From Planotetraspora kaengkrachanensis (GTDB lineage: Bacteria; Actinomycetota; Actinomycetes; Streptosporangiales; Streptosporangiaceae), in contig NZ_BONV01000035.1 in the NCBI RefSeq assembly GCF_016862895.1, positions 1-64,000 on the forward strand: DNA of 64,000 nt, in the 5' to 3' direction. The notes beneath the pieces were generated by a model. The model worked only from the letters and a program-made list of their open reading frames with translations, did not search any database and was not told where the DNA came from. Of this stretch, positions 1 to 64,000 are shown piece by piece. Position 1 is the first letter of the stretch; every line of letters begins with the position of its first letter. The position numbers and the translations under genes were made by a program.

Positions 1-152
1 GATACTCGTCGGCTTTCATAGTCGCACGCGGTCTCACAAGGCACATATGTGTTGCCGCGTCGCTACCATGACACCTTCTGTCACTGAGCGGAGCGATCCG
101 GATACTTAGGGAGCGGTCGTGATCCATGCCGTTCGATCCGGGAGGTGCTCCT

Positions 153-716
153 GTGACCCGTTCTCTCCGTGAGTCCAACGTCGCTGCCCTGTTCGCCCTG
201 CTTGACAGCACTGGCGACGGTCAGATCGCTGCCGATGACTTCAAGCGCATCGCGGACGGGCTATGTGCCGCGTTGGCCCCCGACCCGGGCTCGCGTCAGC
301 ATCAGGCCATTCAGCAGTTGTGCGCGGGCTGGTGGGAACACATCCGCGAGGACGCCGACGTCGATGGCGATGCCGCGGTGAGCGAGGCGGAATTCGTCCA
401 GGCGGTGGACCACTTGGTCGCAGGACATCCGCAGTTCCAGCAGATGACTCTCGCGCTGTCGTGCGCCGGCTTCGACGCCGCCGACATCGACGAAGACGGG
501 TTCATCTCTGCGCCGGAACTCGGTCGCCTCTTCAGCGCGCTGGGTATCCCTCACGAGGTGGCCGAGGGTGCCTTCGCTCAACTGGACACCGACGGCGACG
601 GCAGGATCTCCCGCCAGGAGTACGCCGAGGGCGTCTGGGTGCTGATCACCAGTGAGGACCCCGATTCTCCCGGATCGGCGATCCTGGGGCAGACGCGGCA
701 GGCTGAGGCGTCGTGA
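153..716 (+). CDS. EF-hand calcium-binding protein (calerythrin-like)
   Basis: This small soluble protein of 187 residues carries four EF-hand loops. The loops begin DSTGDGQIAADDF, DADVDGDAAVSEAEF, DIDEDGFISAPEL and DTDGDGRISRQEY, with Asp or Asn at the usual ligand positions and Glu or Phe-flanked position 12. The second loop is longer or offset and may bind weakly. The overall plan matches the bacterial calerythrin family of cytosolic calcium buffers or sensors. An upstream ATG at 126 is in frame, but the GTG at 153 is preceded by GGAGG at 141-145 with good spacing, so I chose the GTG. The gene stands alone, convergent with the XRE regulator that follows. There is no signal peptide. Confidence 0.85.
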   Translation: MTRSLRESNVAALFALLDSTGDGQIAADDFKRIADGLCAALAPDPGSRQHQAIQQLCAGWWEHIREDADVDGDAAVSEAEFVQAVDHLVAGHPQFQQMTLALSCAGFDAADIDEDGFISAPELGRLFSALGIPHEVAEGAFAQLDTDGDGRISRQEYAEGVWVLITSEDPDSPGSAILGQTRQAEAS

Positions 717-904
717 ATCTCCCGCTGCAGGTCACGGCCTGTCAGTAAGGTCGGCCCCGCCGGCCGCCGTCTGTGCTGAAGAGGGAAGCGGCGGAAAGGG
801 CGTCGCCCCGCTCGGGCAGAAGCACACTGCCCCGGCGGAGGCCGCGGTCAGAGGGGTTGTGGGAGGTGGCTGTCACCGAATGCGCGTGGTGGTCGACGTT
901 GCTT

Positions 905-1716
905 TCACGACTGCCCCGCGAACCGGGCGGCCAGTTGGTGGAGGGCGCGGGCGGCCGGCGTGTCCGGATCGGCGGTCATGAACACGACTTGCTGGTCGTC
1001 GTCCGGGACGGTGAGGATGTCGCAGTTGATGCGAAGCCGACCGAGTTCGGGGTGCGTCATGGTCTTCGTTCGGTGGCCGGGGGCGCGCACCGGGTTGGTG
1101 GCCCAGATCTCGTTGAACTCCGAACTGCCCGCCCCGAGCTCGGCCAGCAGGGCGGCGAGGGCCGCGTCGCGGGGATAGCGGTCGGCGGCGGCCCGCAGCC
1201 GTGCCACAGCGATTTCGCCGAACTCCTCGTGCCCCGTGGTCAGCACCTGATCGCGGAACAGGAAGCGCCGGCGGGCCAGATTGGGCTGAGCGCGGAGGTC
1301 GCCGAGCAAGGCTTCGGCCAGCGGGTTCCAGGCGATCACGTCGTAGCTGGCCGCGGTGACGACGGCCGCCGTTCCCGGGATCCGCTCCAGCAAGCCGGCC
1401 ACGTACGGGCGGACCTGGCGCGGCGGCCCGGCAGGCGGAGACGGGGCCACACCGGCCAGCCGGAACAAATGGGTTCGCTCGGCGGGTGCGAGCCGGAGCG
1501 CATCCGCCAGGGACTCAAGGATCCGCGGCGACGGGCGTGGCCCCCGCGCCTGCTCCAGTCGGACGTAGTAGTCGACTGACATGCGGGCCAGGTCGGCGAC
1601 CTCTCGCGGCGCAAGCCCGGGGTACGGCGCCGCGGCCCCGCGGTCAAACCGACGTCGCCCGGGCGCAGCCCCTCCCGTCGGTCCCGCAAAAAGCGGGCCA
1701 GTTCACCTCGCGCCAT
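905..1716 (-). pseudogene. XRE-family regulator with MmyB-like ligand-binding domain, single-base frameshift
   Basis: The 5' part, starting at 1716 with MARGELARFLRDRRE, encodes the first half of a helix-turn-helix of the XRE type. The rest of the protein, from VADLARMSVDYY to the stop at 905, lies in another frame. It continues the HTH and then gives a MmyB-like C-terminal domain of about 180 residues, as in regulators placed beside short-chain dehydrogenases. The break is at 1600-1605, where the coding strand reads GAGAGG in place of the expected GAGGAGG, so one G is missing. The in-frame ATG at 1582 lies inside the HTH and is not a believable start. This could be a true inactivating mutation or a sequence error. 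The gene is divergent from the SDR gene at 1801, which it would be expected to control. Confidence 0.8.
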
Positions 1717-1800
1717 CCGCTACCTTTCGGGCCGGTTCCGTCCTCACTGGTATCGATTGTCCCTGGATCGGCCGCCCCGTCGGCAGGCACCCTCGACATC

Positions 1801-2508
1801 ATGGATAACTCGATCGCACTGGTCACCGGCGCCAACAAGGGCATCGGCAAGGAGATAGCGCGCCAACTTGCGAGCGCGGGCCACACCGTTTACGTCGGCT
1901 CACGAGACGCCGCGCGCGGAGAGCGCGCCGTCGAGGAGATCGGAGGCGACGCCCGACTACTGGTCTTCGATGTTACTGATGCCGCGAGCATCGCCGATGC
2001 CGCGCGTCAGATCGACAAGCTGGACATCCTGATCAACAACGCCGGGATCTCCGGCGATGACAGATCAGCAGACCGCGAGGACGTCGACACTTTTCGCCGC
2101 ATTTATGAGACGAACGTCTTCGGGGTCGTCATGGTGACGAACGCCTTCGTGCCTGCGCTGCGGCGGTCCGCGCACCCCCGGATCGTGAACATCTCCAGCG
2201 GCACCGGATCGCTGACGTGGTCTACCGGGCCGCAGTTCCCACACCGAGGCACCTACGCCGCCTACCGGTCGTCCAAGGCGGCGCTGAACGCGCTGACCGT
2301 GTATTACGCCCACGCCCTGGCTGGTGACGACATCAAGGTCAACGCACTCGCACCCGGTCTACGCCGGACCGACCTCAATGCCACCGCCGTCGCCAGCGAC
2401 GGTGACCCGGCCGAGGCCGCGGCGGGCGCGGTCCGGCTGGCGCTGCTGCCGGACGAGGGGCCCTCCGGGGAGTTCTTCTCCTGGGACGGGACGCCGGTCC
2501 CCTGGTAG
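1801..2508 (+). CDS. SDR-family NAD(P)-dependent oxidoreductase
   Basis: This is a classical short-chain dehydrogenase of 235 residues, a normal family length. The cofactor-binding motif TGANKGIG is at residues 9-16, NNAG at 79-82, the catalytic Ser at about 132 and the YxxxK pair at Tyr155/Lys159. The substrate cannot be read from sequence. The family acts in the cytoplasm, and close relatives are usually annotated as carbonyl or ketone reductases. The reading frame is open well upstream, but homology begins at ATG 1801. It lies divergently from the frameshifted XRE/MmyB-type regulator with 84 bp between starts, a common actinobacterial pairing in which the regulator controls the dehydrogenase. 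Confidence 0.9.
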   Translation: MDNSIALVTGANKGIGKEIARQLASAGHTVYVGSRDAARGERAVEEIGGDARLLVFDVTDAASIADAARQIDKLDILINNAGISGDDRSADREDVDTFRRIYETNVFGVVMVTNAFVPALRRSAHPRIVNISSGTGSLTWSTGPQFPHRGTYAAYRSSKAALNALTVYYAHALAGDDIKVNALAPGLRRTDLNATAVASDGDPAEAAAGAVRLALLPDEGPSGEFFSWDGTPVPW

Positions 2509-2822
2509 GAGACGGCGCTGCGTCGGCCCGCTGACCAGGGCCTGGCTCCACTGTGTCGCTTCTGAGATCTCCGCCCGACCTCTCATTGGACCAGCTTGGC
2601 TCCAATGAGAGGAAGCAGCGCGCTCGGTCCTGCTCGCCGACCTCGCCGCCGATTACCTCGGCCAGGCCGTCGAGGCGTTGGAACGGCCCTCCTGGAGAGG
2701 GGGAGAGGTGCTTCAGGTGCTGTGCGTTGTACCGACAACTGTTATTGGTCATCCCGGTAGATCGGGGGCACCGCGACCCCCCTGCCACCGATGCGCGGAT
2801 GTTGTCGCGACGGGCCCGGCGA
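2509..2822. other. Convergent intergenic region with hairpin, otherwise no gene seen
   Basis: This 314-bp spacer separates the converging SDR and aldo/keto reductase genes. Its only clear structure is the perfect hairpin at 2579-2612, listed separately. Neither strand gives a coding sequence with recognisable homology. Confidence 0.6.
2579..2612. terminator. Perfect 12-bp stem hairpin between convergent genes
   Basis: CCTCTCATTGGA at 2579-2590 pairs perfectly with TCCAATGAGAGG at 2601-2612 across a 10-base loop, and CCA/TGG inside the loop can pair further. It lies between two converging genes, which suggests a bidirectional transcription terminator. No T-run follows, as is common in actinobacteria. 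Confidence 0.6.
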
Positions 2823-3869
2823 TCAGGAGGCGATCGCGATCGGAGAGGGGTTGAGCCTGGCGAAGCCTTCTTGCCGCTGATAAGGGAAGTACGGGTAGGG
2901 CGCGGTGCGGCTGCTGACGGCGTCGAGCCGGGCTGTCTGCTCGGGTGTGAGTGACCAGCCGACAGCGCCGATGTTCTGCCGCAGTTGCGCCTCGTTGCGG
3001 GCGCCGACGATCACGGTGGCTACGGTGGGCCGTTGGAGCAGCCAGTTGACCGCGATCTGCGGCACTGCCCGGCCGGTCTCGCGGGACAGTTCTTCGAGGA
3101 CGTCCACGACCTGGAACAGGTGCTCGTCGTCGACCGGTGGGCCGTACGCGGCGGTGGCGTGCAGCCGGCTCGCGGACGGCGGCGGAGTATCGCGGCGGAT
3201 CTTGCCGGTGAGTCGTCCCCAGCCGAGCGGGCTCCACACCACGGCTCCGACGCCTTGGTCGAGGCCCAGGGGCAGCAGTTCCCACTCGTAATCCCGGCCG
3301 ATCAGGGAGTAGTAGACCTGGTGTGCCACGTACCGGCGGCGGTGGTCCCGGTCGGCGGTGGCGAGGGACTTCATGAGTTGCCAGCCGGCGAAGTTGGATG
3401 CGCCGAGGTAGCGGATCTTCCCGTCCCGCACCAGGTCGTCCAGTGTCCCTACGACCTCTTCGACGGGCGTTGCGGCGTCGAATGCATGGAGCTGGAACAG
3501 GTCGATGTAGTCGGTGCCGAGTCGGCGCAGCGCCGCGTCGACCGATCGGATGAGCCGGGCCCGCGAGGTTCCGGCGTCGTTCGGTCCGTCGCCGGTCGGC
3601 AGGCCGCTCTTGGTTGAGATCAGAACGGTGTCGCGTCGTCCTTTGATCGCCTGCCCCAGCACCTCCTCGGACGCCCCGTCGGAATACACGTCCGCGGTGT
3701 CGAACATGGTGATCCCGGCGTCCAGGCAGATGTCCACGAGGCGCCTTGCCTCGCGCGCGTCCGTGTTGCCCCAGGCGCCGAACAGCGGTCCGGAACCGCC
3801 GAAGGTGCCGGCGCCGAAGCTCAGAGCGGGCACGGTGAGGCCGGATGCCCCAAGTCGTCGGTACTCCAC
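2823..3869 (-). CDS. Aldo/keto reductase
   Basis: This cytoplasmic NADPH-dependent aldo/keto reductase has 348 residues and a TIM-barrel fold. The catalytic tetrad is visible as Asp57 and Tyr62 in FDTADVYSDG, Lys87 in ISTKSG and His128 in LFQLHAFD. The C-terminal cofactor part carries IVGARNEAQL. The physiological substrate is unknown. The GTG start at 3869 has the upstream element GGGAGTG. The gene is divergent from the TetR gene at 3960, and the 90-bp space between them holds a long inverted repeat, so repression by that TetR protein is likely. The 3' end converges on the SDR gene. Confidence 0.9.
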   Translation of the reverse strand: MEYRRLGASGLTVPALSFGAGTFGGSGPLFGAWGNTDAREARRLVDICLDAGITMFDTADVYSDGASEEVLGQAIKGRRDTVLISTKSGLPTGDGPNDAGTSRARLIRSVDAALRRLGTDYIDLFQLHAFDAATPVEEVVGTLDDLVRDGKIRYLGASNFAGWQLMKSLATADRDHRRRYVAHQVYYSLIGRDYEWELLPLGLDQGVGAVVWSPLGWGRLTGKIRRDTPPPSASRLHATAAYGPPVDDEHLFQVVDVLEELSRETGRAVPQIAVNWLLQRPTVATVIVGARNEAQLRQNIGAVGWSLTPEQTARLDAVSSRTAPYPYFPYQRQEGFARLNPSPIAIAS

Positions 3870-3893
3870 GATGACACTCCCTTATTAACGGTA

Positions 3894-3952
3894 CTCCAGT
3901 TCCTTTAAGACTCGAGTACGATAGCAGCCGCCCGCAGCTAAGGGAACTGGAG
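3894..3952. promoter_or_regulatory. Inverted-repeat operator between AKR and TetR genes
   Basis: CTCCAGTTCCTTTA starting at 3894 is repeated in inverted form as TAAGGGAACTGGAG ending at 3952, with 13 of 14 positions matching. The arms lie about 30 bp apart in the divergent promoter region. A pair of TetR half-sites or two separate operators is the simplest reading. Confidence 0.6.
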
Positions 3953-3959
3953 ACCCGTT

Positions 3960-4571
3960 ATGACCGTCGGTACGATCCGGCCCGGAGGACGAACCGCCCG
4001 GGTCCGGGCCGCCGTGCTCCGAGCGGCAGGTGACGCGCTCGTCGAGCACGGCTTCGACCGTCTCGACCTCGGCGATGTGGCGCGCCGCGCCGAGGTGGGC
4101 AAGACGACGGTCTACCGCCGCTGGGGCACGGTCGCCGGCCTCGTCGCCGACCTGCTGGCCGACATGGCGGAGCAGTCGTCGCCGCGGGCCGACACCGGCT
4201 CGCTGATCGAGGACCTGCGCGCCAACGCCCGGCTCGTGCAGCGCACGCTGGTCGACCCGCGCCAGGGTGCGCTGTTCCGGGCGGTCATCGTCGCCGCGAC
4301 CTGCGACCCCCGGGCCGCCGAGGCGCTGCACCGCTTCTACGCCGTCCGCATCGCCGAGTGGGCTCCTTGCGTCGAGCAGGCCGTGCAGCGGGGGGAGTTG
4401 CCCGTGGGTACGGACGCGGCCGAGGTCATTCGCGCCGTCTCGGCACCGCTCTACTACCGCTTGCTCGTCAGCGGAGATCCCGTCGACGAGGCTGCGGCGG
4501 ACCGGGCCGCCGAAGGGGCGGCGGCAGCCGCCCGAGCCGGCGTGTACACGCCCGCCGGCGATCGCACCTGA
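3960..4571 (+). CDS. TetR/AcrR-family transcriptional regulator
   Basis: This 203-residue protein has an N-terminal TetR helix-turn-helix, including FDRLDLGDVARRAEVGKTTVYRRWGT at about residues 29-56. A C-terminal all-helical ligand domain follows, of the type seen with TetR_C subfamilies that bind hydrophobic compounds. It is divergent from the aldo/keto reductase gene. The matching inverted repeat in the shared promoter suggests that it represses both itself and that enzyme. The inducer is not predictable. Confidence 0.9.
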   Translation: MTVGTIRPGGRTARVRAAVLRAAGDALVEHGFDRLDLGDVARRAEVGKTTVYRRWGTVAGLVADLLADMAEQSSPRADTGSLIEDLRANARLVQRTLVDPRQGALFRAVIVAATCDPRAAEALHRFYAVRIAEWAPCVEQAVQRGELPVGTDAAEVIRAVSAPLYYRLLVSGDPVDEAAADRAAEGAAAAARAGVYTPAGDRT

Positions 4572-4631
4572 CTGAGCAGCGCATCCGTGGGTCGGCTGGG
4601 AGCTGCGGCGTTGCCGTCCGATGACGATTAG

Positions 4632-4657
4632 ATTCAGTTAGCCTTGCCTAACTGAAT
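4632..4657. promoter_or_regulatory. Perfect palindrome resembling a DtxR/IdeR iron box (or terminator)
   Basis: ATTCAGTTAG and CTAACTGAAT form a perfect inverted repeat around CCTTGC. Read on the minus strand, TTAGGCAAGGCTAACTGAA matches 15 of 19 positions of the general iron-box consensus TTAGGTTAGGCTAACCTAA that I know for IdeR/DmdR1. It lies between two convergent genes with no iron gene beside it, so a terminator hairpin is the competing reading. Confidence 0.45.
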
Positions 4658-4771
4658 GGCCTGCGCCCGTGGGGTTTCCATCGTTCGCCGACCGTGTCAT
4701 CGCCCGACGCGCGCGTCGACTTCGCCGGATGAGGCCGCTGGTGTGACGGCCTTCCTCGACCCACGGCACGG

Positions 4772-5353
4772 TCACGGGTGCCTGATCATCGCCGGTACGG
4801 CTCGTACCACGAGCAAGATCCTTACGATGCTGGCCGTCAGTGCCAGCAGGAGCAGGACAGAGGGCGGAGGAACGAGCGACGCGACCGTCCCGAGTATGGC
4901 CGAGTCGAGGACGATCACGCTTGCCGCGCCGCCCAGCGCCGCCAGCCGTACGGCTTGGTAGTGGCGCCGTTCCCGGATGGCGAGGACCAGCATGAACACG
5001 GCCACGCTGAGCGCGACACCGAAGGCCAGACGTGCCGGCAGGGGTATCGACCACGCCCACGCGTGGCCGGTGACAAGAGCCGCTCCCCAGCTCAGTCCGA
5101 CGAGTGGGCCGATGACGAGGAGCCGGATCGCGGTCGTCCTGCCGGGAGACAGGCGGACGAACGCGGTGGTGATCGTGTCGGCGTCACCGAAGTCGGCCAG
5201 CGCGGCCTTGGCCGCCTTCTCCGGGTCGCCGAGTCGTTCCAGCTGTTCTTCGTACGATGTCATGAGTCCGTCGGCGAGTTCCTCGACGACGGACTGGGGG
5301 AGCCGTACGGCGAGCGCCTGCAGGTGGCGATCGATCAGCTCGTGGCCGGCCAA
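4772..5353 (-). CDS. HAAS/DUF1700-type membrane protein
   Basis: This 193-residue protein begins with a soluble helical domain of about 75 residues (LADGLMTSYEEQLERLGDPEKAAKAALADFG). That is the HAAS signalling or 'permease prefix' type normally encoded beside PadR regulators. About four hydrophobic segments follow and form the membrane part. The TTG start at 5353 has GGGAGG eight bases upstream and overlaps the end of the PadR gene by 19 bp, so the two are translationally coupled. It probably senses or relays membrane signals together with the PadR protein; its partner is unknown. Confidence 0.8.
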   Translation of the reverse strand: MAGHELIDRHLQALAVRLPQSVVEELADGLMTSYEEQLERLGDPEKAAKAALADFGDADTITTAFVRLSPGRTTAIRLLVIGPLVGLSWGAALVTGHAWAWSIPLPARLAFGVALSVAVFMLVLAIRERRHYQAVRLAALGGAASVIVLDSAILGTVASLVPPPSVLLLLALTASIVRILLVVRAVPAMIRHP

Positions 5354-5673
5354 GGCGCACCTCCCAGGGCTGTGGAGATCGCGGCGGCGAACTCCTGCCA
5401 GTGGTCACGCGCTCCGGCGAGGGATCGACGCCCGTCCTCGGTCAACTCGTATGTACGTCGTCTGCGTCCCCCGACGACAGACCAGCTTCCTGTGATCAGG
5501 CCGGCCTGTTCCAGGCGATGCAGCGCCGGATAGACGGTGCCCGTCGGAAGGTCGAGTCTGCCGTCGGTGGTGTCCCGCAGGGCTTCCTTCACCGCGTAGC
5601 CGTGTCGTGGGCCGTCCTCCAGCGCGGCGAGCAGGAGTCCGTCCAGGTGACCTTTGAGCGCTTCGGCTCTCAT
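5335..5673 (-). CDS. PadR-family transcriptional regulator
   Basis: The protein is a winged-helix PadR regulator of about 112 residues. The start of the domain reads MRAEALKGHLDGLLLAALED, and GTVYPALHRLEQAGLI is the recognition-helix and wing region typical of the family. An in-frame ATG at 5703 would add ten residues, but homology begins at 5673. It is followed, with overlap, by the HAAS membrane gene. An 18-bp perfect palindrome at 5724-5741 lies just upstream and between this gene and the divergent DUF2306-like gene, a likely operator for autoregulation and control of both units. Confidence 0.88.
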   Translation of the reverse strand: MRAEALKGHLDGLLLAALEDGPRHGYAVKEALRDTTDGRLDLPTGTVYPALHRLEQAGLITGSWSVVGGRRRRTYELTEDGRRSLAGARDHWQEFAAAISTALGGAPWPATS

Positions 5674-5718
5674 AGGTAGTAACGCTACGCCTGCTCTTTC
5701 CATCGGCCAAGTCTCGGA

Positions 5719-5746
5719 GTAGCGTCGCTATATATAGCGACACTAC
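5719..5746. promoter_or_regulatory. Palindromic PadR operator candidate
   Basis: GTCGCTATATATAGCGAC at 5724-5741 is a perfect 18-bp palindrome, extended outward by GTAGC/ACTAC with one mismatch to 28 bp. It lies between the PadR gene and the divergent membrane-protein gene. Its AT-rich centre could double as a -10 element, so binding would block transcription. Confidence 0.7.
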
Positions 5747-5748
5747 GT

Positions 5749-6267
5749 ATGGGAGGTGCCGTGGACGACATCGACATCTTGGGCACTCCGATTCCGAACG
5801 CGGGACCTGTGTTCCTGGCCGCGCTCGCCGTCCACGTCGCCGCGGGGCTCACCTGCGTCATCGGGGGCGCGCTCGCCGCTCTCACACGTAAGGGCAGCCC
5901 ATCGCACAAGCGGTTCGGCCGCGCCTACTTCTGGGGGTTCGTGGTCGTCTACGTGACGTTGACAGTCATGTCGGCGATCCGCTGGAAAGAGAACGCCTAC
6001 CTGTTCGCCATCGGCACGGTGGCGTTCACCGCTGGACTGACCGGTTACCTGAACCGGAGACATCGACCGGCCGTTCACATTCTCGGGATGGGAGCGTCTT
6101 ACGTGCTCCTCCTCACCGGGTTCTACGTGGACAACGGCCCGCACCTGCCCCTATGGGATCGGCTGCCCACCGTCGCCTACTGGGTTCTGCCGTCGCTGAT
6201 CGGTCTTCCCCTGATCGCACGCGCACTGGTGCGCAGGCGCCGCCAGGACGCATCAGCTCAGGCGTAA
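5749..6267 (+). CDS. DUF2306-like multi-pass membrane protein
   Basis: This protein of about 172 residues has four to five transmembrane segments. They include VFLAALAVHVAAGLTCVIGG, YFWGFVVVYVTLTVMSAIRW and VHILGMGASYVLLLTGFYVD. Conserved His residues in HKRFGR and HILGMG resemble the DUF2306 group of uncharacterised bacterial membrane proteins. Two starts are possible, ATG 5749 and GTG 5761; the GTG has GGGAGG directly before it but rather close. It is divergent from the PadR-HAAS operon and shares its palindromic operator, so it is probably the regulated target. Confidence 0.75.
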   Translation: MGGAVDDIDILGTPIPNAGPVFLAALAVHVAAGLTCVIGGALAALTRKGSPSHKRFGRAYFWGFVVVYVTLTVMSAIRWKENAYLFAIGTVAFTAGLTGYLNRRHRPAVHILGMGASYVLLLTGFYVDNGPHLPLWDRLPTVAYWVLPSLIGLPLIARALVRRRRQDASAQA

Positions 6268-6460
6268 TGCGCCCGGCCTCCATGGCCTGGCCACATCTGC
6301 CCTGCCAAAATCGTGCCTTCAGGGATCGAGGGCGGCGCTCCGCGCCGCGACGCGGTCCTACGCCCGCTCGCCGGGGCTTGCCCTGGTCAGGTCGTCGTGG
6401 GAGCCGCCGAGCGAGACGATCAAAGTGACGGCCGCCTGCCACTGAGTGTGATGATGAACC

Positions 6461-6742
6461 ATGCGGTATTTCCGCCGACCCTGGGACGAGTCTCGCGGGG
6501 ATGAGTACGACAGCTGGGGGACCTGTCTCTACTTCGTCGCTGTCGACGATCAGGGCGATGCGCACGAGCAGATCGAGGTCTATGCCAACGGCAACGTCCT
6601 GGCGTACGACCACGAGTATGAGGAAGACCCCTTCGGCGGGTTGACCTACGCAACCCTGGATCTTGAGGAGTTCGGTCCCTACGAGGTCACCGAGCGGGAG
6701 TTCCGGAAGGAACTGGCGGGGCTCCGCCCGTTGAACCGCTGA
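6461..6742 (+). CDS. DUF6881-like small protein
   Basis: This acidic 93-residue soluble protein opens with MRYFRRPWDESRGDEYDSW and contains a strand-rich core (YFVAVDDQGDAHEQIEVYANGNVLAYDHEY). The pattern resembles the DUF6881 family, whose function is not known and which often occurs as isolated genes. There is no signal peptide or transmembrane segment. It lies alone between a membrane-protein gene and the convergent thioesterase gene. Family assignment is from memory of the pattern and moderate in certainty. Confidence 0.65.
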   Translation: MRYFRRPWDESRGDEYDSWGTCLYFVAVDDQGDAHEQIEVYANGNVLAYDHEYEEDPFGGLTYATLDLEEFGPYEVTEREFRKELAGLRPLNR

Positions 6743-6799
6743 TCGCCGTTCCGTACACCAGCGAGGTCCGGCGCATGCGCCGAAGTGTGCGACGAACCC

Positions 6800-7249
6800 T
6801 CAGCGCCGCACGGTCTGGATTCGTACGGTCGCGGTTGCCACGGCCACAGGCACACCCTCGGAGTCGATGAGCTCGCCGGCGAGAAAGCACACCTCTCTGC
6901 CGCGCTGCACGATCCGCCCGCGTCCCACGAGCCGCCCAGGACGGGCCGGCCGGAGGAACTGGACATGAAGGTCGAGGGTCGGGGCGAACTGGTTCGGCGG
7001 CAACGTCGCGACCAGCGCCGGCCCGAGAGTGTCGTCGAGCATCGCGGCCAGGAACCCACCTTGGATCACGCCCATGGGGTTTGTGAACTGGTCGCCCGCG
7101 GTGAACGCGACCTCAATGGTCCCCTGCTCCAGGTCGATCCCGAGCAGTTCCCACCCCAGGAGCACCGCAGCAGGCGGCGGCGGAACCCGCCCCTCCACCA
7201 CATCCCAGAACATCCCATGCTTCTGCGAGTCAGTCTCCATGCGCCACAT
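6800..7249 (-). CDS. PaaI-type hotdog-fold thioesterase
   Basis: The protein of 149 residues has the hotdog-fold signature FTNPMGVIQGGFLAAMLDDTLGPAL, which carries the conserved Asn/Gly-Gly and Asp of PaaI-like acyl-CoA thioesterases. The strand LDLHVQFLRPARPGRLVGRGR follows. It should hydrolyse acyl- or aryl-CoA thioesters in the cytoplasm as a tetramer or hexamer; the substrate is not known. I chose ATG 7249 because GGAGGG lies just upstream; a GTG at 7264 overlaps that site. It is monocistronic and convergent with the DUF6881-like gene. Confidence 0.85.
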   Translation of the reverse strand: MWRMETDSQKHGMFWDVVEGRVPPPPAAVLLGWELLGIDLEQGTIEVAFTAGDQFTNPMGVIQGGFLAAMLDDTLGPALVATLPPNQFAPTLDLHVQFLRPARPGRLVGRGRIVQRGREVCFLAGELIDSEGVPVAVATATVRIQTVRR

Positions 7250-7469
7250 TGAACAGCCCTCCACCGACAGCCTGGGCAGGCGCGCATCGACGGATCAGGG
7301 CTCGCCGTGCCAGCGCGGTGTCGACCCCTCGGGAGGAAGCACGCGTTGACCTCGCCGGCCGTGACCATGGAGGCGGTGGTCAACACGTCCGGTCCATGAC
7401 GATCGTCAGGGGCCAAGACACGATGGCGGCCACTTATCCGGCACGGATCGCCCCCATAGCGTCGAAGAC

Positions 7470-8363
7470 ATGGAGAACACCACGCCGGCGGCCGTCAGCT
7501 TCCAGGGTGTAAGCAAGCGTTACGGCCGCGTACAGGCACTCGACGAGATCACTTTCGGGATCGCCCGCGGCGAGTGCGTCGCGCTGCTCGGGCCGAACGG
7601 GGCGGGGAAGTCCACTGCGGTGGACCTGATGCTGGGGCTCAGCCGGGCCGACCGGGGGCGGATCGCCGTGCTCGGCACCGCACCGGAGAAGGCGGTGGCG
7701 GCCGGGCGGGTGGGGGCGATGCTCCAGTCCGGCGGGCTGCCCGCTGACGCCACCGTTGGCGACATCGTCTCCCTCGCGGTCCAGCTGTACGGCGGGCGCC
7801 GCAGGACGGCCGAGGTGCTGGAGCTGACCGGCCTGACTGAGCTGGCGCGGCGCAAGGGTGACGCGCTGTCCGGCGGGCAGGCGCAGCGGGTGCGGTTCGC
7901 GGTGGCCATGGCGGGGGAGCCTGAGCTGTTGTTCCTCGACGAGCCCACGGTCGCGATGGACCCGCTGGCCCGCCGCGAATTCTGGGCTGCGGTCCGCGCC
8001 ACCGGAATCACCACGGTGTTCGCCACCCATTACCTGGACGAGGCGGACGCCTTCGCCGACCGGGTCATCGTGCTGGCGAACGGCTCGGTGGTGGCCGACG
8101 GCAGCCCGTCGACGATCAAGTCGATGACCGGCGGGCGGACCGTGCGCTGTGTGCTGGCCACGCCGGATCCCACGGTGCTGCTCGCACTGCCGGGCGTCCG
8201 CGACGTCTCCGTGCACGGCCGGGACGTCACCCTGCGCACCGATGACGCGGACGCCACGGTGGCCGCGCTCTACGGCTCGATCGGCGGAGTCCGGGAACTC
8301 CAGGTCTCCGGTGCCGATCTCGAAGAGGCTCTCATCCCTCTTACCTCTGGGAAGGCAGCGTAA
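7470..8363 (+). CDS. ABC transporter ATP-binding protein
   Basis: This is an ABC ATPase of 297 residues. Walker A GPNGAGKS is at residues 41-48, the signature LSGGQ at 133-137, Walker B LLFLDEP at 153-159 and the switch His in VFATHYLDEAD. The C-terminal 85 residues form the extension seen in DrrA/CcmA-like exporters. It powers export of an unidentified substrate, possibly a lipid or membrane-active compound, with the permease encoded next. The stop overlaps the next start (TAATG), and the downstream two-component genes suggest induction by membrane or cell-wall stress. Confidence 0.92.
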   Translation: MENTTPAAVSFQGVSKRYGRVQALDEITFGIARGECVALLGPNGAGKSTAVDLMLGLSRADRGRIAVLGTAPEKAVAAGRVGAMLQSGGLPADATVGDIVSLAVQLYGGRRRTAEVLELTGLTELARRKGDALSGGQAQRVRFAVAMAGEPELLFLDEPTVAMDPLARREFWAAVRATGITTVFATHYLDEADAFADRVIVLANGSVVADGSPSTIKSMTGGRTVRCVLATPDPTVLLALPGVRDVSVHGRDVTLRTDDADATVAALYGSIGGVRELQVSGADLEEALIPLTSGKAA

Positions 8364-9064
8364 TGTTCAGCTTTGTGCGATTTGAGATTGCTCGCGCGCT
8401 CCGTAATGTCAAGTACCTGCTGTTCTTGGTGATGACGCCGGTGGGCCTCTACCTCGCGTACGGGCGCGGGGCGGACGCGTCTCCCGCGATGGTGGCGATG
8501 GCGGTGTACGCGGCGGCCGGCGGCGGACTGATCGGTTCGGGCGGCGGCGTCGCCGAGGACAGGATGCGCGGCTGGCTGCGCCAGCTCAAGGTCACCCCGC
8601 TGGGGAACGCCCAGTGGCTGGCCGGGAAGATCGTGCAGGGCGTCCTGATGATCGTGCCCGGCGTGGCCGGGGTGACGGTCGCGGCGGTCACGGCGGGCGG
8701 CGTGCACCTGCCGGCCGGCCGGTGGGCGGCGCTGATCGCCCTGGTCCTGGTCGGGTCGCTGCCGTTCGCACTACTGGGCCTGCTGCTCGGGCTCACGCTG
8801 AAGGGCAAGACCGCCCAGGCCGGCATCGTGGTGCTGTTCTTCGGACTGGCCGCGGTGGGCGGGCTGATCGGGTCCGGGACGCTTCCGGGGATGCTGGAGA
8901 GCCTGCGGCACTACATCCCGACCTACACGCTGGCCCAGGCCGGCTTCTCGGTCCTCGGCGGTCAGGTGCCGGGCGCGGGTGGCCTGGCCGTGCTGGCCGG
9001 ATGGACGGTGGTGGCGGCGATTGCGGTGCTGGTGCGGTGGCGGCGGGAGTCGCACGCACGATGA
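8363..9064 (+). CDS. ABC-2 type transporter permease
   Basis: This is a 233-residue integral membrane protein with six hydrophobic segments, among them LLFLVMTPVGLYLAYG, AALIALVLVGSLPFALLGLLLGLTL and AGIVVLFFGLAAVGGLI. The ABC-2 family pattern is clear. It forms the membrane channel of the exporter with the ATPase before it. The genes overlap by one base upstream, and by ATGA with the histidine kinase downstream, so the whole set is cotranscribed and coupled. Confidence 0.9.
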   Translation: MFSFVRFEIARALRNVKYLLFLVMTPVGLYLAYGRGADASPAMVAMAVYAAAGGGLIGSGGGVAEDRMRGWLRQLKVTPLGNAQWLAGKIVQGVLMIVPGVAGVTVAAVTAGGVHLPAGRWAALIALVLVGSLPFALLGLLLGLTLKGKTAQAGIVVLFFGLAAVGGLIGSGTLPGMLESLRHYIPTYTLAQAGFSVLGGQVPGAGGLAVLAGWTVVAAIAVLVRWRRESHAR

Positions 9065-10206
9065 CCTCTGCCTCCATGTCAGGGACCCGGCGGGACGAGC
9101 CCGCCGGGTCCCTTTCTGCCGAGCGCATCTGGGGCGTACGCAACCTGACCCGCTCCCTGATCATGTTCGGGGGCACGGTCTGGGCGACCGCGTACTTCAT
9201 CGTGCAGCACCCTCCGATGTGGCAGTCGGTACTGGCCGTGGCATGGGCGACGGCGACCGCGGTGCTCGGGATGTTCACCGGGGTGCTGGCCCAGCGCGGT
9301 TCGCCGTCCTTCCCGCGCGTCTTCCCCGTACTGGTGGTGGTGACGCTGGGGCTTGAGGCCTGGGGCGGCTGGCCGTGGGCGGCCACCGTCACGTGGGCGA
9401 CCACCGCCTGCGGCTGGCGCCGGGCGCCCAGGAGCCGACCGCGGATCGCCGCCCTGGCGGTGGCGGCCGGCCTGATCGCGCTGGCCCACGGCCTGCCCGT
9501 GGCGGGCGCGCTGGCGCTGGTGGTTTTCGTGCTGCTGCCCGGCATCTTCGCCATGCAGACGCGGCAGTCCGCCGACCTGGTGCGGGAACTCCAGGAGACC
9601 AGACGTGAACTGGCCAGGCTCGCCGTGGTGGAGGAGCGCAACCGGATCGCCCGCGACCTGCACGACCTGGTCGGTCACAGCCTCTCCGTGGTCGCGGTGA
9701 AGACCGAGCTGGCCCGCCGGCTCGTCACCGCCGCCCCCGAGCGCGCCGCAACCGAGCTCGACGACATCGAGAGCGTCGTACGGCGGGCCCTGGCCGAGGT
9801 ACGGCAGGCGGTGACGAACTACCGGCAGCCGACGCTCGCCGCGGAGATCGCCGGAGCCGTCTCGGCCGCCCGCTCCGCCCAGATCCAGTGCACGATCGAC
9901 ATACCCGACACCTGGGAGCTTCCCGCGCCCGTAGAGGGCCTCCTGGCGTGGACCGTGCGCGAGGGCGTCACCAACGTGTTGCGCCACAGCGGCGCCGCCC
10001 ACTGCTGGATATCCCTCGAGCTGGCGGAACAGGTGGTGAGCGTGGAGATCCGCGACGACGGCCGCGGACCGGCGGGCGGTGGCGCGGGCAACGGCATCAC
10101 CGGGCTGTCCGAGCGCGCGGCCGCGTTCGGCGGGCAGATCGAGGTCGGCGCGCCCGCTGAGGGCGGCTTCCGCATCCGTGTACGAGTCCCCTTGGAGGCG
10201 TCGTGA
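9061..10206 (+). CDS. Sensor histidine kinase (DesK/LiaS-like, HisKA_3)
   Basis: This 381-residue kinase has about five N-terminal transmembrane segments (roughly residues 31-165) and almost no extracytoplasmic loop, typical of intramembrane-sensing kinases. The dimerisation box EERNRIARDLHDLVGHSLS holds the phosphorylated His201. The ATPase domain carries the N box REGVTNVLRHS and the G box DDGRGPAGGG. The open frame extends far upstream, but ATG 9061 overlaps the permease stop as ATGA and starts the homologous part. It signals to the NarL-type regulator encoded next, whose GTG start overlaps its stop. Confidence 0.92.
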   Translation: MTSASMSGTRRDEPAGSLSAERIWGVRNLTRSLIMFGGTVWATAYFIVQHPPMWQSVLAVAWATATAVLGMFTGVLAQRGSPSFPRVFPVLVVVTLGLEAWGGWPWAATVTWATTACGWRRAPRSRPRIAALAVAAGLIALAHGLPVAGALALVVFVLLPGIFAMQTRQSADLVRELQETRRELARLAVVEERNRIARDLHDLVGHSLSVVAVKTELARRLVTAAPERAATELDDIESVVRRALAEVRQAVTNYRQPTLAAEIAGAVSAARSAQIQCTIDIPDTWELPAPVEGLLAWTVREGVTNVLRHSGAAHCWISLELAEQVVSVEIRDDGRGPAGGGAGNGITGLSERAAAFGGQIEVGAPAEGGFRIRVRVPLEAS

Positions 10207-10814
10207 CGATCCGTGTGCTGCTGGCCGAGGACCAGACCATGTTCCGCGGCGCGATGGCCGCGCTGCTGTCGCTCGAATCCGGCATCGAGGTGGTCGGCGA
10301 CGTCGGGCGCGGCGACGAGGTCGTGGGGGCGTGCCAGGCCTTCGATCCCGACGTGGCGCTCCTCGACATCGAGATGCCCGGCATCGACGGGCTGGAGGCG
10401 GCTCGCCGCCTCGCCACGGCCGCGCCGCGAACCAAGGTCATGATCGTGACCACCTTCGGGCGTACCGGTTATCTGCACGCCGCGCTCGCGGCGGGCGCGT
10501 CCGGCTTCCTGCTCAAGGACGCGCCCATCACCGAGCTGGCGGGTGCCATCCGCAAGGTCGCGGCAGGGGAGCGGGTCATCGACCCCGCGCTGGCCATCGC
10601 GGCACTCAGCGAGGGCTCGTCCCCGCTCACCCCGCGCGAGGCCGAGGTCCTGGCGGCCGCGCGCGGGCACGGCACGATCGCCGACATCGCCAAGGACCTC
10701 TATCTGTCCGCGGGAACGGTACGCAACCACCTGTCGGCCGCCATCCAGAAGCTCGGCGCGCGCACCCGTACCGAGGCCATCGAGATCGCCCAGTCGAAGG
10801 GCTGGCTGGTATGA
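10203..10814 (+). CDS. NarL/LuxR-family response regulator (DesR-like)
   Basis: The 203-residue protein has a receiver domain with acidic residues at AED (8-10), phosphoacceptor Asp55 in LLDIEMPG and Lys in LLKDAP at about 105. A LuxR-type HTH follows, LTPREAEVLAAARG...GTVRNHLSAAIQKLGA. It is the partner of the histidine kinase upstream, and their genes overlap by GTGA. It presumably controls this ABC operon itself. Confidence 0.93.
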   Translation: MTIRVLLAEDQTMFRGAMAALLSLESGIEVVGDVGRGDEVVGACQAFDPDVALLDIEMPGIDGLEAARRLATAAPRTKVMIVTTFGRTGYLHAALAAGASGFLLKDAPITELAGAIRKVAAGERVIDPALAIAALSEGSSPLTPREAEVLAAARGHGTIADIAKDLYLSAGTVRNHLSAAIQKLGARTRTEAIEIAQSKGWLV

Positions 10815-10884
10815 CGACCGTCACGGGTCACGTCACGACTTGCGACACTTACCCCTTGACCAGGAGGTCCGTAGCGTTGAGGGC

Positions 10885-11232
10885 ATGACGAACAGGAACT
10901 CCTCCAAGCGGATCAACTGGCAGATCTCCCTCCTCGGCGGCCACAAGCAGCGCGGCGGTGGCACGGCCGCCGACACCATCGTCGTCACCCCGATCGGCGG
11001 CGCCGACGTCGACCTCACCGACGCCGACCTGGCCCCCGAGACGACGCTGACGAAGGTCTCGCTCATCGGCGGCGTCAAGCTCCGGGTGCCCCTCGACGCC
11101 GACGTCGAGATCGAAGGCTTCAACCTGTTCGGCGGGCGCAGGGTCCAGCCAGGCACGCCCTCGCCGTCGGCTCCCGTCGTCCGCGTCCGCGCCTACGGCA
11201 TCTTCGGCGGGGTCAAGGTCAGCCGCGCGTGA
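10885..11232 (+). CDS. LiaF-like C-terminal (cell-wall-active antibiotic response) domain protein
   Basis: This protein of 115 residues is rich in beta strands with repeating LIGGVKLRVP and IFGGVKV turns. These match the C-terminal LiaF-like domain found in cell-envelope stress proteins. It has no transmembrane segments, unlike full LiaF. The ATG at 10885 is preceded by AGGAGG at 10863-10868, rather distant, and the frame runs upstream inside the response regulator. Its place 70 bp after a kinase/regulator pair fits the LiaFSR pattern, in which LiaF damps the kinase; here it may be a soluble modulator. Confidence 0.75.
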   Translation: MTNRNSSKRINWQISLLGGHKQRGGGTAADTIVVTPIGGADVDLTDADLAPETTLTKVSLIGGVKLRVPLDADVEIEGFNLFGGRRVQPGTPSPSAPVVRVRAYGIFGGVKVSRA

Positions 11233-11463
11233 CCGGTACGAGGGCCGGTCGGGTCCAGTGGAGCGCCCGCTGCATGATGATGATCGTCGTCACCGGCCAT
11301 GGCCACCGGCCCGGGTGCCGGGTTGCGCGAGGTGGCGGCACTGGAGAACTGGGAGGTGACCGGGCGCCTTCGGTTGATTGTTCCGGCTTTGGGGCTGCCC
11401 ACCGCGTAAGATCCAACCCGGGGGAGTGCAAGCGCCGGCGGCGCATGGATACGAGGGGAATCA

Positions 11464-13989
11464 ATGGGTTCGAGCCCTTTGACAGCTCGTGCGGTTGCGG
11501 AATTCGTGGCGCTCCTTGACGATCTACGCCAGGACGCCGATCTCTCGTTCCGTCAGCTTGAGGAGAACGCCCGGCTGAACGGTGGGTGGTTGCCTCGAGC
11601 CACTGCGAACGACGTCGTCAAGCGCCGGAACCTGCCCGCCCGCCTTGACGCTCGAGAGTTCATCTCGAGCTGGGTCGGGGCCTGCGGCGGTGATGTCGCG
11701 GAATGGTTGCGCGCATGGGAGAACTTGCCGGTCGAACACCAGGGAGCGTTCGGGCCCGGCCCTCGGCAGCTTCCGGCCGAAACTTCCGTCTTCGAGGGCC
11801 GCGTCAATGCAATGAAGAGCTTGGATGAAGCGGTCCGCGGGCCGTCTCCCGCTCTGATCGTAGGTCCGGCCGGCGTCGGCAAGACCGCCTTGGCCATTCA
11901 CTGGGCGCACCAGCGCGAGAAGTGGTTTTCCGATGGGCAGCTGTACCTCAACCTCCGAGGGTTCGCTCAGGAGCCGCCGCTCACGCCGGATCAAGCCGTC
12001 CGCACGCTTCTGCTCGCTCTCTCGGTCCCGGCTCGGACGATTCCTGAGGATTTGGAGGGATGCGCGGCACTCCTGCGTTCGAACTTGTCGGGTCGCCGCA
12101 TTCTCCTGGTATTCGACAACGCCGCCGATGTCGCGCAGGTGAGACCACTGCTGCCCGGCTCCTCTACGTGTGGCGTCATCGTCACAAGTCGCATCCGGTT
12201 GACCGGTCTGGTCGCCCGCGAGGGGGCACGGCTCGTCGACGTGGGGCCGCTGTCCACAGTCGAGGGGCAAGCGGTCCTACGAGGCGTCCTCGGGACGGAC
12301 CGTACGGCGAGCGAGCGGGAAGCGATCGCTGAGCTGGCTGAGCTGTGCGGTGGCTTGCCGCTTGCGTTGCGAATCTGCGCGGCCAACCTCGTCGCGTTGC
12401 CGTACCAAACTCTGACCAACTACGCGGCCCTGCTGCGTGACGGGGATCGAATCGCGGCTCTGGGCGTTGACGGAGACGACGACGCCGCGGTGCGCGCCGC
12501 CTTCGAACTTTCCTACAGCCGCCTGCCCGCGGATGTCAGCCGGTTGTTCCGGCTCCTCGGCGCGATGCCAGGCGCGGACATCACCGTGTCGGCAGCGGCC
12601 ACGATGAGTGGCCTCAGCCAGTCTGCGGCTGGACGGTTGCTGCAGGCGCTGGAGAACGCCCATCTCGTCGAACGCCGGGCCCTGGACCGGTACGGCATGC
12701 ATGACCTCATCCGCCTCTACGCCCGCGCTCTGTCCGAGGATGAGGATCCAGACAGCGAACGTGACGCGGCGATACGACGGCTGGCTGATTGGCATCTGGC
12801 CGGCCTGGGCGCCGTCGCCGACCACCTGCGTCCCGACTTTCGTTCGGCTACCGCCGAGTTCGACGGCCCACAATTGTCGTTTCCGACCTCCGATGAGGCT
12901 CTGGCCTGGCTCCGGGCGGAGCTGATGAATCTTCGGGCTCTGGGCGAGCACATGGCGAGGGCCAACGCAACCCTCGAGGTATGCAGCTTGCTCGACGCGG
13001 CCCGTGTCGGCGTGACGATCTACGGGTTCAACGGTGACATGACCGCGCTCGGCCTGGCGGCCCTCGACATGGGCAAGCGAATGAGTGACCCAGGAGCAAT
13101 CGCCCGTGCCCACTGCTTCATCGCGGCCTTCGTCCACGACAACCATTACTCGCAGGGACTGGAGCACGGTACGCGGGCGGTGAGGCTGTTCCGAGAGATC
13201 GGCGAGCCGCACCGCGAATTACGCACCCGGAACAACCTGGCCGAGGTGCATCGCCGGTTGGGCAATCTCCGTCTGGCCGAGGAGCATATGAGTCAGGCTC
13301 TCGGGTTGGCCAGCGATGATTATGGTGTTTGGCCCCTTTTGCTGGCGAACCTCGCGGACATACTGATCGAGGACGGCAGGCACGTGGACGCGCTCCGAAT
13401 CGCCTCCGAAAGTGTGGTGCGAGCCCGATCGACGGTGGGAACGACCGGCCTTGAGGTGGCACTGAACATGGTGGCGACGGCACAACTTGCTCTGGGTGAT
13501 TTGGATGAGGCCACCGGCAACTACGACGAAGCCAGGCAACGCAGTGAGTCCATCGGCTGGCTCGACGGTGTCATCCTGGCGGTGACCGGGGTCGGCAGGA
13601 TCGCCAGCCTGCGTGGCGACCACCATGACGCGATCATGCATCTCCAGTCCGCGATCACGCAGGCGGGCCGGGGTTGGTCCTTCTACGAGGGCAAGGCCCG
13701 TACTGCCCTCGCGGATGCCTATCTGGCGGCAGGACATCCCGAAGCGGCCATCCAGGCCGCCGCAGACGCGGTGACCACTCATCGCGATCACGGAGAACGT
13801 CTGAGCGAAGCCAGGGCACTCCGTTCTTTCGGTGATGGTCTCGCTGCCACGGGCGACGCCGAGGGCGCTCGTGAACGCTGGACAGAAGCGCTCGCCATTC
13901 TCACCGAACTCGAACTCGCCGAGGCCGGTACCGTACGGGATCGGCTCGACGACGAGGCCGCAGTCAGCCGGCCAGCAGCGCGGGACTGA
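11464..13989 (+). CDS. STAND protein: XRE-like N-terminus, NB-ARC NTPase, TPR repeats
   Basis: This 841-residue signalling protein begins with a DNA-binding-like helical domain at about residues 10-85 (FVALLDDLRQDADLSFRQLE, then WLPRATANDVVKRR). An NB-ARC ATPase follows, with P-loop GPAGVGKT at 134-141, a Walker B in ILLVFDNA at about 215 and GLPLALR near 300. A winged-helix part (LSRLFRLLGAMPGADI) comes next, then a TPR array in the last 350 residues. Such proteins oligomerise on ligand recognition and act as transcriptional switches or effectors. The start ATG has GAGGGG upstream. Its 3' end overlaps the convergent Ser/Thr kinase gene by 26 bp, an unusual arrangement suggesting mutual expression control. 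Confidence 0.88.
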   Translation: MGSSPLTARAVAEFVALLDDLRQDADLSFRQLEENARLNGGWLPRATANDVVKRRNLPARLDAREFISSWVGACGGDVAEWLRAWENLPVEHQGAFGPGPRQLPAETSVFEGRVNAMKSLDEAVRGPSPALIVGPAGVGKTALAIHWAHQREKWFSDGQLYLNLRGFAQEPPLTPDQAVRTLLLALSVPARTIPEDLEGCAALLRSNLSGRRILLVFDNAADVAQVRPLLPGSSTCGVIVTSRIRLTGLVAREGARLVDVGPLSTVEGQAVLRGVLGTDRTASEREAIAELAELCGGLPLALRICAANLVALPYQTLTNYAALLRDGDRIAALGVDGDDDAAVRAAFELSYSRLPADVSRLFRLLGAMPGADITVSAAATMSGLSQSAAGRLLQALENAHLVERRALDRYGMHDLIRLYARALSEDEDPDSERDAAIRRLADWHLAGLGAVADHLRPDFRSATAEFDGPQLSFPTSDEALAWLRAELMNLRALGEHMARANATLEVCSLLDAARVGVTIYGFNGDMTALGLAALDMGKRMSDPGAIARAHCFIAAFVHDNHYSQGLEHGTRAVRLFREIGEPHRELRTRNNLAEVHRRLGNLRLAEEHMSQALGLASDDYGVWPLLLANLADILIEDGRHVDALRIASESVVRARSTVGTTGLEVALNMVATAQLALGDLDEATGNYDEARQRSESIGWLDGVILAVTGVGRIASLRGDHHDAIMHLQSAITQAGRGWSFYEGKARTALADAYLAAGHPEAAIQAAADAVTTHRDHGERLSEARALRSFGDGLAATGDAEGARERWTEALAILTELELAEAGTVRDRLDDEAAVSRPAARD

Positions 13990-14794
13990 ACGAAATGGTG
14001 TCCTGATCGTCCAGCATCGCGAGAGCGACCAGTTCAGCCGCCTCCTCCGCGGTCAGGCGATCGGTGGGGTCCCGCCGCAGAAGCCCGTCCAGAAGCGGCC
14101 GTAGCGCCGCGGCTCTCAGCGAGGGCTTCGGATCTCGGCTGAGCACCCCGGCGACCACTCCCGCGATATGCGGGGCGTGGTACGGAGATCTGCCCTCGAT
14201 CGCCGCATACAACGTCGCGCCGAGAGACCACAGATCTGCGGCCGAGCCGTACAGTTCACCTCGGATGTGTTCGGGAGCGCTGTAGGCCGGCGTGCCCATA
14301 AGGAGTGCGGGCGTCTCCTCGGCGATCCCCTTGGCGATTCCGAAGTCGATAAGGACGACCCTGCGCGGGGTGAGCAGTACATTGCCGGGTTTCACGTCTC
14401 GATGGAGGACGCCTTCGGCATGGGCGTGGCCAAGGGCGTCGAGCAGTCGGCGGGCGATCCGTGCGACAAGGAGAGGGGAGAGCGGCCCATTTCTGCGGAT
14501 GACTTGATCCAGCGTGAGTGAGTCACGGACGAACTCCATCACGATCCAGAGTCGTCCCTCGTTCTCAACGACGTCGTAGACAGTGATGATTGCTGGATGC
14601 GCCAGCCGGGCCACCGACCGTGCTTCTTGGAGCGCGATCCGGCGTACGGAGATGTCGTCCAAGGTGACGGTCATCTCCTTGACCGCTACGTAGCGGTCAA
14701 GGAGAGCATCGTGGGCCAGCCAGACGACTCCCATTCCTCCGCGCCCGATCGGTTGGATCAATTGGTAGCGCTCAACTCCTCCACGGATTCCCAT
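13964..14794 (-). CDS. Minimal serine/threonine protein kinase
   Basis: This Hanks-type kinase of 276 residues consists of the catalytic domain only. The glycine loop IGRGGMGVVW is near residue 17, the ATP-binding Lys39 is in VAVKEM, HRDVKPGN is at 131-138, DFG at 150-152 and the APE-like SAPE at about 172-175. It has no transmembrane helix and no PASTA or other sensor domain, unlike PknB, so it is cytosolic. The frame is open upstream, but ATG 14794 starts the domain. It converges on the STAND gene with a 26-bp overlap of coding ends; phosphorylation of that protein is possible but unproven. Confidence 0.88.
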   Translation of the reverse strand: MGIRGGVERYQLIQPIGRGGMGVVWLAHDALLDRYVAVKEMTVTLDDISVRRIALQEARSVARLAHPAIITVYDVVENEGRLWIVMEFVRDSLTLDQVIRRNGPLSPLLVARIARRLLDALGHAHAEGVLHRDVKPGNVLLTPRRVVLIDFGIAKGIAEETPALLMGTPAYSAPEHIRGELYGSAADLWSLGATLYAAIEGRSPYHAPHIAGVVAGVLSRDPKPSLRAAALRPLLDGLLRRDPTDRLTAEEAAELVALAMLDDQDTISFSPALLAG

Positions 14795-15257
14795 AAGAGA
14801 GATCGTGGCAGGCAGGACCTTCTTCGCGGGGTGCGACCGCGTCCGGGTTGGAACTCGGACGCCCGGACAGACCCAGGCAGAGGATCTACCGAAGCCAGAG
14901 GGCTTCATTTTCTGGAGCGTGATCGGGTTCGTGCGAGGGCACGCCGCTAGGAATCTACAACGTAAAGGCGACGGACCGTTGCCGGCTGCGAGGCCCGCCG
15001 AGGCAGGCGCGGACGGCGAAGTGGCGGCGCGCGCCCACCACACCGAAGAAGGCGGAGCCCCGACGCCGCCGACGGTCACGAGACGGCCCGCGGCCCCGTC
15101 AAGGCGTCTCCACCCCAGTGCGGGGCCCAGACGTTCGCTTGACACGGGAAACGGCTGGGTCGCACCTAGTTCATGGACCAAGCGAAGCAATGCCTTGCCC
15201 CCGTCGGAGAAGGGTCCTGTCGGCCTGCGATTCAGTTCCCGCCTGGTATTGGCGATG
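14795..15257. other. Intergenic region upstream of kinase gene
   Basis: The 463-bp region separates the kinase start from the end of the upstream GNAT gene, both on the minus strand. It must hold the kinase promoter. I see no gene, strong palindrome or repeat in it. Confidence 0.5.
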
Positions 15258-16049
15258 TCAGGCGAGCGACGGTGACAGGACCCGGTCGGAGGCGATGATG
15301 TCGGCGACGCTCGACATGTGGTGGTCGTAGGTGTCGATCCGCCAGTGGGCTCGCAAGAGGTCCTCGACCGCCGGATGAGGGCCGGGCAGGCAGAGCCGTA
15401 CCGTCGGGGCGTCGAAGACGGTGAGGGCGCTCCGCAGGGCGGCGGCGGGGTCGTGGCTGCCGGCGGTGGTCAGGTGGATCAGGTTGTCGGGCCCGGCCAC
15501 TCCCGCGGCGGCGACCGCGCCGCCGTCGTCGTACACGAGCACTCCGGTCGTTCCCGGCGTGACGGCCCAGTAGGCGTAGTCGGCCGTGCGGTCCACGCCG
15601 GTGAGCAGCGACTCGGCGGCGCCCGCGTCGACGACGTCGACTCTGCGCGCGGACGGCTCCGCGCTCCGGCCGGGCGGGCCGCTGAGATAGAGCAGCGGCC
15701 ATCGCGGCCGCATGCCGTGACGCAGGTACAGAGGCATCGCCCGAGGGTCCTGTGAGGCGAAGGTGAACCTCGCTCCTGAGCCGGGAAATGCCGCCTCGAG
15801 CAGCCGGCGGCCCACGCCGCCGCCGTGCCGGGCGGGGTCGACGAACAGGTCGCACAACATCGTCGCCCCGGCGAACCGGCGGGTGGCGCAGTATCCGGCC
15901 ACCTCGCCACCGGTCACCGCGACCAAGAATCCGCCGTTACCGCGGAGATGGGCGACATACCGCGGATTCGCGCCGTCGCCGTCTCCGTTGGCGGTCGCGA
16001 TGCGGGCGATTTCGGCGACGTCACCGTCACCGGCCGGGCGTATCTCCAT
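15258..16049 (-). CDS. GNAT-family N-acetyltransferase
   Basis: This 263-residue protein has an N-terminal GNAT domain with acetyl-CoA binding elements LCDLFVDPARHGGGVGRRLLEAAFP at about residues 63-90 and FASQDPRAMPLYLRHGM at about 97-112. The second half, about 130 residues, looks like a degenerate second GNAT lobe, an arrangement common in actinobacterial tandem GNATs. The substrate is unknown. An in-frame start 39 codons upstream exists, but the domain begins at MEIRPAGDGD at 16049. It is monocistronic on the minus strand. Confidence 0.85.
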   Translation of the reverse strand: MEIRPAGDGDVAEIARIATANGDGDGANPRYVAHLRGNGGFLVAVTGGEVAGYCATRRFAGATMLCDLFVDPARHGGGVGRRLLEAAFPGSGARFTFASQDPRAMPLYLRHGMRPRWPLLYLSGPPGRSAEPSARRVDVVDAGAAESLLTGVDRTADYAYWAVTPGTTGVLVYDDGGAVAAAGVAGPDNLIHLTTAGSHDPAAALRSALTVFDAPTVRLCLPGPHPAVEDLLRAHWRIDTYDHHMSSVADIIASDRVLSPSLA

Positions 16050-16193
16050 CCTCGGGACGCTATCGCGGGCCACGCCGTCATCCTCCGCCGGGCCGAACGT
16101 GCGCAACCTTGTGGCGGGCGTGAGCGGGCTGGGACGTTGGGGGCCGTCATGCGCCCGCCAGCTCAAAAGGGATTCGCGCGTGGGAAGCCGCAG

Positions 16194-17033
16194 TTAGAGG
16201 AGGGTGGCGGTGCGGACGAGGGCGGCGAGGGCCTGGGAGCGGCTGTGGGGAGGCCAGGCGATCACCGTGGTCACCTTCGGAGCGTCGAGGACGGGGACGG
16301 CGGCCAGGTCGCTGCGCAGGTGGGTCCGGCAGGACTCCGGAAGGACCGCCGCGGCACGGCCGAGGGCGATCAGTTGGTACAGCTGCGAGGTGTCGCGGAC
16401 CTTCGGGCCGGGGCCGTCGGCGTAGACGCCGACGTGATCGGGCCAGCGTGGTAGCGGCAGGCCGGGCAGGTCGGTGACGTCGGCCATCTTCACATGAGGC
16501 CGGCTGAGGAGCTCGTGGCCGCGGGGCAGGATCGCGAGTTGGTTCTCGGTGTGCAGCTCCTCGGTGTCGAAGCCGAGCGTCGAGTCGAACGGGAGGTGCA
16601 GCAGGGCGACGTCGGCACGTCCGTCACGGAGCATGCGTTCCTGCTCGCCGACGCCGCAGAGCTGCACGTCGACGGTGACCGCGAAAGGGTCGGCGGCGTA
16701 GGCGTCGAGCAGCCTGGCCAGCAGTTCGCCGGCCGATCCGGCCTTGGTGACCAGGACCAGGCCTGGGTGGGGTTTCGCGGCGCGGCGGGTGCGGCGGTCG
16801 GCCGCCTCGACCGCGTCCAGGGCCGCCCGGCCCTCGCGGAGCAGGACGGACCCTGCCTTGGTCAGCGTGACGGCGCGGCTCGTCCGTTCCAGCAAGTCCA
16901 CTCCGAGACGTCGCTCGAGCTGCTGGATCGCCCGCGACAGCGGCGGCTGGGCGATCCCCAGCCGTTCGGCGGCGCGCCCGAAGTGCAGTTCCTCGGCGAC
17001 GGCCACGAAGTACCGCAATTCCCTCGACTCCAT
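16194..17033 (-). CDS. LysR-family transcriptional regulator
   Basis: This 279-residue regulator has the LysR HTH at its N-terminus (ELRYFVAVAEELHFGRAAERLGIAQPPLSRAIQQLE) and a periplasmic-binding-like effector domain from about residue 90. It is divergent from the SDR gene at 17128. A perfect 27-bp inverted repeat with an ATAC..GTAT core of LysR type lies between the two genes, so it almost certainly controls that dehydrogenase and itself. The ligand is unknown. Confidence 0.92.
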   Translation of the reverse strand: MESRELRYFVAVAEELHFGRAAERLGIAQPPLSRAIQQLERRLGVDLLERTSRAVTLTKAGSVLLREGRAALDAVEAADRRTRRAAKPHPGLVLVTKAGSAGELLARLLDAYAADPFAVTVDVQLCGVGEQERMLRDGRADVALLHLPFDSTLGFDTEELHTENQLAILPRGHELLSRPHVKMADVTDLPGLPLPRWPDHVGVYADGPGPKVRDTSQLYQLIALGRAAAVLPESCRTHLRSDLAAVPVLDAPKVTTVIAWPPHSRSQALAALVRTATLL

Positions 17034-17049
17034 GCCGCCAGGCTATCCG

Positions 17050-17076
17050 GGATCGATACCTGTGAGGTATCGATCC
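17050..17076. promoter_or_regulatory. LysR operator, perfect 11-bp inverted repeat
   Basis: GGATCGATACC at 17050-17060 and GGTATCGATCC at 17066-17076 form a perfect inverted repeat around TGTGA. The inner part fits the T-N11-A LysR box. It lies 17 bp upstream of the LysR start and 51 bp upstream of the SDR start. Confidence 0.78.
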
Positions 17077-17127
17077 CCATCCAAACGGTGTTGGAACCCT
17101 CGCCGGGACGCGAAGCAGGATCGGAAC

Positions 17128-17859
17128 ATGACCGGACAGAAGATCGCGCTTGTCACCGGCGCGAACAAGGGGATCGGGTTCGAGATCGCTGCAGGCCTGG
17201 GCCGTCTCGGCTGGATCGTCGGCGTGGGCGCGCGCGACGCAGCGCGCCGACAAACCGCCGTGGAGAAGCTGAGCGCGGGCGGCGCCGACGTCTTCGGCGT
17301 CCCGCTGGACGTGACGGACGACGCAAGTGTGGCCGCCGCGGCAGCAATGCTGGAGGAGCGCTTCGAACGCCTCGACGTACTCGTCAACAACGCAGCCGTC
17401 ACCGGCGGCATGCCCCAAGAACCCACCAACGTCGACATCGCGACGGTACGAACAGCCGTGGAGACCAACGTGATCGGCGTCATCCGCGTCACCAACACGA
17501 TGCTGCCGCTGCTCCGCCGCTCGCCGTCACCCCGCATCGTGAACATGTCCAGCAGCGTCGGCTCCCTAACCCGCCAGACCTCCTCTTCCGACCAGGGCTC
17601 CACAGGCCCCCTGTCAGCCGCCTACGCCCCCTCCAAGACCTTCCTCAACGCCGTCACCATCCAGTACGCCAAGGAACTACGCGACACCAACATCTTGATC
17701 AACGCCGCCTGCCCCGGCTTCGTCGCAACCGACCTCAACGCCTTCCGCGGCCACCGCAGCCCAGAACAAGGCGCCGCAATCGCAATCCACCTTGCCACCC
17801 TCCCCGACAACGGCCCCACCGGCGGCTACTTCGAAGACGCCGGCGCAATCCCCTGGTGA
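17128..17859 (+). CDS. SDR-family NAD(P)-dependent oxidoreductase
   Basis: This classical short-chain dehydrogenase of 243 residues has TGANKGIG at about 10-17, NNAA at 87-90, the catalytic Ser in MSSS at about 141 and Tyr166/Lys170 in YAPSK. It shares its overall plan with the SDR at 1801, including the C-terminal GGYFEDAGAIPW versus GEFFSWDGTPVPW, so the two are paralogues. It is divergent from the LysR gene and likely its target. The codon pattern of the 3' third is noticeably richer in C-ending codons than the neighbouring genes. Confidence 0.92.
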   Translation: MTGQKIALVTGANKGIGFEIAAGLGRLGWIVGVGARDAARRQTAVEKLSAGGADVFGVPLDVTDDASVAAAAAMLEERFERLDVLVNNAAVTGGMPQEPTNVDIATVRTAVETNVIGVIRVTNTMLPLLRRSPSPRIVNMSSSVGSLTRQTSSSDQGSTGPLSAAYAPSKTFLNAVTIQYAKELRDTNILINAACPGFVATDLNAFRGHRSPEQGAAIAIHLATLPDNGPTGGYFEDAGAIPW

Positions 17860-17950
17860 CACGCCTGGCGCGACCCCGGAGAGGCCAGGGCGTGACGTCC
17901 CCCGTTGCCCTGATCTCCGAATAGCCGAGGATATGGCGGCCCGCACGCGC

Positions 17951-17974
17951 CGGTCGGCCGGTCGGCCGGTCGGC
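17951..17974. repeat. Three tandem copies of an 8-bp unit
   Basis: CGGTCGGC is repeated three times without interruption in the spacer after the SDR gene, followed by related GC-rich sequence. It is a simple slippage-prone repeat, and no function is apparent. Confidence 0.7.
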
Positions 17975-18018
17975 CGGGCTGCCGGGCTGCGGCTCTTCGG
18001 CCGGTGCCGCCCAGGCGC

Positions 18019-18405
18019 TCACGCCGCCAGGACGAGATTCACCAGTCGAGCGAAGATCACCATGGCCAGGACGTTGACGGCGACACGATTCAGCCGCCGA
18101 AGTGCCGGAGGGACGAGTACCCGGCCGCCGCTCAGTTCACGCAGTGCGGCGCGCACCTGGGCGAGCCCCTGCTCGTCCCACATCGATGCCTCCGTCAGCA
18201 CAAGCACGTCGGGCGGGGTCGGCTCGGCGAGCATCGGGTGCCACGACCTGGCCACCAGCCCCCACCGCTGCTGCAACTGTTCCTGCCGTTCGGCAGACTC
18301 GGCGGGCGTCAACACGCGCCGGTACGCCAACGGATTCACTCGAAGGCCGCCCCACGTCACCCAGCCTTGCTGGGTCGACTGGAACAGTCGGCGTTCATCA
18401 GCCAT
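18019..18405 (-). CDS. Hypothetical protein with C-terminal hydrophobic helix
   Basis: This possible protein of 128 residues begins MADERRLFQSTQQGWVTWGG. It is mostly soluble and basic, with a hydrophobic C-terminus (VAVNVLAMVIFARLVNLVLAA) that could be a membrane anchor. I do not recognise the family. The frame is open further upstream to 18513, and no good ribosome site is visible for any start. It is convergent with nothing and lies between the LysR-linked SDR and the GNAT-membrane gene. Coding status is likely but not certain. Confidence 0.5.
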   Translation of the reverse strand: MADERRLFQSTQQGWVTWGGLRVNPLAYRRVLTPAESAERQEQLQQRWGLVARSWHPMLAEPTPPDVLVLTEASMWDEQGLAQVRAALRELSGGRVLVPPALRRLNRVAVNVLAMVIFARLVNLVLAA

Positions 18406-18586
18406 TGCTTTGGCCGCCGTCTGGTTGGATGCCGGATGCGTGAACGGGACTGGGCCGTGTCGGCCGCCTCTGCCAGAGCCTCGACGAGGCCGGGTGCGGC
18501 ACAACACTCCCACCGATCTCGGGACGGTTCAGTCCGATAGCCACTTCCCTGGCGATCTCGCTTATCAGAGAATCCTCGACGTATAC

Positions 18587-19879
18587 ATGCCGTTGAAAGA
18601 TTCTCGCCGCCGAGCCACGGGATGCGCGATCCAGCGGGATCCAGGGAGAGGTACCGAACGCGATGAGCTGACGACACGAGCCGCTCGCATTGAGGACACC
18701 GCGGCGTTGGTCGCGCTGGCAAAGGCAGCGCACGCCGGCGGCTCGCCGACGGCACTGCCGCTGCTCGGCGACGCTGTCGCCCGCGGGCTGGTGCGGGTGG
18801 CGGAGGTCGACGGGGAGGTCGCAGGCTATGTGGCCGTCGAGAAACCCCTGCCGAGCCACGTGCGGATCGCGTCCGTCGCCGTCCGCCACGAGCGGCGCCG
18901 ACGGGGGATCGGCACGATGCTCATCGGGGAGGTGTTGCGGGAAGCAGGGAAAATCGAGGCTGCAGGTGGAAGCGTCGCCACAGTCATCGACTTGACGGAC
19001 CTTGAGGTTGCGGGCCTGCTGCTCTCCTGCGGCTTCATAGCGACGAGGGTGATCAGGTCCAGCACCCCAGAGCAGGCTATGCAGCTCTACTACCAGCACA
19101 AGATCAAGGTGGAGTACGTCGACCCAGATGCACGACATCTGGTGCCGCTCTCTCGTCCTGACCAGTTGATCGAATCGCTGTCTCCGAGCGACTACGCCGT
19201 GACGGCGCTCGCCACGCTCTCCAGCGAACCCGCCTTCGAGATATCCCGGTTCGAGCAGGACGATCCGGCGTCCCTGCAGTCGGGGGAGGCCGCAGCAGGT
19301 ATCGCGTTCTCGGGATCCATACTTGCCGCGATCACCTTCCTCCTCGGGTTCTCCTTCGCATCGTCGCGCTATCCCGACGACGTGCGCTTGCTGCTGATCG
19401 GAGCGACCTTCGCCACCACGATGTCGCTGATCATCTATGCGAGCGCGTCGGGAGAGCTCGCCCGCATCCGCTCCAACTCCTTCGGGAAGGTCATGAAGTG
19501 GGGGAACGTCCTGTCCGAGTACGGGGGCGTGCTTCCCTTCCTCATATCCTTACCCATCACTTATGCGCAGGGCGCCGGGGTGCGCTGGTCCGCGGTCGTC
19601 GTTGGCGTAATGAGCAGCACGGCCCTCGTCCTCTATGAGCGCTCTCAGTTCTCGATCGCACATCGATTCCGGTGGACCCGCGCCACTGTGGCCCTCACAG
19701 CCCTCACGAGCATGGCCCCGACCGTCTGCGTGGTCATGCTTGCGGCCGGAATCACCAGTCGGCCGTTGACGGTTGCCCTGGCGGTGGCCCTCACCGTCCG
19801 AACCCTGGTTTACCTATACCGCCGTGGGCCAGAGGCCGGGGTCTCCGAGTACCGACGCACCTGGCAGATCAGGCGTTGA
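18587..19879 (+). CDS. GNAT acetyltransferase domain fused to multi-pass membrane domain
   Basis: This protein of about 430 residues has two parts. Residues about 30-160 form a GNAT domain, with VRIASVAVRHERRRRGIGTMLIGEVL supplying the acetyl-CoA binding loop and TVIDLTDLEVAGLLLSCGFIATR the later strands. A linker with YYQHKIKVEYVDPDARHL follows, then a C-terminal region of about 190 residues with six hydrophobic helices (for example SILAAITFLLGFSFASSRY and VALTALTSMAPTVCVVMLAAG). A GNAT at the cytosolic face of a polytopic membrane domain is unusual; it might acylate a membrane or lipid substrate. The start is uncertain: ATG 18587 is the most upstream convincing one, and the GNAT homology begins about 30 codons later. 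Confidence 0.78.
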   Translation: MPLKDSRRRATGCAIQRDPGRGTERDELTTRAARIEDTAALVALAKAAHAGGSPTALPLLGDAVARGLVRVAEVDGEVAGYVAVEKPLPSHVRIASVAVRHERRRRGIGTMLIGEVLREAGKIEAAGGSVATVIDLTDLEVAGLLLSCGFIATRVIRSSTPEQAMQLYYQHKIKVEYVDPDARHLVPLSRPDQLIESLSPSDYAVTALATLSSEPAFEISRFEQDDPASLQSGEAAAGIAFSGSILAAITFLLGFSFASSRYPDDVRLLLIGATFATTMSLIIYASASGELARIRSNSFGKVMKWGNVLSEYGGVLPFLISLPITYAQGAGVRWSAVVVGVMSSTALVLYERSQFSIAHRFRWTRATVALTALTSMAPTVCVVMLAAGITSRPLTVALAVALTVRTLVYLYRRGPEAGVSEYRRTWQIRR

Positions 19880-20142
19880 GGGCGATTACATCGCAGCAGG
19901 ATGTTGACGGGGTGACTAGCCGAGGCGTAGATCATCGCGCTGTGTCCTGACCGAATGCCTTCGGTCACGTCCACGCCGGCGATGAGACGGGCGCGACTCG
20001 CGGCAGAAGAGGACGGCAACACCGGCGCGACGGCGACGGAGTCGACAGGACATCTACGAACTCGCGGGCGCCGCCGATCTTGGAGCGATGGGGTTCCCTG
20101 TCGGACGCCCGCCGCTCCGTTTGAACTCGTTGGCCCTGTCGC

Positions 20143-20164
20143 CTGTATCAACTGTTTGACACAA
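20143..20164. promoter_or_regulatory. GntR (YtrA-type) operator copy 1
   Basis: CTGTATCAACTGTTTGACACAA is an imperfect palindrome in the promoter of the membrane-protein/GntR operon. On the minus strand, TTGTGTCAAACAG matches the start of the second copy at 20188 in all but one position. Confidence 0.6.
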
Positions 20165-20187
20165 GGGTGATTCCGCTTCACGATGCG

Positions 20188-20209
20188 TTGTATCAAACAG
20201 ATGGTACAA
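20188..20209. promoter_or_regulatory. GntR (YtrA-type) operator copy 2
   Basis: This 22-bp site begins TTGTATCAAACAG and ends GGTACAA, so TTGTA/TACAA form the outer arms. It overlaps two possible ATG starts of the downstream gene, which argues for the later GTG start at 20222. Confidence 0.6.
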
Positions 20210-20221
20210 GGGGGCGGGTTG

Positions 20222-21106
20222 GTGGGCGGGCCATTGGTTGTCGCACTCCTGGCGGGAACGGGGCTCATCGGCGTGATGATCGCGTTACTGGCTCGAATGA
20301 AGCCGCGGTCCATTTCAGACGTCGGTGTCCCTGACGGGGTGACCCGTACGACCGCGGTGTGGCGGTGGGGCGGCGTTGGAGCCGGGGTACTCGTTTCCGG
20401 TGTCGCCGGAGGGTCGGGAGCTCTCGGCCGGGGCTTGATGCTCGCCGCTCCACTTTTCGGTTTGTGCGTTTTAGCGGGCGTCCTCGTCGGCGAATTCAGC
20501 GTTCGTCCACCGCGTGGCCAGACACGTCAGGCCGTCGTGGAGGTCCGACAGGTGCGTGACTACCTGCCGCGGCAGCTCAGCCGCGCCGTGATCACCGCGG
20601 CGTGCGCACTAGTCGCGCTCCTCCTGGCGACGACCGCTGCAGGGTCTCCTGACGATCTCGGCCGTGCCGGCCGGGGTTTGTTCCGCAGGTGCAGCCCGAC
20701 GAGCACAGAGGGCCACGGTCCGTGGGCGGGGTCGTTCTACAGCTTCCCGCTGGGGATCGTGGTGCTGGTCGGCGTCGTCACGGCCGTTCTCGCGCTGCGG
20801 CAGATCGTCCGTCGTCCACGCCCTGAGAACCCCTCTGGTCTCATCGTCAGCGACGATGTCCTTCGGCGGCGGGCGGCGAACGCGGTCACGGGTGCGTGTG
20901 GAGTCCTGGTCACGATTCCGTTGATCGGGGTCTCCTTGGTGACAGCCGCCGGACTGCTTTCGATCACTTGTCGTCCGGTGTCGTGGACCGTGACCGGCTG
21001 GATACTGATCGCCTTGATAGCGCCATGGCTGGTTCTGTTGGGTTGGAGCGCTGCGGCGATCTTTTCCCCGCGGTACCGCACACGTGCGGTTCAAGGGGTC
21101 TCATGA
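20222..21106 (+). CDS. Multi-pass membrane protein paired with GntR regulator
   Basis: This protein of about 294 residues has six to seven hydrophobic segments. Examples are VVALLAGTGLIGVMIALLA, LMLAAPLFGLCVLAGVLVG, AVITAACALVALLLATTAA and WILIALIAPWLVLLGWSAA. It resembles the DUF1648-like or similar integral membrane proteins cotranscribed with YtrA-type regulators, but I do not recognise the exact family. ATG codons at 20183 and 20202 are in frame, but they lie on or before the second operator. GTG 20222 follows a GGGGG ribosome-site-like stretch and is preferred. The stop overlaps the GntR start as ATGA. Confidence 0.72.
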   Translation: MGGPLVVALLAGTGLIGVMIALLARMKPRSISDVGVPDGVTRTTAVWRWGGVGAGVLVSGVAGGSGALGRGLMLAAPLFGLCVLAGVLVGEFSVRPPRGQTRQAVVEVRQVRDYLPRQLSRAVITAACALVALLLATTAAGSPDDLGRAGRGLFRRCSPTSTEGHGPWAGSFYSFPLGIVVLVGVVTAVLALRQIVRRPRPENPSGLIVSDDVLRRRAANAVTGACGVLVTIPLIGVSLVTAAGLLSITCRPVSWTVTGWILIALIAPWLVLLGWSAAAIFSPRYRTRAVQGVS

Positions 21107-21486
21107 ACCCTCGCCCGACGCTTGTCGTCACCGCCGACGATCCCACACCACCGTACGAGCAACTCCGACGGCAACTCGTTGACCTGATCCGCTCCCGCGT
21201 CATCGGCCCGGGGGATCGCCTGCCACCGTTGCGGCAGTTGGCAGGTGATCTCGGGCTTGCCGTGGGTACTGTGGCCCGCACCTATCGCGAGTTGGAGTCG
21301 GCAGGGCTGGTCCACTCCAAGCGCGGCGGCGGGACGCGAGTGGTCGACGACCCTCCGCACCTGTCCACCAGTGAACGTCAACGGCTGCTTCACCAGCAGG
21401 CCGCCATATACGTGCGCCACGCCCTTCTACTGGGGGTAGACCGGCAAGCGGCGATCGAAGCCATCCAGCAGGCGCTCGCCGAGTAG
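21103..21486 (+). CDS. GntR-family regulator, YtrA subfamily
   Basis: This regulator of 127 residues has a winged HTH (PPYEQLRRQLVDLIRSRVIGPGDRLPPLRQLAGDLGLAVGTVARTYRELESAGLV) and only a short two-helix C-terminal tail, the hallmark of the YtrA subfamily. It overlaps the membrane-protein gene by four bases, so both form one operon. Two palindromic TTGTATCAAACAG-type sites in the operon promoter are its probable operators. Family members usually repress a linked membrane or ABC system until cell-envelope stress. Confidence 0.9.
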   Translation: MNPRPTLVVTADDPTPPYEQLRRQLVDLIRSRVIGPGDRLPPLRQLAGDLGLAVGTVARTYRELESAGLVHSKRGGGTRVVDDPPHLSTSERQRLLHQQAAIYVRHALLLGVDRQAAIEAIQQALAE

Positions 21487-21552
21487 CCGCGAATCGTGCC
21501 CCCGGGACATCGTGCTGCGCGAGCCGAATCGTCATCTGTCGCGATCAGGTGA

Positions 21553-22515
21553 CTACGGGGTCAGGACGATCCTCCCGAAGACCTCGCCGGCGTCCATCTT
21601 CTGGTGTGCCAGCACGGCGTGCTCCAGCGGCAGCACCTCGTGCACCACCGTCTGGAGCTCGCCGCGATCCGCGGCAGCGAACTGCTCCATTCTCACGGCA
21701 CGTCGAGCGGACTCCGCTACCGTCGCGGCGCTGAAGGTGGCGAAGGACATCGACTTCTGGAATGCGGCCATCAACCTCGTGCCGAAGTCTGCCGGCGGCT
21801 GGCCCCCGACTGCGCCGACAACCACGAGTCGACCGTTGGGGTTGAGCCTGTCGAAGAACGAAGGCATGTCTTCACCTGCTACGACGTCGATGATGACGTC
21901 GTAGCCCGGGGGATCGTCCGGCCCTCCTGCTCCCGAGCGGTCCAGCACGTGGGTCGCACCGAGGTCGCGCAGTCGACGGCCACGCTCAGGGGAGGAGGTG
22001 GTGACCGCCACGGCGCCGGCACCACCGCGAGCCGCGAGCTGGACCGTCATGATCCCGATGCTGCCGGCCGCGCCGCGTACCAGCACGGTCTCGCCCGGAG
22101 AGAAGTGCGCGTGGGCGAGACCGAAGTGGGCCACGACCCCGGAGCTCCCGAGCGTCACGGCGTCGACAGCGGAAAGGCTCGCCGGGAGGGTCAGGACCTC
22201 TCCGATCGGCGCGATCGCCTGATCGACGTAGCCGCCGCCCGTACCGGTGAACGCCCACACGCGCTGCCCGACCCATGCGGGGTCGACGCCATCGCCCACC
22301 GCGGTCACCGTCCCCGCCACCTCGCCGCCTGGGACATGGCCCTTCCGGAAGCCGTAGGCGGCGAGAGCACCGCTTCGGATCATGACGTCGACGCCTCCGA
22401 CGCCGATCGCCTCATTGAGGATCAACACTTGTCCCTGAGCGGGAGCCGGTGCAGGGATGTCGGTGACTGCCAGCCCCTCGGGACCCCCGAACTCCTCGAT
22501 CGCAACTGCCTTCAC
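21553..22515 (-). CDS. Zinc-independent quinone oxidoreductase-like alcohol dehydrogenase (MDR)
   Basis: The protein of about 320 residues belongs to the medium-chain dehydrogenase/reductase superfamily, quinone oxidoreductase branch. It shows GHVPGGEVAGTVTAVG in the catalytic domain and the NADPH loop VLVRGAAGSIGIMTVQLAA. The Cys and His zinc ligands of alcohol dehydrogenases are absent. It reduces quinones or enones using NADPH in the cytoplasm; the substrate is unknown. GTG 22515 has AAGGGA six bases upstream and is preferred over TTG 22539. It is divergent from the TetR gene at 22618, with a clear operator between. Confidence 0.9.
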   Translation of the reverse strand: MKAVAIEEFGGPEGLAVTDIPAPAPAQGQVLILNEAIGVGGVDVMIRSGALAAYGFRKGHVPGGEVAGTVTAVGDGVDPAWVGQRVWAFTGTGGGYVDQAIAPIGEVLTLPASLSAVDAVTLGSSGVVAHFGLAHAHFSPGETVLVRGAAGSIGIMTVQLAARGGAGAVAVTTSSPERGRRLRDLGATHVLDRSGAGGPDDPPGYDVIIDVVAGEDMPSFFDRLNPNGRLVVVGAVGGQPPADFGTRLMAAFQKSMSFATFSAATVAESARRAVRMEQFAAADRGELQTVVHEVLPLEHAVLAHQKMDAGEVFGRIVLTP

Positions 22516-22581
22516 TGTTGTCCCTTTTCGTGAGCTCAATCAAAGCCGCCGTTAAGCGACCCCTGGTTGCTTGGGGACGCT

Positions 22582-22601
22582 AACGGACGCCGACGTCCGT
22601 T
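22582..22601. promoter_or_regulatory. TetR operator palindrome
   Basis: AACGGAC at 22582-22588 and GTCCGTT at 22595-22601 form a perfect inverted repeat with a six-base centre. It lies 17 bp before the TetR GTG start in the divergent promoter shared with the quinone oxidoreductase. The ACGGAC/GTCCGT form is common for TetR operators in actinobacteria. Confidence 0.7.
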
Positions 22602-22617
22602 TAGCTAAAGTGAGAGA

Positions 22618-23187
22618 GTGGTCGACGATTTGCCTCAGACGCTGCGTTCGGACGCGCTGGACAACCGCGAGCGCATCCTCGACGCGGCTCGGGCACTGTT
22701 CGCCGCCGAAGGCATGGACGTGCCGATGCGCGAGATAGCCCGGCGCGCCGGGGTCGGCCCCGCCACCCTGTACCGCCGCTTCCCCACCAAGCAGGCGCTG
22801 GCCACCGAGGCTTTCACAGAGCAGATGTATGCGTGCCAGGCCATCGTCGAGGAGGGGCTCGCCGATCCGGATCCGTGGCACGGCCTTTGCCTCGTGATCG
22901 AGAAGCTTTGTGAGCTGCACGCACGAAGCCGGGGCTTCACCACGGCGTTCACCTCGGCCTTCCCCCACGCCATGGATCTCGCCGCGATGCGCGAACAGGC
23001 GCTCACCTCGCTCGCCGAGCTCGCGCGCCGTGCCAAGGACAGCGGCCGCCTGCGGCCCGACTTCGTCCTGGACGACCTCATCCTCATGCTGATGGCCAAC
23101 GGCGGCCTGCACGCCACATCGACAAGCGCCCGGGTTGCCGCCTCCCGACGTTTCGCCGCGCTCGCGATTCGGGCGTTCCAAGCTTGA
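22618..23187 (+). CDS. TetR-family transcriptional regulator
   Basis: This regulator of 189 residues has a canonical TetR HTH (NRERILDAARALFAAEGMDVPMREIARRAGVGPATLYRRFPTKQAL) and a helical ligand-binding domain. The GTG start at 22618 begins the conserved part. It is divergent from a quinone oxidoreductase, and an ACGGAC palindrome sits in the shared promoter, so it most likely represses both. The ligand may be a quinone or electrophile by analogy only. Confidence 0.92.
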   Translation: MVDDLPQTLRSDALDNRERILDAARALFAAEGMDVPMREIARRAGVGPATLYRRFPTKQALATEAFTEQMYACQAIVEEGLADPDPWHGLCLVIEKLCELHARSRGFTTAFTSAFPHAMDLAAMREQALTSLAELARRAKDSGRLRPDFVLDDLILMLMANGGLHATSTSARVAASRRFAALAIRAFQA

Positions 23188-23427
23188 CCGGCCTCACCCG
23201 CGAAGCCCCGTAGTCCGATCGGGTTCCGCCCGGTCACGGGCACACTGTGCGGTGCACGCGCTTGCCGCCAGGCCCCCCGCCCCGACGCTCCACCTGCGGC
23301 AATTGAGCGCGTTAGCGCCTGGACATACCGGGTTTCTATCAAACAGCGGTATGAGCAGCAAAGATCGTGATTCGCGCCACCGTGCGTTACTCTCGTGCGC
23401 CTGATCAACTCTGGTGAGGACCGGTTA

Positions 23428-23946
23428 ATGCTGCGACGAATCGGCCCCGCGGCGGCCGCCATCGGTATCGCACTGCTCCTAGTGGGATGCGCCAACAAGG
23501 ACGCGTCATCGGCGGCTCCTACGCCGCCGACTGCCGTCGCGGACACGATCCCGGACCACTACGACCCGGCGCGGGATCCGGCCGCGGACCTGAAAACGGC
23601 CCTCGCTCTGGCCGCATCCGACGGCAAAGAGGTCCTGATCGATTTCGGCGCCGACTGGTGCCCCGACTGCAAGGTGCTCGACAAGCTGTTCCAGTCGAAA
23701 GAAACGAAGCCGCTGCTTCAGCGCAACTACCACGTAGTAGCAGTGGATGTCGGCGAGTTCGACCACAACCTCGACTTCGCCGCGAAGTACGTGAAGTTGA
23801 ACACGAGCGGCATCCCGGCGCTGGTGGTACTGGCACCCGACGGTAACGTCCTCGAGCACACGAATGACGGCTCGTTCGCCAACGCACGCACCATGAACAG
23901 CGATCAGGTCAACGCGTTCCTGACCCGCTGGGCACCCAAGAGTTGA
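23428..23946 (+). CDS. Thioredoxin-fold lipoprotein
   Basis: This exported protein of 172 residues has a lipoprotein signal ending in the lipobox LLVGC at about residues 18-22. A thioredoxin-like domain follows with the active site WCPDCK near residue 80 and cis-Pro in SGIPAL. It resembles the DsbD gamma/thiol-disulfide group anchored to the outer face of the membrane. ATG 23428 is preceded by GGTGAGGA and removes an 11-residue upstream extension. The stop overlaps the next gene by TTGA, linking it with the DsbD-N-like lipoprotein. Expected role: passing electrons to or from extracytoplasmic disulfides. Confidence 0.85.
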   Translation: MLRRIGPAAAAIGIALLLVGCANKDASSAAPTPPTAVADTIPDHYDPARDPAADLKTALALAASDGKEVLIDFGADWCPDCKVLDKLFQSKETKPLLQRNYHVVAVDVGEFDHNLDFAAKYVKLNTSGIPALVVLAPDGNVLEHTNDGSFANARTMNSDQVNAFLTRWAPKS

Positions 23947-24458
23947 CGGCGCACCGCACTCTGCTGGCCGTGGTGGCCGTCGCGTCACTCGTCCAAGGAT
24001 GCGCCGGAGCCGGGGCAAGCAGCCCGTCTGCCGACCTGTCGGGTCGTCTGGATGACAGCGGGGTCACCGTCGTGGCGGCGCTGACTACCGGACAGGATGG
24101 AACCCGGCAGGTGCGAGCCACATTCACCCCGCAGAAGACCGGCTACCACCTGTACAGCATGGATCTACCACCGGGAGGCGTGGACGGCCTCGGTGTGCCC
24201 ACTACGGTGACTGTGGGCGGTAGCCTGCGCGCGGCCGGCAGCCCGACCGCAAACGCGCCCGTGAGGAACTTGCGGATCGAGGAGTTGGACGTGGAACTGC
24301 CTGTCTACCCGGACGGCCCCATAACCATTGCGGTGCCCGTGCGCAGAACCGGCAATGGACGTGCTGAGGTGGTCGTCACCTACGGGGCATGCAGCCCATC
24401 CAACTGTCTGGCTCCCGTACGCGACCGCGTCATCGCCCTCGCCCCAGTCAGGGCCTGA
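23943..24458 (+). CDS. Lipoprotein with DsbD N-terminal-like domain
   Basis: This 171-residue exported protein has a lipobox-like LVQGC near residue 20 and a beta-rich domain of about 120 residues. Near the C-terminus is the cysteine pair in YGACSPSNCLAPV, at the place where DsbD alpha domains carry their redox cysteines. The TTG start overlaps the stop of the thioredoxin lipoprotein. Together the two genes look like the outer two domains of DsbD without the membrane electron carrier (CcdA or DsbD beta), which must be supplied elsewhere. Assignment as DsbD-N-like is moderate. Confidence 0.7.
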   Translation: MTAHRTLLAVVAVASLVQGCAGAGASSPSADLSGRLDDSGVTVVAALTTGQDGTRQVRATFTPQKTGYHLYSMDLPPGGVDGLGVPTTVTVGGSLRAAGSPTANAPVRNLRIEELDVELPVYPDGPITIAVPVRRTGNGRAEVVVTYGACSPSNCLAPVRDRVIALAPVRA

Positions 24459-24473
24459 TCAACTCTGCGAACA

Positions 24474-24489
24474 TCCGCTCATCGGCAAA
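24474..24489 (-). repeat. 16-bp inverted repeat, left copy, upstream of WGR gene
   Basis: Read on the minus strand this is TTTGCCGATGAGCGGA, identical to the plus-strand sequence at 26597-26612. The two copies enclose the convergent WGR and tyrosine-recombinase genes. They may be ends of a mobile unit or shared promoter elements, since each lies 65-85 bp before a start in the same relative orientation. Confidence 0.65.
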
Positions 24490-24512
24490 TCCGGTCGGCC
24501 GGCCAGACCGCG

Positions 24513-24530
24513 CGACTCGCGGCATGAGCG
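24513..24530 (+). repeat. Dispersed intergenic motif copy (CGGCATGAGCG family)
   Basis: CGACTCGCGGCATGAGCG lies in the spacer before the WGR gene. GCGACTCGCGGCA from this copy recurs exactly at 19993-20005 and 35709-35721, and the CGGCATGAGCG core recurs at several other spacers. Confidence 0.6.
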
Positions 24531-24573
24531 TGCGTCGTTGGTAGGGTCCCTGCGGCAGGAAGGCGGGCCTCGG

Positions 24574-25569
24574 GTGGAAAATTGGCGGCGGTTCGAGCGG
24601 GTCCAGGACGGTGCCTGTGAGTTCTGGCAGATTCGTCAGGAAGGCATCCGCTGCCACATCAGCTGGGGCCGTGACGGTAGCCGTCGTGGCGGGTCGACGA
24701 CCGTGGCACTGCTGGATGAGCGTCACGCGAAGTCCCACGTCGAGAAGAAGATCAGGGGGCAGCTTCGCAAGGGTTTCCTTGAGGTGGCCGGACTACCTGC
24801 ACCGATCGGCGACCCGGACGCGCTCGTGGTGGAGACCATTGCCGACGCGCAAGGGAAGCGGGCTTACGGGCTTCCCCGACCTCAGTATCTGCCTGTGGAG
24901 GGGTTCCGTGACGTGGTTTGCCACGCGCGAATCCATCCGGAGTCTCCGGGTACGGGGTTCTACCACTACCTGGTCTTGCGTGACGAAGGCCGCAGTGCTC
25001 TCGCGTTCAACGTCCGCGGATCGTCACATCGGCCGGAGGCCGTCACGGGGTTCCTGGAGACGGTCGTTACCGTTCGTGACCTGCCCTTCGACGGGCGACC
25101 GCACCACAAGATCGCCCTTGCCCGTCCAGTAGGGCCGTTCAGCCACGCGCTGCTGTGCTCGCCCGCGCTGGGTCAAGCCGCCGTCGCGTACCCGACGATT
25201 GCGGCCAGGGTGGCCACCGCTTTCCCGATCTATGACTGCGAGATCGGCGACGCTGATGCGGAGGTCTTCGTTGACGCCCGGATCCACGGGCATGGGGCGT
25301 TGCCGTACAGCGACTGGGCCCGTCGACCGCATCCGGTCGTCGACCTGCGCTTCGATATCCAAGGCCCCGACCCCGAGCGCGATCACACCTTCAAGGTGTA
25401 CCAACGCGTCCGCCTGGACACCCTGATGCCCAAGCTCGCGGCAGCTTCACCCGACAGCTGGCTGGAAGTCCGGTCCTTTCGCGGTGAGATCCGCCGGCTG
25501 ACCCCAACCAATCTCGCTGCCCCCAGTGACCTGGACAGATTCCTGCTCGACTCCCAACCGGCGATATAG
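24574..25569 (+). CDS. WGR-domain protein with uncharacterised C-terminal region
   Basis: This protein of 331 residues starts with a WGR domain (FERVQDGACEFWQI, then the hallmark SWGRDGSRRGG, and a basic helix HAKSHVEKKIRGQLRKGFLE) at about residues 3-70. WGR domains bind nucleic acid or mediate interactions in PARPs and bacterial MolR-like regulators. The remaining 250 residues contain FYHYLVLRDEGRSALAFNVRG and several beta-rich stretches; I do not recognise the fold. GTG 24574 follows an AGGAAGG element and starts the domain. It is convergent with the tyrosine recombinase, and both are enclosed by 16-bp inverted repeats. Confidence 0.8.
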   Translation: MENWRRFERVQDGACEFWQIRQEGIRCHISWGRDGSRRGGSTTVALLDERHAKSHVEKKIRGQLRKGFLEVAGLPAPIGDPDALVVETIADAQGKRAYGLPRPQYLPVEGFRDVVCHARIHPESPGTGFYHYLVLRDEGRSALAFNVRGSSHRPEAVTGFLETVVTVRDLPFDGRPHHKIALARPVGPFSHALLCSPALGQAAVAYPTIAARVATAFPIYDCEIGDADAEVFVDARIHGHGALPYSDWARRPHPVVDLRFDIQGPDPERDHTFKVYQRVRLDTLMPKLAAASPDSWLEVRSFRGEIRRLTPTNLAAPSDLDRFLLDSQPAI

Positions 25570-25616
25570 CTGCCCCGGCGGGACCAGCAACATCCTCATC
25601 TCGGCATGGTCGTGAG

Positions 25617-26531
25617 TTACGTCCCGGATGCCATGAATGCGGCGAGGATGTAGTTGGGGTGTCGGTCAAGATTCTTGCGGGCTCGGTCGTAGCGCATGGT
25701 GGTGCGTGGGTCGGCGTGGCGGGCGGCGATCTGCACGTCGCGCAGAGGGACACCGGCGTCGAGCATGGTGGTGACGTAGGTGTGGCGCAGCATGTGCGGG
25801 TGCATCCGCGGCATGCGCACACCGGCGGCATCCGCGAGACGTTTGAGCCGGCGCGTAGCAGCGTGGCGATCCATCCGAGTACCACAGCTGTTGAGCAAGA
25901 TCGGCCCTGCGGTGCGGTCTCCGATCGCGCGGTCGATCGCACGGCCGACCGCTGGTGGCAGCGGTGTCAGCACGGCCTTGTCGCCCTTGCCCACGACGCG
26001 AAGAACGCGGTGACCGTGTTCCTCACCGATGTCGGCGATGTCGGCGCCCGAAGCCTCGAAGATCCGCAGCCCGAGTAGGCCGAGCATGGCGACTAGGGCG
26101 AAGTCGTGGGGGTTGGTGGACGAGCGGGCTGCGGTGAGGATGGCCTCGAACTGCAGGTGTGACAGGCCGAGGGTCGGTGATTCGGGTGGCACGGTCGGGC
26201 GGCGAACATACTCGGCGGGTGAGTGCTCGAGGACAGCGTCGATGACGCAGGTGCGGTAGAAGCAGATCACCACGGACAGGCGGCGGGACACGGTGGATGG
26301 CTTGAACCGGCGGACCTCCTGCAGCCAGCGGACGAACATTTCGATCTCGACGCGGCGTGCCGCCAGCGGTGTGATGTCACGTTCGGTGCACCAGCGTAGG
26401 TAGATCAGCAGGTCGGACTCAGTGTGGATACGTGACAGGCCGCGGTAGCGACCCAGATGCGCTGCCAAGGCCACGCGCAACATCGGATCTTCCAGAAGTG
26501 ATGCAAGACGTTGATCGGCAAGAATGTCCAT
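25617..26531 (-). CDS. Tyrosine recombinase (XerC/D-like integrase)
   Basis: This 304-residue site-specific recombinase has a SAM-like core-binding domain at about residues 20-110 and a catalytic domain with the full set Arg156, Lys182 or 185, His246-x-x-Arg249, His272 and Tyr281. The sequence looks functional. It is shorter than phage integrases and lacks an AP2-like arm domain, which suits a Xer-type or cassette-type recombinase. It is not the housekeeping XerC/D by context. It converges on the WGR gene and lies in a zone with dispersed short repeats and an excisable-looking insertion at 30.2-31.9 kb. Confidence 0.92.
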   Translation of the reverse strand: MDILADQRLASLLEDPMLRVALAAHLGRYRGLSRIHTESDLLIYLRWCTERDITPLAARRVEIEMFVRWLQEVRRFKPSTVSRRLSVVICFYRTCVIDAVLEHSPAEYVRRPTVPPESPTLGLSHLQFEAILTAARSSTNPHDFALVAMLGLLGLRIFEASGADIADIGEEHGHRVLRVVGKGDKAVLTPLPPAVGRAIDRAIGDRTAGPILLNSCGTRMDRHAATRRLKRLADAAGVRMPRMHPHMLRHTYVTTMLDAGVPLRDVQIAARHADPRTTMRYDRARKNLDRHPNYILAAFMASGT

Positions 26532-26596
26532 ACCTCAACAGTCGGACGGGCGGCCCGGGAGACGCCGGCTGGCGACCTGGCCTACGGATGTCCGCC

Positions 26597-26612
26597 TTTG
26601 CCGATGAGCGGA
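26597..26612 (+). repeat. 16-bp inverted repeat, right copy, upstream of recombinase gene
   Basis: TTTGCCGATGAGCGGA here is the exact inverted partner of the copy at 24474-24489. It lies 66 bp upstream of the recombinase start. Confidence 0.65.
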
Positions 26613-26629
26613 CGATGCCTCGGCGAGAT

Positions 26630-26652
26630 GTGTCAGTGTCAGATGGCATGGT
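26630..26652 (+). promoter_or_regulatory. PafBC-like promoter, possibly leaderless
   Basis: GTGTCAGTG at 26630-26638, eight bases, then CATGGT at 26647-26652 resembles the actinobacterial RecA-independent DNA-damage promoter pattern TTGTCRGTG-N8-TANNNT. The predicted transcription start falls at or beside ATG 26659, so the mRNA may be leaderless. Confidence 0.4.
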
Positions 26653-26658
26653 TCAGGT

Positions 26659-27051
26659 ATGCCGATCACCGCCGATGAGCTTCGTCCATACTTCCGATCA
26701 GCGTGGGGCGCCGACACCTGCTACCCCGACAGCCGGGAGGAGTGGACTCCCCGGAACCCAGCCCGCGATCAGTGCGGCATGACGGCGCTGGTCGTGCAGG
26801 ACATCCTGGACGGTGACCTGATCATCGGCGAGGTCCACGTGGGCGGCGTGCAGATCGGCCACCACTACTGGAACCGGCTACCGGATGGTTCCGAAGTGGA
26901 CCTCACCGCGGACCAGTTCCGGCCGGATGAGGAGGTGGTGGGCGGCAGAGTGGTCGCTCGACCGCCGGACGCTCCGCGCCGTCACCGCGAGCAGTACGAA
27001 CTCTTGCGCGAGCGAGTACTCGAAGCGCTGGCCGCCGATGCGCGGTCCTGA
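26659..27051 (+). CDS. YunG-family protein
   Basis: This 130-residue protein resembles the uncharacterised YunG group: RSAWGADTCYP near the start, RDQCGMTALVVQDILDGDLI with a Cys, and VGGVQIGHHYWNRLPDGSEVDLTADQF. The Cys, His-His and Asp-Leu-Thr arrangement recalls a papain-like or transglutaminase-like fold, but activity is not established. No ribosome site is visible; the upstream promoter-like sequence places the transcript start near the ATG. The gene stands alone beside the tyrosine recombinase. Confidence 0.72.
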   Translation: MPITADELRPYFRSAWGADTCYPDSREEWTPRNPARDQCGMTALVVQDILDGDLIIGEVHVGGVQIGHHYWNRLPDGSEVDLTADQFRPDEEVVGGRVVARPPDAPRRHREQYELLRERVLEALAADARS

Positions 27052-27182
27052 ACCATCGCACGACTCTGCCGCTGGTGGCGCGCACCAACGTGCCGAAATC
27101 CGATCGCGGCTCCGAGGGATCGGCTGCTGTCGGTGCCATCTGCTTTGCTTCCTTCTTCGTGAACGTATCAAGGAGGACACTC

Positions 27183-28142
27183 GTGGCTCGACTCCCCTCA
27201 CCCCACCCCGTCGATCCCACACCGCGGCGCTGGTGGGGTGACCACCTCGCAGTGCCGGTCGGGCTGGGGGGCAACACGTTCGGCCGCACCACCGACGCCG
27301 CTGCATCCCATCGGGTCCTCGATGCGTTCGCCGAAGCCGGAGGTGCGCTGGTCGACACCGCCGACACCTACTCCGACGGAGCATCGGAGGCCATCGTTGG
27401 AGCCTGGATGCGTGACCGGAAGAACCGCGACCAGGTGGTGGTGTCGACGAAGGGCGGCAACCACCCGCGTTTCGAGGGACTGTCCGCGATCACCGTGGCC
27501 GCTGCTGTCGACGAGTCGCTGCGTCGACTGGGCACCGACTACATCGACCTGTACTTCGCGCACTACCAGGACGACCTGACGCCGATCGAGGAGAGCGCGG
27601 CAGCGTTCGACGCTCTGGTCCAGGCAGGCAAGATCCGGGCCATCGGACTCTCGAACTTCACCGCCGCCGCCGTCCGTGAGTGGATCGACACCGCTGGCAG
27701 CGGCGGCTTCGCCGCACCGGTCGCGCTCCAACCGCACTACAGCCTGATTCATCGGCAGCCGTTCGAGGGGGAGTTCGCCCCGCTTGCGAGCGAGGCCGGT
27801 CTTGCGGTGCTTCCTTACCGGGCCCTCGGTGGCGGATTCCTGTCGGGCAAGTACCGCACCGATGCTGACACCGAGGACCGAGCCAGGGGAGCCGGCGTGC
27901 GACCTCTGCTCACGCCCGAGGGCCTCCGCCTGCTCGACACCATCGACGCGATCGCCCACGACCATCACGCTCGGGCCGCCACGATCGCTCTGGCCTGGCT
28001 GATGCACCAACCGGCCGTCACGGCACCGTTGGCCTCCGCCACCTCCCGTGCGCAGCTCGAAGAGCTCCTGGCAGCGCCAGCCGTCACGCTGGACGAAGCG
28101 GAGATCACCCGCCTCAACACCGCAGCCGATGACCTCGCATAG
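27183..28142 (+). CDS. Aldo/keto reductase
   Basis: This aldo/keto reductase of 319 residues has the tetrad Asp58/Tyr63 in DTADTYSDG, Lys90 in VSTKGG and His127 in FAHYQD. GLSNF and the C-terminal ASATSRAQLEELL cofactor region are present. GTG 27183 has AGGAGG at 27171-27176, clearly better than the upstream in-frame starts. It is only distantly similar to the aldo/keto reductase at 2823. No regulator is adjacent. The substrate is unknown. Confidence 0.9.
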   Translation: MARLPSPHPVDPTPRRWWGDHLAVPVGLGGNTFGRTTDAAASHRVLDAFAEAGGALVDTADTYSDGASEAIVGAWMRDRKNRDQVVVSTKGGNHPRFEGLSAITVAAAVDESLRRLGTDYIDLYFAHYQDDLTPIEESAAAFDALVQAGKIRAIGLSNFTAAAVREWIDTAGSGGFAAPVALQPHYSLIHRQPFEGEFAPLASEAGLAVLPYRALGGGFLSGKYRTDADTEDRARGAGVRPLLTPEGLRLLDTIDAIAHDHHARAATIALAWLMHQPAVTAPLASATSRAQLEELLAAPAVTLDEAEITRLNTAADDLA

Positions 28143-28292
28143 ACCGGAGCGTCCTGGCCAGCTCGCGCCCGGCTGTGAGCTGGATTCACCGGTGAGAACG
28201 CACGGACATGCCGCGATCAGGGCGTCCGTCGCAGCCGTGAACGACCGGATCTGCCGAGATCAGTACGTCGATCGCTGTGGGAGGCTTCGTAG

Positions 28293-28922
28293 GTGACGAG
28301 CTTTCAGGACGCCCTGGATGCGGCCGTAGCCGACCCCGGTTCTCCGGCGTGGGATCTAATCTGGCAGGAGTCGTGTGACCAGGGCACCTGCGATCCTGCG
28401 AGCGCCGTTCTGCTGCCCTGGTTGGCCCGCACCTGCGCCAACTTCAGTCCTCAAGACCGCGAGCGCGCCGTCGTACTCGCCGGGTTCATCGCCGTAGACG
28501 CCGACGAGAAGAGCCGCGGCTTGTACGCCGACAACATCGCCACCTTGCGTGCGCTGACCCTTGAATGCCTGGCGTCGGGCGGGTCCAGCGACACGATGTT
28601 CGTGTACCTGCAGCAGGCCGTACTCGGTTTCGACGGTGACGAGGTCTGGGGCAAGGAGCTGGACCGCATCAACGACGGGGAGGTCGATGTGCAGTGCCCG
28701 GCGTGCGCTGAGGACCTGCTTATCGACCTGCAACCAGTAGGTTCCTCGATCGAGGCGGGGCTTTCCTCGCAGCTGGCCACGCGTCTGCACGCCGAGGCGT
28801 CGCGGGTGGGTCACGAGTCGGTGGTGACCGCACTCACCTACTTGTTTGGTCGAATGAACTGTCCCGCATGTGGTGCCACGTTCAACGTTGCGGACGAGGT
28901 GACCGGCAGTTATCCCCGATGA
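28293..28922 (+). CDS. Hypothetical protein with C-terminal zinc-ribbon-like cysteine pairs
   Basis: This acidic 209-residue protein is helical in its first 130 residues, which look like HEAT or armadillo-type repeats (LLPWLARTCANF, AVVLAGFIAVDADEK, LRALTLECLASGG). It then has two CPxC pairs, CPACAEDL at about 135 and CPACGATF at about 193, that could bind one zinc. Similar helical proteins with zinc knuckles occur as isolated actinobacterial genes. I do not recognise a named family. The GTG start has GGGAGG about ten bases upstream. Confidence 0.7.
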   Translation: MTSFQDALDAAVADPGSPAWDLIWQESCDQGTCDPASAVLLPWLARTCANFSPQDRERAVVLAGFIAVDADEKSRGLYADNIATLRALTLECLASGGSSDTMFVYLQQAVLGFDGDEVWGKELDRINDGEVDVQCPACAEDLLIDLQPVGSSIEAGLSSQLATRLHAEASRVGHESVVTALTYLFGRMNCPACGATFNVADEVTGSYPR

Positions 28923-29077
28923 CCGCAGGCATCCTCATTTGCCGCTGGTCGGGCGTCGGTAGGACAGCGAGTGTGGCAGGTCCGACGCTGCCGAGATCAG
29001 TAGTCGATCGCCGAGGTTGAGGGCGTTGTTCGGTGGGTCGTTCCGGCTCGCGGGTGCGGGCCCTTATCATTCGGCCG

Positions 29078-29740
29078 GTGACCGCCTACGACGAACTTGA
29101 CCTGTTCGAGCAGTTGGATACCTCGAGTTTGCCGGCGCGGCAGCAGCGCATCCTGGTCGCGATCCGGGATTGGGTCGTCCGGTATGGGTACTCGCCGAGC
29201 GTTCGGCAGATCGGTGACGCAGTGGGGCTGCGGTCGTCGTCATCGGTGTCCAAGCACCTGGCGAGCCTGGAGGAGAAGGGCTTCCTGCGGCGTGGTGCGA
29301 CCGTGTCCCGGCCGATCGACGTGCGGGCATTCCTGCCGGGGTCCAGGCCGGCGGAGTCGGGTGGCGACTCAGTGGACGTGCCGGTGGTTGGCGAGATCGC
29401 CGCAGGGATCCCGATCCTGGCGGAGGAACACATCGACGACCTGCTGCGTTTGCCCCGCGGGCTCACCGGCCGCGGCACGGTGTTCGCGCTGCGGGTGCGC
29501 GGGGACTCGATGATCGAGGCCGCGATCTGTGACGGTGACATCGTCGTGGTGCGTCAGCAGCAGGAGGCCCACTCGGGGCAGATCGTGGCCGCGATGATCG
29601 ATGGGGAGGCTACGGTCAAGGTGTACCGACGCCGCGGCGGCCACGTCCTGCTCGAGCCGCGCAACCCGGCCTATGAGGTCATCGACGGCGACCAGGCCGC
29701 CGTGCTGGGCGTCGTCGTCTCGGTGCTGCGCAGCGTCTGA
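29078..29740 (+). CDS. lexA: LexA-like repressor
   Basis: The 220-residue protein has the LexA winged HTH (RQQRILVAIRDWVVRYGYSPSVRQIGDAVGLRSSSSVSKHLASLEEKGFL) and a peptidase S24 domain. The Ala109-Gly110 cleavage site is in EIAAGIP, the Ser nucleophile is Ser144 in GDSM and the Lys base is Lys181 in ATVKVYRR. It should bind SOS boxes and self-cleave on RecA filaments. GTG 29078 is chosen because homology begins there. No nrdR is beside it, and I see no GAAC-N4-GTTC box upstream. It may therefore be a second lexA copy in accessory DNA rather than the housekeeping gene, a question the window cannot settle. Confidence 0.88.
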   Translation: MTAYDELDLFEQLDTSSLPARQQRILVAIRDWVVRYGYSPSVRQIGDAVGLRSSSSVSKHLASLEEKGFLRRGATVSRPIDVRAFLPGSRPAESGGDSVDVPVVGEIAAGIPILAEEHIDDLLRLPRGLTGRGTVFALRVRGDSMIEAAICDGDIVVVRQQQEAHSGQIVAAMIDGEATVKVYRRRGGHVLLEPRNPAYEVIDGDQAAVLGVVVSVLRSV

Positions 29741-29925
29741 CACTCGTTTGGCCGACGAATCTCGCTCGGACAGACGACAGATCCTGCACCAGGCCGCCAA
29801 ACAGGGCGGGGAGTGAGTTGCCCCGTCTCTGATGAGGGGCCAATCATCTGCGGGCAGTGCTCCAATGCTGTCAACGCACACTCATGCCAATGACAGCGTG
29901 GTCACCGAACTCAGACCGAGCGCAC

Positions 29926-29944
29926 GGCCAGCGGCATGAGCGGA
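29926..29944 (+). repeat. Dispersed motif copy downstream of split GNAT gene
   Basis: GGCCAGCGGCATGAGCGGA differs at one position from the copy at 32156-32174. The two lie as direct repeats on either side of the interrupted GNAT gene and its insert. Confidence 0.65.
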
Positions 29945-29949
29945 TACTG

Positions 29950-30247
29950 TCAGAGGCCAAACAGCGGCCGACAAGCCGCCGTCCCGTCCACCCTCACCGC
30001 GGGCCGCTTCTCCTGAAGCCACCTCTCCCGGGTAAGCCGTAGGCGGTCGGATACGACAGCCTCGTCGCCGCGAGCATCAACTGAGATGCCGTCGTACTCA
30101 TAGCCGAGCTTGCGGGACACGCCCTGAGAGGCATGGTTGTCCTGGAACACCTCGGTGAGTGCGGCACGTGCGTCGAGTTGTCGAAGGCTAGCGTCAGCAG
30201 GCCTATCCGAGCCTCGGTTCCGTAGCGCTTGCCCTGGTGTTCGATTC
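29950..30247 (-). pseudogene. GNAT acetyltransferase, 3' half of an interrupted gene
   Basis: The minus strand encodes the C-terminal half of a GNAT protein: EHQGKRYGTEARIGLLTLAFD in one frame, then ARAALTEVFQDNHASQGVSRKLGYEYDG to the end TAACRPLFGL in another. A one-base deletion at about 30176-30182 causes the frame change. The 5' half is at 31899-32160, and the two are separated by a 1,658-bp insertion. Joining them at the shared heptamer restores SAWLGIEHQGKRYGTEAR in frame, so the gene was whole before the insertion. The frameshifts show it is now dead in any case. Confidence 0.85.
30241..30247. repeat. 7-bp direct repeat, left border of inserted segment
   Basis: TCGATTC here matches 31899-31905. 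The pair bounds the segment that interrupts the GNAT gene and behaves like a target duplication or recombination overlap. Confidence 0.7.
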
Positions 30248-30289
30248 GGGCCGTCCAACGGCCTCGGACGGCGGTGTCACAGCGGGAGG

Positions 30290-30504
30290 TATTTGCGGAT
30301 CTTGCCGCGTACGTGGAGGCGTTCGAGGCGCTCGGCGGTGCATTGCCGAACTCGCCGCCGAGCACCGGCCGAGCCGGTGGAGCAGATCGCCACCGACTCG
30401 GTCGGGACCGCTGGTTCACCGCGGCCGAGGCGGTGGCCTACGGCTTGGCCGATGAGATCATCGGTAGTCCGGCCGACGCCCCGGAGTCCGGCACCCCTGC
30501 GTAG
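30290..30504 (+). pseudogene. ClpP C-terminal fragment, frameshifted
   Basis: Three reading frames in turn give CIAELAAEH, then PVEQIATDS, then RDRWFTAAEAVAYGLADEII. Together these match the C-terminal part of ATP-dependent Clp protease proteolytic subunits. The catalytic Ser and His region is missing and at least two frameshifts are present. The last 67 bp overlap the end of the monooxygenase gene on the other strand. It lies inside the segment that splits the GNAT gene. Confidence 0.72.
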
Positions 30505-31661
30505 TCGGGCAGCTCGACGCCGTTGATCGCACGCTCGACCAGTTCGGTGAACCATTCGCTGGCGAAATCGAGGCTCGGCTCGGCGTCCGGCCCCGGGACC
30601 TCGAGGCTGTGTACGTGCAACCGGCCGATCTCCTGGTTGGCCTCCACGAACGAGCGCATCCGAGCCTCGTAGCCGGCGAACCCGGCCTCCGGGTCCCACC
30701 CGGCGGCGGCCAGCTCTCCGGCCAGCAGGTAGGCGCCGACCAGGGCCAGCCCGGTGCCCGCCCCGGACATCGGTGACGCGCTGAACGCCGCGTCCCCGAG
30801 CAGCCCCACCCGTCCGCTCGACCAGCGGTCCATCACCACCTGAGCGACCTGGTCCAGATAGAAGTCCGGGGTGTCGTCCACGTGCGCGAGGATGCGCTGG
30901 GTCAACCAGCCGAAACCGTCCATCCGCTCGCACAGCAGGCGCTTCTGCGCCGCGACGTCGCGGTAATCGACGTCGAAGTCGGCCGCGGGGAAGGAGAACA
31001 TGGCCATCGCCCGGGTGGCGTCCGGGATGGGCCGCAGGCCGGCGGACCGTCCGGCCTCCTGATAGTCGATCATCCAGCGGTCCACTCCGAACTCGTTGGG
31101 CACGCTGTAGAAGGCCAGCACGAGCCCGAGATGGCGGATGAAGTGCTCGCGCGGCTCGAAGACCATCGCTCGCAACTGCGAGTGCAGCCCGTCGGCCCCG
31201 ATCACCAGGTCAAAGCGCCGCCGGTCGCCGCCAGTGAAGACCACGTCAACCCCGTCCGCGTCCTGGCTGAGCTCGGCGATCCGGTCACCGAAGACGTACT
31301 CGACACCGTCCCGGGTGTCGTCGTAGAGCAGTCGGGACAGGTCCCCGCGCAGGATCTCGATATCCGCGATGAACCCGTCGCCGCCGTGGTCGTCCGCGCG
31401 GTGGGTCTCCAGCACGTTCCCGTCCGCGTCCACGATGTTCGCGCCAGCGGTATCGGTGCGGGCCGCGCGCACCGCCGCGTCCAGCCCCATCCGCCGGATG
31501 ACCTCTTTGGCCACCCCGCGTGCGTCCACCGCCTGCCCACCGGGGCGCAGCTCGGGGGCGCGCTCCACCACGGTCACCTCGGCCCCCCGCCGGCGCAGCC
31601 AGTGGGCCAGCGCTGGCCCCGCGATGCTCGCCCCAGCCACCAACACCCTGATGCCGCTCAT
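30438..31661 (-). CDS. FAD-dependent monooxygenase (TetX/PHBH-like)
   Basis: This flavoprotein hydroxylase of 407 residues has the N-terminal FAD fingerprint VLVAGASIAGPALAHWL, the DG motif in VIGADGLHSQLR and the GD motif GRVGLLGDAAFSASPMSGAGTGLAL. It uses NADPH and oxygen to hydroxylate an aromatic or polyketide-like substrate; some relatives inactivate tetracyclines or rifamycins. ATG 31661 has AGGAGG four bases upstream. It is intact and lies inside an insertion that interrupts a GNAT gene, so it is recently acquired cargo. No regulator accompanies it. Confidence 0.9.
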   Translation of the reverse strand: MSGIRVLVAGASIAGPALAHWLRRRGAEVTVVERAPELRPGGQAVDARGVAKEVIRRMGLDAAVRAARTDTAGANIVDADGNVLETHRADDHGGDGFIADIEILRGDLSRLLYDDTRDGVEYVFGDRIAELSQDADGVDVVFTGGDRRRFDLVIGADGLHSQLRAMVFEPREHFIRHLGLVLAFYSVPNEFGVDRWMIDYQEAGRSAGLRPIPDATRAMAMFSFPAADFDVDYRDVAAQKRLLCERMDGFGWLTQRILAHVDDTPDFYLDQVAQVVMDRWSSGRVGLLGDAAFSASPMSGAGTGLALVGAYLLAGELAAAGWDPEAGFAGYEARMRSFVEANQEIGRLHVHSLEVPGPDAEPSLDFASEWFTELVERAINGVELPDYAGVPDSGASAGLPMISSAKP

Positions 31662-31898
31662 ATCGCCTCCTGCTCGTCCGATTCGTGTCGATGATGTGAG
31701 TTGGCCCAGTCCTCGGTCCGCCTCCATCTCGATAATCAGACTCGGGCGCGGCCAGGAAATCATCGCTGCGCAGTCATCGGATTCAGCGCTGGTGGATCAT
31801 CGCAGTCCACGGTAGGCGGTCAACGCGATCAGGGCCAGGGTGGACTGGATCGCCACGCGACGGCGGGCGCCGAAGCCGCCACCGCCGCACTGCGGCAG

Positions 31899-32160
31899 TC
31901 GATTCCCAGCCACGCGGATGTCGTGACCTCCCGAACAACCAAGAAGTCACGCGCTCGAAGCGTGACTACGCCAAGCGGATCTCCATGACGAAAGGCCCCA
32001 AGCCCGAGCCGCCACGCTCCAGCTTCCAAGCTTGCCCCAGTGTTCCTGCAGCACGAACCGGGCCCGATCCTCGGGGCTGCCGTCGGTCCAAGGCGTCGGG
32101 AACGGACGCTCGTCCGCGCGGTGCACGCCCCTGCCGGCGAGGTGAGCAAGCTCACGGACA
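31899..32160 (-). pseudogene. GNAT acetyltransferase, 5' part of the interrupted gene
   Basis: The minus strand encodes ELAHLAGRGVHRADERPF, PTPWTDGSPEDRARFVLQEH and then, after a frameshift near 32015-32025, WRLGLGAFRHGDPLGVVTLR and REVTTSAWLG. This is the N-terminal half of a GNAT protein whose C-terminal half lies at 29950-30247. The first 20-30 residues are not recognisable, and the CGGCATGAGCGG motif sits at that end. The heptamer TCGATTC at 31899-31905 is the right border of the insertion. Confidence 0.82.
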
Positions 32161-32174
32161 GCGGCATGAGCGGA
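32156..32174 (+). repeat. Dispersed motif copy upstream of SUKH-like gene
   Basis: GGACAGCGGCATGAGCGGA matches 18 of 19 positions of 29926-29944. It lies at the 5' end of the split GNAT gene and 31 bp before the SUKH-like gene on the other strand. Confidence 0.65.
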
Positions 32175-32204
32175 CGCGTGCGAGGGTTCCCAACGTTTGG
32201 CAGG

Positions 32205-32801
32205 ATGACGATCGTGTCTTGGACGCAGCGGATCATCGAGGTGACCAGCGCGCGGCCGGAGCTGCGTGACATCGACTGGACGCCGGTCGAGGCCGAGCTG
32301 GGCACGACACTGCCGCCCGACTACCGCGAGCTGTGCTCGCTGCTCGGCGGCGGTTATTACTCCGGGTTCCTGCGGCTCCTGCAGCCGCGCGGTGACGCGG
32401 CGACGGACGGCCTGCTCCATTCCTGGCGGTGGCACCGAGACCATCCGGAATATGCGGGTCTATACGCACCGTACGACCTGTACGGCGGTCCCGGGCGGCC
32501 GGGTCTGCTCGGCTGGGGTGACGATCAGACCGAGGGTGAGTACTACTGGCTCGCGGACGCGGAGACCGATCCGGCGGCGTGGCCGGTGATCGCTCGCAAG
32601 GACGGCGCCGACCCGTGGCACCGATACGACATGAGCATGTCGGAGTTCATCTACCACATGCTCACGGATCACGACTTCAAGCCGTTCACGGTGGCCGCCA
32701 CGACAGCGAGGCCGTTCGTGCTGCCCGAGGGCGTGCAGATCACCACGGTGGAAGAGTGGAACGCGTGGGCGAACCGTACCGATGGCAGTCCCAGGCCATG
32801 A
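32205..32801 (+). CDS. SMI1/KNR4 (SUKH)-family protein
   Basis: This 198-residue protein has the SUKH pattern: IDWTPVEAELGTTLPPDYRELCSLLGGGYYSGFLRLL near the start, LLGWGDDQTEGEYYWLADAE in the middle, and MSEFIYHML toward the end. SUKH proteins are often immunity proteins to secreted toxins or are used as signalling adaptors. No toxin gene is adjacent, so this copy is an orphan. No obvious ribosome site precedes ATG 32205. A copy of the dispersed CGGCATGAGCGG motif lies just upstream. Confidence 0.82.
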   Translation: MTIVSWTQRIIEVTSARPELRDIDWTPVEAELGTTLPPDYRELCSLLGGGYYSGFLRLLQPRGDAATDGLLHSWRWHRDHPEYAGLYAPYDLYGGPGRPGLLGWGDDQTEGEYYWLADAETDPAAWPVIARKDGADPWHRYDMSMSEFIYHMLTDHDFKPFTVAATTARPFVLPEGVQITTVEEWNAWANRTDGSPRP

Positions 32802-32861
32802 CCATATCGACGTGAGCCCAGCCGGGAGACTACGGACTCACATCGGCAGAGAGCGCGGATC

Positions 32862-32873
32862 GCGGCAGAAGAG
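32862..32873 (+). repeat. Dispersed motif variant (GCGGCAGAAGAG)
   Basis: GCGGCAGAAGAG, with ATCGGCAGAGAG about 20 bp before it, falls in the spacer between the SUKH-like gene and the convergent hypothetical gene. It is the CAGAAGAG variant also seen at 20001 and 35549. Confidence 0.45.
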
Positions 32874-33064
32874 AGCGTTGTGGCTGATCATGCCCGGCTG
32901 CCGGAGGCCAGTGGAGCGCGTGCTCTCAGGATCCAGGTGTCCCTTCTCTGGGAGGAAAGCGCACTGGTGCGGTAGCGGTGGAGAAATGTGGGCGGTGCGA
33001 CGCTCGGCGTGCTGTTGGCTGAGTTCTGCCGGTCGTCCAGTTCCGGGACGTCGGCGAAGAATTC

Positions 33065-34057
33065 CTAGACTGCGTATGGGTCCCAGCTGGCGGCGTAGCG
33101 CAGCAGCGAGCGGGCCAGGTTCGGGTGGGCTGCCGCCCACCGGGTATCGAAGACGAACCACTGATCGAACCCGAAGAATCCGTCGATGTATCGGGCGACC
33201 TGCGCGATGTGCGTCTCCCCCCGGATCAGGGACTTGGCGGGTCGCTCCGGGTGAAGCATTTCCAGCGTCTCTCGGTGGATCTCCTTGTGCGTAAGGTCTC
33301 GGTCGATGCTGGCGGGGGATGGGGCGTATCCATCCATCTGGGCGTAGCGTTCCATCGCTGGGGCGATGTCCTCCTCACCGGGAGCGACCAGTGCTCGCAG
33401 CAGCCGGGCGTCGTGCGGCCAGCGGTGGGCGCCGGGACCGTCGACGCCCCGCAGGTGGGCGGCGAGATCAGGCAGGGTCAGGCCGGGGAAGGCCAGGGCG
33501 CCAGTTAGGTCCAGGTTCCGATGGCCGTCGGGCGATTCCCAGCACAGGCGGACCGAGAAGACTGACTCGGGCCCCGGTGGGGCGAGCCGGACGGTACGGA
33601 CCGGTACGCCATGACTGAAGACCGCACCGGACGCGGCCGCACCGGTGGGCAGCGGCCAGGTGTCGTGCAGCAGGAACGTGAGCCGTTCGGGTGAGGCGGC
33701 GGCGGTCTCGTCGTCGATGAAGTAGTAGGCGAGGTCCACCTCGTCGTCATCGGTACGCACTCTCAGGGCATGATCGCCGAGTCGGATGAAGTCGTCATCC
33801 CCCTCGACCCACAGGTGCTCGTGCAGTAGCTCGCGCAGTACGTCAACGCTCTCCGGCCGGGGCAGGTTCCGCTTCCGAGCCTCATCGAAGATCGAATCGA
33901 GGCCGTAGACGTCGCCGCCCAACTCGCTGTCGATCCAAGCCTCCGGGTCGTCGCGGTTCCAGCCGCGCTGAAACCAACCCAGTACAGTGGCGTCGGGCAC
34001 AGTGACTACCCGCTTACTGAACGGTGATTCCTCCCGCCACCGGGACACGAAATACAT
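33065..34057 (-). CDS. Hypothetical protein of 330 residues
   Basis: This soluble protein begins MYFVSRWREESPFSKRVVTVP. It contains acidic and aromatic stretches such as WIDSELGGDVYGLDSIFDEA and VRTDDDEVDLAYYFIDDE, and ends with GFFGFDQWFVFDTRWAAAHPNLARSLLRYAASWDPYAV. I do not recognise the family; it does not look like an enzyme with a known motif, and it has no signal peptide. An in-frame start 14 codons upstream is possible. The gene converges on the SUKH-like gene and may, like it, be an orphan of a polymorphic-toxin or unknown accessory system. Confidence 0.75.
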   Translation of the reverse strand: MYFVSRWREESPFSKRVVTVPDATVLGWFQRGWNRDDPEAWIDSELGGDVYGLDSIFDEARKRNLPRPESVDVLRELLHEHLWVEGDDDFIRLGDHALRVRTDDDEVDLAYYFIDDETAAASPERLTFLLHDTWPLPTGAAASGAVFSHGVPVRTVRLAPPGPESVFSVRLCWESPDGHRNLDLTGALAFPGLTLPDLAAHLRGVDGPGAHRWPHDARLLRALVAPGEEDIAPAMERYAQMDGYAPSPASIDRDLTHKEIHRETLEMLHPERPAKSLIRGETHIAQVARYIDGFFGFDQWFVFDTRWAAAHPNLARSLLRYAASWDPYAV

Positions 34058-34228
34058 GCGCTCGACTCTAGGCGAACCGTCCATCTCAAGCGGTTGCACG
34101 CAGCAGCAAAACCGGCCACGACCGGCGGAGCATGGCGGGAGCCCCCTGCCCGCCCGAGCCGCACTGCGACGGTACCCCGGTTCTTGACCAGCACTGTCTC
34201 GTTCTACTGACCATGAGCGCTGCTACGT

Positions 34229-35341
34229 CTAACTCTTCGCCGGCCACAGCTCCCATCGGTTCGCCCGTCCGCGCCTCACCTCGGCATCAGGGAACTGCTC
34301 TTGCAGCTCGGCCAGTCGCGCCATGATCTCCGCAATCGGCAACCCCGTGACGGCCAGCGGTTCCGGCTTGAGGGGCGGCGGCGCCGGCGGCTTCTTACGC
34401 CCCTTGCTCGCCTCGACGGCAGCTTTGAACATCTCCCGCACCCGTTGTATCCGCTTCGCCCACCCCGGCCAGGCCGGACACGGGCCGTCATACGGCGGCG
34501 TCACCCAACCGTGCTTGAACATCGGCGTGGCGCACTCACTGCACATCTGCTCGGCGGCAAGCTCGGAAACCGCCAGCAGATCACCGAGCTTGTGCTGCGC
34601 CATGCTGATCTTGAAGCGCAGGTCTGAGCGCTCTTTTCGGTCCTTCGAGGCCTTGTAGGTGGACCGCAGGTCGGCAAGCTGCTTCCGCAGGTCCCGAACC
34701 GCGAACTCCCGGTCGTACTTGTACTGAAAGAGCAAGGCCTCGCGCCGCTCCCCGGGCAACCAGCCGTTCTTGTCGATGACCTCCTCCGGGTCGCCCACTT
34801 CGGCCTCAAGGCGCTTCACGAACTCCTGGACACGCTCGATTTTGGTCTCAAGCTCGGCCATCTCCTTCTGACGCTTGACCGGCTCCATGCCCGGGAAGCG
34901 CGAGCCGTCCCGGAACGCAGCCAGCTCCGTCTGCAGGTGGTCGAGGATGGACAGGTTCTCGATGAGCGAGAGCCGTGCCTGCGCCCGTTCCGGGTCGTAG
35001 TGCTGCTTGCGGGCCTCGCGCTGCTTGTCGGCAGCGGCGCGCTCACGTTCCAGCTTGCGGTCCTCGCGCTCCCAGCGCGCTTCCAGCTGCTTCAACGTCA
35101 GCCGGCGGTGTCCGGGTTCGGCTCGCGTCCACTGACCCATGATGGCGATCGCCTCATCGAGTTCGGCCCGGCGCTCATCGAGTACCCACGGGTTCCATCT
35201 GCCGTCGCAGTTGATCTCAACGAACCGCGTCCGCGCCGCAATGAACTCCTCGGCCGTGGCGGTCACGCCAGGCTTCGGCTTCCAGAGCATCCCGTCGACC
35301 TCGATGACGCCTTCGGGGAGCGTTGCTGACGTCGTTGTCAT
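34229..35341 (-). CDS. Coiled-coil hypothetical protein
   Basis: This 370-residue protein is dominated by long charged coiled-coil segments (for example QLEARWEREDRKLERERAAA and EMAELETKIERVQEFVKRLE). It also has a CSEC motif near residue 280 with CPAWPGW after it, perhaps a metal-binding knuckle. The proline-rich PAPPPLKPEP linker and a C-terminal helix end the chain. I do not recognise the family. ATG 35341 is chosen because charged coding sequence begins there, although the frame stays open upstream to 35539. It might belong to an integrated plasmid or phage remnant, but nothing adjacent proves this. Confidence 0.72.
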   Translation of the reverse strand: MTTTSATLPEGVIEVDGMLWKPKPGVTATAEEFIAARTRFVEINCDGRWNPWVLDERRAELDEAIAIMGQWTRAEPGHRRLTLKQLEARWEREDRKLERERAAADKQREARKQHYDPERAQARLSLIENLSILDHLQTELAAFRDGSRFPGMEPVKRQKEMAELETKIERVQEFVKRLEAEVGDPEEVIDKNGWLPGERREALLFQYKYDREFAVRDLRKQLADLRSTYKASKDRKERSDLRFKISMAQHKLGDLLAVSELAAEQMCSECATPMFKHGWVTPPYDGPCPAWPGWAKRIQRVREMFKAAVEASKGRKKPPAPPPLKPEPLAVTGLPIAEIMARLAELQEQFPDAEVRRGRANRWELWPAKS

Positions 35342-35545
35342 CGCTGCGACCTCCGTCCGTCTGACGATGCACTCAGTCTGCACACGCCCACGCGCACGAC
35401 TCGCCAGATTTCCGTAGTCCCATCGCGCTAGGGACTGCCGCCCACCCCCGCGCGCTTCGTACGCCAAGTCGGTCTGATGCCCAACAGCCAGGCGGGTCAG
35501 GAGAACCAGAACAGCGCAGACAAAACCGGAGGCAGACACCCGACC

Positions 35546-35564
35546 ATCGGCAGAAGAGGAAGTG
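35546..35564 (+). repeat. Dispersed motif copy (ATCGGCAGAAGAGGAAGTG)
   Basis: This copy shares TCGGCA, AG, GGAAGTG and CG in order with the copy at 44059-44078. Both precede a copy of the 60-bp repeat, by about 30 and 65 bp. Confidence 0.55.
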
Positions 35565-35577
35565 TCGCCGGCCTAGC

Positions 35578-35637
35578 CGTGATCATGTAAAGCATCAGGT
35601 GGGGCCGAAGCGTCAAGCATCAACCGAGGTCTGACAC
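35578..35637 (+). repeat. 60-bp repeat, copy 1
   Basis: Starts CGTGATCATGTAAAGCATCA and ends CATCAACCGAGGTCTGACAC. It matches 44127-44186 at 54 of 60 positions without gaps, in the same orientation. Both copies are intergenic. Confidence 0.85.
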
Positions 35638-35708
35638 AGGGCGGGCGCACGTTGTCCTGCCTCGGTTTGATGATCGATGTGATCAACCAGAACCACGGTG
35701 TCGGGTGT

Positions 35709-35723
35709 GCGACTCGCGGCAGA
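35709..35723 (+). repeat. Dispersed motif copy (GCGACTCGCGGCAGA)
   Basis: GCGACTCGCGGCAGA is identical to 19993-20007 and shares its first 13 bases with 24512-24524. Confidence 0.6.
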
Positions 35724-35832
35724 TCCGCGCACGTGATCTCGCAAGGGTATCTGCATACATCGTCTATGAGTGTTCGGGTTAGTGCGCGATAGCCGTGCGC
35801 GCATCGGCGGCGCGTGCCACGGCCTGTAAGTT

Positions 35833-38796
35833 GTGCCGGTGACCGCACCAAAACCGGACGTCGTGCGTCAATCTGTCGCCCGCCCCGGTCTACCACTGCC
35901 ACCGGCTGGGCGCCTGATGAAGGTTCGGTTGCGCTTGCAGGTCATGGGCCCGTTACGGGTATGGCGGGGTGATATCGAGGTCGATGCCGGCCCCCGGCAG
36001 CAGCGGGCTTTGCTGGCACTACTGCTGGCGCAGCACGGCCGGCCGGTCGGACTGGGCGAGCTCGTCGACCTGATCTGGGTGACGGACCCGCCGGCGACCG
36101 CGGTGAATATCATCCAAAAGTACATCGGTGCACTACGCCGGATGTTGGAACCCGACGTGGCGCCGCGGTCGTCTGGGTCGTACCTGGCCCGCCAGGGCAA
36201 CGGCTACCGGCTGACGGCCGGTCCCGACGTGCTCGACCTGGCCGCCTTCGGCCGGTTCGTCACGGCGGCGAAAGCGGCGGCCGCCGCTGGGCGGACGGGT
36301 GAGGCGCTCGACCGGTACGGCGAGGCCCTGCAGCTGTGTCAGGGTCAGGCGGGCGGAGGCCTGGCGGACAACGCAGCGGCTGCGGCCGTCTTCGCCGGCA
36401 TCGACGGCCAGTTCGTCGACGCGGCGGTCGATGCCGCCGGTATCGCGGTGGCCGAAGGCCGTCCGGGCGAGGTGCTCGCGCCGCTGCGACTGGCCGCGAG
36501 AATGTTCCCGCTCCACGAACCCGTGCACGCGAGTCTGATGGCGGTGCTCGCCGGCGCCGATCGCCAGGCCGAAGGGCTGGCGGTGTACCAGTCGATTCGT
36601 GAACGTCTCGCCGACGAGCTCGGTGTCGACCCGGGGCGCGAGTTGCGCGAGGCGTACCTGCGGGTGCTGACCCCGATCGTGGTCACCCCAGCCGCGGTGC
36701 CGCCCACCGCGCCCACCGTTCTTGTCCCGGCCGAGCTGCCGCCCACCGCGCCCACCGTTCTTGTCCCGGCCCAGCTGCCGCCCGATCTTCCGCTGTTCGT
36801 CGGACGCCGGGCGGAACTGGCGGTGCTCGACGACCTCGTGGCCGCGACGACCAACCGCACCGGTCCACTGGTGATCGCGATGGACGGCATGGGCGGCGTG
36901 GGCAAGTCGACGCTCGCCGCGCACTTCGCGCACCGCGTCGCCCGGAAGTTCACCGACGGCCAGCTCTACCTGGACCTGCAGGGCCACGAGGACGACGGTG
37001 AGGGCGTCCCGGCCGTCGAAGCCCTGCGCTCCCTGCTCTACGCACTGGGATTGCGCGGTGCGGACGCCCCGGAGTCGCTGGAGGCGTTGGTGGGTACCTA
37101 CCGCAGCCTCACGGCCGGGAAGCGGATCCTGGTGCTACTGGACAACGTCCGCGACCAGTCGCAGGTCCAGCCGCTGCTGCCGGGTTCAGCCGGAAGTCTG
37201 GTGCTGGTCACCAGCCGCCTCCCGCAAGTAGGCCTGGCCGTCCTCGGAGGCGCCCGCCTCATCCGGGTCGACCTGCCCGACCGGCAGGTCGCCCGCAAGA
37301 TGCTCGAACGGCGGCTCACACACACCGAACGTGTCACCGGCGGCGACGCCGAGTCCCTCGACGCGATCGTCGAGCTGTCCGGGCGGCTGCCACTGGCACT
37401 GGCGATCCTGGGCGCCCGGCTCAGCGCCCGTCCGCGACTGTCGCTGGCGTCGGTCGTCGCGGAGTTGCGCGACGGCGCCCACCGGCTGGCGGCGTTCCCC
37501 GGCGGGCGGGGCGTGCGTGACCCGCGTACGACGTTCGCGTGGTCGTACCGCCAGCTGAGTCCCGACGCGGCCCGGCTGTTCCGGCTGCTGTCGGTCGCGC
37601 TGACCCCGGGCATCACGGCCGAGGCGGCCACGAGTCTGTCGGCGTGGGAGCCGCGACGCACCCGCGAGGCCCTCATGGAACTGGCGGAGGCCGCGCTGGT
37701 GACGGAGGACGACCACGGCCGGTTCACCTCACACGTCCTGGTCAAGGCGTACGCGGAGGAGCTGTTCCGGGAAACCGAACCGCCCGCTGAGCAGGCGGCG
37801 GCGGTTAGCCGGCTCCTGCAGCATTACCTGCACAGTGTCCTGAATGCCCAGTCCGAGCTGAAGAGCTACTTCCGGATCTCACCGCCGCCGCCTCCGCCGG
37901 ACGGCGTTATCGCCGAGCGGCAGGGCTCACTGGACAACGCCTACGGCTGGTTCGACCGTCACCGCGACGTTCTGTTCGAGGCTGTCCACATCGCGGCCGA
38001 GGGTGACCACGGTGTCGCCCCTTGGCGGCTGGCCCTGGCCATGCCGCAGTACCTGGAGAGTGCGGGCCTCATCCGCGACTGGGAAGACGTCGTCCGCTTG
38101 GCGCTGCGCGCCGCCCGTGAGCAGGGTGACGCGATCGGCGAGGCGCACCTGTGCCGCAGCCTCGCCGGTCCCCGCTGGTACTCCGGCGCGAACGACGACG
38201 CCCTCGACCTGCTGCGGACCGCGTTGCGGCACTACACCGAGCACGGCATGACCAAGGAGCAGAGCGCGGTGCGGAACAACCTCCAGGCGGTGTACACCTC
38301 GCTTGGCGACCACGAGGTGGCGCTGGAACACGCCCGGCAGGCGGTGACTCTGAGCCGGCTCAGCGGAGAGCGTCAAACCGAACTCAACGGCCTGATGCGC
38401 ATAGGTCAGTCGCTCGCCGAGCTTAAGCGGTTCGAGGAGGCGGTACACGCGTTGCGGCAGGCGCTCGACATCTGCCGTGACCTCGACCAGTGGACCGAGG
38501 AAGCGTGGATCCGGCACATGCTCGCGCAGAGCCTCGCGGGCATGGGCCGAGTCGACGAGGCGATCGAGGAATACACCGCAGCGGTCCGGCTGGGCGGCGT
38601 GTTGGCGCAGGGACCGACGCAGGTCTATTCGCTCCGGGATCTGTCGAAGCTTCTGCTGTCGACGGGTGACGTGGCCGGGGCGCGGCGGGCATTCGACCGC
38701 GCCGTCGAGCTGATGGGCACATTCCAGGACGGCGGACCCGAGCTCCTGCGAGCCGACCTCGGGGAGCTCGCAGAACTGCTCGCCCGGCACCGCTAG
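35833..38796 (+). CDS. SARP/AfsR-type regulator: OmpR-like DBD, BTAD, NB-ARC, TPR
   Basis: This regulator of up to 987 residues has an OmpR-type winged HTH (RQQRALLALLLAQHGRPVGLGELVDLIW) and a bacterial transcriptional activation domain ending DELGVDPGRELREAYLRVL. An NB-ARC ATPase with P-loop GMGGVGKST at about residue 353 follows, then a winged-helix part and a TPR array. AfsR-like proteins activate secondary-metabolite or stress genes. Candidate starts are GTG 35833, GTG 35839 and ATG 35917; the last directly precedes the conserved DBD. A 39-bp tandem duplication (13 residues, PPTAPTVLVPA) forms the BTAD/NB-ARC linker. No biosynthetic cluster is nearby in the window. Confidence 0.9.
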   Translation: MPVTAPKPDVVRQSVARPGLPLPPAGRLMKVRLRLQVMGPLRVWRGDIEVDAGPRQQRALLALLLAQHGRPVGLGELVDLIWVTDPPATAVNIIQKYIGALRRMLEPDVAPRSSGSYLARQGNGYRLTAGPDVLDLAAFGRFVTAAKAAAAAGRTGEALDRYGEALQLCQGQAGGGLADNAAAAAVFAGIDGQFVDAAVDAAGIAVAEGRPGEVLAPLRLAARMFPLHEPVHASLMAVLAGADRQAEGLAVYQSIRERLADELGVDPGRELREAYLRVLTPIVVTPAAVPPTAPTVLVPAELPPTAPTVLVPAQLPPDLPLFVGRRAELAVLDDLVAATTNRTGPLVIAMDGMGGVGKSTLAAHFAHRVARKFTDGQLYLDLQGHEDDGEGVPAVEALRSLLYALGLRGADAPESLEALVGTYRSLTAGKRILVLLDNVRDQSQVQPLLPGSAGSLVLVTSRLPQVGLAVLGGARLIRVDLPDRQVARKMLERRLTHTERVTGGDAESLDAIVELSGRLPLALAILGARLSARPRLSLASVVAELRDGAHRLAAFPGGRGVRDPRTTFAWSYRQLSPDAARLFRLLSVALTPGITAEAATSLSAWEPRRTREALMELAEAALVTEDDHGRFTSHVLVKAYAEELFRETEPPAEQAAAVSRLLQHYLHSVLNAQSELKSYFRISPPPPPPDGVIAERQGSLDNAYGWFDRHRDVLFEAVHIAAEGDHGVAPWRLALAMPQYLESAGLIRDWEDVVRLALRAAREQGDAIGEAHLCRSLAGPRWYSGANDDALDLLRTALRHYTEHGMTKEQSAVRNNLQAVYTSLGDHEVALEHARQAVTLSRLSGERQTELNGLMRIGQSLAELKRFEEAVHALRQALDICRDLDQWTEEAWIRHMLAQSLAGMGRVDEAIEEYTAAVRLGGVLAQGPTQVYSLRDLSKLLLSTGDVAGARRAFDRAVELMGTFQDGGPELLRADLGELAELLARHR
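36697..36774 (+). repeat. In-frame 39-bp tandem duplication in the SARP linker
   Basis: Two adjacent 39-bp copies at 36697-36735 and 36736-36774 differ at only two or three positions and encode 13-residue repeats containing PPTAPTVLVPA. It lengthens the flexible linker between the activation and NB-ARC domains and could vary by slippage. Confidence 0.85.
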
Positions 38797-38804
38797 ACGC
38801 CGTC

Positions 38805-38925
38805 TCGGCGGCCACCCGCTGCATGAAGGCCGCCGTAACGTCCGGATGCGAGACGAACACCATGTGCGAGACTTCGATGAACGTCTCGGCCGTGTCCAAC
38901 GCCGTCGTCCGAACCTTGGCATGAT
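38805..38925 (-). pseudogene. Alpha/beta-hydrolase C-terminal fragment
   Basis: The minus strand reads ALDTAETFIEVSHMVFVSHP and then DVTAAFMQRVAAETA, which resembles the last helices and the catalytic His region (SHMVFVSHP) of an alpha/beta hydrolase. No upstream part of the gene is present and no proper stop follows. It abuts the end of the SARP gene on the other strand. Confidence 0.6.
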
Positions 38926-38940
38926 CACATGCACTACTTT

Positions 38941-38952
38941 CGGCATGAGAGG
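38941..38952 (+). repeat. Dispersed motif copy (CGGCATGAGAGG)
   Basis: Matches the CGGCATGAGCGG core at 11 of 12 positions. It lies between two gene fragments. Confidence 0.5.
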
Positions 38953-39088
38953 TCGGCTCCAGCCTCGCAATGGAGTGCCGGTCGCAGTGGCCTGCGGACC
39001 GATACCCGACAGTCCTACACGCGCCGACGACGTCACCTGGGACTTCTCAACGCAGCGAGGACTCGCTCCTCCTTGACAGGGTCGATGC

Positions 39089-39304
39089 CTAGCTCCGCAA
39101 CCTGGTGGTTCTCCGCCAAAGCGCCGTCGTGTTGTACGAACCAGATAGCCGATTCTCGGCGGCCTTGAGCAGGAGGCCGACGAGGTCGCGGACGTCGATC
39201 GGCTGGATCGGCCAGGTCGGCCTGCCCGGCGCGAGGACTTGGCTGGGACCGCAATCCTCGTATCGATTGGCGACCGCTTTCGTGGTCTGAGAGAACAGCG
39301 ACAT
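39089..39304 (-). pseudogene. NAD-dependent epimerase/dehydratase fragment
   Basis: The minus-strand reading contains GPSQVLAPGRPTWPIQPIDV and RDLVGLLLKAAENRLSGSYN, the middle-to-late part of an extended SDR or NmrA-like epimerase (IDVRDL is characteristic). The cofactor-binding N-terminus and the C-terminus are missing, so this is a remnant about 70 residues long. Confidence 0.7.
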
Positions 39305-39439
39305 AACACGCTGGTTCGAGATCGCACGTCGTAGCCACTTTTTTGTGGGTACTTGTCGGCCGGGCCGGGGCGGCCTGAAGCTTGGTGGGCGGTCGGAGGG
39401 CCGTCAGACGCAGGGGAGATGGGGAGGTCGGCGGGTGTA

Positions 39440-39805
39440 TCAGGAAACCGGTTGGGACTCGGCCAGCTTCTCCAGGCAGCGGTGGCCCCAGTCGGAAACA
39501 GGCGCCAACGCTTCGGAGAGTTCACGGCCGAAGGCGGTCAGGGAGTACACGGTCTTCAGCGGCCGTACATCGTGCACCTCCCGATGGACCAGTCCGTCGG
39601 TCTCCATCTCCCGGAGCGTTTGAGTCAGCACCTTCTCGGTGAGGCCAGGCAGTCGCCGGCGCAGCTCCCCGGGGCGGTGCGGACTGGATTCCAGGAGCCA
39701 GAGCAAAATCGTCTTCCACTTGCCGTCAATCACGGCGATCGCGGCGGTCACTCCGCAGACATTCGGGTCCTGGGCACGGCTGCGCGTCATCTTCATCCCA
39801 TTCAT
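39440..39805 (-). CDS. HxlR-family transcriptional regulator
   Basis: This winged-helix regulator of about 120 residues has the HxlR signature: CGVTAAIAVIDGKWKTILLWLLESSPHRPGELRRRLPGLTEKVLTQTLREMETDGLV. The conserved Cys near the start can act as a redox or electrophile sensor in this family. Several in-frame ATGs (39805, 39796, 39790) precede the domain, and the frame runs on to 39841, overlapping the divergent gene's start. It is divergent from the damaged imine-reductase-like gene, its probable former target. Confidence 0.85.
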   Translation of the reverse strand: MNGMKMTRSRAQDPNVCGVTAAIAVIDGKWKTILLWLLESSPHRPGELRRRLPGLTEKVLTQTLREMETDGLVHREVHDVRPLKTVYSLTAFGRELSEALAPVSDWGHRCLEKLAESQPVS

Positions 39806-39839
39806 TGCCGTTCGTCGATATTCGCGCAGGAGTTGAGTC

Positions 39840-40578
39840 ATGATCTCGCACACCGAACAGTCTGCTGTCACCGTGCTCGGACTGGGGCCGATGGGCCGGG
39901 CCCTGGCTGGTGCCTTCCTGGATGCCGGCCTGCGGACCACGGTCTGGAATCGGACCCCGGGCCGTGAACGTGACCGCCGACGCCCCCGACCGGGCCCGGA
40001 ACACTGCGGTTTGGGCGGACGAGCACGGCATCGGGTACCTGGACGGTGCGATCATGACGCCGACCACGACCATCGGAACGTCGGCGGCGGTGTTCCTCTA
40101 CAGCGGCCCAGAGGAGCTTTACCGGGAGCACCGGCCGGTGCTGGACGTTCTGGGTGGCACATCCACCCACCTCGGTGCGGAAATCGGCCGGGCGGCTGCA
40201 TACGACATCGCATTGCTCGACATCTTCTGGACCGCGATGGCGGGCTATGCGCACGCGCTGGCGGTGGCGAGGGCTGAGGGGGTCACCGCACGGGAGTTGG
40301 CGCCGTTCGCCAAGGGAATTGGCGCGATCCTGCCGCCGATCTTCGAGCAGGCTGCGGAGGAGGTGGACAGCGGCAGGTTCTCCGGCGAGGACAACCCGAT
40401 CACCTCGGCGGTATCGTCCATGGCCCACATCGTCCGCACCTCCGAGGCCCATGGCATCGACGCGGGCGTGATGCGCGCGGCCGAAGGCTTGGCGCGCCGC
40501 GCCATCGGGCGTGGCCATGGCGCGGACGGGTTCACCCGGATCACCGAGATTCTGAACCCCCGCCGTTCCGTCTCGTAG
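39840..40578 (+). pseudogene. NAD(P)-dependent oxidoreductase (imine reductase/3-HIBDH-like) with internal deletion
   Basis: The 5' part, starting MISHTEQSAVTVLGLGPMGRALAGAFLDAGLRTTVWNRTPGR, is an intact Rossmann cofactor-binding start. The sequence then jumps at about 39957-39966 into another frame that continues VNVTADAPDRARNTAVWADEHGIGYLDGAIMTP and the complete all-helical C-terminal domain. About 60-70 residues of the Rossmann domain are missing, and the join also changes frame. The remaining 200 residues are undamaged, which indicates a fairly recent deletion. It is divergent from the HxlR gene. Confidence 0.82.
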
Positions 40579-40756
40579 AGCAAGAGCTCCGGATGGCAAG
40601 AAGTCGACTCGATCAAGGCCCGAGCTCTGACCCGGAAGTTTGCATCCGTGAACGTCCGTCGAGTTCCGCCATCCGTTTGCCTGTACTCGCGGCCGTACAG
40701 CCGAGCCGGTGCACAACCAGGCGGAGAGTGGGTTAGTTATCAGGTCCGAGGTGGCG

Positions 40757-41098
40757 TCACCCCGGGACGCCGCCGAAGCTGATCTCATTGCCTTCCGCGT
40801 CCCGGTAGGTCACCTTGGTCACGCCACCGTCGTACGTCTCGCGCCTGGCAGGCTCGATGCCCCGCCGGGCGATCTCGGCGACCCGGTCGTCCAGGTCGTC
40901 GACGAACGACAGCACCAGGGCGTTCCCCGCCCGTTCCGGCTCTTGCACGATGTAGATGTAACGGTTCTCGGCCACCTCCCACACTGCCTCGATGTCGTTC
41001 GGCAGGAACGAGGGCTGCCCGCCGAAGAACTGCTCGTACCACGGCAACGCCGCGGCGTAGTCGGTGACGGGGATACCAGCAAAGAGGTCCAGCGCCAT
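40757..41098 (-). CDS. VOC-superfamily (glyoxalase-like) protein
   Basis: This 113-residue protein shows one VOC beta-alpha-beta-beta-beta module: LFAGIPVTDYAAALPWYEQFFGGQPSF at the start and VTKVTYRDAEGNEISFGG at the end. Members act as dioxygenases, isomerases or resistance proteins that bind drugs; function cannot be read from sequence. ATG 41098 follows GGAGGAC. It is on the same strand as, and about 200 bp from, the DHFR-like gene. Confidence 0.85.
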   Translation of the reverse strand: MALDLFAGIPVTDYAAALPWYEQFFGGQPSFLPNDIEAVWEVAENRYIYIVQEPERAGNALVLSFVDDLDDRVAEIARRGIEPARRETYDGGVTKVTYRDAEGNEISFGGVPG

Positions 41099-41302
41099 GT
41101 CGTCCTCCACGCGCGTAGTCGATGTGTCGCCGGTACTGACCCCGGCAGCGTCGGGAACTTCTCGGCGCCCGCCCCGCCCGGTGCATCCTGTCCCGAGAAG
41201 CCGGTACCGCGTATCCCTCCTGCCCAGGTGGTGCGCCATCGGACGATCACATCGCCGACCACCGGATGTGGCGCCGCTACGGCGATCCTCCCGAGAAGGC
41301 CA

Positions 41303-41917
41303 CTACTTCCCGCCGGGCACCTGGTCCTTGACCTCGTCGTAGCCGACCTTGGTGGGTGCCTCGGTCGGCGAGTAGATCACGCGGATCACGCCCGTCGGAA
41401 ACGCCTCCGTCGCCGTCATTCTCAGGTGGTACGGCGCTTCGCCGTCGTCGAACAGCCTGCGGCCCTTACGCGCCGCCACCGGGTGCACCAGCAGGCGCAG
41501 CTCATCGACCAGCCCCGCGGCGAGCAACTGCTGCACCACGGAGATCGAGCCGGGGATCAGGATGCCTCTGATGCCGGCATCGGCCTTGAGCGAGGTGACG
41601 GCATCGAGGAGATCGCCTTTGATCAGCTCGGAGTTGCGCCAGGAGAACTCCAGCGGCTGGCGCGAGACGACCACCTTGCGCACGTCCCCGAGTTGCTTGG
41701 CGAACGGTGCGTCGTCCCCACCCGCCGCCTCGCGGTCGGGCCAGGCTCCGGCGAAGCTGTCGTAGGTCTCCCTGCCGATGAGCAGCACATCAGCGGTGTC
41801 ATAATCCTCGCCGACGGCGCGGCCCATGTTCTCGTCGAAATAGGGGAAGTGCCAATCGGGGTTGATCTCGGCCACACCGTCGGCCGAGATGAACAGCGTG
41901 GAGATGACCTTTGCCAT
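41303..41917 (-). CDS. Dihydrofolate-reductase-like (RibD C-terminal) family protein
   Basis: The 204-residue protein has the RibD_C/DHFR-like fold: MAKVISTLFISADGVAE at the start, ADVLLIGRETYDSFAGAWP, and the late NADPH-binding IPGSISVVQQLLAAGLVDELRLLVHPV. Proteins of this group reduce pteridine- or flavin-related compounds, but most remain uncharacterised, and this is not the housekeeping FolA. A second member of the same family occurs at 61104. Confidence 0.88.
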   Translation of the reverse strand: MAKVISTLFISADGVAEINPDWHFPYFDENMGRAVGEDYDTADVLLIGRETYDSFAGAWPDREAAGGDDAPFAKQLGDVRKVVVSRQPLEFSWRNSELIKGDLLDAVTSLKADAGIRGILIPGSISVVQQLLAAGLVDELRLLVHPVAARKGRRLFDDGEAPYHLRMTATEAFPTGVIRVIYSPTEAPTKVGYDEVKDQVPGGK

Positions 41918-42286
41918 CGCGGTGATCCTTTCGAGTCAGGCGGAATCGGTAGGTAGACCAGCGCAGCATCCCAAACTCATCGCCGGCCACCGACCCGTCC
42001 CGATGGAGAGTCGGCATTTCGAGGCCGGCGTGATGCATCGGCACAGTTTCGTCGACCGGATGCAGATGGGCGACCGGGTTCCTCGAGCCCTGTTGTTCTG
42101 TCCCGACCGGTGATGCGTTCAAGGGATCTCGATCAGCCCGCACCTGCATCCTCGTGGTGCCCCTGTACCGGGCGAGATAGGCGGCTGTTGCTGCCCGCAA
42201 CGGATCGGCGTCGAACGGAGCGGACCGTGCGCCTGCCCGCTACGCGGCAGAACAGTGCACCGTTCAGGGGTGTTGCCGACGTTTCG
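41918..42286. other. Intergenic region, no gene recognised
   Basis: This 369-bp region lies between the DHFR-like start and the end of the TetR gene, both on the minus strand. The minus strand gives an uninterrupted but unconvincing reading with a short stretch AAYLARYRGTTR that faintly resembles an integrase N-terminus; I do not call a gene. Confidence 0.4.
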
Positions 42287-42892
42287 TCACAACCGTCGGG
42301 TGGGCGTCGCCGCGTTCGGAGCCGGCGCGGCTGAGGCCGACGTGACCGCGCGCAGCTCGGCGGCCATCTCGGTGATCAGGTCGGCGAGGGAGGCGTCGCA
42401 GCCAGGCGCGACCCAGCGAGCGAACGCCGCCCGGAAGACAGTGGCGCCCGACTCGGTGGCCAGGGTGGCCGTGGTCTCGCCGACGCCCTTGGCACGCAGG
42501 GCGGCGGCGACCGCCGCCGCCAGCGAGCCCGTCTTGCGCAGGTCGCGCTCCTGTAGCTCGGGGCTGCTCTCGATGATGGACTGACGCACCCGAACCAGGT
42601 CCCGGCGGTCGGCGAAGATCTCGTTCGCCACCTGGTGGAAGGCGGCGATGACCGTCTCGAAAGGGGCGGCGTCCGTCTCGGCGACCGCCCTGACCAGGAC
42701 ATCCTCCAGCAGCTTGCCTCCGCTGAAGAGTGCCTCGCGCTTGTCGCCGAAGAGCCGGTAGAACGTGCGTTTGTCGAGGCCGGCGCGGGCCGCAATGTCG
42801 GTGACCTTGGTCTGCTCGAAGCCGCGCTCGTGGAATAGCTCCAACGCGGCCGCCTCTAAGCGGGCGCGCGCGTCCGGTTGCCAGCGGGCCAT
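42287..42892 (-). CDS. TetR-family transcriptional regulator
   Basis: This regulator of about 201 residues has a TetR HTH (RARLEAAALELFHERGFEQTKVTDIAARAGLDKRTFYRLFGDKREALF) and a helical ligand domain. In-frame ATGs lie at 42916, 42901 and 42892. The last begins the conserved part and leaves the first operator repeat outside the coding region, so I chose it. It is divergent from the extended-SDR gene at 43013 with three ATGTC-N7-GACAT repeats between, its likely operators. Confidence 0.9.
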   Translation of the reverse strand: MARWQPDARARLEAAALELFHERGFEQTKVTDIAARAGLDKRTFYRLFGDKREALFSGGKLLEDVLVRAVAETDAAPFETVIAAFHQVANEIFADRRDLVRVRQSIIESSPELQERDLRKTGSLAAAVAAALRAKGVGETTATLATESGATVFRAAFARWVAPGCDASLADLITEMAAELRAVTSASAAPAPNAATPTRRL

Positions 42893-42909
42893 GCCGACCA
42901 TCGTATCCG

Positions 42910-42990
42910 ATGTCACACGGCGACATCCTTTGCGGGGAGAGTATGTCGCATGGTGACATCACGGTGTACGGTGATGTCGCAAGATGACAT
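42910..42990. promoter_or_regulatory. Three ATGTC-N7-GACAT operator repeats
   Basis: Sites at 42910-42926, 42943-42959 and 42974-42990 each have ATGTC, seven bases, GACAT. Their starts are 33 and 31 bp apart, near three helical turns, which favours cooperative binding on one face of the DNA. They fill the promoter between the TetR and epimerase genes. Confidence 0.85.
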
Positions 42991-43012
42991 CAGTCTTTGG
43001 GAAGGAACCACG

Positions 43013-43921
43013 ATGCGGGTATTCGTCACCGGCGCCTCCGGCCACCTCGGCTCCGCGGTCCTGCCGGAACTACTCTCCGCCGGGCACCAGGCCGTCGGCC
43101 TGGCCCGCTCCGACGCGTCGGCCGCCGCGATCGAGAAGCTCGGCGCCCAGGTGCGCCGCGGCGACTTGTCCGACCTCGACGTGCTACGCGAGGAGGCGGC
43201 CGACTCCGACGGCGTGATCCACCTCGCGTTCCGCCACGACCTCATGCTGAGCGGCGACATGACCGGCGCTGCTGAGGCCGACCTAGTCGCCCTCAAGGCA
43301 CTGGCCGACGGTTTGGACGGCTCCGGCAAGCCACTGGTCGGCACGAGCGGGACGGGCATGCTCGTGATGGGCGGCGTCGTCGGCCGCCCTGGCACCGAAC
43401 GGGACGTGTTCCCGGGCGGCTACCGGATCGATGCGGAGAACTTCGTGGCCGACCTCGCCTCGCGCGGCGTGCGCTCCTCGATCGTCCGGCTCGCGCCCAC
43501 GGTGCACAGCTCGCTCGACCACCACGGCTTCATCGCGGCCATCATTGCCGCCGCCCGGCAGAAGGGGTATGCCGCATACGTCGGCGAGGGCGCCAACCGG
43601 TGGCCGGCCGTGCACACGCTCGACGCGGCCGACCTCTACCGGCTCGCCCTCGAGAAGGCGCCGGCCGGCTCGCGCCTGCACGCGGTCGCCGACGAGGGGG
43701 TCCCGTTCGCCGAGATCGCCGCCGCCGTCGGCCGCAACCTGGGCATCCCCGTCCGCAGCATCGGCCCCGAGGAGGCGGACGACTACTTCGGCCCCCTCGG
43801 GTGGTTCGCGCAGATGGACAACCCGGCGTCGGCCGTGATCACCCACGAACTGCTCGGCTGGACCCCGGCCCATCCCGGCCTAATCGCCGACCTGAACGAG
43901 GGGCACTACTTCCAGGCATGA
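43013..43921 (+). CDS. NAD-dependent epimerase/dehydratase-type (extended SDR) protein
   Basis: This extended SDR of 302 residues has the N-terminal VTGASGHLGSAVLPELL cofactor motif, DGVIHLAFRHD in the middle, a long catalytic segment near YRIDAENFVADLASRG, and the IRLAPTVHSS and VHTLDAADLYRLALEKAPAG regions of the NmrA/epimerase type. The substrate is unknown. GAAGGA lies seven bases before ATG 43013. It is controlled, by inference, by the divergent TetR via three operators, and ends at a strong rho-independent terminator. Confidence 0.9.
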   Translation: MRVFVTGASGHLGSAVLPELLSAGHQAVGLARSDASAAAIEKLGAQVRRGDLSDLDVLREEAADSDGVIHLAFRHDLMLSGDMTGAAEADLVALKALADGLDGSGKPLVGTSGTGMLVMGGVVGRPGTERDVFPGGYRIDAENFVADLASRGVRSSIVRLAPTVHSSLDHHGFIAAIIAAARQKGYAAYVGEGANRWPAVHTLDAADLYRLALEKAPAGSRLHAVADEGVPFAEIAAAVGRNLGIPVRSIGPEEADDYFGPLGWFAQMDNPASAVITHELLGWTPAHPGLIADLNEGHYFQA

Positions 43922-43932
43922 ACCACAAACGA

Positions 43933-43963
43933 CGGCCCGGGACTGTTCCCGGGCCGCCGTTTT
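43933..43963 (+). terminator. Rho-independent terminator
   Basis: CGGCCCGGGA and TCCCGGGCCG form a perfect 10-bp GC-rich stem with a four-base loop, followed shortly by TTTTC. It lies 12 bp after the stop of the epimerase gene and is the clearest intrinsic terminator in the window. Confidence 0.88.
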
Positions 43964-44059
43964 CGTTATCGAGTACTCGGGACGAGCCCAGCTGCTCGGC
44001 TTCACCGGCTGACGCTCAAATCCGAACGCCGAAATCAACCAAGATGCGTGCACTCAATT

Positions 44060-44071
44060 CGGCATGAGCGG
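44060..44071 (+). repeat. Dispersed motif copy (CGGCATGAGCGG)
   Basis: An exact copy of the core also present at 29932 and 32162. The following GAAGTGCCG links it to the variant at 35549. Confidence 0.6.
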
Positions 44072-44126
44072 AAGTGCCGTGGGCGACATGGCGGCCATCC
44101 GCGCAGAGTTCGAGTCGGTAGCCACG

Positions 44127-44186
44127 TCGTGATCATGTAGGGCTTCAGGCGGGGCCGAAGCGTCAAGCATCAACCGAGGTCCGATA
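44127..44186 (+). repeat. 60-bp repeat, copy 2
   Basis: Starts CGTGATCATGTAGGGCTTCA and ends CATCAACCGAGGTCCGATAC, 90 percent identical and gap-free to 35578-35637. It lies in the spacer between the epimerase terminator and the VOC gene. Confidence 0.85.
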
Positions 44187-44205
44187 CTCGGTGTGCTTCA
44201 CCCGA

Positions 44206-44700
44206 TCACGTCGCGTTCAATCGGGGTTCGTCGTAGAAAGCCATTGTCCCGTCGGTGAAGAACTCGACTCCACGGAAACCCGAATTGGCCAATGGAGACA
44301 GGAAGCGGACGACAGTGCCGTCCGGGTCCGGGACGTCGAGCTGCCACCCGCCTGGTCCGCGGTCCATGAGGTCTGCGTGAGCGAAGCCTAGTTGTTCACA
44401 TCGATCGCGGAGCTTGTGCAGCGCCTCGACGGACGGGACCCCGAGAGAAAAGGCATCGAATCCCGTCAGGCTCGGTTGGCCGGGAATGACGGTGCGGTCC
44501 CTGAGCCCGATGAGCAAGCCTGTCGCCCGGTCCACGAGGACAGCACCCCGAACCACGCCCTGCTCGACGAACTCCCAGCCCAGCTCCAGACCCAGCAACG
44601 ACCGGTACCAGGTCACGCTGCGCTGTAGGTCCGACACCGGCAGCTTGACCTGCCGAATCATGGTCAAGGGGATATCGGTGCCAGACGCTGGTTGGCCCAT
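44206..44700 (-). CDS. VOC-superfamily (glyoxalase-like) protein
   Basis: This protein of about 164 residues has a VOC domain: MIRQVKLPVSDLQRSVTWYRSLLGLELGWEFVEQGVVRGAVL, then LRDRCEQLGFAHADL and WQLDVPDPDGTVVRFLSP with the usual metal-ligand area. The start is not certain. ATG 44700 and ATG 44661 are both possible, and no ribosome site is clear. The frame continues upstream into a fragment of an unrelated GNAT gene, so this gene may have lost its own promoter region. Confidence 0.75.
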   Translation of the reverse strand: MGQPASGTDIPLTMIRQVKLPVSDLQRSVTWYRSLLGLELGWEFVEQGVVRGAVLVDRATGLLIGLRDRTVIPGQPSLTGFDAFSLGVPSVEALHKLRDRCEQLGFAHADLMDRGPGGWQLDVPDPDGTVVRFLSPLANSGFRGVEFFTDGTMAFYDEPRLNAT

Positions 44701-44769
44701 GGGCATGAGCATGCATGCCGGGGACACTGTCCGCAAGGTGGGGACCGAATGTAGGTGATATGGCGCCAT

Positions 44770-44928
44770 CCTCGTGCAGTCGACGTCCACCTCGTCGGAC
44801 GGGTCCAGCCCGAAACCGTCCTCGTGCTGCCCGGGACCCCACTCCGTGTGCGCCTCGAGCCAGGCGGTGTGCAGGCGGGGTGGGTGCACCACCCGGCCCG
44901 CTGCCGCTTCGCGGCGGGTCGACACCAA
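44770..44928 (-). pseudogene. GNAT N-terminal fragment
   Basis: The minus strand reads VVHPPRLHTAWLEAHTEWGP and GQHEDGFGLDPSDEVDVDC, a pattern I associate with the N-terminal region of one group of actinobacterial GNAT proteins. The rest of the GNAT domain is absent, and the frame runs into the VOC gene. It is a remnant, not a domain fusion, because the intervening residues are not structured. Confidence 0.55.
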
Positions 44929-45024
44929 ACGGGATGGGCAGTCGGGCGTACGCGAGTTTCAACAGCCACCTGATACAGAGCTCAGGCCAGAAGCGAGGAG
45001 GAGATCGCGGGTTAGCCCAAGTGA

Positions 45025-45768
45025 TCAGTGGTTCTGCCGTTCATATGGTCCGGCAACGGCCGGACCGAGGTCGGCGGGTAGGCGACGAACAGCCATAGAC
45101 ACTGCCTCCTTCGCCGTGGCGACCTCCGCAAGGACCGGGCCACCCCAATGCGCTCTGACGCTGTAGGTCCCCCCTTGGGATGCGACCAGGCAGACGAAGT
45201 CGGGAGAGAACGGGTAGGCGGTGGTGGTGGAGAACCGTAAGGACCAATGGCTCGTGTACGGGTACAGCTGACGCAGTTTCGGTTCAGCGTGCGCCGCCTC
45301 GATCAGGGCCAGGTACTCGGGCCAGTTCGAATCCTGCGCGTCCTTGAGCATGTATTGCCATTCCGAGGCGACCACGTGGGCGGGGCTGTCATCCGGTGTC
45401 TCGTAACGCCCAGTCAGCTCGACGAACGGCGCTGCCTTGCGGATTTCAGGTAGGGGCACGCCTTCGCGCCAGGCCTGTGCCGCTCTGACAACCTCGTTGA
45501 GGTCTTCCGTCTCTCCGTAGATCAGCAGCTTGCCTTTGCCGGAGCCGCCGACAGACCACCTCCGCTCGAAGTGCCAGCCCGTCACGATCAGCGTTTCGCG
45601 GTGTGGAGTGGCGCTCGGGACCGCAGCGAGACGCAGAAGATCGGACTCAGAGACGATCACAGGGAAAGAAAACCCTTGCTCGGCCACTACGGCCTGTAGC
45701 GCCGCCGCGAGGCTGCCCTTGGCCGCTACGTCTGGATACAGCGTCGATGGATCCGGAGCCGTCGCCAC
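45025..45768 (-). CDS. DUF6193-like protein
   Basis: This 247-residue soluble protein resembles the DUF6193 family: VVRAAQAWREGVPLPEIRKAAPFVELTG in the middle, EWQYMLKDAQDSNWPEYLALIEAAHAEPKLRQLYPYTSHWSLRFS toward the end. Members occur in actinobacteria, sometimes near natural-product or toxin-immunity loci. Function is not known. No signal peptide or membrane segment is present. It is the only gene of its kind here and lies beside a 565-bp gap. Confidence 0.72.
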   Translation of the reverse strand: MATAPDPSTLYPDVAAKGSLAAALQAVVAEQGFSFPVIVSESDLLRLAAVPSATPHRETLIVTGWHFERRWSVGGSGKGKLLIYGETEDLNEVVRAAQAWREGVPLPEIRKAAPFVELTGRYETPDDSPAHVVASEWQYMLKDAQDSNWPEYLALIEAAHAEPKLRQLYPYTSHWSLRFSTTTAYPFSPDFVCLVASQGGTYSVRAHWGGPVLAEVATAKEAVSMAVRRLPADLGPAVAGPYERQNH

Positions 45769-46333
45769 GACCGTAAGTCTGCCTCATGATTGGCTGCGCT
45801 CCCACACGGGAGCCAAGTCGGGAGCCACGGAACTGAACGAGGTGGAACAACCCGGGACCGCTTCGACCAGGTAGACGACTGCCCGAGCGATGAAGCAGAG
45901 TGACACGGCCACCGCCCTTGGTTTGAGCCATATGGCGATGGAGCCCGGCAGCTCTCTGCGGAGGCTCTGAGCCTTCTCGCCCCGTGCCCGTCGCGTGCCC
46001 GTCAGGGCGATGACTCACGGCAAGCCACGGAAAGCCATGAGCGAGACGATTAGGCGCGTGACCAGCGTCGCAGCACGCTAGACGATCACGTGCCGACCTT
46101 CAAAGCTGGTTGCTACGTGCGCCGGAGGTGGCGCCGACCTCCAGTTCCTCGCACCGCGGAATGCCGGCCCGGTCTGAGGGCTGTACGAGGGCGCTCCGGC
46201 CTCGCTCTGGCGGCCGTGGCGGTTGCCAACCGGCCGTAAGCGGGTACCTGGTGACTGTAGCCGTGTGGATAGGGTTCGGACCCGGGAAGCCCAGCCCGCA
46301 GCGTTCGCAAACGGCAAAGAAGGCGACGATGCG
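45769..46333. other. Intergenic region, no gene recognised
   Basis: This 565-bp region lies between the divergent DUF6193-like and cysteine-hydrolase genes. I found no coding sequence with homology, no strong hairpin and no repeat in it. It presumably holds both promoters. Confidence 0.5.
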
Positions 46334-46983
46334 ATGGAAATCCAGCAGAGTGACACAGGGATTGTCTTCATCGACCCGCAGAACGACGTGCTGAGCGAGA
46401 CCGGACGAGCTGGGCCGCGGTCGGAGCAAGCGTCACTGAGAACGGCACGATTGAGAACATGGAGTGGATCTTCAGGGCCGCGAAGCAAGAGGGCTATGAG
46501 GTGTTCATATCCCCTCACTACTTCTATCCCACCGACAACGGCTGGCTGTTCAACGGTCCTCTGGAGGCCGAGGAACTCCGGACCCGCACGTTCGCCCGGA
46601 GCGGCCCGCTCGATCTGACCGGTTTCGCCGGCTCCGGCGCCGACTGGCTGGATCGGTTCAAGCCGTACATCAACGACGGCGTGACGATCGTGGCCGCCCC
46701 GCACAAGGTGTTCGGGCCGCAGACCAACGATCTGGTCCTGCAGATGCGCAAACGCGGGATCAACAAGGTCATCCTCGGCGGCATGCTCGCGAACATGTGC
46801 GTCGAGTCCCACCTACGCGAATTCCTCGAACAGGGCTTCCAGGTCGCGGTCGTCAAGGACGCCACCGCCGGCCCCCGGCACCCCGACTGGGGTGACGGCT
46901 ACCAGGCGGCGATCATCAACTACCGGTTCCTTGCCCATTGGGTCCCGTCGACCAAGGAAGTGACCGACCGCATGGTCCGGTAG
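46334..46983 (+). pseudogene. Isochorismatase-family cysteine hydrolase with 5' frameshift
   Basis: The start, MEIQQSDTGIVFIDPQNDVLSETGRA, carries the catalytic Asp. After about 46405-46412 the frame changes, and the remainder WAAVGASVTENGTIENMEW to the end continues the same protein, including PHKVFG with the Lys and GGMLANMCVESHLREFL with the Cys nucleophile. One missing base explains the shift. Except for that the protein is complete at about 217 residues with no further damage, so it is either very recent or a sequence error. Family enzymes hydrolyse amides such as N-carbamoyl compounds. Confidence 0.78.
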
Positions 46984-47198
46984 GCCGGCCACCCGGAAGC
47001 TCCGCGACCAAAGCGCCCCTGTCTCGACCTCGTGGTCAGGCCCGCGACGTGGCCGGCGTGCACTTCGGGTCAGCCTCTGACTGGAGCGGCTGTCCGTCTG
47101 ACCGATCCTGCCCGCGGTTGTCCCGTCGGGGGTCTTCCGGCGTTCAATCGGCGTGTCGCGGATGTCGCGGCTGATGGAGCGCCAGGAAGGAACGGCAG

Positions 47199-48065
47199 AT
47201 GACCGAGTTCGTGACTCTCGACGGCGGGCGGATCGCCTGCGATGTGATCGGTGACGGCCCCTTGGTGGTGCTCTCGCATGGCATCGGTGGCGGGCGACGC
47301 GACTATCGCCACCTCGTGCCCTTGCTGGCCGACGCGGGCTACCGCGTGGTGAACGTGGACATGCGCGGGCACGGGGAGTCCAGCCTCGACTGGCCGTCGG
47401 TGACCGGGAAGGCCGCCATCGGCCGCACCGACGTCGCCGGTGACCTGCTCGGGGTCATCCGGCACTTCGGCGGCCCCGCGGTGATCGTCGGGCACTCGCT
47501 GTCCGGCGGCGCCGCCACCATCGCCGCGGCGCAGGCGCCGGAACTCGTCACCGCGATCGTGGAGATCAACCCGATCACCAAGTCCCAGCGGCTGGATGTC
47601 GGCGCGTTGTTCACCGCTCGGCGGTACCGCCGGGGTATTGCGCGGTTGATGGGGGCGCTGCTGTTGAAGTCCCCGAGGTTGTGGCGCGCCTACCTCGATG
47701 TCGCCTATCCCGGCATGCCGGATGAGTGCCGTCGTCACGTCGAAGGCCTGATGACGGCGCTCCGACAGCCCGGCCGATGGGAGGAGTTCATGAAGACCGG
47801 CAAAACCACTCCGGCCGACGCCGAGGCGCATCTGCCCGGTGTACGGTGTCCCGCGCTAGTGATCATGGGCTCTGAGGACCCGGACTTCTCTGACCCGGTG
47901 GCCGAAGGCGAGGCGGTCGTCGCGGCCATGCCTCCCGGTATCGGCCGGGTCGCCGTCGTCGACGGCGGGCACTACCCGCACTCGCAGTTCGGCGATCGAG
48001 TCGCCGAACTGATCATTCCCTTCCTGCGGAATCATGCCGGCAAGCCGGCGCGGCAGGTTGGGTGA
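47199..48065 (+). CDS. Alpha/beta hydrolase
   Basis: This alpha/beta-hydrolase of 288 residues has the oxyanion HG pair in LSHGIGGG, VDMRGHGES, nucleophile Ser in GHSLSGG at about residue 98, acid Asp in GSEDPDFSDP and base His in DGGHYPHSQ. A cap of about 60 residues lies between. It is a soluble esterase or lactonase-type enzyme of unknown substrate. Its ATG 47199 has AGGAAGGAAC upstream. The next gene, an AraC-type regulator, begins 116 bp after its stop. Confidence 0.9.
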   Translation: MTEFVTLDGGRIACDVIGDGPLVVLSHGIGGGRRDYRHLVPLLADAGYRVVNVDMRGHGESSLDWPSVTGKAAIGRTDVAGDLLGVIRHFGGPAVIVGHSLSGGAATIAAAQAPELVTAIVEINPITKSQRLDVGALFTARRYRRGIARLMGALLLKSPRLWRAYLDVAYPGMPDECRRHVEGLMTALRQPGRWEEFMKTGKTTPADAEAHLPGVRCPALVIMGSEDPDFSDPVAEGEAVVAAMPPGIGRVAVVDGGHYPHSQFGDRVAELIIPFLRNHAGKPARQVG

Positions 48066-48181
48066 CCGGCCCGGCCGACCGGTCTCGTGATTCACCGGGC
48101 GAGCGGTTCCGCCGCGATCACACGCGTTCGACAGTCACGCCGGATTGCGGCAAAGCCCTTGATAACCGCGAAAATAGGGAC

Positions 48182-49165
48182 ATGCCAGCGCTTCGCACCG
48201 TTGTCCTCGTGGTCTACGACGGCATTCAGCTGATCGAGCTGGCCGGCCCGATGGACATCTTCGGTGCGGCGAACACCGCGACCGGAACCACGGTCTACCG
48301 TCTGGTGACGGCGGCGCCACGTGCCGGCGTCGTCACCGTCGACAACGGCCTGACGGTGCAGGTCGAGCACTCGCTGCGGGAGATGGCGTCCGGCGACGAC
48401 GAGATCGACACGATGATCGTGATCGGCGGCAACGGGGTCTTCGACCCGACGCTGTCCGCCGAGGTGGTCCGGGAGCTTGCGGCACTCGCTCGGCGGTCGC
48501 GACGCGTGGCCGCGGTCTGCGCAGGCTCGCTGCTCCTGGCCGCGGCCGGGCTACTCGACGGCTACCGTGCGACGACACATTGGGGGTCGACCCGGCTGCT
48601 CGCCGAGCGTTTCCCCCGCGTACTCGTCGAACCGGACCGGATCTATGTGCGCGACCGGAACCGGTGGACCTCGGCGGGGGTGACCGCCGGCATCGATCTC
48701 GCGCTGGCCCTGGTCGAGGACGACCACGGCACCGAGGTGGCGCAGTTGATCGCCCGCTGGTTCGTCGTCTTCACCCGAAGGCCCGGGGGCCAGGCGCAGT
48801 TCAGTACCCAACTGCGTGCGCAGCCCGCACGGACCCCGGCGATCCGGGCCGTACAGCAATGGCTGCCCGACCATCTGGGAGAAGATCTGAGCGTGGCCGT
48901 GCTGGCACGGCGGGCGGGGATGAGCGAGCGGAGCTTCGCCCGTGCTTTCCGCGCCGAAACCGGCAGCACGCCGGGCGCCTTCGTGGAAAGCCTGCGTGTC
49001 GAGGCGGCCCGCCGCCTGCTGGAGACGACGGACCTGACCGTCGGCGCCATCGCCAGGATGGTCGGCTACAAACACGGCGAGACCCTGCACCGGGTCTTCG
49101 CCCGGCACCTGACCACCACCCCGGAGCGATATCGGCAACACTTCTCGACCGGCGCCTCGACCTGA
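48182..49165 (+). CDS. GlxA-family transcriptional regulator (DJ-1/PfpI + AraC)
   Basis: The 327-residue protein has an N-terminal DJ-1/PfpI domain (VVLVVYDGIQLIELAGPMDIFGAAN, then AAVCAGSLLLAAAGLLDG with the elbow Cys) and a C-terminal AraC HTH (LSVAVLARRAGMSERSFARAFRAETG and VGAIARMVGYKHGETLHRVF). GlxA/FtrA-type regulators activate metabolic genes in response to small molecules. ATG 48182 starts the domain. It lies after the alpha/beta hydrolase on the same strand and may regulate it. Confidence 0.9.
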   Translation: MPALRTVVLVVYDGIQLIELAGPMDIFGAANTATGTTVYRLVTAAPRAGVVTVDNGLTVQVEHSLREMASGDDEIDTMIVIGGNGVFDPTLSAEVVRELAALARRSRRVAAVCAGSLLLAAAGLLDGYRATTHWGSTRLLAERFPRVLVEPDRIYVRDRNRWTSAGVTAGIDLALALVEDDHGTEVAQLIARWFVVFTRRPGGQAQFSTQLRAQPARTPAIRAVQQWLPDHLGEDLSVAVLARRAGMSERSFARAFRAETGSTPGAFVESLRVEAARRLLETTDLTVGAIARMVGYKHGETLHRVFARHLTTTPERYRQHFSTGAST

Positions 49166-49399
49166 CCACCGCCACCGGCCAGAACTCCCGCAGGCATGGT
49201 CAGCGCTGAGCATCGCAAGCCGCATCGTCGTATCGCCTGCTACGCGGAGGCCTGATGTGCGGGGAGTCCCGACTCTGTTTCGGCAGGTCGGTGTCCACCG
49301 TTCCGGGGATGTCCTCAGGTTGTTCGCTCCCTGAGATCATTCCGTGAGCCATGTCCACTCTGCTTGATCGCGAGCCGGACACCACTTGGGGGGACGCAC

Positions 49400-49771
49400 A
49401 TGAACCAGACCGTTCCGCATGACAGAGCGGACCAGTTGCAGCAGGTGCAGGCGGGTCTGATGCCGGGGGAGCAGATCATCGCCGTATACGACGCCATCGG
49501 CGCCGGGACGGGTTTCCTGGGGCTCACCGACCGCCGTGTGGTGCTGCAGGACAAGTCGTTCGTGGGCAAGAAGGTCGCGATCACGAGCATCCCGTACTCG
49601 AAGATCACCAGTGTGAGCGTGGTGAGCAACAAGTCGCTGGCCGGCTCGTTCTTCTCCTCGGGGTCCATCGCGATCAACGTCGGCACGCACGTCTACGAGG
49701 TGGACTTCCGCGGCGAGCAGAAGAGCCACCACGTGCACGGCGTGATCCTCCACTACATCGCCAGGGCGTGA
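49400..49771 (+). CDS. Bacterial PH-domain protein
   Basis: This small protein of 123 residues contains a PH-like domain: MPGEQIIAVYDAIGAGTGFLGLTDRRVVLQDKSF, the SIPYSKITSVSV segment, and a C-terminal helix HHVHGVILHYIARA. Such single-domain proteins are cytosolic and of unknown role. ATG 49400 follows a run of G that serves as ribosome site. It is convergent with the DNA polymerase IV gene. Confidence 0.82.
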   Translation: MNQTVPHDRADQLQQVQAGLMPGEQIIAVYDAIGAGTGFLGLTDRRVVLQDKSFVGKKVAITSIPYSKITSVSVVSNKSLAGSFFSSGSIAINVGTHVYEVDFRGEQKSHHVHGVILHYIARA

Positions 49772-49829
49772 GCCCGTCGCCGCGGCCGTAAGGCGGAGAT
49801 CGGCGGCGCGCTGATGGACGCGTCCTTCA

Positions 49830-50852
49830 CTAGCGGACAAGCTCGGCCCTGACGCCCAGCAACCGCACCGGCCGCCGTTCGGTGAACCGATCGAGGGCGG
49901 CGAGGGCGGCCTGCTCGATCGCCGTCACCTCCGCGGTCGGCGTCGCGAGTGCGTGGCCGTGGGTATGCGTGATGAACGGTGCGTACCGCACCTTCACCAC
50001 GACGCGGGTCGCAGGTCGCCGCTCGATGGCGACGTCATGTGCGACACGCCGCGCCAGGCCGGCGACCTCGCGCCGCACTTGGCCCCAGTCATCGAGATCG
50101 TGCTGGTAGGTGGTCTCCCGGCTGCGGGACCGCGCCACGTAGGGTGTGCCGACGACCGGCGAGCGGTCCTGACCGTGGGCCAGCCGAACGAGCCACGGGC
50201 CGGTCGTGGGGCCGAGCTTTGCGGCGAGAACGACCGGATCGGCGGCCGCGAGTTGCCCGACGGTGTCGATCCCCAGCCCGGCCAGCCGCCGGGCCGTCTT
50301 GGGGCCGATTCCCCACAGCGCGTCGGTGGGCCGCTCTCCGAGCATCTCGAACCACGTTTCCTCGGTGAGCCTGAAGACCCCGGCAGGCTTGCCGAATCCG
50401 GTCGCCTGCTTGGCCTGCAGCTTGTTCCGTCCGATGCCGACGGTGCAGTCGAGATCGGTAGACTCGCGCACGCGCCTGCGGATCTCCTGGGCCGTCCTCT
50501 CCGGGTCGTCGCTTCCGACCCCGAGGAACGCCTCGTCCCAGCCGACCACCTCCATCACGGCGTCGATCTCCCGCAACGTCGCCATCACCTCTGACGAGGC
50601 CGCTTCGTACGCCTCCCGGTCGACGGGCAGGAACACCGCATCGGGGCAGCGCCGCGCCGCCGTCCGCAGAGGAAGGCCGGAGTGCACGCCGTACGCGCGT
50701 GCCTCGTAGGAGGCCGTGCTGACCACGCCCCGCTTGGTCGGATCACCGTCGCCGCCGACGACGACCGGACGTCCGCGCAGCTCCGGGCGGCGCAGCAGCT
50801 CAACGGCGGCCACGAACTGGTCGAGGTCGACGTGGAGCACCCAACGGGTCAT
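49830..50852 (-). CDS. dinB: DNA polymerase IV (Y-family)
   Basis: This translesion polymerase of 340 residues has the first acidic motif VDLDQFVAAVELL, VSTASYEARAYGV, the second catalytic pair in VVGWDEAFLG, and TVGIGRNKLQAKQATGFGKPAGVF. A helix-hairpin-helix GIGPKTARRLAGLGIDTVGQLA and a C-terminal little-finger domain follow. It lacks a beta-clamp-binding tail of obvious form. It is error-prone and adds bases past lesions. I see no SOS box directly upstream. It converges on the PH-domain gene. Confidence 0.9.
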   Translation of the reverse strand: MTRWVLHVDLDQFVAAVELLRRPELRGRPVVVGGDGDPTKRGVVSTASYEARAYGVHSGLPLRTAARRCPDAVFLPVDREAYEAASSEVMATLREIDAVMEVVGWDEAFLGVGSDDPERTAQEIRRRVRESTDLDCTVGIGRNKLQAKQATGFGKPAGVFRLTEETWFEMLGERPTDALWGIGPKTARRLAGLGIDTVGQLAAADPVVLAAKLGPTTGPWLVRLAHGQDRSPVVGTPYVARSRSRETTYQHDLDDWGQVRREVAGLARRVAHDVAIERRPATRVVVKVRYAPFITHTHGHALATPTAEVTAIEQAALAALDRFTERRPVRLLGVRAELVR

Positions 50853-51078
50853 GCTTCAATTCCACCCCACCAGCCGATGATGTTGACGACGACCTCGCGG
50901 CTGGTCGGCGGCCTGCCTCGCCGGTCGCCGTTGGGCGGCGGCGAACTCCTGACGAACATCGGAGAACCGGTCCGTTAAATCACGCTCGTCTCCATTGTCG
51001 CCACATATGGTGACCAAAGATCAGATATGGCTCATTGCCATAGGATTTCCAGGGACATTCACGGGGGGCGTCGCGCGC

Positions 51079-52617
51079 GTGGACTGGTTGAGCCCTGAGA
51101 ACGTCGTCGCCGTGGTGGCGGCGCTGCTCGGCCTCGTGGCCCCCGCCGCCGGCGCCGTGTACCAACTCCGGACCCGCCGTGGCAAACACATCGGCCACCG
51201 CGTGCAGATGGACACCTCCATCGGTGGCAACGCCGGCGACACACAGGCGCAGCCGGACGCGCCGCTCGGGCTCTTCACCGATCAACCCGGCATGTCCAAT
51301 CCCACCCTTGCGCTTGTCCGCATCGAGAACACCGGCACGAGCAGCATCTCCGACGCCGACTACACCAACCCCGACAAGAATCACGGCCTCACCGTGGTCT
51401 TCGCCGAGCGCACCGTACGAAGCGTCGAGGTCATCCCCGACCCCAAGGCAGAGCATCTGCTGGGCCACTTCGTCCCGGTCGAGGGCAAGGGAGGGATGCA
51501 GTACAACGGCAACACGATCCGTCTGCCCCGCGTTCCGCTCAATGAAGACCAGCACTTCAAGCTGCTCGTGCTGCTGAGCGGAGGCCACGCCGGCGACAAG
51601 ATCGACGTCACCGGGGGCATCCAGGACGGCAAGGTGGAGCGCACCCGCAGCATGTCGGTCGACGACAAGCCGCCCCTGTTCAGCAAGCCCGCTTTGGGGA
51701 CCACCATCGTGCTCGCCGTCTGCCTCCTCACGCTCGCGGGCATCATCGTCTTCCGGCAGCCGGCGCCACCCATCGGTTGCGCCACGGGAAGACTCAAGGT
51801 GGTCGGCTCCACGGCCTTCGCCCCCGCCATGAAGGAACTGGCCAGTCGGTACGTCGCGGAGTGCCCGGGTTCAGAGATCACCGTGGACGCGCACGGCAGC
51901 AACGAGGGCGTGCGGGAACTGGCGGAAGCGGGAGGCGCGGACAACGGTTCGCCGGCCCTGCTCGCGCTCTCGGACGGTCCCAAGCCGGCAAGCTTCACGC
52001 AACTGCGGGAGGACCGGGTCGCCATCGCGGCCTTCGCCCTCGTGGTCAACGACAAGGTGAACGTCAAGAATCTGACAGTCGACGAAATACGCCGGATCTA
52101 CCAGGGCGATGTCGTCGACTGGAAGGACCTCGGCGGACCTGACCTCCCCATCCGGCTCGTCAGCCGGGACGCCAATTCCGGCACCCGTGACCTGCTCCGC
52201 CGCCGCATCCTCGACGGCCAGGGCGAGCCCGCCTTCACCTCCCGGGACTGCGAGAACAAGAACTCCCCGCAGGACAAGGTCATCCGCTGTGAGCTCGGCA
52301 GCACCGGTGAGGTGCTCAAGACCGTCGCCCGGCTGGAGGGCGCCGTCGGCTACAGCGAACTCGGGGCCGCCGCCACCACCAAGGGTCTGCACACGCTGAA
52401 CATCGACGGCCACGCGCCATCGATCAAGGCCATCGGCGACGACACCTACCGCTTCACCGAGATCGAGTACGCCTACACCGACGGCGCACCGGCCTCCGAC
52501 TCCCTGACCTCGAGCTTCCTCAATTACATGATCAGGGGCAACGGCCAGGAGGTGCTGAAGGCCTTCGGGCACCTGCCGTGCTTCACGCCGGACGGTCTCA
52601 AGCGCTGCCAGTCGTGA
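51079..52617 (+). CDS. Membrane-anchored phosphate-binding-like (PstS/PBP) domain protein
   Basis: This 512-residue protein starts with a transmembrane helix (WLSPENVVAVVAALLGLVAP) and a cytosolic domain of about 180 residues (HRVQMDTSIGGNAGDTQA, RIENTGTSSISDADY and VPLNEDQHFKLLVLLSG). A second helix (TTIVLAVCLLTLAGIIVF) comes at about 208-226. The rest is a PBP-like extracytoplasmic domain: LKVVGSTAFAPAMKELASRY and GSNEGVRELAE resemble PstS, with phosphate-contact-like Ser and Arg in SRDANSGTRDLLR. GTG 51079 with GGGGGG upstream is preferred over ATG 51007. It likely senses a ligand outside and signals within. Confidence 0.82.
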   Translation: MDWLSPENVVAVVAALLGLVAPAAGAVYQLRTRRGKHIGHRVQMDTSIGGNAGDTQAQPDAPLGLFTDQPGMSNPTLALVRIENTGTSSISDADYTNPDKNHGLTVVFAERTVRSVEVIPDPKAEHLLGHFVPVEGKGGMQYNGNTIRLPRVPLNEDQHFKLLVLLSGGHAGDKIDVTGGIQDGKVERTRSMSVDDKPPLFSKPALGTTIVLAVCLLTLAGIIVFRQPAPPIGCATGRLKVVGSTAFAPAMKELASRYVAECPGSEITVDAHGSNEGVRELAEAGGADNGSPALLALSDGPKPASFTQLREDRVAIAAFALVVNDKVNVKNLTVDEIRRIYQGDVVDWKDLGGPDLPIRLVSRDANSGTRDLLRRRILDGQGEPAFTSRDCENKNSPQDKVIRCELGSTGEVLKTVARLEGAVGYSELGAAATTKGLHTLNIDGHAPSIKAIGDDTYRFTEIEYAYTDGAPASDSLTSSFLNYMIRGNGQEVLKAFGHLPCFTPDGLKRCQS

Positions 52618-52680
52618 CGCGGGTGCTCCACGGCCGGTCCCCGCAGGGCTCACCCGGCTTCGTACGCGGGCCTCGTAGCC

Positions 52681-52718
52681 CCGAAACCGGCTTTCGGCGC
52701 CCAGAAACCGGCTTTCGG
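52681..52718. repeat. Tandem palindromic repeat upstream of HupE-like gene
   Basis: CCGAAACCGGCTTTCGG at 52681-52697 and AGAAACCGGCTTTCGG at 52703-52718 repeat with a 21-bp period, two helical turns. Each copy is nearly palindromic, so it may be a pair of operator sites in the promoter region of the next gene. Confidence 0.55.
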
Positions 52719-52841
52719 CCGGTGGGTGACCGGCAGCGGAAGGGTGGGTGAATTGGGTCGTCTCGAGTTGCCGGGGGCGGAGCGAGCACTGCAGGGTTGG
52801 GCAACGACCGCCGTTCCCCCCCACGACGGAAGTGCCTGCCT

Positions 52842-53960
52842 GTGCGTCTCCTGGCGTTCCTCACCGCCCTTGCTGCCATGCTCCTCGTCGCCGCTCCGGC
52901 GCAGGCGCACGTCCGCGCGACCTCGGTCGCGGTCGACCTGCGCAGCCAGGGTGACGGCGTCGCGGCTGTCGTCGACGTGGAGTACGACGTCCTCGCCCGG
53001 CTGATGAGTCTCGACGGTGCACTGAGCCCGGACGCGGTCGGCGTGGACGGTGCGGCCGCCGAGGTGCGGCGCCGTTCGCTGGACGCGCACGCGAGCGACG
53101 TGGCGGCGTACGTCGGCGGGCGGCTGCGGTTGAGCCGCGGCGCGATCGGGTGCACCGCTGAGGACGACGCCCGCGTCGAACTCGCCGACTCCGGCGCGGT
53201 GCGGGTCGCGCTCGCCTACGGCTGCCCGGCGTCCGGCATGCTCACCGTCCGCAGCGACATCTTCCGCGCCTCCGACGGCGTCGTCGACGAAACCACCACG
53301 ATGGTGGCCTACGACATCGATGGCCACCGCGGTTCGACGTTGCTCGACATCGCCCGCACCAGCGTCACGGTGGGGCGCACCGACCTGCTCAGCGAGATCC
53401 CGCGGTTCGTCCGACTCGGGGCAGAGCACCTGCTCTTCGGGCTCGACCACATTCTGTTCCTGCTGGCGCTGCTGCTGGGCGCGAAGCGGCTGCGCGACGT
53501 CGTCGAGGTCGCCACGGCCTTCACGGTCGCACACTCGGTGACCCTGGTACTGGCCGCGATCGGCTGGGTCAGCGTGCCCGGGTGGATCGTCGAGCCGCTC
53601 ATCGCGCTGTCGATCGCGTTCGTCGCGCTCGACAACCTGCTCTCGCCGAAGACGAGCCACCGGCTGCCCGTGGTCTTCGGCTTCGGGCTGCTGCACGGGC
53701 TCGGCTTCGCGGGCGCGCTCAGCGTCGACGGGCCGCTGTCGGCCTCGACGCTGGCCGACCTGGTCTCCTTCAACGTCGGCATCGAACTCGTCCAGTTGAC
53801 GATCATCACGCTCGCCTTCCCGGCGCTGTTGTTCCTGCGCAGGGTCGCGACCACGCCGGTCGCCGCTCGCGCCCTCATGCTCGGCACCGTCGCGGCGACC
53901 GTCGCCGTCGCCGGTGCCGGTCTGGTCTGGTTCGTCGAACGCTCGCCGCTCCTGACCTGA
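52842..53960 (+). CDS. HupE/UreJ-family exported membrane protein
   Basis: This protein of 372 residues has a signal peptide (VRLLAFLTALAAMLLVAAPAQA), an extracytoplasmic domain of about 160 residues rich in Asp and Val, and then six or seven transmembrane helices of the HupE/UreJ_2 type. The family motifs HLLFGLDHILFLLALLL, FTVAHSVTLVLA, PLIALSIAFVA and FGLLHGLGFAGAL are all present; their His residues can bind nickel or another metal. GTG 52842 begins the signal peptide. It is followed after 30 bp by the large metallophosphatase gene, so the two are probably one operon. Confidence 0.85.
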   Translation: MRLLAFLTALAAMLLVAAPAQAHVRATSVAVDLRSQGDGVAAVVDVEYDVLARLMSLDGALSPDAVGVDGAAAEVRRRSLDAHASDVAAYVGGRLRLSRGAIGCTAEDDARVELADSGAVRVALAYGCPASGMLTVRSDIFRASDGVVDETTTMVAYDIDGHRGSTLLDIARTSVTVGRTDLLSEIPRFVRLGAEHLLFGLDHILFLLALLLGAKRLRDVVEVATAFTVAHSVTLVLAAIGWVSVPGWIVEPLIALSIAFVALDNLLSPKTSHRLPVVFGFGLLHGLGFAGALSVDGPLSASTLADLVSFNVGIELVQLTIITLAFPALLFLRRVATTPVAARALMLGTVAATVAVAGAGLVWFVERSPLLT

Positions 53961-53990
53961 CACGCCCTCTCCCCATCCCGAAGGATCCCG

Positions 53991-56900
53991 ATGTCCGCGT
54001 TCATCTGGACACGCGCGCGCCTGCGCGTCGTCCTGTACGCCACCACGCTGGGGCTCGCCGCCAGTGTCGTGGCGGGCCCGCTCGCGTCGTACGCGGCGGC
54101 CGCCATCGACCCGCCGGAGGCCACCGTCAGCGGCGTCGTGTACGTCGACGCCAACGGCGACGGCCAGCGCAACGCCGACGAGGTCGGCCTGGCCGGCGTG
54201 CGCGTCTCCGACGGCAAGGCCGCCACCACGACCGCCGCCGACGGCTCCTACTCACTGACGATCTCCACCGACCGCCGCAAGACGGACATCGTGTGGGCCG
54301 GTCAGCCGCGGGGTTACCGGTTCGGCCTGGACCAGTACAGGGAGCCGAAGTTCTGGGCCAACCTCGGCCAGCTCGCCGACGACGCCACGCCGACCGCGGA
54401 CTTCGCGCTCGTCCGTGACGACATCTCGGACGGCGACCGCTTCTCCTGGGCCAACATCGCCGACCCGCACGTCAACGCACAGCTGCCCGACCAGATCCGC
54501 GAGATCAACTCCACCGGCACCGACCTGCGCTTCATCGCGGTCAGCGGGGACCTCACCAACGACGCCAGCCAGGGGCAGTTCGACACGTATCGTCGCGGCA
54601 CCCAGCAGTCGGCCGTCGGCGTGTGGCCGGCCGTCGGCAACCACGAGTACGCGAGCGGGTCGGCGTACGCGGACAAGATCGACAACTATCGCAAGAACGT
54701 CGGTCCGGAGTGGTACTCGTTCAACTACGGCAACCGGCACTTCGTGGTGCTCGAGAACAACGGCTCGGCGCCGTTCGACGAGGAGCTCGACTGGCTCACG
54801 GACGACCTCGCCGCGAGCGTTCCGCTCGACGACGACCCGACCAACGACATCGAGCTCGTCGTCCTCACCCACCAGCCGATGAACGTCCCGTTCGGTTCGC
54901 CATCGGAGTACGACGCCTTCGGTGACGTGCTCGAGAAATACAAGGCGCAGCTGATTCTGGTCGGCCACGAGCACTCCAACCATGTCGAGAACCACTCGGC
55001 GTTCGCCTCGACCGCCAAGCACATCCAGACCGTGTCGAGCTCGTACACGATCGACAACGCGCCCCGCGGCTTCCGCTACATCCACATGGCGGGCCCGGGC
55101 TTCGACAACCCGTTCCGGATGTACGGCGAGAACGAGCACCTCACCATCGTCAGCCCCGCGCCCGGATCGAAGGTGCCGGCCGCGAACTTCCCGGGCATCC
55201 AGATCAACGCGTACGACACCGGAGACGAGGTCGTCTCGGCGCGCTACCGGATCGCCGGTGACAAGAACTGGATGCCGCTGCACCACAGCGGCGAGTTCAC
55301 CTGGCAGGGCAACCTGCCCAACAGCCGGCAGACGGCCGGTGAGCACAGCATCGACGTGCAGGTGGTCGACGCGGCGGGCAAGACCTGGACCAAGTCGGCG
55401 GACTTCACCTTCACCGACGAGCCGGCGCTCAAGCCGGTCGCCGCGGGTGACTGGGACCAGCACCACGGCAACGTGGCCCACTCCGGTGTCGCGCCGGCGC
55501 AGGAGGCCGGCCGCCGCCTGGCCTGGAGCTTCCGCACCGAGGGCACCTTCCTCACCGGGTCGCCGGTCATCCACGACGGCGTCGTCTACGCGGGCACCCG
55601 CGACGAGAACGGCGACGGCAACAGCCGGATCTACGCCGTCCAGCTGAAGAACGGCAAGGAGCTGTGGAACGTCAAGGTGCCGCAGTCGATCCACGGCAGC
55701 CTCGCGTACGGCGACGGCCTGATCTTCGCGCCGACCCTCGGCTCGGAGCTCTACGCCGTCGACGCGAAGAGCGGCGAGCTGCGCTGGAAGGCCGTGCCCG
55801 AGCAGGCGCCGGCCCCGAACAACCAGCGCACCTACGGCTACTACTCGCCGGCCGTCTCCGGCCACACGGTGCTCTGGCCCTACCAGACCCGCTTCGGCAT
55901 CGGCAGCCAGGGCGTCCTCAAGGCGCTGGACACCCGCACCGGGCGGCAGATCTGGGCCTCCCCGATGTCCGGTGCGACCATGAGCGACGGCACGCCCGCC
56001 GTCATGGACGGCACCGTGTACGTCGGCAACGAGACCGCCGACCGCGTGCTCGCCTACGACCTGGCCACCGGCGCCCGCAAGTGGACCGGAACCGAGGTGC
56101 TCGGCAGCTGGCAGGACGGCGTGCCGACCGCGGCCGAGGGAAAGGTCTTCATCGGCGCCAACAACGGCATCGTCGCGCGTGACGCCAAGACCGGCGCGAC
56201 GCTGTGGACGTACAACAGCTCGCGCTCCTCGCTCGTCTCGAGCGGCTCGACCCCGAGCGCCGCGGCCGTCAAGAACGGCGTCGTCTACATGGGCTTCCCG
56301 AGCGGCGCCGTCGTCGCCCTCGACGCCCAGACCGGCAACGTCTTCTGGGAGCGGGCGCTGCCCGGCGACATCTACCACGGTGGCGTCATGTCCAGCCCGG
56401 TCGTGGCCGGCGACACGCTCTTCGTCGGCGCCAACAACGGCAGGTTCTACGCGCTGGCCTCCGACACCGGCCAGATCCTGTGGAGCCACGAGATCGGCAC
56501 CTGGGTGGGCGCCGGCCCGGCCGTCAGCGGCAACACCGTCGTGACGGGCGCCTGGGACGGCAACCTCTACGCCTACGTGCCCGGCGGCGAGTCCGCGCAG
56601 CGCTGGGCGACCGTGACCGGCACGGTCAGCGACCCGGAGACGGGCGCTCCGATCGCCGGCGCGAAGGTCACCGCCATCGCCGCCGGTCAGGACACCGCGG
56701 TGACCACCACCGACGCCCAGGGCCACTACCGGATCGGTCTGCCGGCGTCGACCTGGACCGTCACGGCGGCCAAGCGCGGCCTGATCGCCGACAGTCGCTC
56801 AACGGCCGGCGTCACGGTCCGCACTACCGGCAACGTGACGGCCGACCTGAAGCTGATCAAGGTGGTCCACCCGACCGCCGGCAAGTCGACGTACGCGCCG

Positions 56901-58709
56901 GACTACGGCAACGGCAGCACGCGCACGGACGTCGTCACCGGCAAGGAGTACTACTACCTGGCCAACGACAAGATCCGGGCGTCCGTGACGCCGTACGCCG
57001 CCGGCGACAACGGCGTCGGCGGTAACAACCTCGCCGGTGGTCTGGGCCAGGGCGCGCTGTCGGACCTCATGCTCAACGACGCGAACGGCGCCGAGACCCT
57101 CGACTGGGGCGAGATGCTGCTGCGTCCGAGCCTCACGCCGCCCGACTCGTGGGACCGGCCGAACGACCAGCTCGACCTGTCCGACCTCTCGGTCGACGGC
57201 GCCGCAGTGGTCGGCAACGGTCAGTACCGGGCGGACCCGGCCATCAAGGCGCAGGTCCGTTACGAAACCCTGCCCGATTCTCCGATCGTGAAGATGACGG
57301 TCAAGCTGACCAACACCGGTACGACGGGCTACCAGGGCTACTTCAACTACATGATCGACCCCGACAGCTCGGCCGACAACGGCCGGCTCCCCGGGTTCAG
57401 CGGCGTCAACCCGGGTCTGAAGACCTCAGGCTGGACCGGGAAATACGTCTACGTCGGTGCTGACGCGGCCACCACGAACGGCCAGGCTGCCCACGGTCTC
57501 GCGTGGGCACTGGACACGCCGACCGCGGTCGGCGCGTACGGCTACATCGAGGGTCTCTACTACGACGCCACGATGGCGCCCGGTGCCACCAAGCAGTTCA
57601 GCTTCTACCACCTGACCGACTACGCGACCGCCGGCGGCGACCCCACCGGCAACATCGCGAAGTGGGCCGACGAGATCGACCTGCACGACGCGGCCGTCCC
57701 GGACGCCGCTCGCGCGGCCGGCACGATCACCGCGGGCGGCGCCGCCGTCTCCGGTGCCCGGGTCACCCTCGAGCAGGCCGGCACAGTGGTCACGAGCACG
57801 AGCACCGACGCCCAGGGCAAGTACCTCGTCAAGGCCCCGGCCGGTCAGTACGACGTCCGGGTGTCCAGGCTGGGCTACCAGACGGCCACCGGCACGGTCA
57901 CCGTGCCGGCGGCGGGCAGCGGCGTCGCCGACGTCGCACTGCGCCCGGTCACGGTCGAGGCGGGCTACGGCAAGCAGATCGGCTCGGGTCTGGTCGAGGC
58001 GGGCTACGGCGACGTCATGCTCGAGAACGACAAGCTCTCGATGGCGATCGCCGACGCCTACAACGACTCGCAGCTCTCCGGTGGCACCCGCGGCAAGCCG
58101 GTCGACATCGCCGTCCGCGGCATGGCCGACCAGTTCGACTGGATCAACCTGCCCTACGTCTCGGCGACCCAGCCGACCGGCACCAGCGCATGGGACATCC
58201 GGTCGGTGGCGGCGACCGACGTCCAGATCGTCCAGGCGACCGGCGACAAGGCCGTCGTCCGGGTATCCGGGCCGGTCAAGGGCTTCACGGGTCTGACGGC
58301 GGCGACGACGTACACGCTGAAGCCGGGCGACGACTTCGCCACGGTCTCGACGGAGCTGAGCAACTCCGGCTCGGCTCCCCTCAACGTGTGGACCGGTGAC
58401 GCGATGGACCACGACGCGGCCGGCCAGGCCAGCGTCATCCCGGGCGCCGGCATCGTGACGCCGGGCGCGACGGCGGCCTACGCCCCGACCAAGCCGTACA
58501 TCGGCATGACCGGGACCGACCCGCAGGTCTTCGGTCTCGTCTACGGCACGCCGGCCGGCGCCTTCGACGTCTACGCCGCGGGCAACTGGGTGATGAGTCG
58601 CTTCAACGTCGACGTGCCGGCGGGCGGCTCCTACACCCTCACCCGCAAGCTGGTCGTCACCCCGGGCACCGACGCGGTGGGCATCCTCGACGGCGTCACC
58701 GCGCCGTAA
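53991..58709 (+). CDS. Large secreted metallophosphatase with SdrD-like, PQQ-propeller and carboxypeptidase-regulatory-like domains
   Basis: This exported 1,572-residue protein has a signal peptide ending near SYAAAA, an SdrD-type B domain with a calcium loop (DANGDGQRNADEVG), and a calcineurin-like phosphoesterase at about residues 140-360. The phosphoesterase shows DPH, SGDLTND, VGNHEY, LTHQP and GHEHSNH, the full set of dinuclear metal ligands. An Ig-like stretch follows, then a PQQ-type beta-propeller at about 490-865. Carboxypeptidase-regulatory-like repeats occur near 870-950 and 1240-1310, and the 950-1240 and 1310-1572 parts have no match I know. It has no sortase motif or C-terminal anchor. 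Confidence 0.88.
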   Translation: MSAFIWTRARLRVVLYATTLGLAASVVAGPLASYAAAAIDPPEATVSGVVYVDANGDGQRNADEVGLAGVRVSDGKAATTTAADGSYSLTISTDRRKTDIVWAGQPRGYRFGLDQYREPKFWANLGQLADDATPTADFALVRDDISDGDRFSWANIADPHVNAQLPDQIREINSTGTDLRFIAVSGDLTNDASQGQFDTYRRGTQQSAVGVWPAVGNHEYASGSAYADKIDNYRKNVGPEWYSFNYGNRHFVVLENNGSAPFDEELDWLTDDLAASVPLDDDPTNDIELVVLTHQPMNVPFGSPSEYDAFGDVLEKYKAQLILVGHEHSNHVENHSAFASTAKHIQTVSSSYTIDNAPRGFRYIHMAGPGFDNPFRMYGENEHLTIVSPAPGSKVPAANFPGIQINAYDTGDEVVSARYRIAGDKNWMPLHHSGEFTWQGNLPNSRQTAGEHSIDVQVVDAAGKTWTKSADFTFTDEPALKPVAAGDWDQHHGNVAHSGVAPAQEAGRRLAWSFRTEGTFLTGSPVIHDGVVYAGTRDENGDGNSRIYAVQLKNGKELWNVKVPQSIHGSLAYGDGLIFAPTLGSELYAVDAKSGELRWKAVPEQAPAPNNQRTYGYYSPAVSGHTVLWPYQTRFGIGSQGVLKALDTRTGRQIWASPMSGATMSDGTPAVMDGTVYVGNETADRVLAYDLATGARKWTGTEVLGSWQDGVPTAAEGKVFIGANNGIVARDAKTGATLWTYNSSRSSLVSSGSTPSAAAVKNGVVYMGFPSGAVVALDAQTGNVFWERALPGDIYHGGVMSSPVVAGDTLFVGANNGRFYALASDTGQILWSHEIGTWVGAGPAVSGNTVVTGAWDGNLYAYVPGGESAQRWATVTGTVSDPETGAPIAGAKVTAIAAGQDTAVTTTDAQGHYRIGLPASTWTVTAAKRGLIADSRSTAGVTVRTTGNVTADLKLIKVVHPTAGKSTYAPDYGNGSTRTDVVTGKEYYYLANDKIRASVTPYAAGDNGVGGNNLAGGLGQGALSDLMLNDANGAETLDWGEMLLRPSLTPPDSWDRPNDQLDLSDLSVDGAAVVGNGQYRADPAIKAQVRYETLPDSPIVKMTVKLTNTGTTGYQGYFNYMIDPDSSADNGRLPGFSGVNPGLKTSGWTGKYVYVGADAATTNGQAAHGLAWALDTPTAVGAYGYIEGLYYDATMAPGATKQFSFYHLTDYATAGGDPTGNIAKWADEIDLHDAAVPDAARAAGTITAGGAAVSGARVTLEQAGTVVTSTSTDAQGKYLVKAPAGQYDVRVSRLGYQTATGTVTVPAAGSGVADVALRPVTVEAGYGKQIGSGLVEAGYGDVMLENDKLSMAIADAYNDSQLSGGTRGKPVDIAVRGMADQFDWINLPYVSATQPTGTSAWDIRSVAATDVQIVQATGDKAVVRVSGPVKGFTGLTAATTYTLKPGDDFATVSTELSNSGSAPLNVWTGDAMDHDAAGQASVIPGAGIVTPGATAAYAPTKPYIGMTGTDPQVFGLVYGTPAGAFDVYAAGNWVMSRFNVDVPAGGSYTLTRKLVVTPGTDAVGILDGVTAP

Positions 58710-58727
58710 CGCACACCCACCCCAACA

Positions 58728-58767
58728 CACGGGGCCGGCCCGGACGCCAACCGGGCCGGCCCCCGTG
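58728..58767. terminator. Strong GC hairpin after metallophosphatase gene
   Basis: CACGGGGCCGGCCCGG at 58728-58743 pairs with CCGGGCCGGCCCCCGTG at 58751-58767, with a seven-base loop and one bulged C. It sits 18 bp after the stop, between convergent units, and is a likely bidirectional terminator; no T-run follows. Confidence 0.78.
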
Positions 58768-58793
58768 CGCCGAGCCGCTACGCGGAGTTCTCA

Positions 58794-59370
58794 GAAGTGG
58801 TCCACGTCGACGACCGCCCTGGCGAACGATTCCGGAGCTTCCTGCGGGACGTTGTGGCCGACCCCGTGGAGGGTCCGATGCTCGTACGCCCCGGTGAAGT
58901 TGTCGCGGTACGAGGAGCCGTTTCCCGCGGGGGTGAAGGGGGTCGAGTTCGGCGTCGAGCGTGATCGTGGGCACGGCGATCTTCGGGCCCGCGGCGAGCC
59001 GCTTCCGGTTCCAGGTTCGCCTCCCGATTCGTGATCAGGTAGCCGGACACCGACACGAGGGCCGTACAGCGCTTCGTCCAGAGTGCGGCGATGATGTCGG
59101 CGGTCCGAGACCCCCAGTCGAAGCCCCCGAGGATCGCCTTTTCGATCCTCAGCGCGTCCATCAGCGCGATGATGTCGAGGGCGATCGCGGCCGGTGGGCG
59201 TTGCGGGACGTCCGGGTCGACAGGAAGCGCGTCGAGCCGTGTCCGCGCAGGTAGGGGACGATCACACGGTAGCCGCGTGCCGCCAGCAGGGGCGCCACGG
59301 AGAAACCGGTGGGGAGAGCCGCCGCGGCGGCTCCGCCGACCACCAATTTGGAGAACGTACGCCTGTCCAT
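58794..59370 (-). pseudogene. Tat-exported alpha/beta hydrolase, decayed
   Basis: The 5' end MDRRTFSKLVVGGAAAAALP is a Tat-type signal, followed directly by LLAARGYRVIVPYLRGHGSTRFLS, so the segment between is deleted. Later pieces in other frames read RIEKAILGGFDWGSRTADIIAALW, and the last residues are VPQEAPESFARAVVDVDHF. At least three frameshifts or deletions break the gene, while all pieces align to the same family. Its end overlaps the downstream cytochrome gene region. It is a clear pseudogene. Confidence 0.82.
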
Positions 59371-59371
59371 T

Positions 59372-60076
59372 TCAACGACCTTCCGCGTGAGAAGAAGCAT
59401 CGCCTCCGCTGCATCGCGGCGCGCACTTTGACGAGTCGGTTCGTCGTCGACCTGGCTCTTCGGCCCATTGGGGATGGTTCTTTCTGGCCCACGCGGTCGT
59501 CACCGAGCCCGTGCGCATCCCGCGCCTCGCCTCGGGGTCCCGGTACGCCAGCCGGATGTGCCCCAGGACGACGACGGCGATGGCGAACGCCGTCACGTCG
59601 TGCACGAAGATCGCGCTCGCGCGGGAGATCGCCGGCAGAGCCCCGGTGAACCACATCAGCAGTCCGGTGAACGTCATGAGCGGTACGGCTCCGGCGATCC
59701 AGCCTGCGTAGATCTTCTGCCCGGCGTTGAACTTGCCGGCCGGGCGCGGTCCCGGCGTGCCCCTGCGTACCGCGCGCAGCCACTGCCCGTCGTACGGCGC
59801 CAGCCGGTTGAGCCTGCGCAGGTCGGCGCGGAACGCGCGCGAGGCGAGACCGAGGAGGACCGGCGCGGGCAGCAGGAGCCCCGACCACTCGTGGACGACG
59901 ACCACCAGATGGCGACGGCCGACCAGCTGAGCCAGCGGCGGGAAGTACAGGCAGGCCGCCGACCCCGCGCACAGCGACATCAGAGTGGCGATGGATCGAT
60001 GGACCAGGCGCTCGCCACGGCTGAACCGCCGGAGCAACGACTCAGGCCTCCTGGTCGAGCCAGCCGTCGACGTCAT
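59372..60076 (-). CDS. Cytochrome b561-type membrane subunit
   Basis: This 234-residue integral membrane protein has four to five transmembrane helices and the His residues LVHRSIATLMSL, VVHEWSGLLLP, IFVHDVTAFAIA and VLGHIRL that can ligate two b-type hemes. It is the membrane partner for the molybdoenzyme encoded next upstream, whose gene overlaps its start by about 35 bp. The pair probably feeds electrons between the quinone pool and an extracytoplasmic molybdenum enzyme. Its C-terminal tail SSKCAPRCSGGDASSHAEGR is unconserved and runs into the hydrolase pseudogene. Confidence 0.85.
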   Translation of the reverse strand: MTSTAGSTRRPESLLRRFSRGERLVHRSIATLMSLCAGSAACLYFPPLAQLVGRRHLVVVVHEWSGLLLPAPVLLGLASRAFRADLRRLNRLAPYDGQWLRAVRRGTPGPRPAGKFNAGQKIYAGWIAGAVPLMTFTGLLMWFTGALPAISRASAIFVHDVTAFAIAVVVLGHIRLAYRDPEARRGMRTGSVTTAWARKNHPQWAEEPGRRRTDSSKCAPRCSGGDASSHAEGR

Positions 60077-60734
60077 AACCGTACTCCTCCCAGTAACCCG
60101 GGATGACCTTGTCGGTGACGGATATGCCGGACAGCCATTTGGCCGACTTGTAGAAGTACATCGGGGCCACGTAGAGCCGTACGGGACCGCCGTGCTCGTG
60201 GGTGAGCGGCTCGTCCAGCATGTCCAGGGCGATCAGCACGTCGGCCCGGCGGGCCTGCTCGAGTGTGAGGCTCTCGGTGTAGACACCGTCGAAGCAGGTG
60301 AAGCGGACCGCCCTGCCCTCGGCGCGCACCCCGGCCGCGTCGAGCAGGTCCGAGAGCAGCACCCCGGCGAAGGGGACGTCCGGCACCCGCCAGCCGTCGG
60401 TGCACCTCGCCTCGCCGACGATTCGGGTCTGGGGCAGCGCGCGCAGGTCGCCCAGCGTGTACGTCCCGGGCCGCTCGACCAGCCCGCCGATCTCCAGCCG
60501 GTAATCGGCCGCGGTCTTCCTGGGCACCGAGGCCGTGACGCTGTAGTAGCGAAAGCCGCCCGGGTTGGGCAGCAGCCCGCTGAGCCCGGTGGGGTCGTGC
60601 TGGGAGACGGCCCCGAGGACCCGCTCCCAGCCGTTCTGTACGAAAGGCGCGGCGGCGATTCCGGCGGCGCCCAGGCCCAGCATCGAGAGCATCACCCGGC
60701 GCGCGATCGGCGGGCCGCTCTCCGGCTCACTCAC
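60042..60734 (-). CDS. YedY-like molybdopterin-dependent oxidoreductase
   Basis: This 230-residue protein belongs to the sulfite-oxidase fold group related to YedY/MsrP. The molybdenum-ligand Cys lies in GEARCTDGW, VPFAGVLLSDLLDAAGV follows, and the late HGGPVRLYVAPMYFYKSAKWLSGI region is typical. The N-terminus, with PPIARRVMLSMLGLGAAGIAAAPF, has an RR-like but atypical Tat signal. GTG 60734 with GGAGA upstream is preferred over TTG 60755. It overlaps the cytochrome b subunit, so the two form a complex; the substrate may be sulfoxides or related compounds. Confidence 0.88.
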   Translation of the reverse strand: MSEPESGPPIARRVMLSMLGLGAAGIAAAPFVQNGWERVLGAVSQHDPTGLSGLLPNPGGFRYYSVTASVPRKTAADYRLEIGGLVERPGTYTLGDLRALPQTRIVGEARCTDGWRVPDVPFAGVLLSDLLDAAGVRAEGRAVRFTCFDGVYTESLTLEQARRADVLIALDMLDEPLTHEHGGPVRLYVAPMYFYKSAKWLSGISVTDKVIPGYWEEYGYDVDGWLDQEA

Positions 60735-61103
60735 AGTCGTGTCTCCAGCAGCCAATGGGCGGATGTTTCATCGACTCGGTACTCCTCATGTGTTCGGGTC
60801 CGCCTCGGGCGAGCGCGGTCGGCGACGGTGCACTGCGCGCATCGATCAGCGGATACGCGATGAGCAGGGCGACCGTCACGGCGGAGGGCTCGGGGTATTC
60901 GAAATCAACTCTCCTGGGCCAGGCCGCTCGGGGACCCCAGGGAGGACACTGGCCGGAACCCTGGTTCTGTCGTGTTCCGGTGGACCGCCCGGGTGGCCGG
61001 CGGCGGTCCCGGAATCGCTGGGAACGTTCCATCAGTTGGCGGACACCTTTGACAAAGGGACGCCGTGGGTACGGCGAGGCGTCTCGGCCGAACGTGGATG
61101 GAC
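60735..61103. other. Intergenic region, no gene recognised
   Basis: This 369-bp spacer lies between the molybdoenzyme start and the end of the DHFR-like gene. It must contain the promoter of the molybdoenzyme operon. I see no coding sequence, repeat or strong palindrome in it. Confidence 0.5.
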
Positions 61104-61682
61104 TCAGACATGCAGGGTGGGGCGGTAGATGAACTCTTGGATGTGGCCGTCGAGCGTCCGGCGCTCGATCAGCTCGAGGTCGAAGTCGGCCGCCCCCTGG
61201 AAGATCGGGTCCAGCCCGGTCTTACCGGTGATCACAGGGAAGAGCGTCACCTGGACGCGGTCGACCAGACCGGCGGCCATCAGCGCCCGGTTCATCGACA
61301 GGCTGCCGTGCGAGCGCAACGGCACCTCGGACTCCTCCTTGAGCCGAGCGACGACGTCGACGGCATCGCCGCTCGCGACGTTCGCATCCGGCCAGTCGAG
61401 GGATCCTTCCAGTGTCGTCGACACCACCGTTGCCGGCAGGCTCCTCATCCGGGTGACCCATGGGTCACGCGCCTCGGACTCCTCGGTGCTCGAGGCCAGC
61501 ATCCGCGCGAACGCCCGATACGTGTTGGCCCCGAAGACCATCCGCTGCTCCTCGCCGTACAGGGCGAGGCGGTGGTCGAGGAGCTCGGGGCCTTGCTTGC
61601 CCCAGTAACCGGTCCAGTCGCCACTGGCGGCACCGAAGCCGTCGAGGCTGGAAAAGACGTCGAATGTGTAGGTAGCGGTCAT
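61104..61682 (-). CDS. Dihydrofolate-reductase-like (RibD C-terminal) family protein
   Basis: The 192-residue protein has the same fold as the gene at 41303: MTATYTFDVFSSLDGFG at the start, QRMVFGANTYRAFARML in the middle, and GSLSMNRALMAAGLVDRVQVTLFPVITG toward the end, which binds NADPH. GAGGAGAGCACC precedes ATG 61682. Members probably reduce pteridines or flavins, though the substrate is unknown. It is monocistronic. Confidence 0.88.
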   Translation of the reverse strand: MTATYTFDVFSSLDGFGAASGDWTGYWGKQGPELLDHRLALYGEEQRMVFGANTYRAFARMLASSTEESEARDPWVTRMRSLPATVVSTTLEGSLDWPDANVASGDAVDVVARLKEESEVPLRSHGSLSMNRALMAAGLVDRVQVTLFPVITGKTGLDPIFQGAADFDLELIERRTLDGHIQEFIYRPTLHV

Positions 61683-61955
61683 GGTGCTCTCCTCGAGTGC
61701 GGCTGATCGCGTGTTGGGGATACAGACCGGCAACCACGGCGAAACTCATCGTCCTTGGACTCCTGGAGTCCGGCCGCCCCAGATGCGGTCCCAGGGGTCA
61801 CCTGCTTTCAATGAACCGTGGAAACACGCTCTGCGTACCTCCCACCGAGCGCCTGGATCCGCCGGCGTCCGTGGAGGGAGTGCTGTGAAGTCAATGACCC
61901 GCACGAGCTCGCTGGAGAGCACCCGACTCGTCGACTACAGCACACTCCCAGCCTG

Positions 61956-62384
61956 ATGAGCCGGGACTGGGGTCTGAGGCTCCGCAGGCTGACCGTCTTC
62001 CTCACTCTGCCGCTCGCCATGGCTTGTTCATCTGAGGGCGGGAGCCATCCGTCGGTTCAGGGCCACGCCCTCGGTACCCACACCTTGGGTGCCGGTCCGC
62101 CGTTGAGCGTCGAGCAGTTGGCCGCCAAGAGCGGCTGCGTTAGCCCGAACGTACAGATCGATGCCGACGAACTGCGTCAGGCGATCTGCCAGACACCGCG
62201 GGGGCGCTACACCATCACCAGCTTCGCCACCGAGAAGGGCAAGCGGGACTGGCTGGACTCCGCCCAGTCGTACGGCGGGGCGTATCTCGTCGGCAACCGA
62301 TGGGCCGTCATCGCGAGCCCGGACCTCTTGTCATCGCTGCACGGTCAGCTCGGCGGACAGATGGAAACGACGCAGGGACATTAG
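61956..62384 (+). CDS. Putative lipoprotein upstream of CopC
   Basis: This protein of 142 residues has a signal peptide with a lipobox-like LAMAC (residue 24 Cys) and a soluble domain of about 110 residues. That domain contains SVEQLAAKSGCVSPNVQIDADELRQAICQTPRGRYTITSFATEKGKRDWLDSAQSYGGAYLVGNRWAVIA. I do not recognise the family, but the two Cys and the surface position suggest metal or redox binding. It precedes CopC and CopD by 54 bp, so a copper-related role is possible. Confidence 0.75.
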   Translation: MSRDWGLRLRRLTVFLTLPLAMACSSEGGSHPSVQGHALGTHTLGAGPPLSVEQLAAKSGCVSPNVQIDADELRQAICQTPRGRYTITSFATEKGKRDWLDSAQSYGGAYLVGNRWAVIASPDLLSSLHGQLGGQMETTQGH

Positions 62385-62438
62385 AGCCGCCGTGCTCCAC
62401 CCGGACAGAAGGCTTGAGCCGCCGCGCTAGGAGGTGTG

Positions 62439-63089
62439 ATGTCTCGACGGTCGGTTCGCCGGGCGTTGGTAGGGCTGTTCTGCATCGTTTCCTTTGGCTG
62501 CGCGTCAACGGTTGCGGCCCAGGGCGCCTTCGCCCACAACGTTCTCGAGGCCAGCAATCCCAAGGACAAGTCCGAGCCGCACACCGCACCCCGAACCATC
62601 CTGCTGGATTTCAACGACACGGTTCTTCCTCAATTCGCGACGGTGATCGTGAGTGGGCCAGGAGGGAAGCGATACGAGGATGGATCAGTTGCGATCAAAC
62701 GCGACACGGTTCGCCAATCGCTGAAGCCGCTCCAGGCAGCGGGAAGGTACGTCGTCGCCTTCCGAGTGGTGTCGGCTGACGGTCATCCGATCAAGGGGCA
62801 GATCTCCTTCACGCTGACCACGTCAGCCCTTACCGCGACGGCCGAGGCCGCCTCTTCAGACGAATCTCCGGACGAGAAGCCGTCGCCATCGGGTCGGGAT
62901 GTCTCTCCTACTCCAACTGTGGCGCTACCGCCTGGAGCGCACGTGCCCTCCATGGCGCGGCCGGCTACACAAACGGAGGGCCTGGGGACGCGAGCGCTCA
63001 TTGCGCTGGGAATCGCCGCCCTCGCCCTCATAGGAGTCGGCGCGCTGTCCATGCGGCGACGGGGAGATGTGGATGAGGACAGTCACTGA
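62439..63089 (+). CDS. copC: CopC-domain copper-binding protein
   Basis: This 216-residue exported protein has a signal peptide, then a CopC beta-barrel starting with the metal-binding N-terminus AHNVLEASNPKDKSEPHTAP. YVVAFRVVSADGHPIKGQISFTL follows. A disordered Ser/Pro linker and a C-terminal transmembrane helix (ALIALGIAALALIGVGALSM) with a charged tail end it. The His at the mature N-terminus and the His in DGHPI are the usual Cu(II) ligands. AGGAGGTGTG precedes ATG 62439. It overlaps the CopD gene by 17 bp and is its partner in copper handling. Confidence 0.92.
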   Translation: MSRRSVRRALVGLFCIVSFGCASTVAAQGAFAHNVLEASNPKDKSEPHTAPRTILLDFNDTVLPQFATVIVSGPGGKRYEDGSVAIKRDTVRQSLKPLQAAGRYVVAFRVVSADGHPIKGQISFTLTTSALTATAEAASSDESPDEKPSPSGRDVSPTPTVALPPGAHVPSMARPATQTEGLGTRALIALGIAALALIGVGALSMRRRGDVDEDSH

Positions 63090-64000
63090 GAAGAGGAGGA
63101 CTGTTCGCGGATATTTCGCCGGTGCCGCCGCATGCAGCATCGGGATCCTGGTCCTGGGCCTGTGGGTCGGTGGAGCCGGAGCCGATGGTGATCTCGCATA
63201 CCTCCTGCCTACGGCGGGTGCCGTGGTCACCTGGACCCTGCCGTTGGTTCGTCTTGCGCACGACGTGTGCGCCATGGCGACCGTCGGCGCGTTGTTCACC
63301 GGGACGGTCCTGGTGCCGACATCAGCGGGTGAGCTGAGCCCGGCTGCCACGCGGTGCATCCGGGCCGCGGGCACATGGGCGCTGGGCTGGGCGGTGAGTA
63401 CCGCGTTCGTGGTCGTCCTGACGGCGTCTGACGTCTCAGGAGTGCCGCTTTCCAAGATCGGCTCCGTCGCGGCGGTGGCGGATCTGACCCTGTCGATCAC
63501 GCAGGGACGGACTTTCCTTATCGTCGCCTTGATCGCCCTCGTCATCGGTGCCGTGTGTCGCAATGTGTCGCGAACCGGATGGGCGCGTGCGCTGTTGGCG
63601 GCGAGCGTCTTCGGGCTTGTGCCGCCTGCCTTCGCCGGGCACGCGACGTCGGCCGTCGACCACGACCTGGCCGTATCGGCCATGATGGTCCACATCGTCG
63701 CCGTCGCGGTGTGGATGGGGGGCCTGGTCGGCGTCCTGCTCTACCTGCGCAATGAGCGCGAACTTCTACCTTCCAGTATCAGCCGTTTCAGCCGTGTCGC
63801 GCTGACGTGCTTCATCGCGGTGGCCCTGTCGGGTGCGGTCGCCGGCTGGCTTCGGCTTGGTGAGCCGTCTCAGTTATGGACGTCGCGGTACGGCCTGCTG
63901 CTCGGCGGCAAGATCTTGGCGCTGTTCGTGCTGGGATACGTCGGCTGGAGACATCGCCGTACCACGATGGCCGGACTGGCAAGCGGGCAGTCCAAGCGGC
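63073..64000 (+). CDS. copD: CopD-domain copper transport protein, runs off the window end
   Basis: The frame from ATG 63073 is open to the last base. Its 309 visible residues start MRTVTEKRRTVRGYFAGAAA and give at least seven transmembrane helices, for example CSIGILVLGLWVGGAGA, TWALGWAVSTAFVVVLTA, LIVALIALVIGAVC and GLLLGGKILALFVLGYVGW. It matches the CopD/PcoD group that moves copper across the membrane together with CopC. GHATSAVDHDLAVSAMMVHIVAVAVWMGG carries the conserved His residues. The start overlaps the CopC coding end by 17 bp. Confidence 0.88.
   Translation, partial: MRTVTEKRRTVRGYFAGAAACSIGILVLGLWVGGAGADGDLAYLLPTAGAVVTWTLPLVRLAHDVCAMATVGALFTGTVLVPTSAGELSPAATRCIRAAGTWALGWAVSTAFVVVLTASDVSGVPLSKIGSVAAVADLTLSITQGRTFLIVALIALVIGAVCRNVSRTGWARALLAASVFGLVPPAFAGHATSAVDHDLAVSAMMVHIVAVAVWMGGLVGVLLYLRNERELLPSSISRFSRVALTCFIAVALSGAVAGWLRLGEPSQLWTSRYGLLLGGKILALFVLGYVGWRHRRTTMAGLASGQSKR

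What the first reader, a model, noticed from the sequence alone, without database searches (positions are those of the whole stretch)
19993..44078. Dispersed intergenic motif with core CGGCATGAGCGG across the accessory zone
Copies and variants occur at 19994, 23343, 24513, 26601, 28197 (minus strand), 29932, 32162, 32862, 35546, 35709, 38941 and 44060, all in spacers or at pseudogene edges and mostly in one orientation. Exact sub-repeats such as GCGACTCGCGGCA (three copies) and CAGCGGCATGAGCGGA (two copies) exclude chance. They separate one- or two-gene units of mixed type and occur beside an intact tyrosine recombinase. This could be a cassette array with recombination sites, or sites for a global regulator.
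Basis: partly seen in the sequence, partly recalled or inferred. Interest (0 to 1): 0.8.

Follow-up and report, generated by a model that had tools for sequence, protein, structure and literature searches.

The report
Integron-like gene cassette array in actinobacteria
An actinobacterium carries a 24-kb row of interchangeable genes separated by short DNA signals that a tyrosine recombinase appears to cut and rejoin, a gene-shuffling system resembling integrons but with a different enzyme and signal.

Summary
The motif is real and is most likely a recombination site. A 23-nt matrix learned from 66 loci of other organisms, beside relatives of the window's tyrosine recombinase, finds 18 sites in window 19.5-44.5 kb, 0 in the other 39 kb and 0 in 400 kb sampled from the same genome. 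None lies in a called gene. The site has ~10-bp inverted arms round a 6-bp centre, (G/T)CGGCA, like a Xer dif site; the arms do not covary. Two units are shared with congeners at 96-97% identity, with similarity stopping at or within about 8 nt of CGGCA and different neighbours beyond; the same is seen in Terrabacter and Tessaracoccus pairs. Relatives of the recombinase occur in 29 named actinobacterial genera; 62 of 66 loci tested have a site upstream on the divergent strand. I read this as an integron-like cassette system with its own Xer-like enzyme. It is not a classical integron: the enzyme fails the IntI model and the sites are not attC-like. Recombination itself is inferred. The four congeners lack a close copy of the enzyme. 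My paper searches found no earlier description.

The parts
25617..26531 (-). Tyrosine recombinase, 304 aa, intact; catalytic R156, K182, H246, R249, H272, Y281 present
   Evidence: Pfam PF00589 E 6.7e-23; alignment A1; closest NCBIfam models are Xer models, below their cut-offs
19990..20015 (+). Recombination site, core CGGCA at 20001, score 23.1
   Evidence: matrix scan
23286..23311 (+).
24472..24497 (+). Site, core at 24483, score 17.0 (first core of a two-core junction)
   Evidence: flank shared with G001
24509..24534 (+). Site, core at 24520, score 22.8; exchange breakpoint against G003 (right side shared) and G001 (left side shared)
24520..25606 (+). One-gene cassette (24703-25569, no Pfam family), 97% identical to a unit in G003 with both ends at CGGCA
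25591..25616 (+). Site, core at 25602, score 11.0, exchange breakpoint against G003; next to the recombinase stop codon
26589..26614 (-). Site, core at 26603, score 16.4, 72 nt upstream of the recombinase start (attI-like position, but on the recombinase's own strand)
27057..27082 (-). Site, core at 27071, score 15.1
28199..28224 (-). Site, core at 28213, score 22.1
28242..28267 (-). Site, core at 28256, score 17.5
28930..28955 (-). Site, core at 28944, score 22.5
28944..29889 (.). Unit with a second LexA gene (29078-29740 +), 56% identical to the genome's other LexA; each of the four congeners has one match only, at 55-57%
29875..29900 (-). Site, core at 29889 (TGGCA), score 15.1
29921..29946 (+). 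Site, core at 29932, score 24.0
32151..32176 (+). Site, core at 32162, score 25.6
32205..32801 (+). SMI1/KNR4-family gene, the only called gene of unit 32162-32863
32852..32877 (+). Site, core at 32863, score 17.1
35537..35562 (+). Site, core at 35548, score 20.0; left end of a 170-nt gene-less palindromic unit
35706..35731 (+). Site, core at 35717, score 17.4; exchange breakpoint against G002 and G003
35717..38945 (+). Cassette with one 959-aa BTAD/NB-ARC/TPR regulator gene (35917-38796); 96-97% identical units in G002 and G003 with different DNA beyond the cores
38930..38955 (+). Site, core at 38941, score 20.9; exchange breakpoint against G002 and G003
42132..42206 (-). Probable remnant of the N-terminus of a second recombinase, beside the site at 42245
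   Evidence: tblastn 60% over 25 aa, E 0.009, with the L185 relative as query
42234..42259 (+). Site, core at 42245, score 21.6
44049..44074 (+). Site, core at 44060, score 21.1; last site of the array

Best explanation
Window 20.0-44.1 kb is a cassette array. Each unit (most often one or two genes, about 1 kb) is bounded by a ~26-bp site: two ~10-bp inverted arms that would bind recombinase monomers, and a 6-bp centre (G/T)CGGCA where strands are exchanged. A small Xer-like tyrosine recombinase, itself carried as a unit between two such sites, would excise units as circles by recombining two sites in direct repeat, insert circles at other sites, and invert stretches between sites in opposite orientation. 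Because only the centre must match, the halves of sites are reshuffled and the arms drift while CGGCA stays fixed. Shown from sequence: the sites, their confinement, their co-occurrence and strand coherence with the recombinase family, and unit exchange with breakpoints at CGGCA. Inferred: that this enzyme acts on these sites, that circles are intermediates, and the exact cut positions.
For: De novo 9-mer enrichment in the 600 nt 5' of 65 recombinase relatives returns the motif: GCGGCATGA in 20 loci vs 0 on the other strand, CGGCATGAG 16 vs 0. Matrix hits >=12 in 66 loci: upstream divergent strand 183 (62 loci; this includes the 3 kb used for training) vs 25 on the other strand; downstream, not used for training, 129 (50 loci) vs 5. 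The matrix finds 18 sites >=15 in the window array and none in 439 kb of background. Breakpoints at CGGCA between window and G001/G002/G003; of 13 junctions compared elsewhere, 6 are clear, one side >=0.88 alike and the other <=0.38, among them Terrabacter, Tessaracoccus and Propioniciclava/Propionibacterium pairs. Sites inside called genes: 3 of 289, at 59% coding. Dyad symmetry. Intact catalytic residues. In several pairs the recombinase unit's similarity ends at sites on both sides, for example L184/L246 and L194/L207.
Against: No experiment. The four congeners have sites but no close copy of this recombinase: G001 and G004 have no match at E<=1e-20, the best in G002 and G003 is 41%. One shared stretch, 21532-23211 with G004, does not end at sites, and that G004 region has no site above 12.1. 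Of 66 loci, three have no site >=14 and one has all its sites on the recombinase's own strand. Two partial relatives at 70-76% (L094, L095) have no site in their 2-3.5 kb. In the window the upstream site is also on the recombinase's own strand, which needs an inversion. Pooled tests are weak: 59 of 407 similarity end-point clusters lie near CGGCA against 10.6% at random, and 117 of 3649 ends are at a site in both partners, as most similarities are genic. Seven of 13 junctions were not clear.
Confidence: 0.86

Rival explanations
1. The sites are dif-like sites used by the housekeeping XerC/XerD, as in Acinetobacter dif modules, and the recombinase in the array is only a passenger.
For: Site layout (10-6-10) is close to the dif layout (11-6-11). 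Congeners have arrays without the recombinase but all five genomes keep a 313-aa recombinase that looks Xer-type by my reading of its sequence (not tested against a model).
Against: The sites are beside this recombinase clade in 62 of 66 loci, against 4 hits >=14 in 102 kb round 29 other recombinase loci of the genus (more than the 2 in 400 kb of background, but few) and 0 in about 63 kb round four 45-48% relatives. The centre CGGCA differs from the Frankia dif sequence quoted.
Confidence: 0.07
2. The repeats are left-over attachment sites from serial insertion of phages or islands whose integrase prefers this sequence, not a cassette system.
For: Relatives at 46-49% identity are integrases of Arthrobacter phages (the 20 records listed of 113).
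Against: Units are about 1 kb with ordinary genes of very mixed families. The recombinase itself lies between sites, and units differ one by one between genomes.
Confidence: 0.03
3. A classical integron with IntI and attC sites.
For: Recombinase next to a site and a row of small units in one site orientation (G091); two-core junctions, 18 of 237 spacings at 16-62 nt.
Against: Recombinase scores 45.9 bits on the IntI model, cut-off 265. Site arms do not covary (z 1.8), no GTTRRRY box in the consensus, and gene orientation is hardly biased (92 vs 76).
Confidence: 0.02
4. Binding sites of a global regulator.
For: Intergenic position.
Against: 0 sites >=15 in 400 kb sampled from the rest of the genome; breakpoints at the core; sites bound units whichever way the genes point.
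Confidence: 0.01

Closest known systems
Integrons (IntI, attI, attC cassette arrays)
   Same: Dedicated tyrosine recombinase, often divergent from a site just upstream of it; tandem units of mostly one or two mixed genes; sites at unit boundaries; units exchanged between genomes
   Different: Enzyme fails the IntI model and scores closer to XerD; duplex-type 10-6-10 sites with fixed CGGCA centre, arms not covarying; genes face both ways; the recombinase is itself a unit between sites
dif (pdif) modules of Acinetobacter
   Same: Short sites with two inverted arms round a 6-bp centre, units of one to a few genes, arrays (passages of PMC12907356)
   Different: Here a dedicated recombinase travels with the array, sites run mostly in one direction, the sequence is unlike dif, and the hosts are actinobacteria
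Simple (arm-less) phage integrases such as Brujita Int
   Same: Small recombinase without arm-binding domain; Gp33 (5vfz; that this is Brujita Int is recalled) is among the structural matches
   Different: Integrates one phage genome, no cassette arrays (recalled); profile score 66.5 bits against 123.9 for XerD

Membership tests
Integron | IntI-type integrase with its specific insertion | tested here: not met
   TIGR02249 45.9 bits vs cut-off 265, only residues 220-284 matched; PRK15417 37.4 vs 435
Integron | attC sites: GTTRRRY/RYYYAAC boxes (recalled), paired arms, folded single strand | tested here: not met
   Consensus of 332 distinct sites has no such boxes; arms do not covary, z 1.8; single-strand folds of 12 window junctions are not uniform. 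No attC model was run
Integron | Array of cassettes exchanged at the site by site-specific recombination | tested here: met
   Breakpoints at CGGCA; activity itself not tested
Integron | attI-like site next to a divergent integrase gene | tested here: met
   Nearest divergent-strand site 23-141 nt from the match start in 42 of 66 loci; in the window itself that site is on the other strand
Acinetobacter-type dif module | 28-bp XerC/XerD site, 11-6-11 | tested here: not met
   Own site 10-6-10 with CGGCA centre; differs from the Frankia dif sequence in PMC3025954
Acinetobacter-type dif module | Recombined by host XerC/XerD | not testable with these tools
   needs an assay
Xer-like simple tyrosine recombinase | Core-binding and catalytic domains only, R-K-H-R-H-Y residues | tested here: met
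   304 aa; Phage_integrase 81.8 bits, N-terminal SAM_4 20.5 bits, under its cut-off of 27; residues in A1; best solved relative XerD 1a0p E 7.8e-35
Xer-like simple tyrosine recombinase | Orthology with XerC or XerD | tested here: not met
   XerD 103 bits vs 329.6, XerC 101 vs 335; not conserved in the genus

The most novel reading that the evidence does not exclude
Actinobacteria, in which IntegronFinder 2.0 found no complete integrons, have their own separately evolved gene-capture platform: a dedicated Xer-like recombinase, found in 29 named genera, with dif-type 26-bp duplex sites in the same locus in 27 of them, moving small gene units between chromosomes of different species and genera.
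Probability: 0.7. Interest if true: 0.9.

Novelty: new variant of a known kind. Interest (0 to 1): 0.86.

Why it matters
[quoted passage not shown] A second system of the same logic, with an enzyme near Xer and ordinary duplex sites, bears directly on how integrons arose from Xer recombination and on how actinobacteria exchange accessory genes. It gives a searchable 23-nt matrix, a marker enzyme and a simple test, and possibly a new pair of enzyme and site for genome engineering.

Tried and rejected
Motif core alone: no genome-wide excess and only a slight one in the window. First guess that the 92-bp repeats at 35545 and 44105 were ends of an IS21-like element: dropped when variable genes proved to lie between CGGCA cores and not between those ends; what the 170-nt gene-less palindromic units are remains open. 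Second guess that every junction is an attC-like hairpin: not supported by folds, spacing or arm covariation. Rfam: one sub-threshold match only. Pooled end-point tests were weak because most similarities are genic. Phages: no match to the repeat in phage records; plasmid relatives of the enzyme all under 60% identity. Of 80 loci kept I used 66 for site work and left out 14 with partial or edge-truncated matches; some partial ones remain among the 66. Only 60 of the 153 cassette proteins of at least 80 aa (168 in all) were scanned by family. Paper searches that found no earlier description; one search was mostly irrelevant because one term matched unrelated words; preprints and most subscription journals are not held. 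Of the papers I saw passages of five and otherwise only search listings.
Full report
What was checked. The window is G000:C35:1-64000, part of an unnamed 8.77-Mb genome of 96 contigs. One genome of the same family is an Actinomadura by record title: contig G076:C567 and the contig of L196 have the same length and match. The bare core is not enriched over the genome: 18 exact copies, 3 in the window, the other 15 in unlike contexts.

Discovery of exchange. Comparing spacer 35500-35740 with the own genome and 35530-35740 with 60 genomes, own included, turned up related repeats in all four congeners, G001-G004, and in three of the other 55 genomes. Reading them side by side showed variable genes between CGGCA cores. 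I fetched 20 regions and aligned the window to them. Unit 24520-25602, one gene, is 97% identical over 1113 nt to a unit in G003, with both boundaries at CGGCA. The left flank of core 24520 is instead shared with two places in G001, where the right side differs. Unit 35717-38941, one 959-aa regulator gene, is 96-97% identical in G002 and G003; to the left of its first core all three genomes differ, apart from up to about 8 nt next to the core, and to the right of its last core the window differs from the other two. The G002 and G003 copies carry extra DNA between the positions matching 38870 and 38874. Against this, stretch 21532-23211, shared at 95% with G004, does not end at sites, and 41219-42144, shared with G002, ends near a site on one side only. 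The right flank of the array (52.6-58.8 kb) is conserved within some 4-17 kb of shared genes in G002 and G004, so the neighbourhood is the same while the content differs; in G004 the matrix finds no site above 12.1 there. The left flank (0-19.5 kb) gave no match of 250 nt or more within the 80 kb compared in each.

The enzyme. The recombinase at 25617-26531 (minus) has all catalytic residues. Its nearest curated models are Xer models, far below their cut-offs, and it fails the integron integrase model; its best solved relative is XerD. It is not a genus gene: best matches in G002 and G003 are 41%, none at E<=1e-20 in G001 and G004. In 394 genomes of the class, 12 have a match at E<=1e-70, the window's own included. 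A scan of GTDB contigs gave 89 loci, 80 kept, in 29 named genera by record title (my count), among them Kribbella, Nocardia, Amycolatopsis, Tessaracoccus, Terrabacter, Kineococcus and Actinomadura.

Link between enzyme and site. A 23-nt matrix was seeded in 600 nt and trained on 3 kb upstream of 66 recombinases. At >=12 it gives 183 hits upstream on the divergent strand (62 of 66 loci; the training DNA is part of this) against 25 on the other; downstream, where it was not trained, 129 (50 loci) against 5. In 42 of 66 loci the nearest upstream site is 23-141 nt from the start of the match, and in 21 the nearest downstream site lies within 932 nt of it, at or just past the end of the gene. Exceptions at >=14: L234, L237 and L239 have none, and L227 has eight, all on the recombinase's strand. 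Controls: 4 hits >=14 in 102 kb round 29 other recombinase loci of the genus, more than the 2 in 400 kb of background but few; none in about 63 kb round four 45-48% relatives (L157-L160). Some other relatives of about 46% or more (L161, L165) do have sites, while two partial ones at 70-76% (L094, L095) show none in 2-3.5 kb.

Sites in the window. The same matrix gives 18 sites >=15 between 20001 and 44060, none in the other 39 kb of the window and none in 400 kb taken from 20 stretches of the same genome. At lower cut-offs the background is not empty: 7 hits >=12 in the 400 kb. Elsewhere on contig C35 there are a few more (96646, 100859, 134729, 138829 at >=15). Cores in order: 20001+, 23297+, 24483+, 24520+, 26603-, 27071-, 28213-, 28256-, 28944-, 29889-, 29932+, 32162+, 32863+, 35548+, 35717+, 38941+, 42245+, 44060+, and a weaker one at 25602+ (11.0) that is nevertheless an exchange breakpoint. 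Units hold, in order: a short unnamed gene with dehydrogenase and TetR genes; a thioredoxin-like gene; an unknown; the recombinase; a YunG-like gene; an aldo/keto reductase; a gene with weak zinc-ribbon matches; LexA; a FAD-binding oxidoreductase; a SMI1/KNR4 gene; two unknowns; the BTAD regulator; HxlR, an unscanned gene, glyoxalase and RibD_C; TetR and an epimerase. The block 26603-29889 has its sites on the minus strand, as an inversion between opposed sites would leave it.

Anatomy of the site. In 332 distinct sites the complementarity of left and right flanks peaks at one dyad (0.428 of letters against 0.21-0.32 for eight other offsets). I read this as arms -11 to -2 and +5 to +14 round the 6-bp centre (G/T)CGGCA. 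CGGCA is 97-100% conserved while the arms vary; as the sites were picked by the matrix, part of that conservation is by construction. The arms of one site do not covary beyond their composition (z 1.8). That is what duplex half-sites shuffled by recombination at a fixed centre should look like, and not what folded attC sites should look like. A minority of spacings (18 of 237) are 16-62 nt, and in G091 nineteen cores follow each other at 28 or 34 nt.

Other genera. Breakpoints at CGGCA recur. Terrabacter L184/L246 share a 2-kb unit with the recombinase at 99% while the outer 60 nt match at only 0.30 and 0.33. Tessaracoccus L190/L236: 0.97 left, 0.38 right. Propioniciclava L185 against L209, a Propionibacterium MAG: 0.28 left, 0.97 right. 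Of 13 junctions compared, 6 are clear in this way (one side >=0.88, the other <=0.38); the other 7 are not, by an ungapped count of 60 nt. Across the 66 loci, 189 units of 200-3500 nt were called; of the 150 without the recombinase 72 have one gene, 31 two, 36 none, 11 more; median length 952 nt; genes face either way (92 to 76). Only 3 of 289 sites lie inside called genes at a coding fraction of 0.59. Sixty unit proteins hit 76 Pfam families, none in more than two members, with some matches to candidate defence families.

Known systems. The logic is that of integrons (passages of PMC8618304) and of Acinetobacter dif modules, whose 28-bp sites are 11-6-11 (passages of PMC12907356). Membership in either was tested and defining features were not met. 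Passages of PMC9024848 state that actinobacteria lack complete integrons. Passages of PMC8138268 describe simple recombinases of several subgroups; I did not place this one in them. Eight searches of open papers found no account of this system; preprints are not held, so earlier notice cannot be excluded.

What is inferred. No recombination has been observed. That this enzyme acts on these sites rests on co-occurrence, strand coherence and the units' boundaries. Congeners without a close copy could carry frozen arrays, be served by another enzyme, or have lost it: a 25-aa C-terminal remnant lies beside an array in G001 and an N-terminal remnant in the window at 42132-42206 (E about 0.01-0.02, so tentative).

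Noticed in passing
window 35548-35717; also C35:96558-96649, C66:12848-12938 and congeners: A gene-less ~170-nt unit between two cores with a long imperfect palindrome (TGTC...TTGATGCTTGAC / GTCAAGCATCAA...GACA); 4-13 matches to parts of it per congener genome; possibly a MITE-like rider or a special form of site.
   Followed up: partly
window 29078-29740: A second LexA (56% identical to the genome's other one) carried as a unit of the array; the four congeners have one LexA match each. It could bear on SOS control.
   Followed up: partly
L150 15805-16411 (G091): Nineteen cores in tandem at 28 or 34 nt spacing, like a row of empty cassettes, about 2 kb from a recombinase gene whose match breaks off before its C-terminus.
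   Followed up: no
window 21532-23211: Dehydrogenase plus TetR pair shared at 95% with G004:C55 but with boundaries not at the sites; another way of transfer.
   Followed up: no
window 45972-46108 and C66:1836-1973; window 44889-44943 and C66:1218-1268 and 3667-3720: Further repeats shared with contig C66 (85-90% identity), not obviously related to the CGGCA sites.
   Followed up: no
window 14674-14705: A perfect 32-nt palindrome (its own reverse complement by blastn).
   Followed up: no
phage records: The phage relatives of the recombinase that were listed are Arthrobacter phage integrases at 46-49%; one of 113 phage records is in the 60-80% band but was not listed.
   Followed up: no
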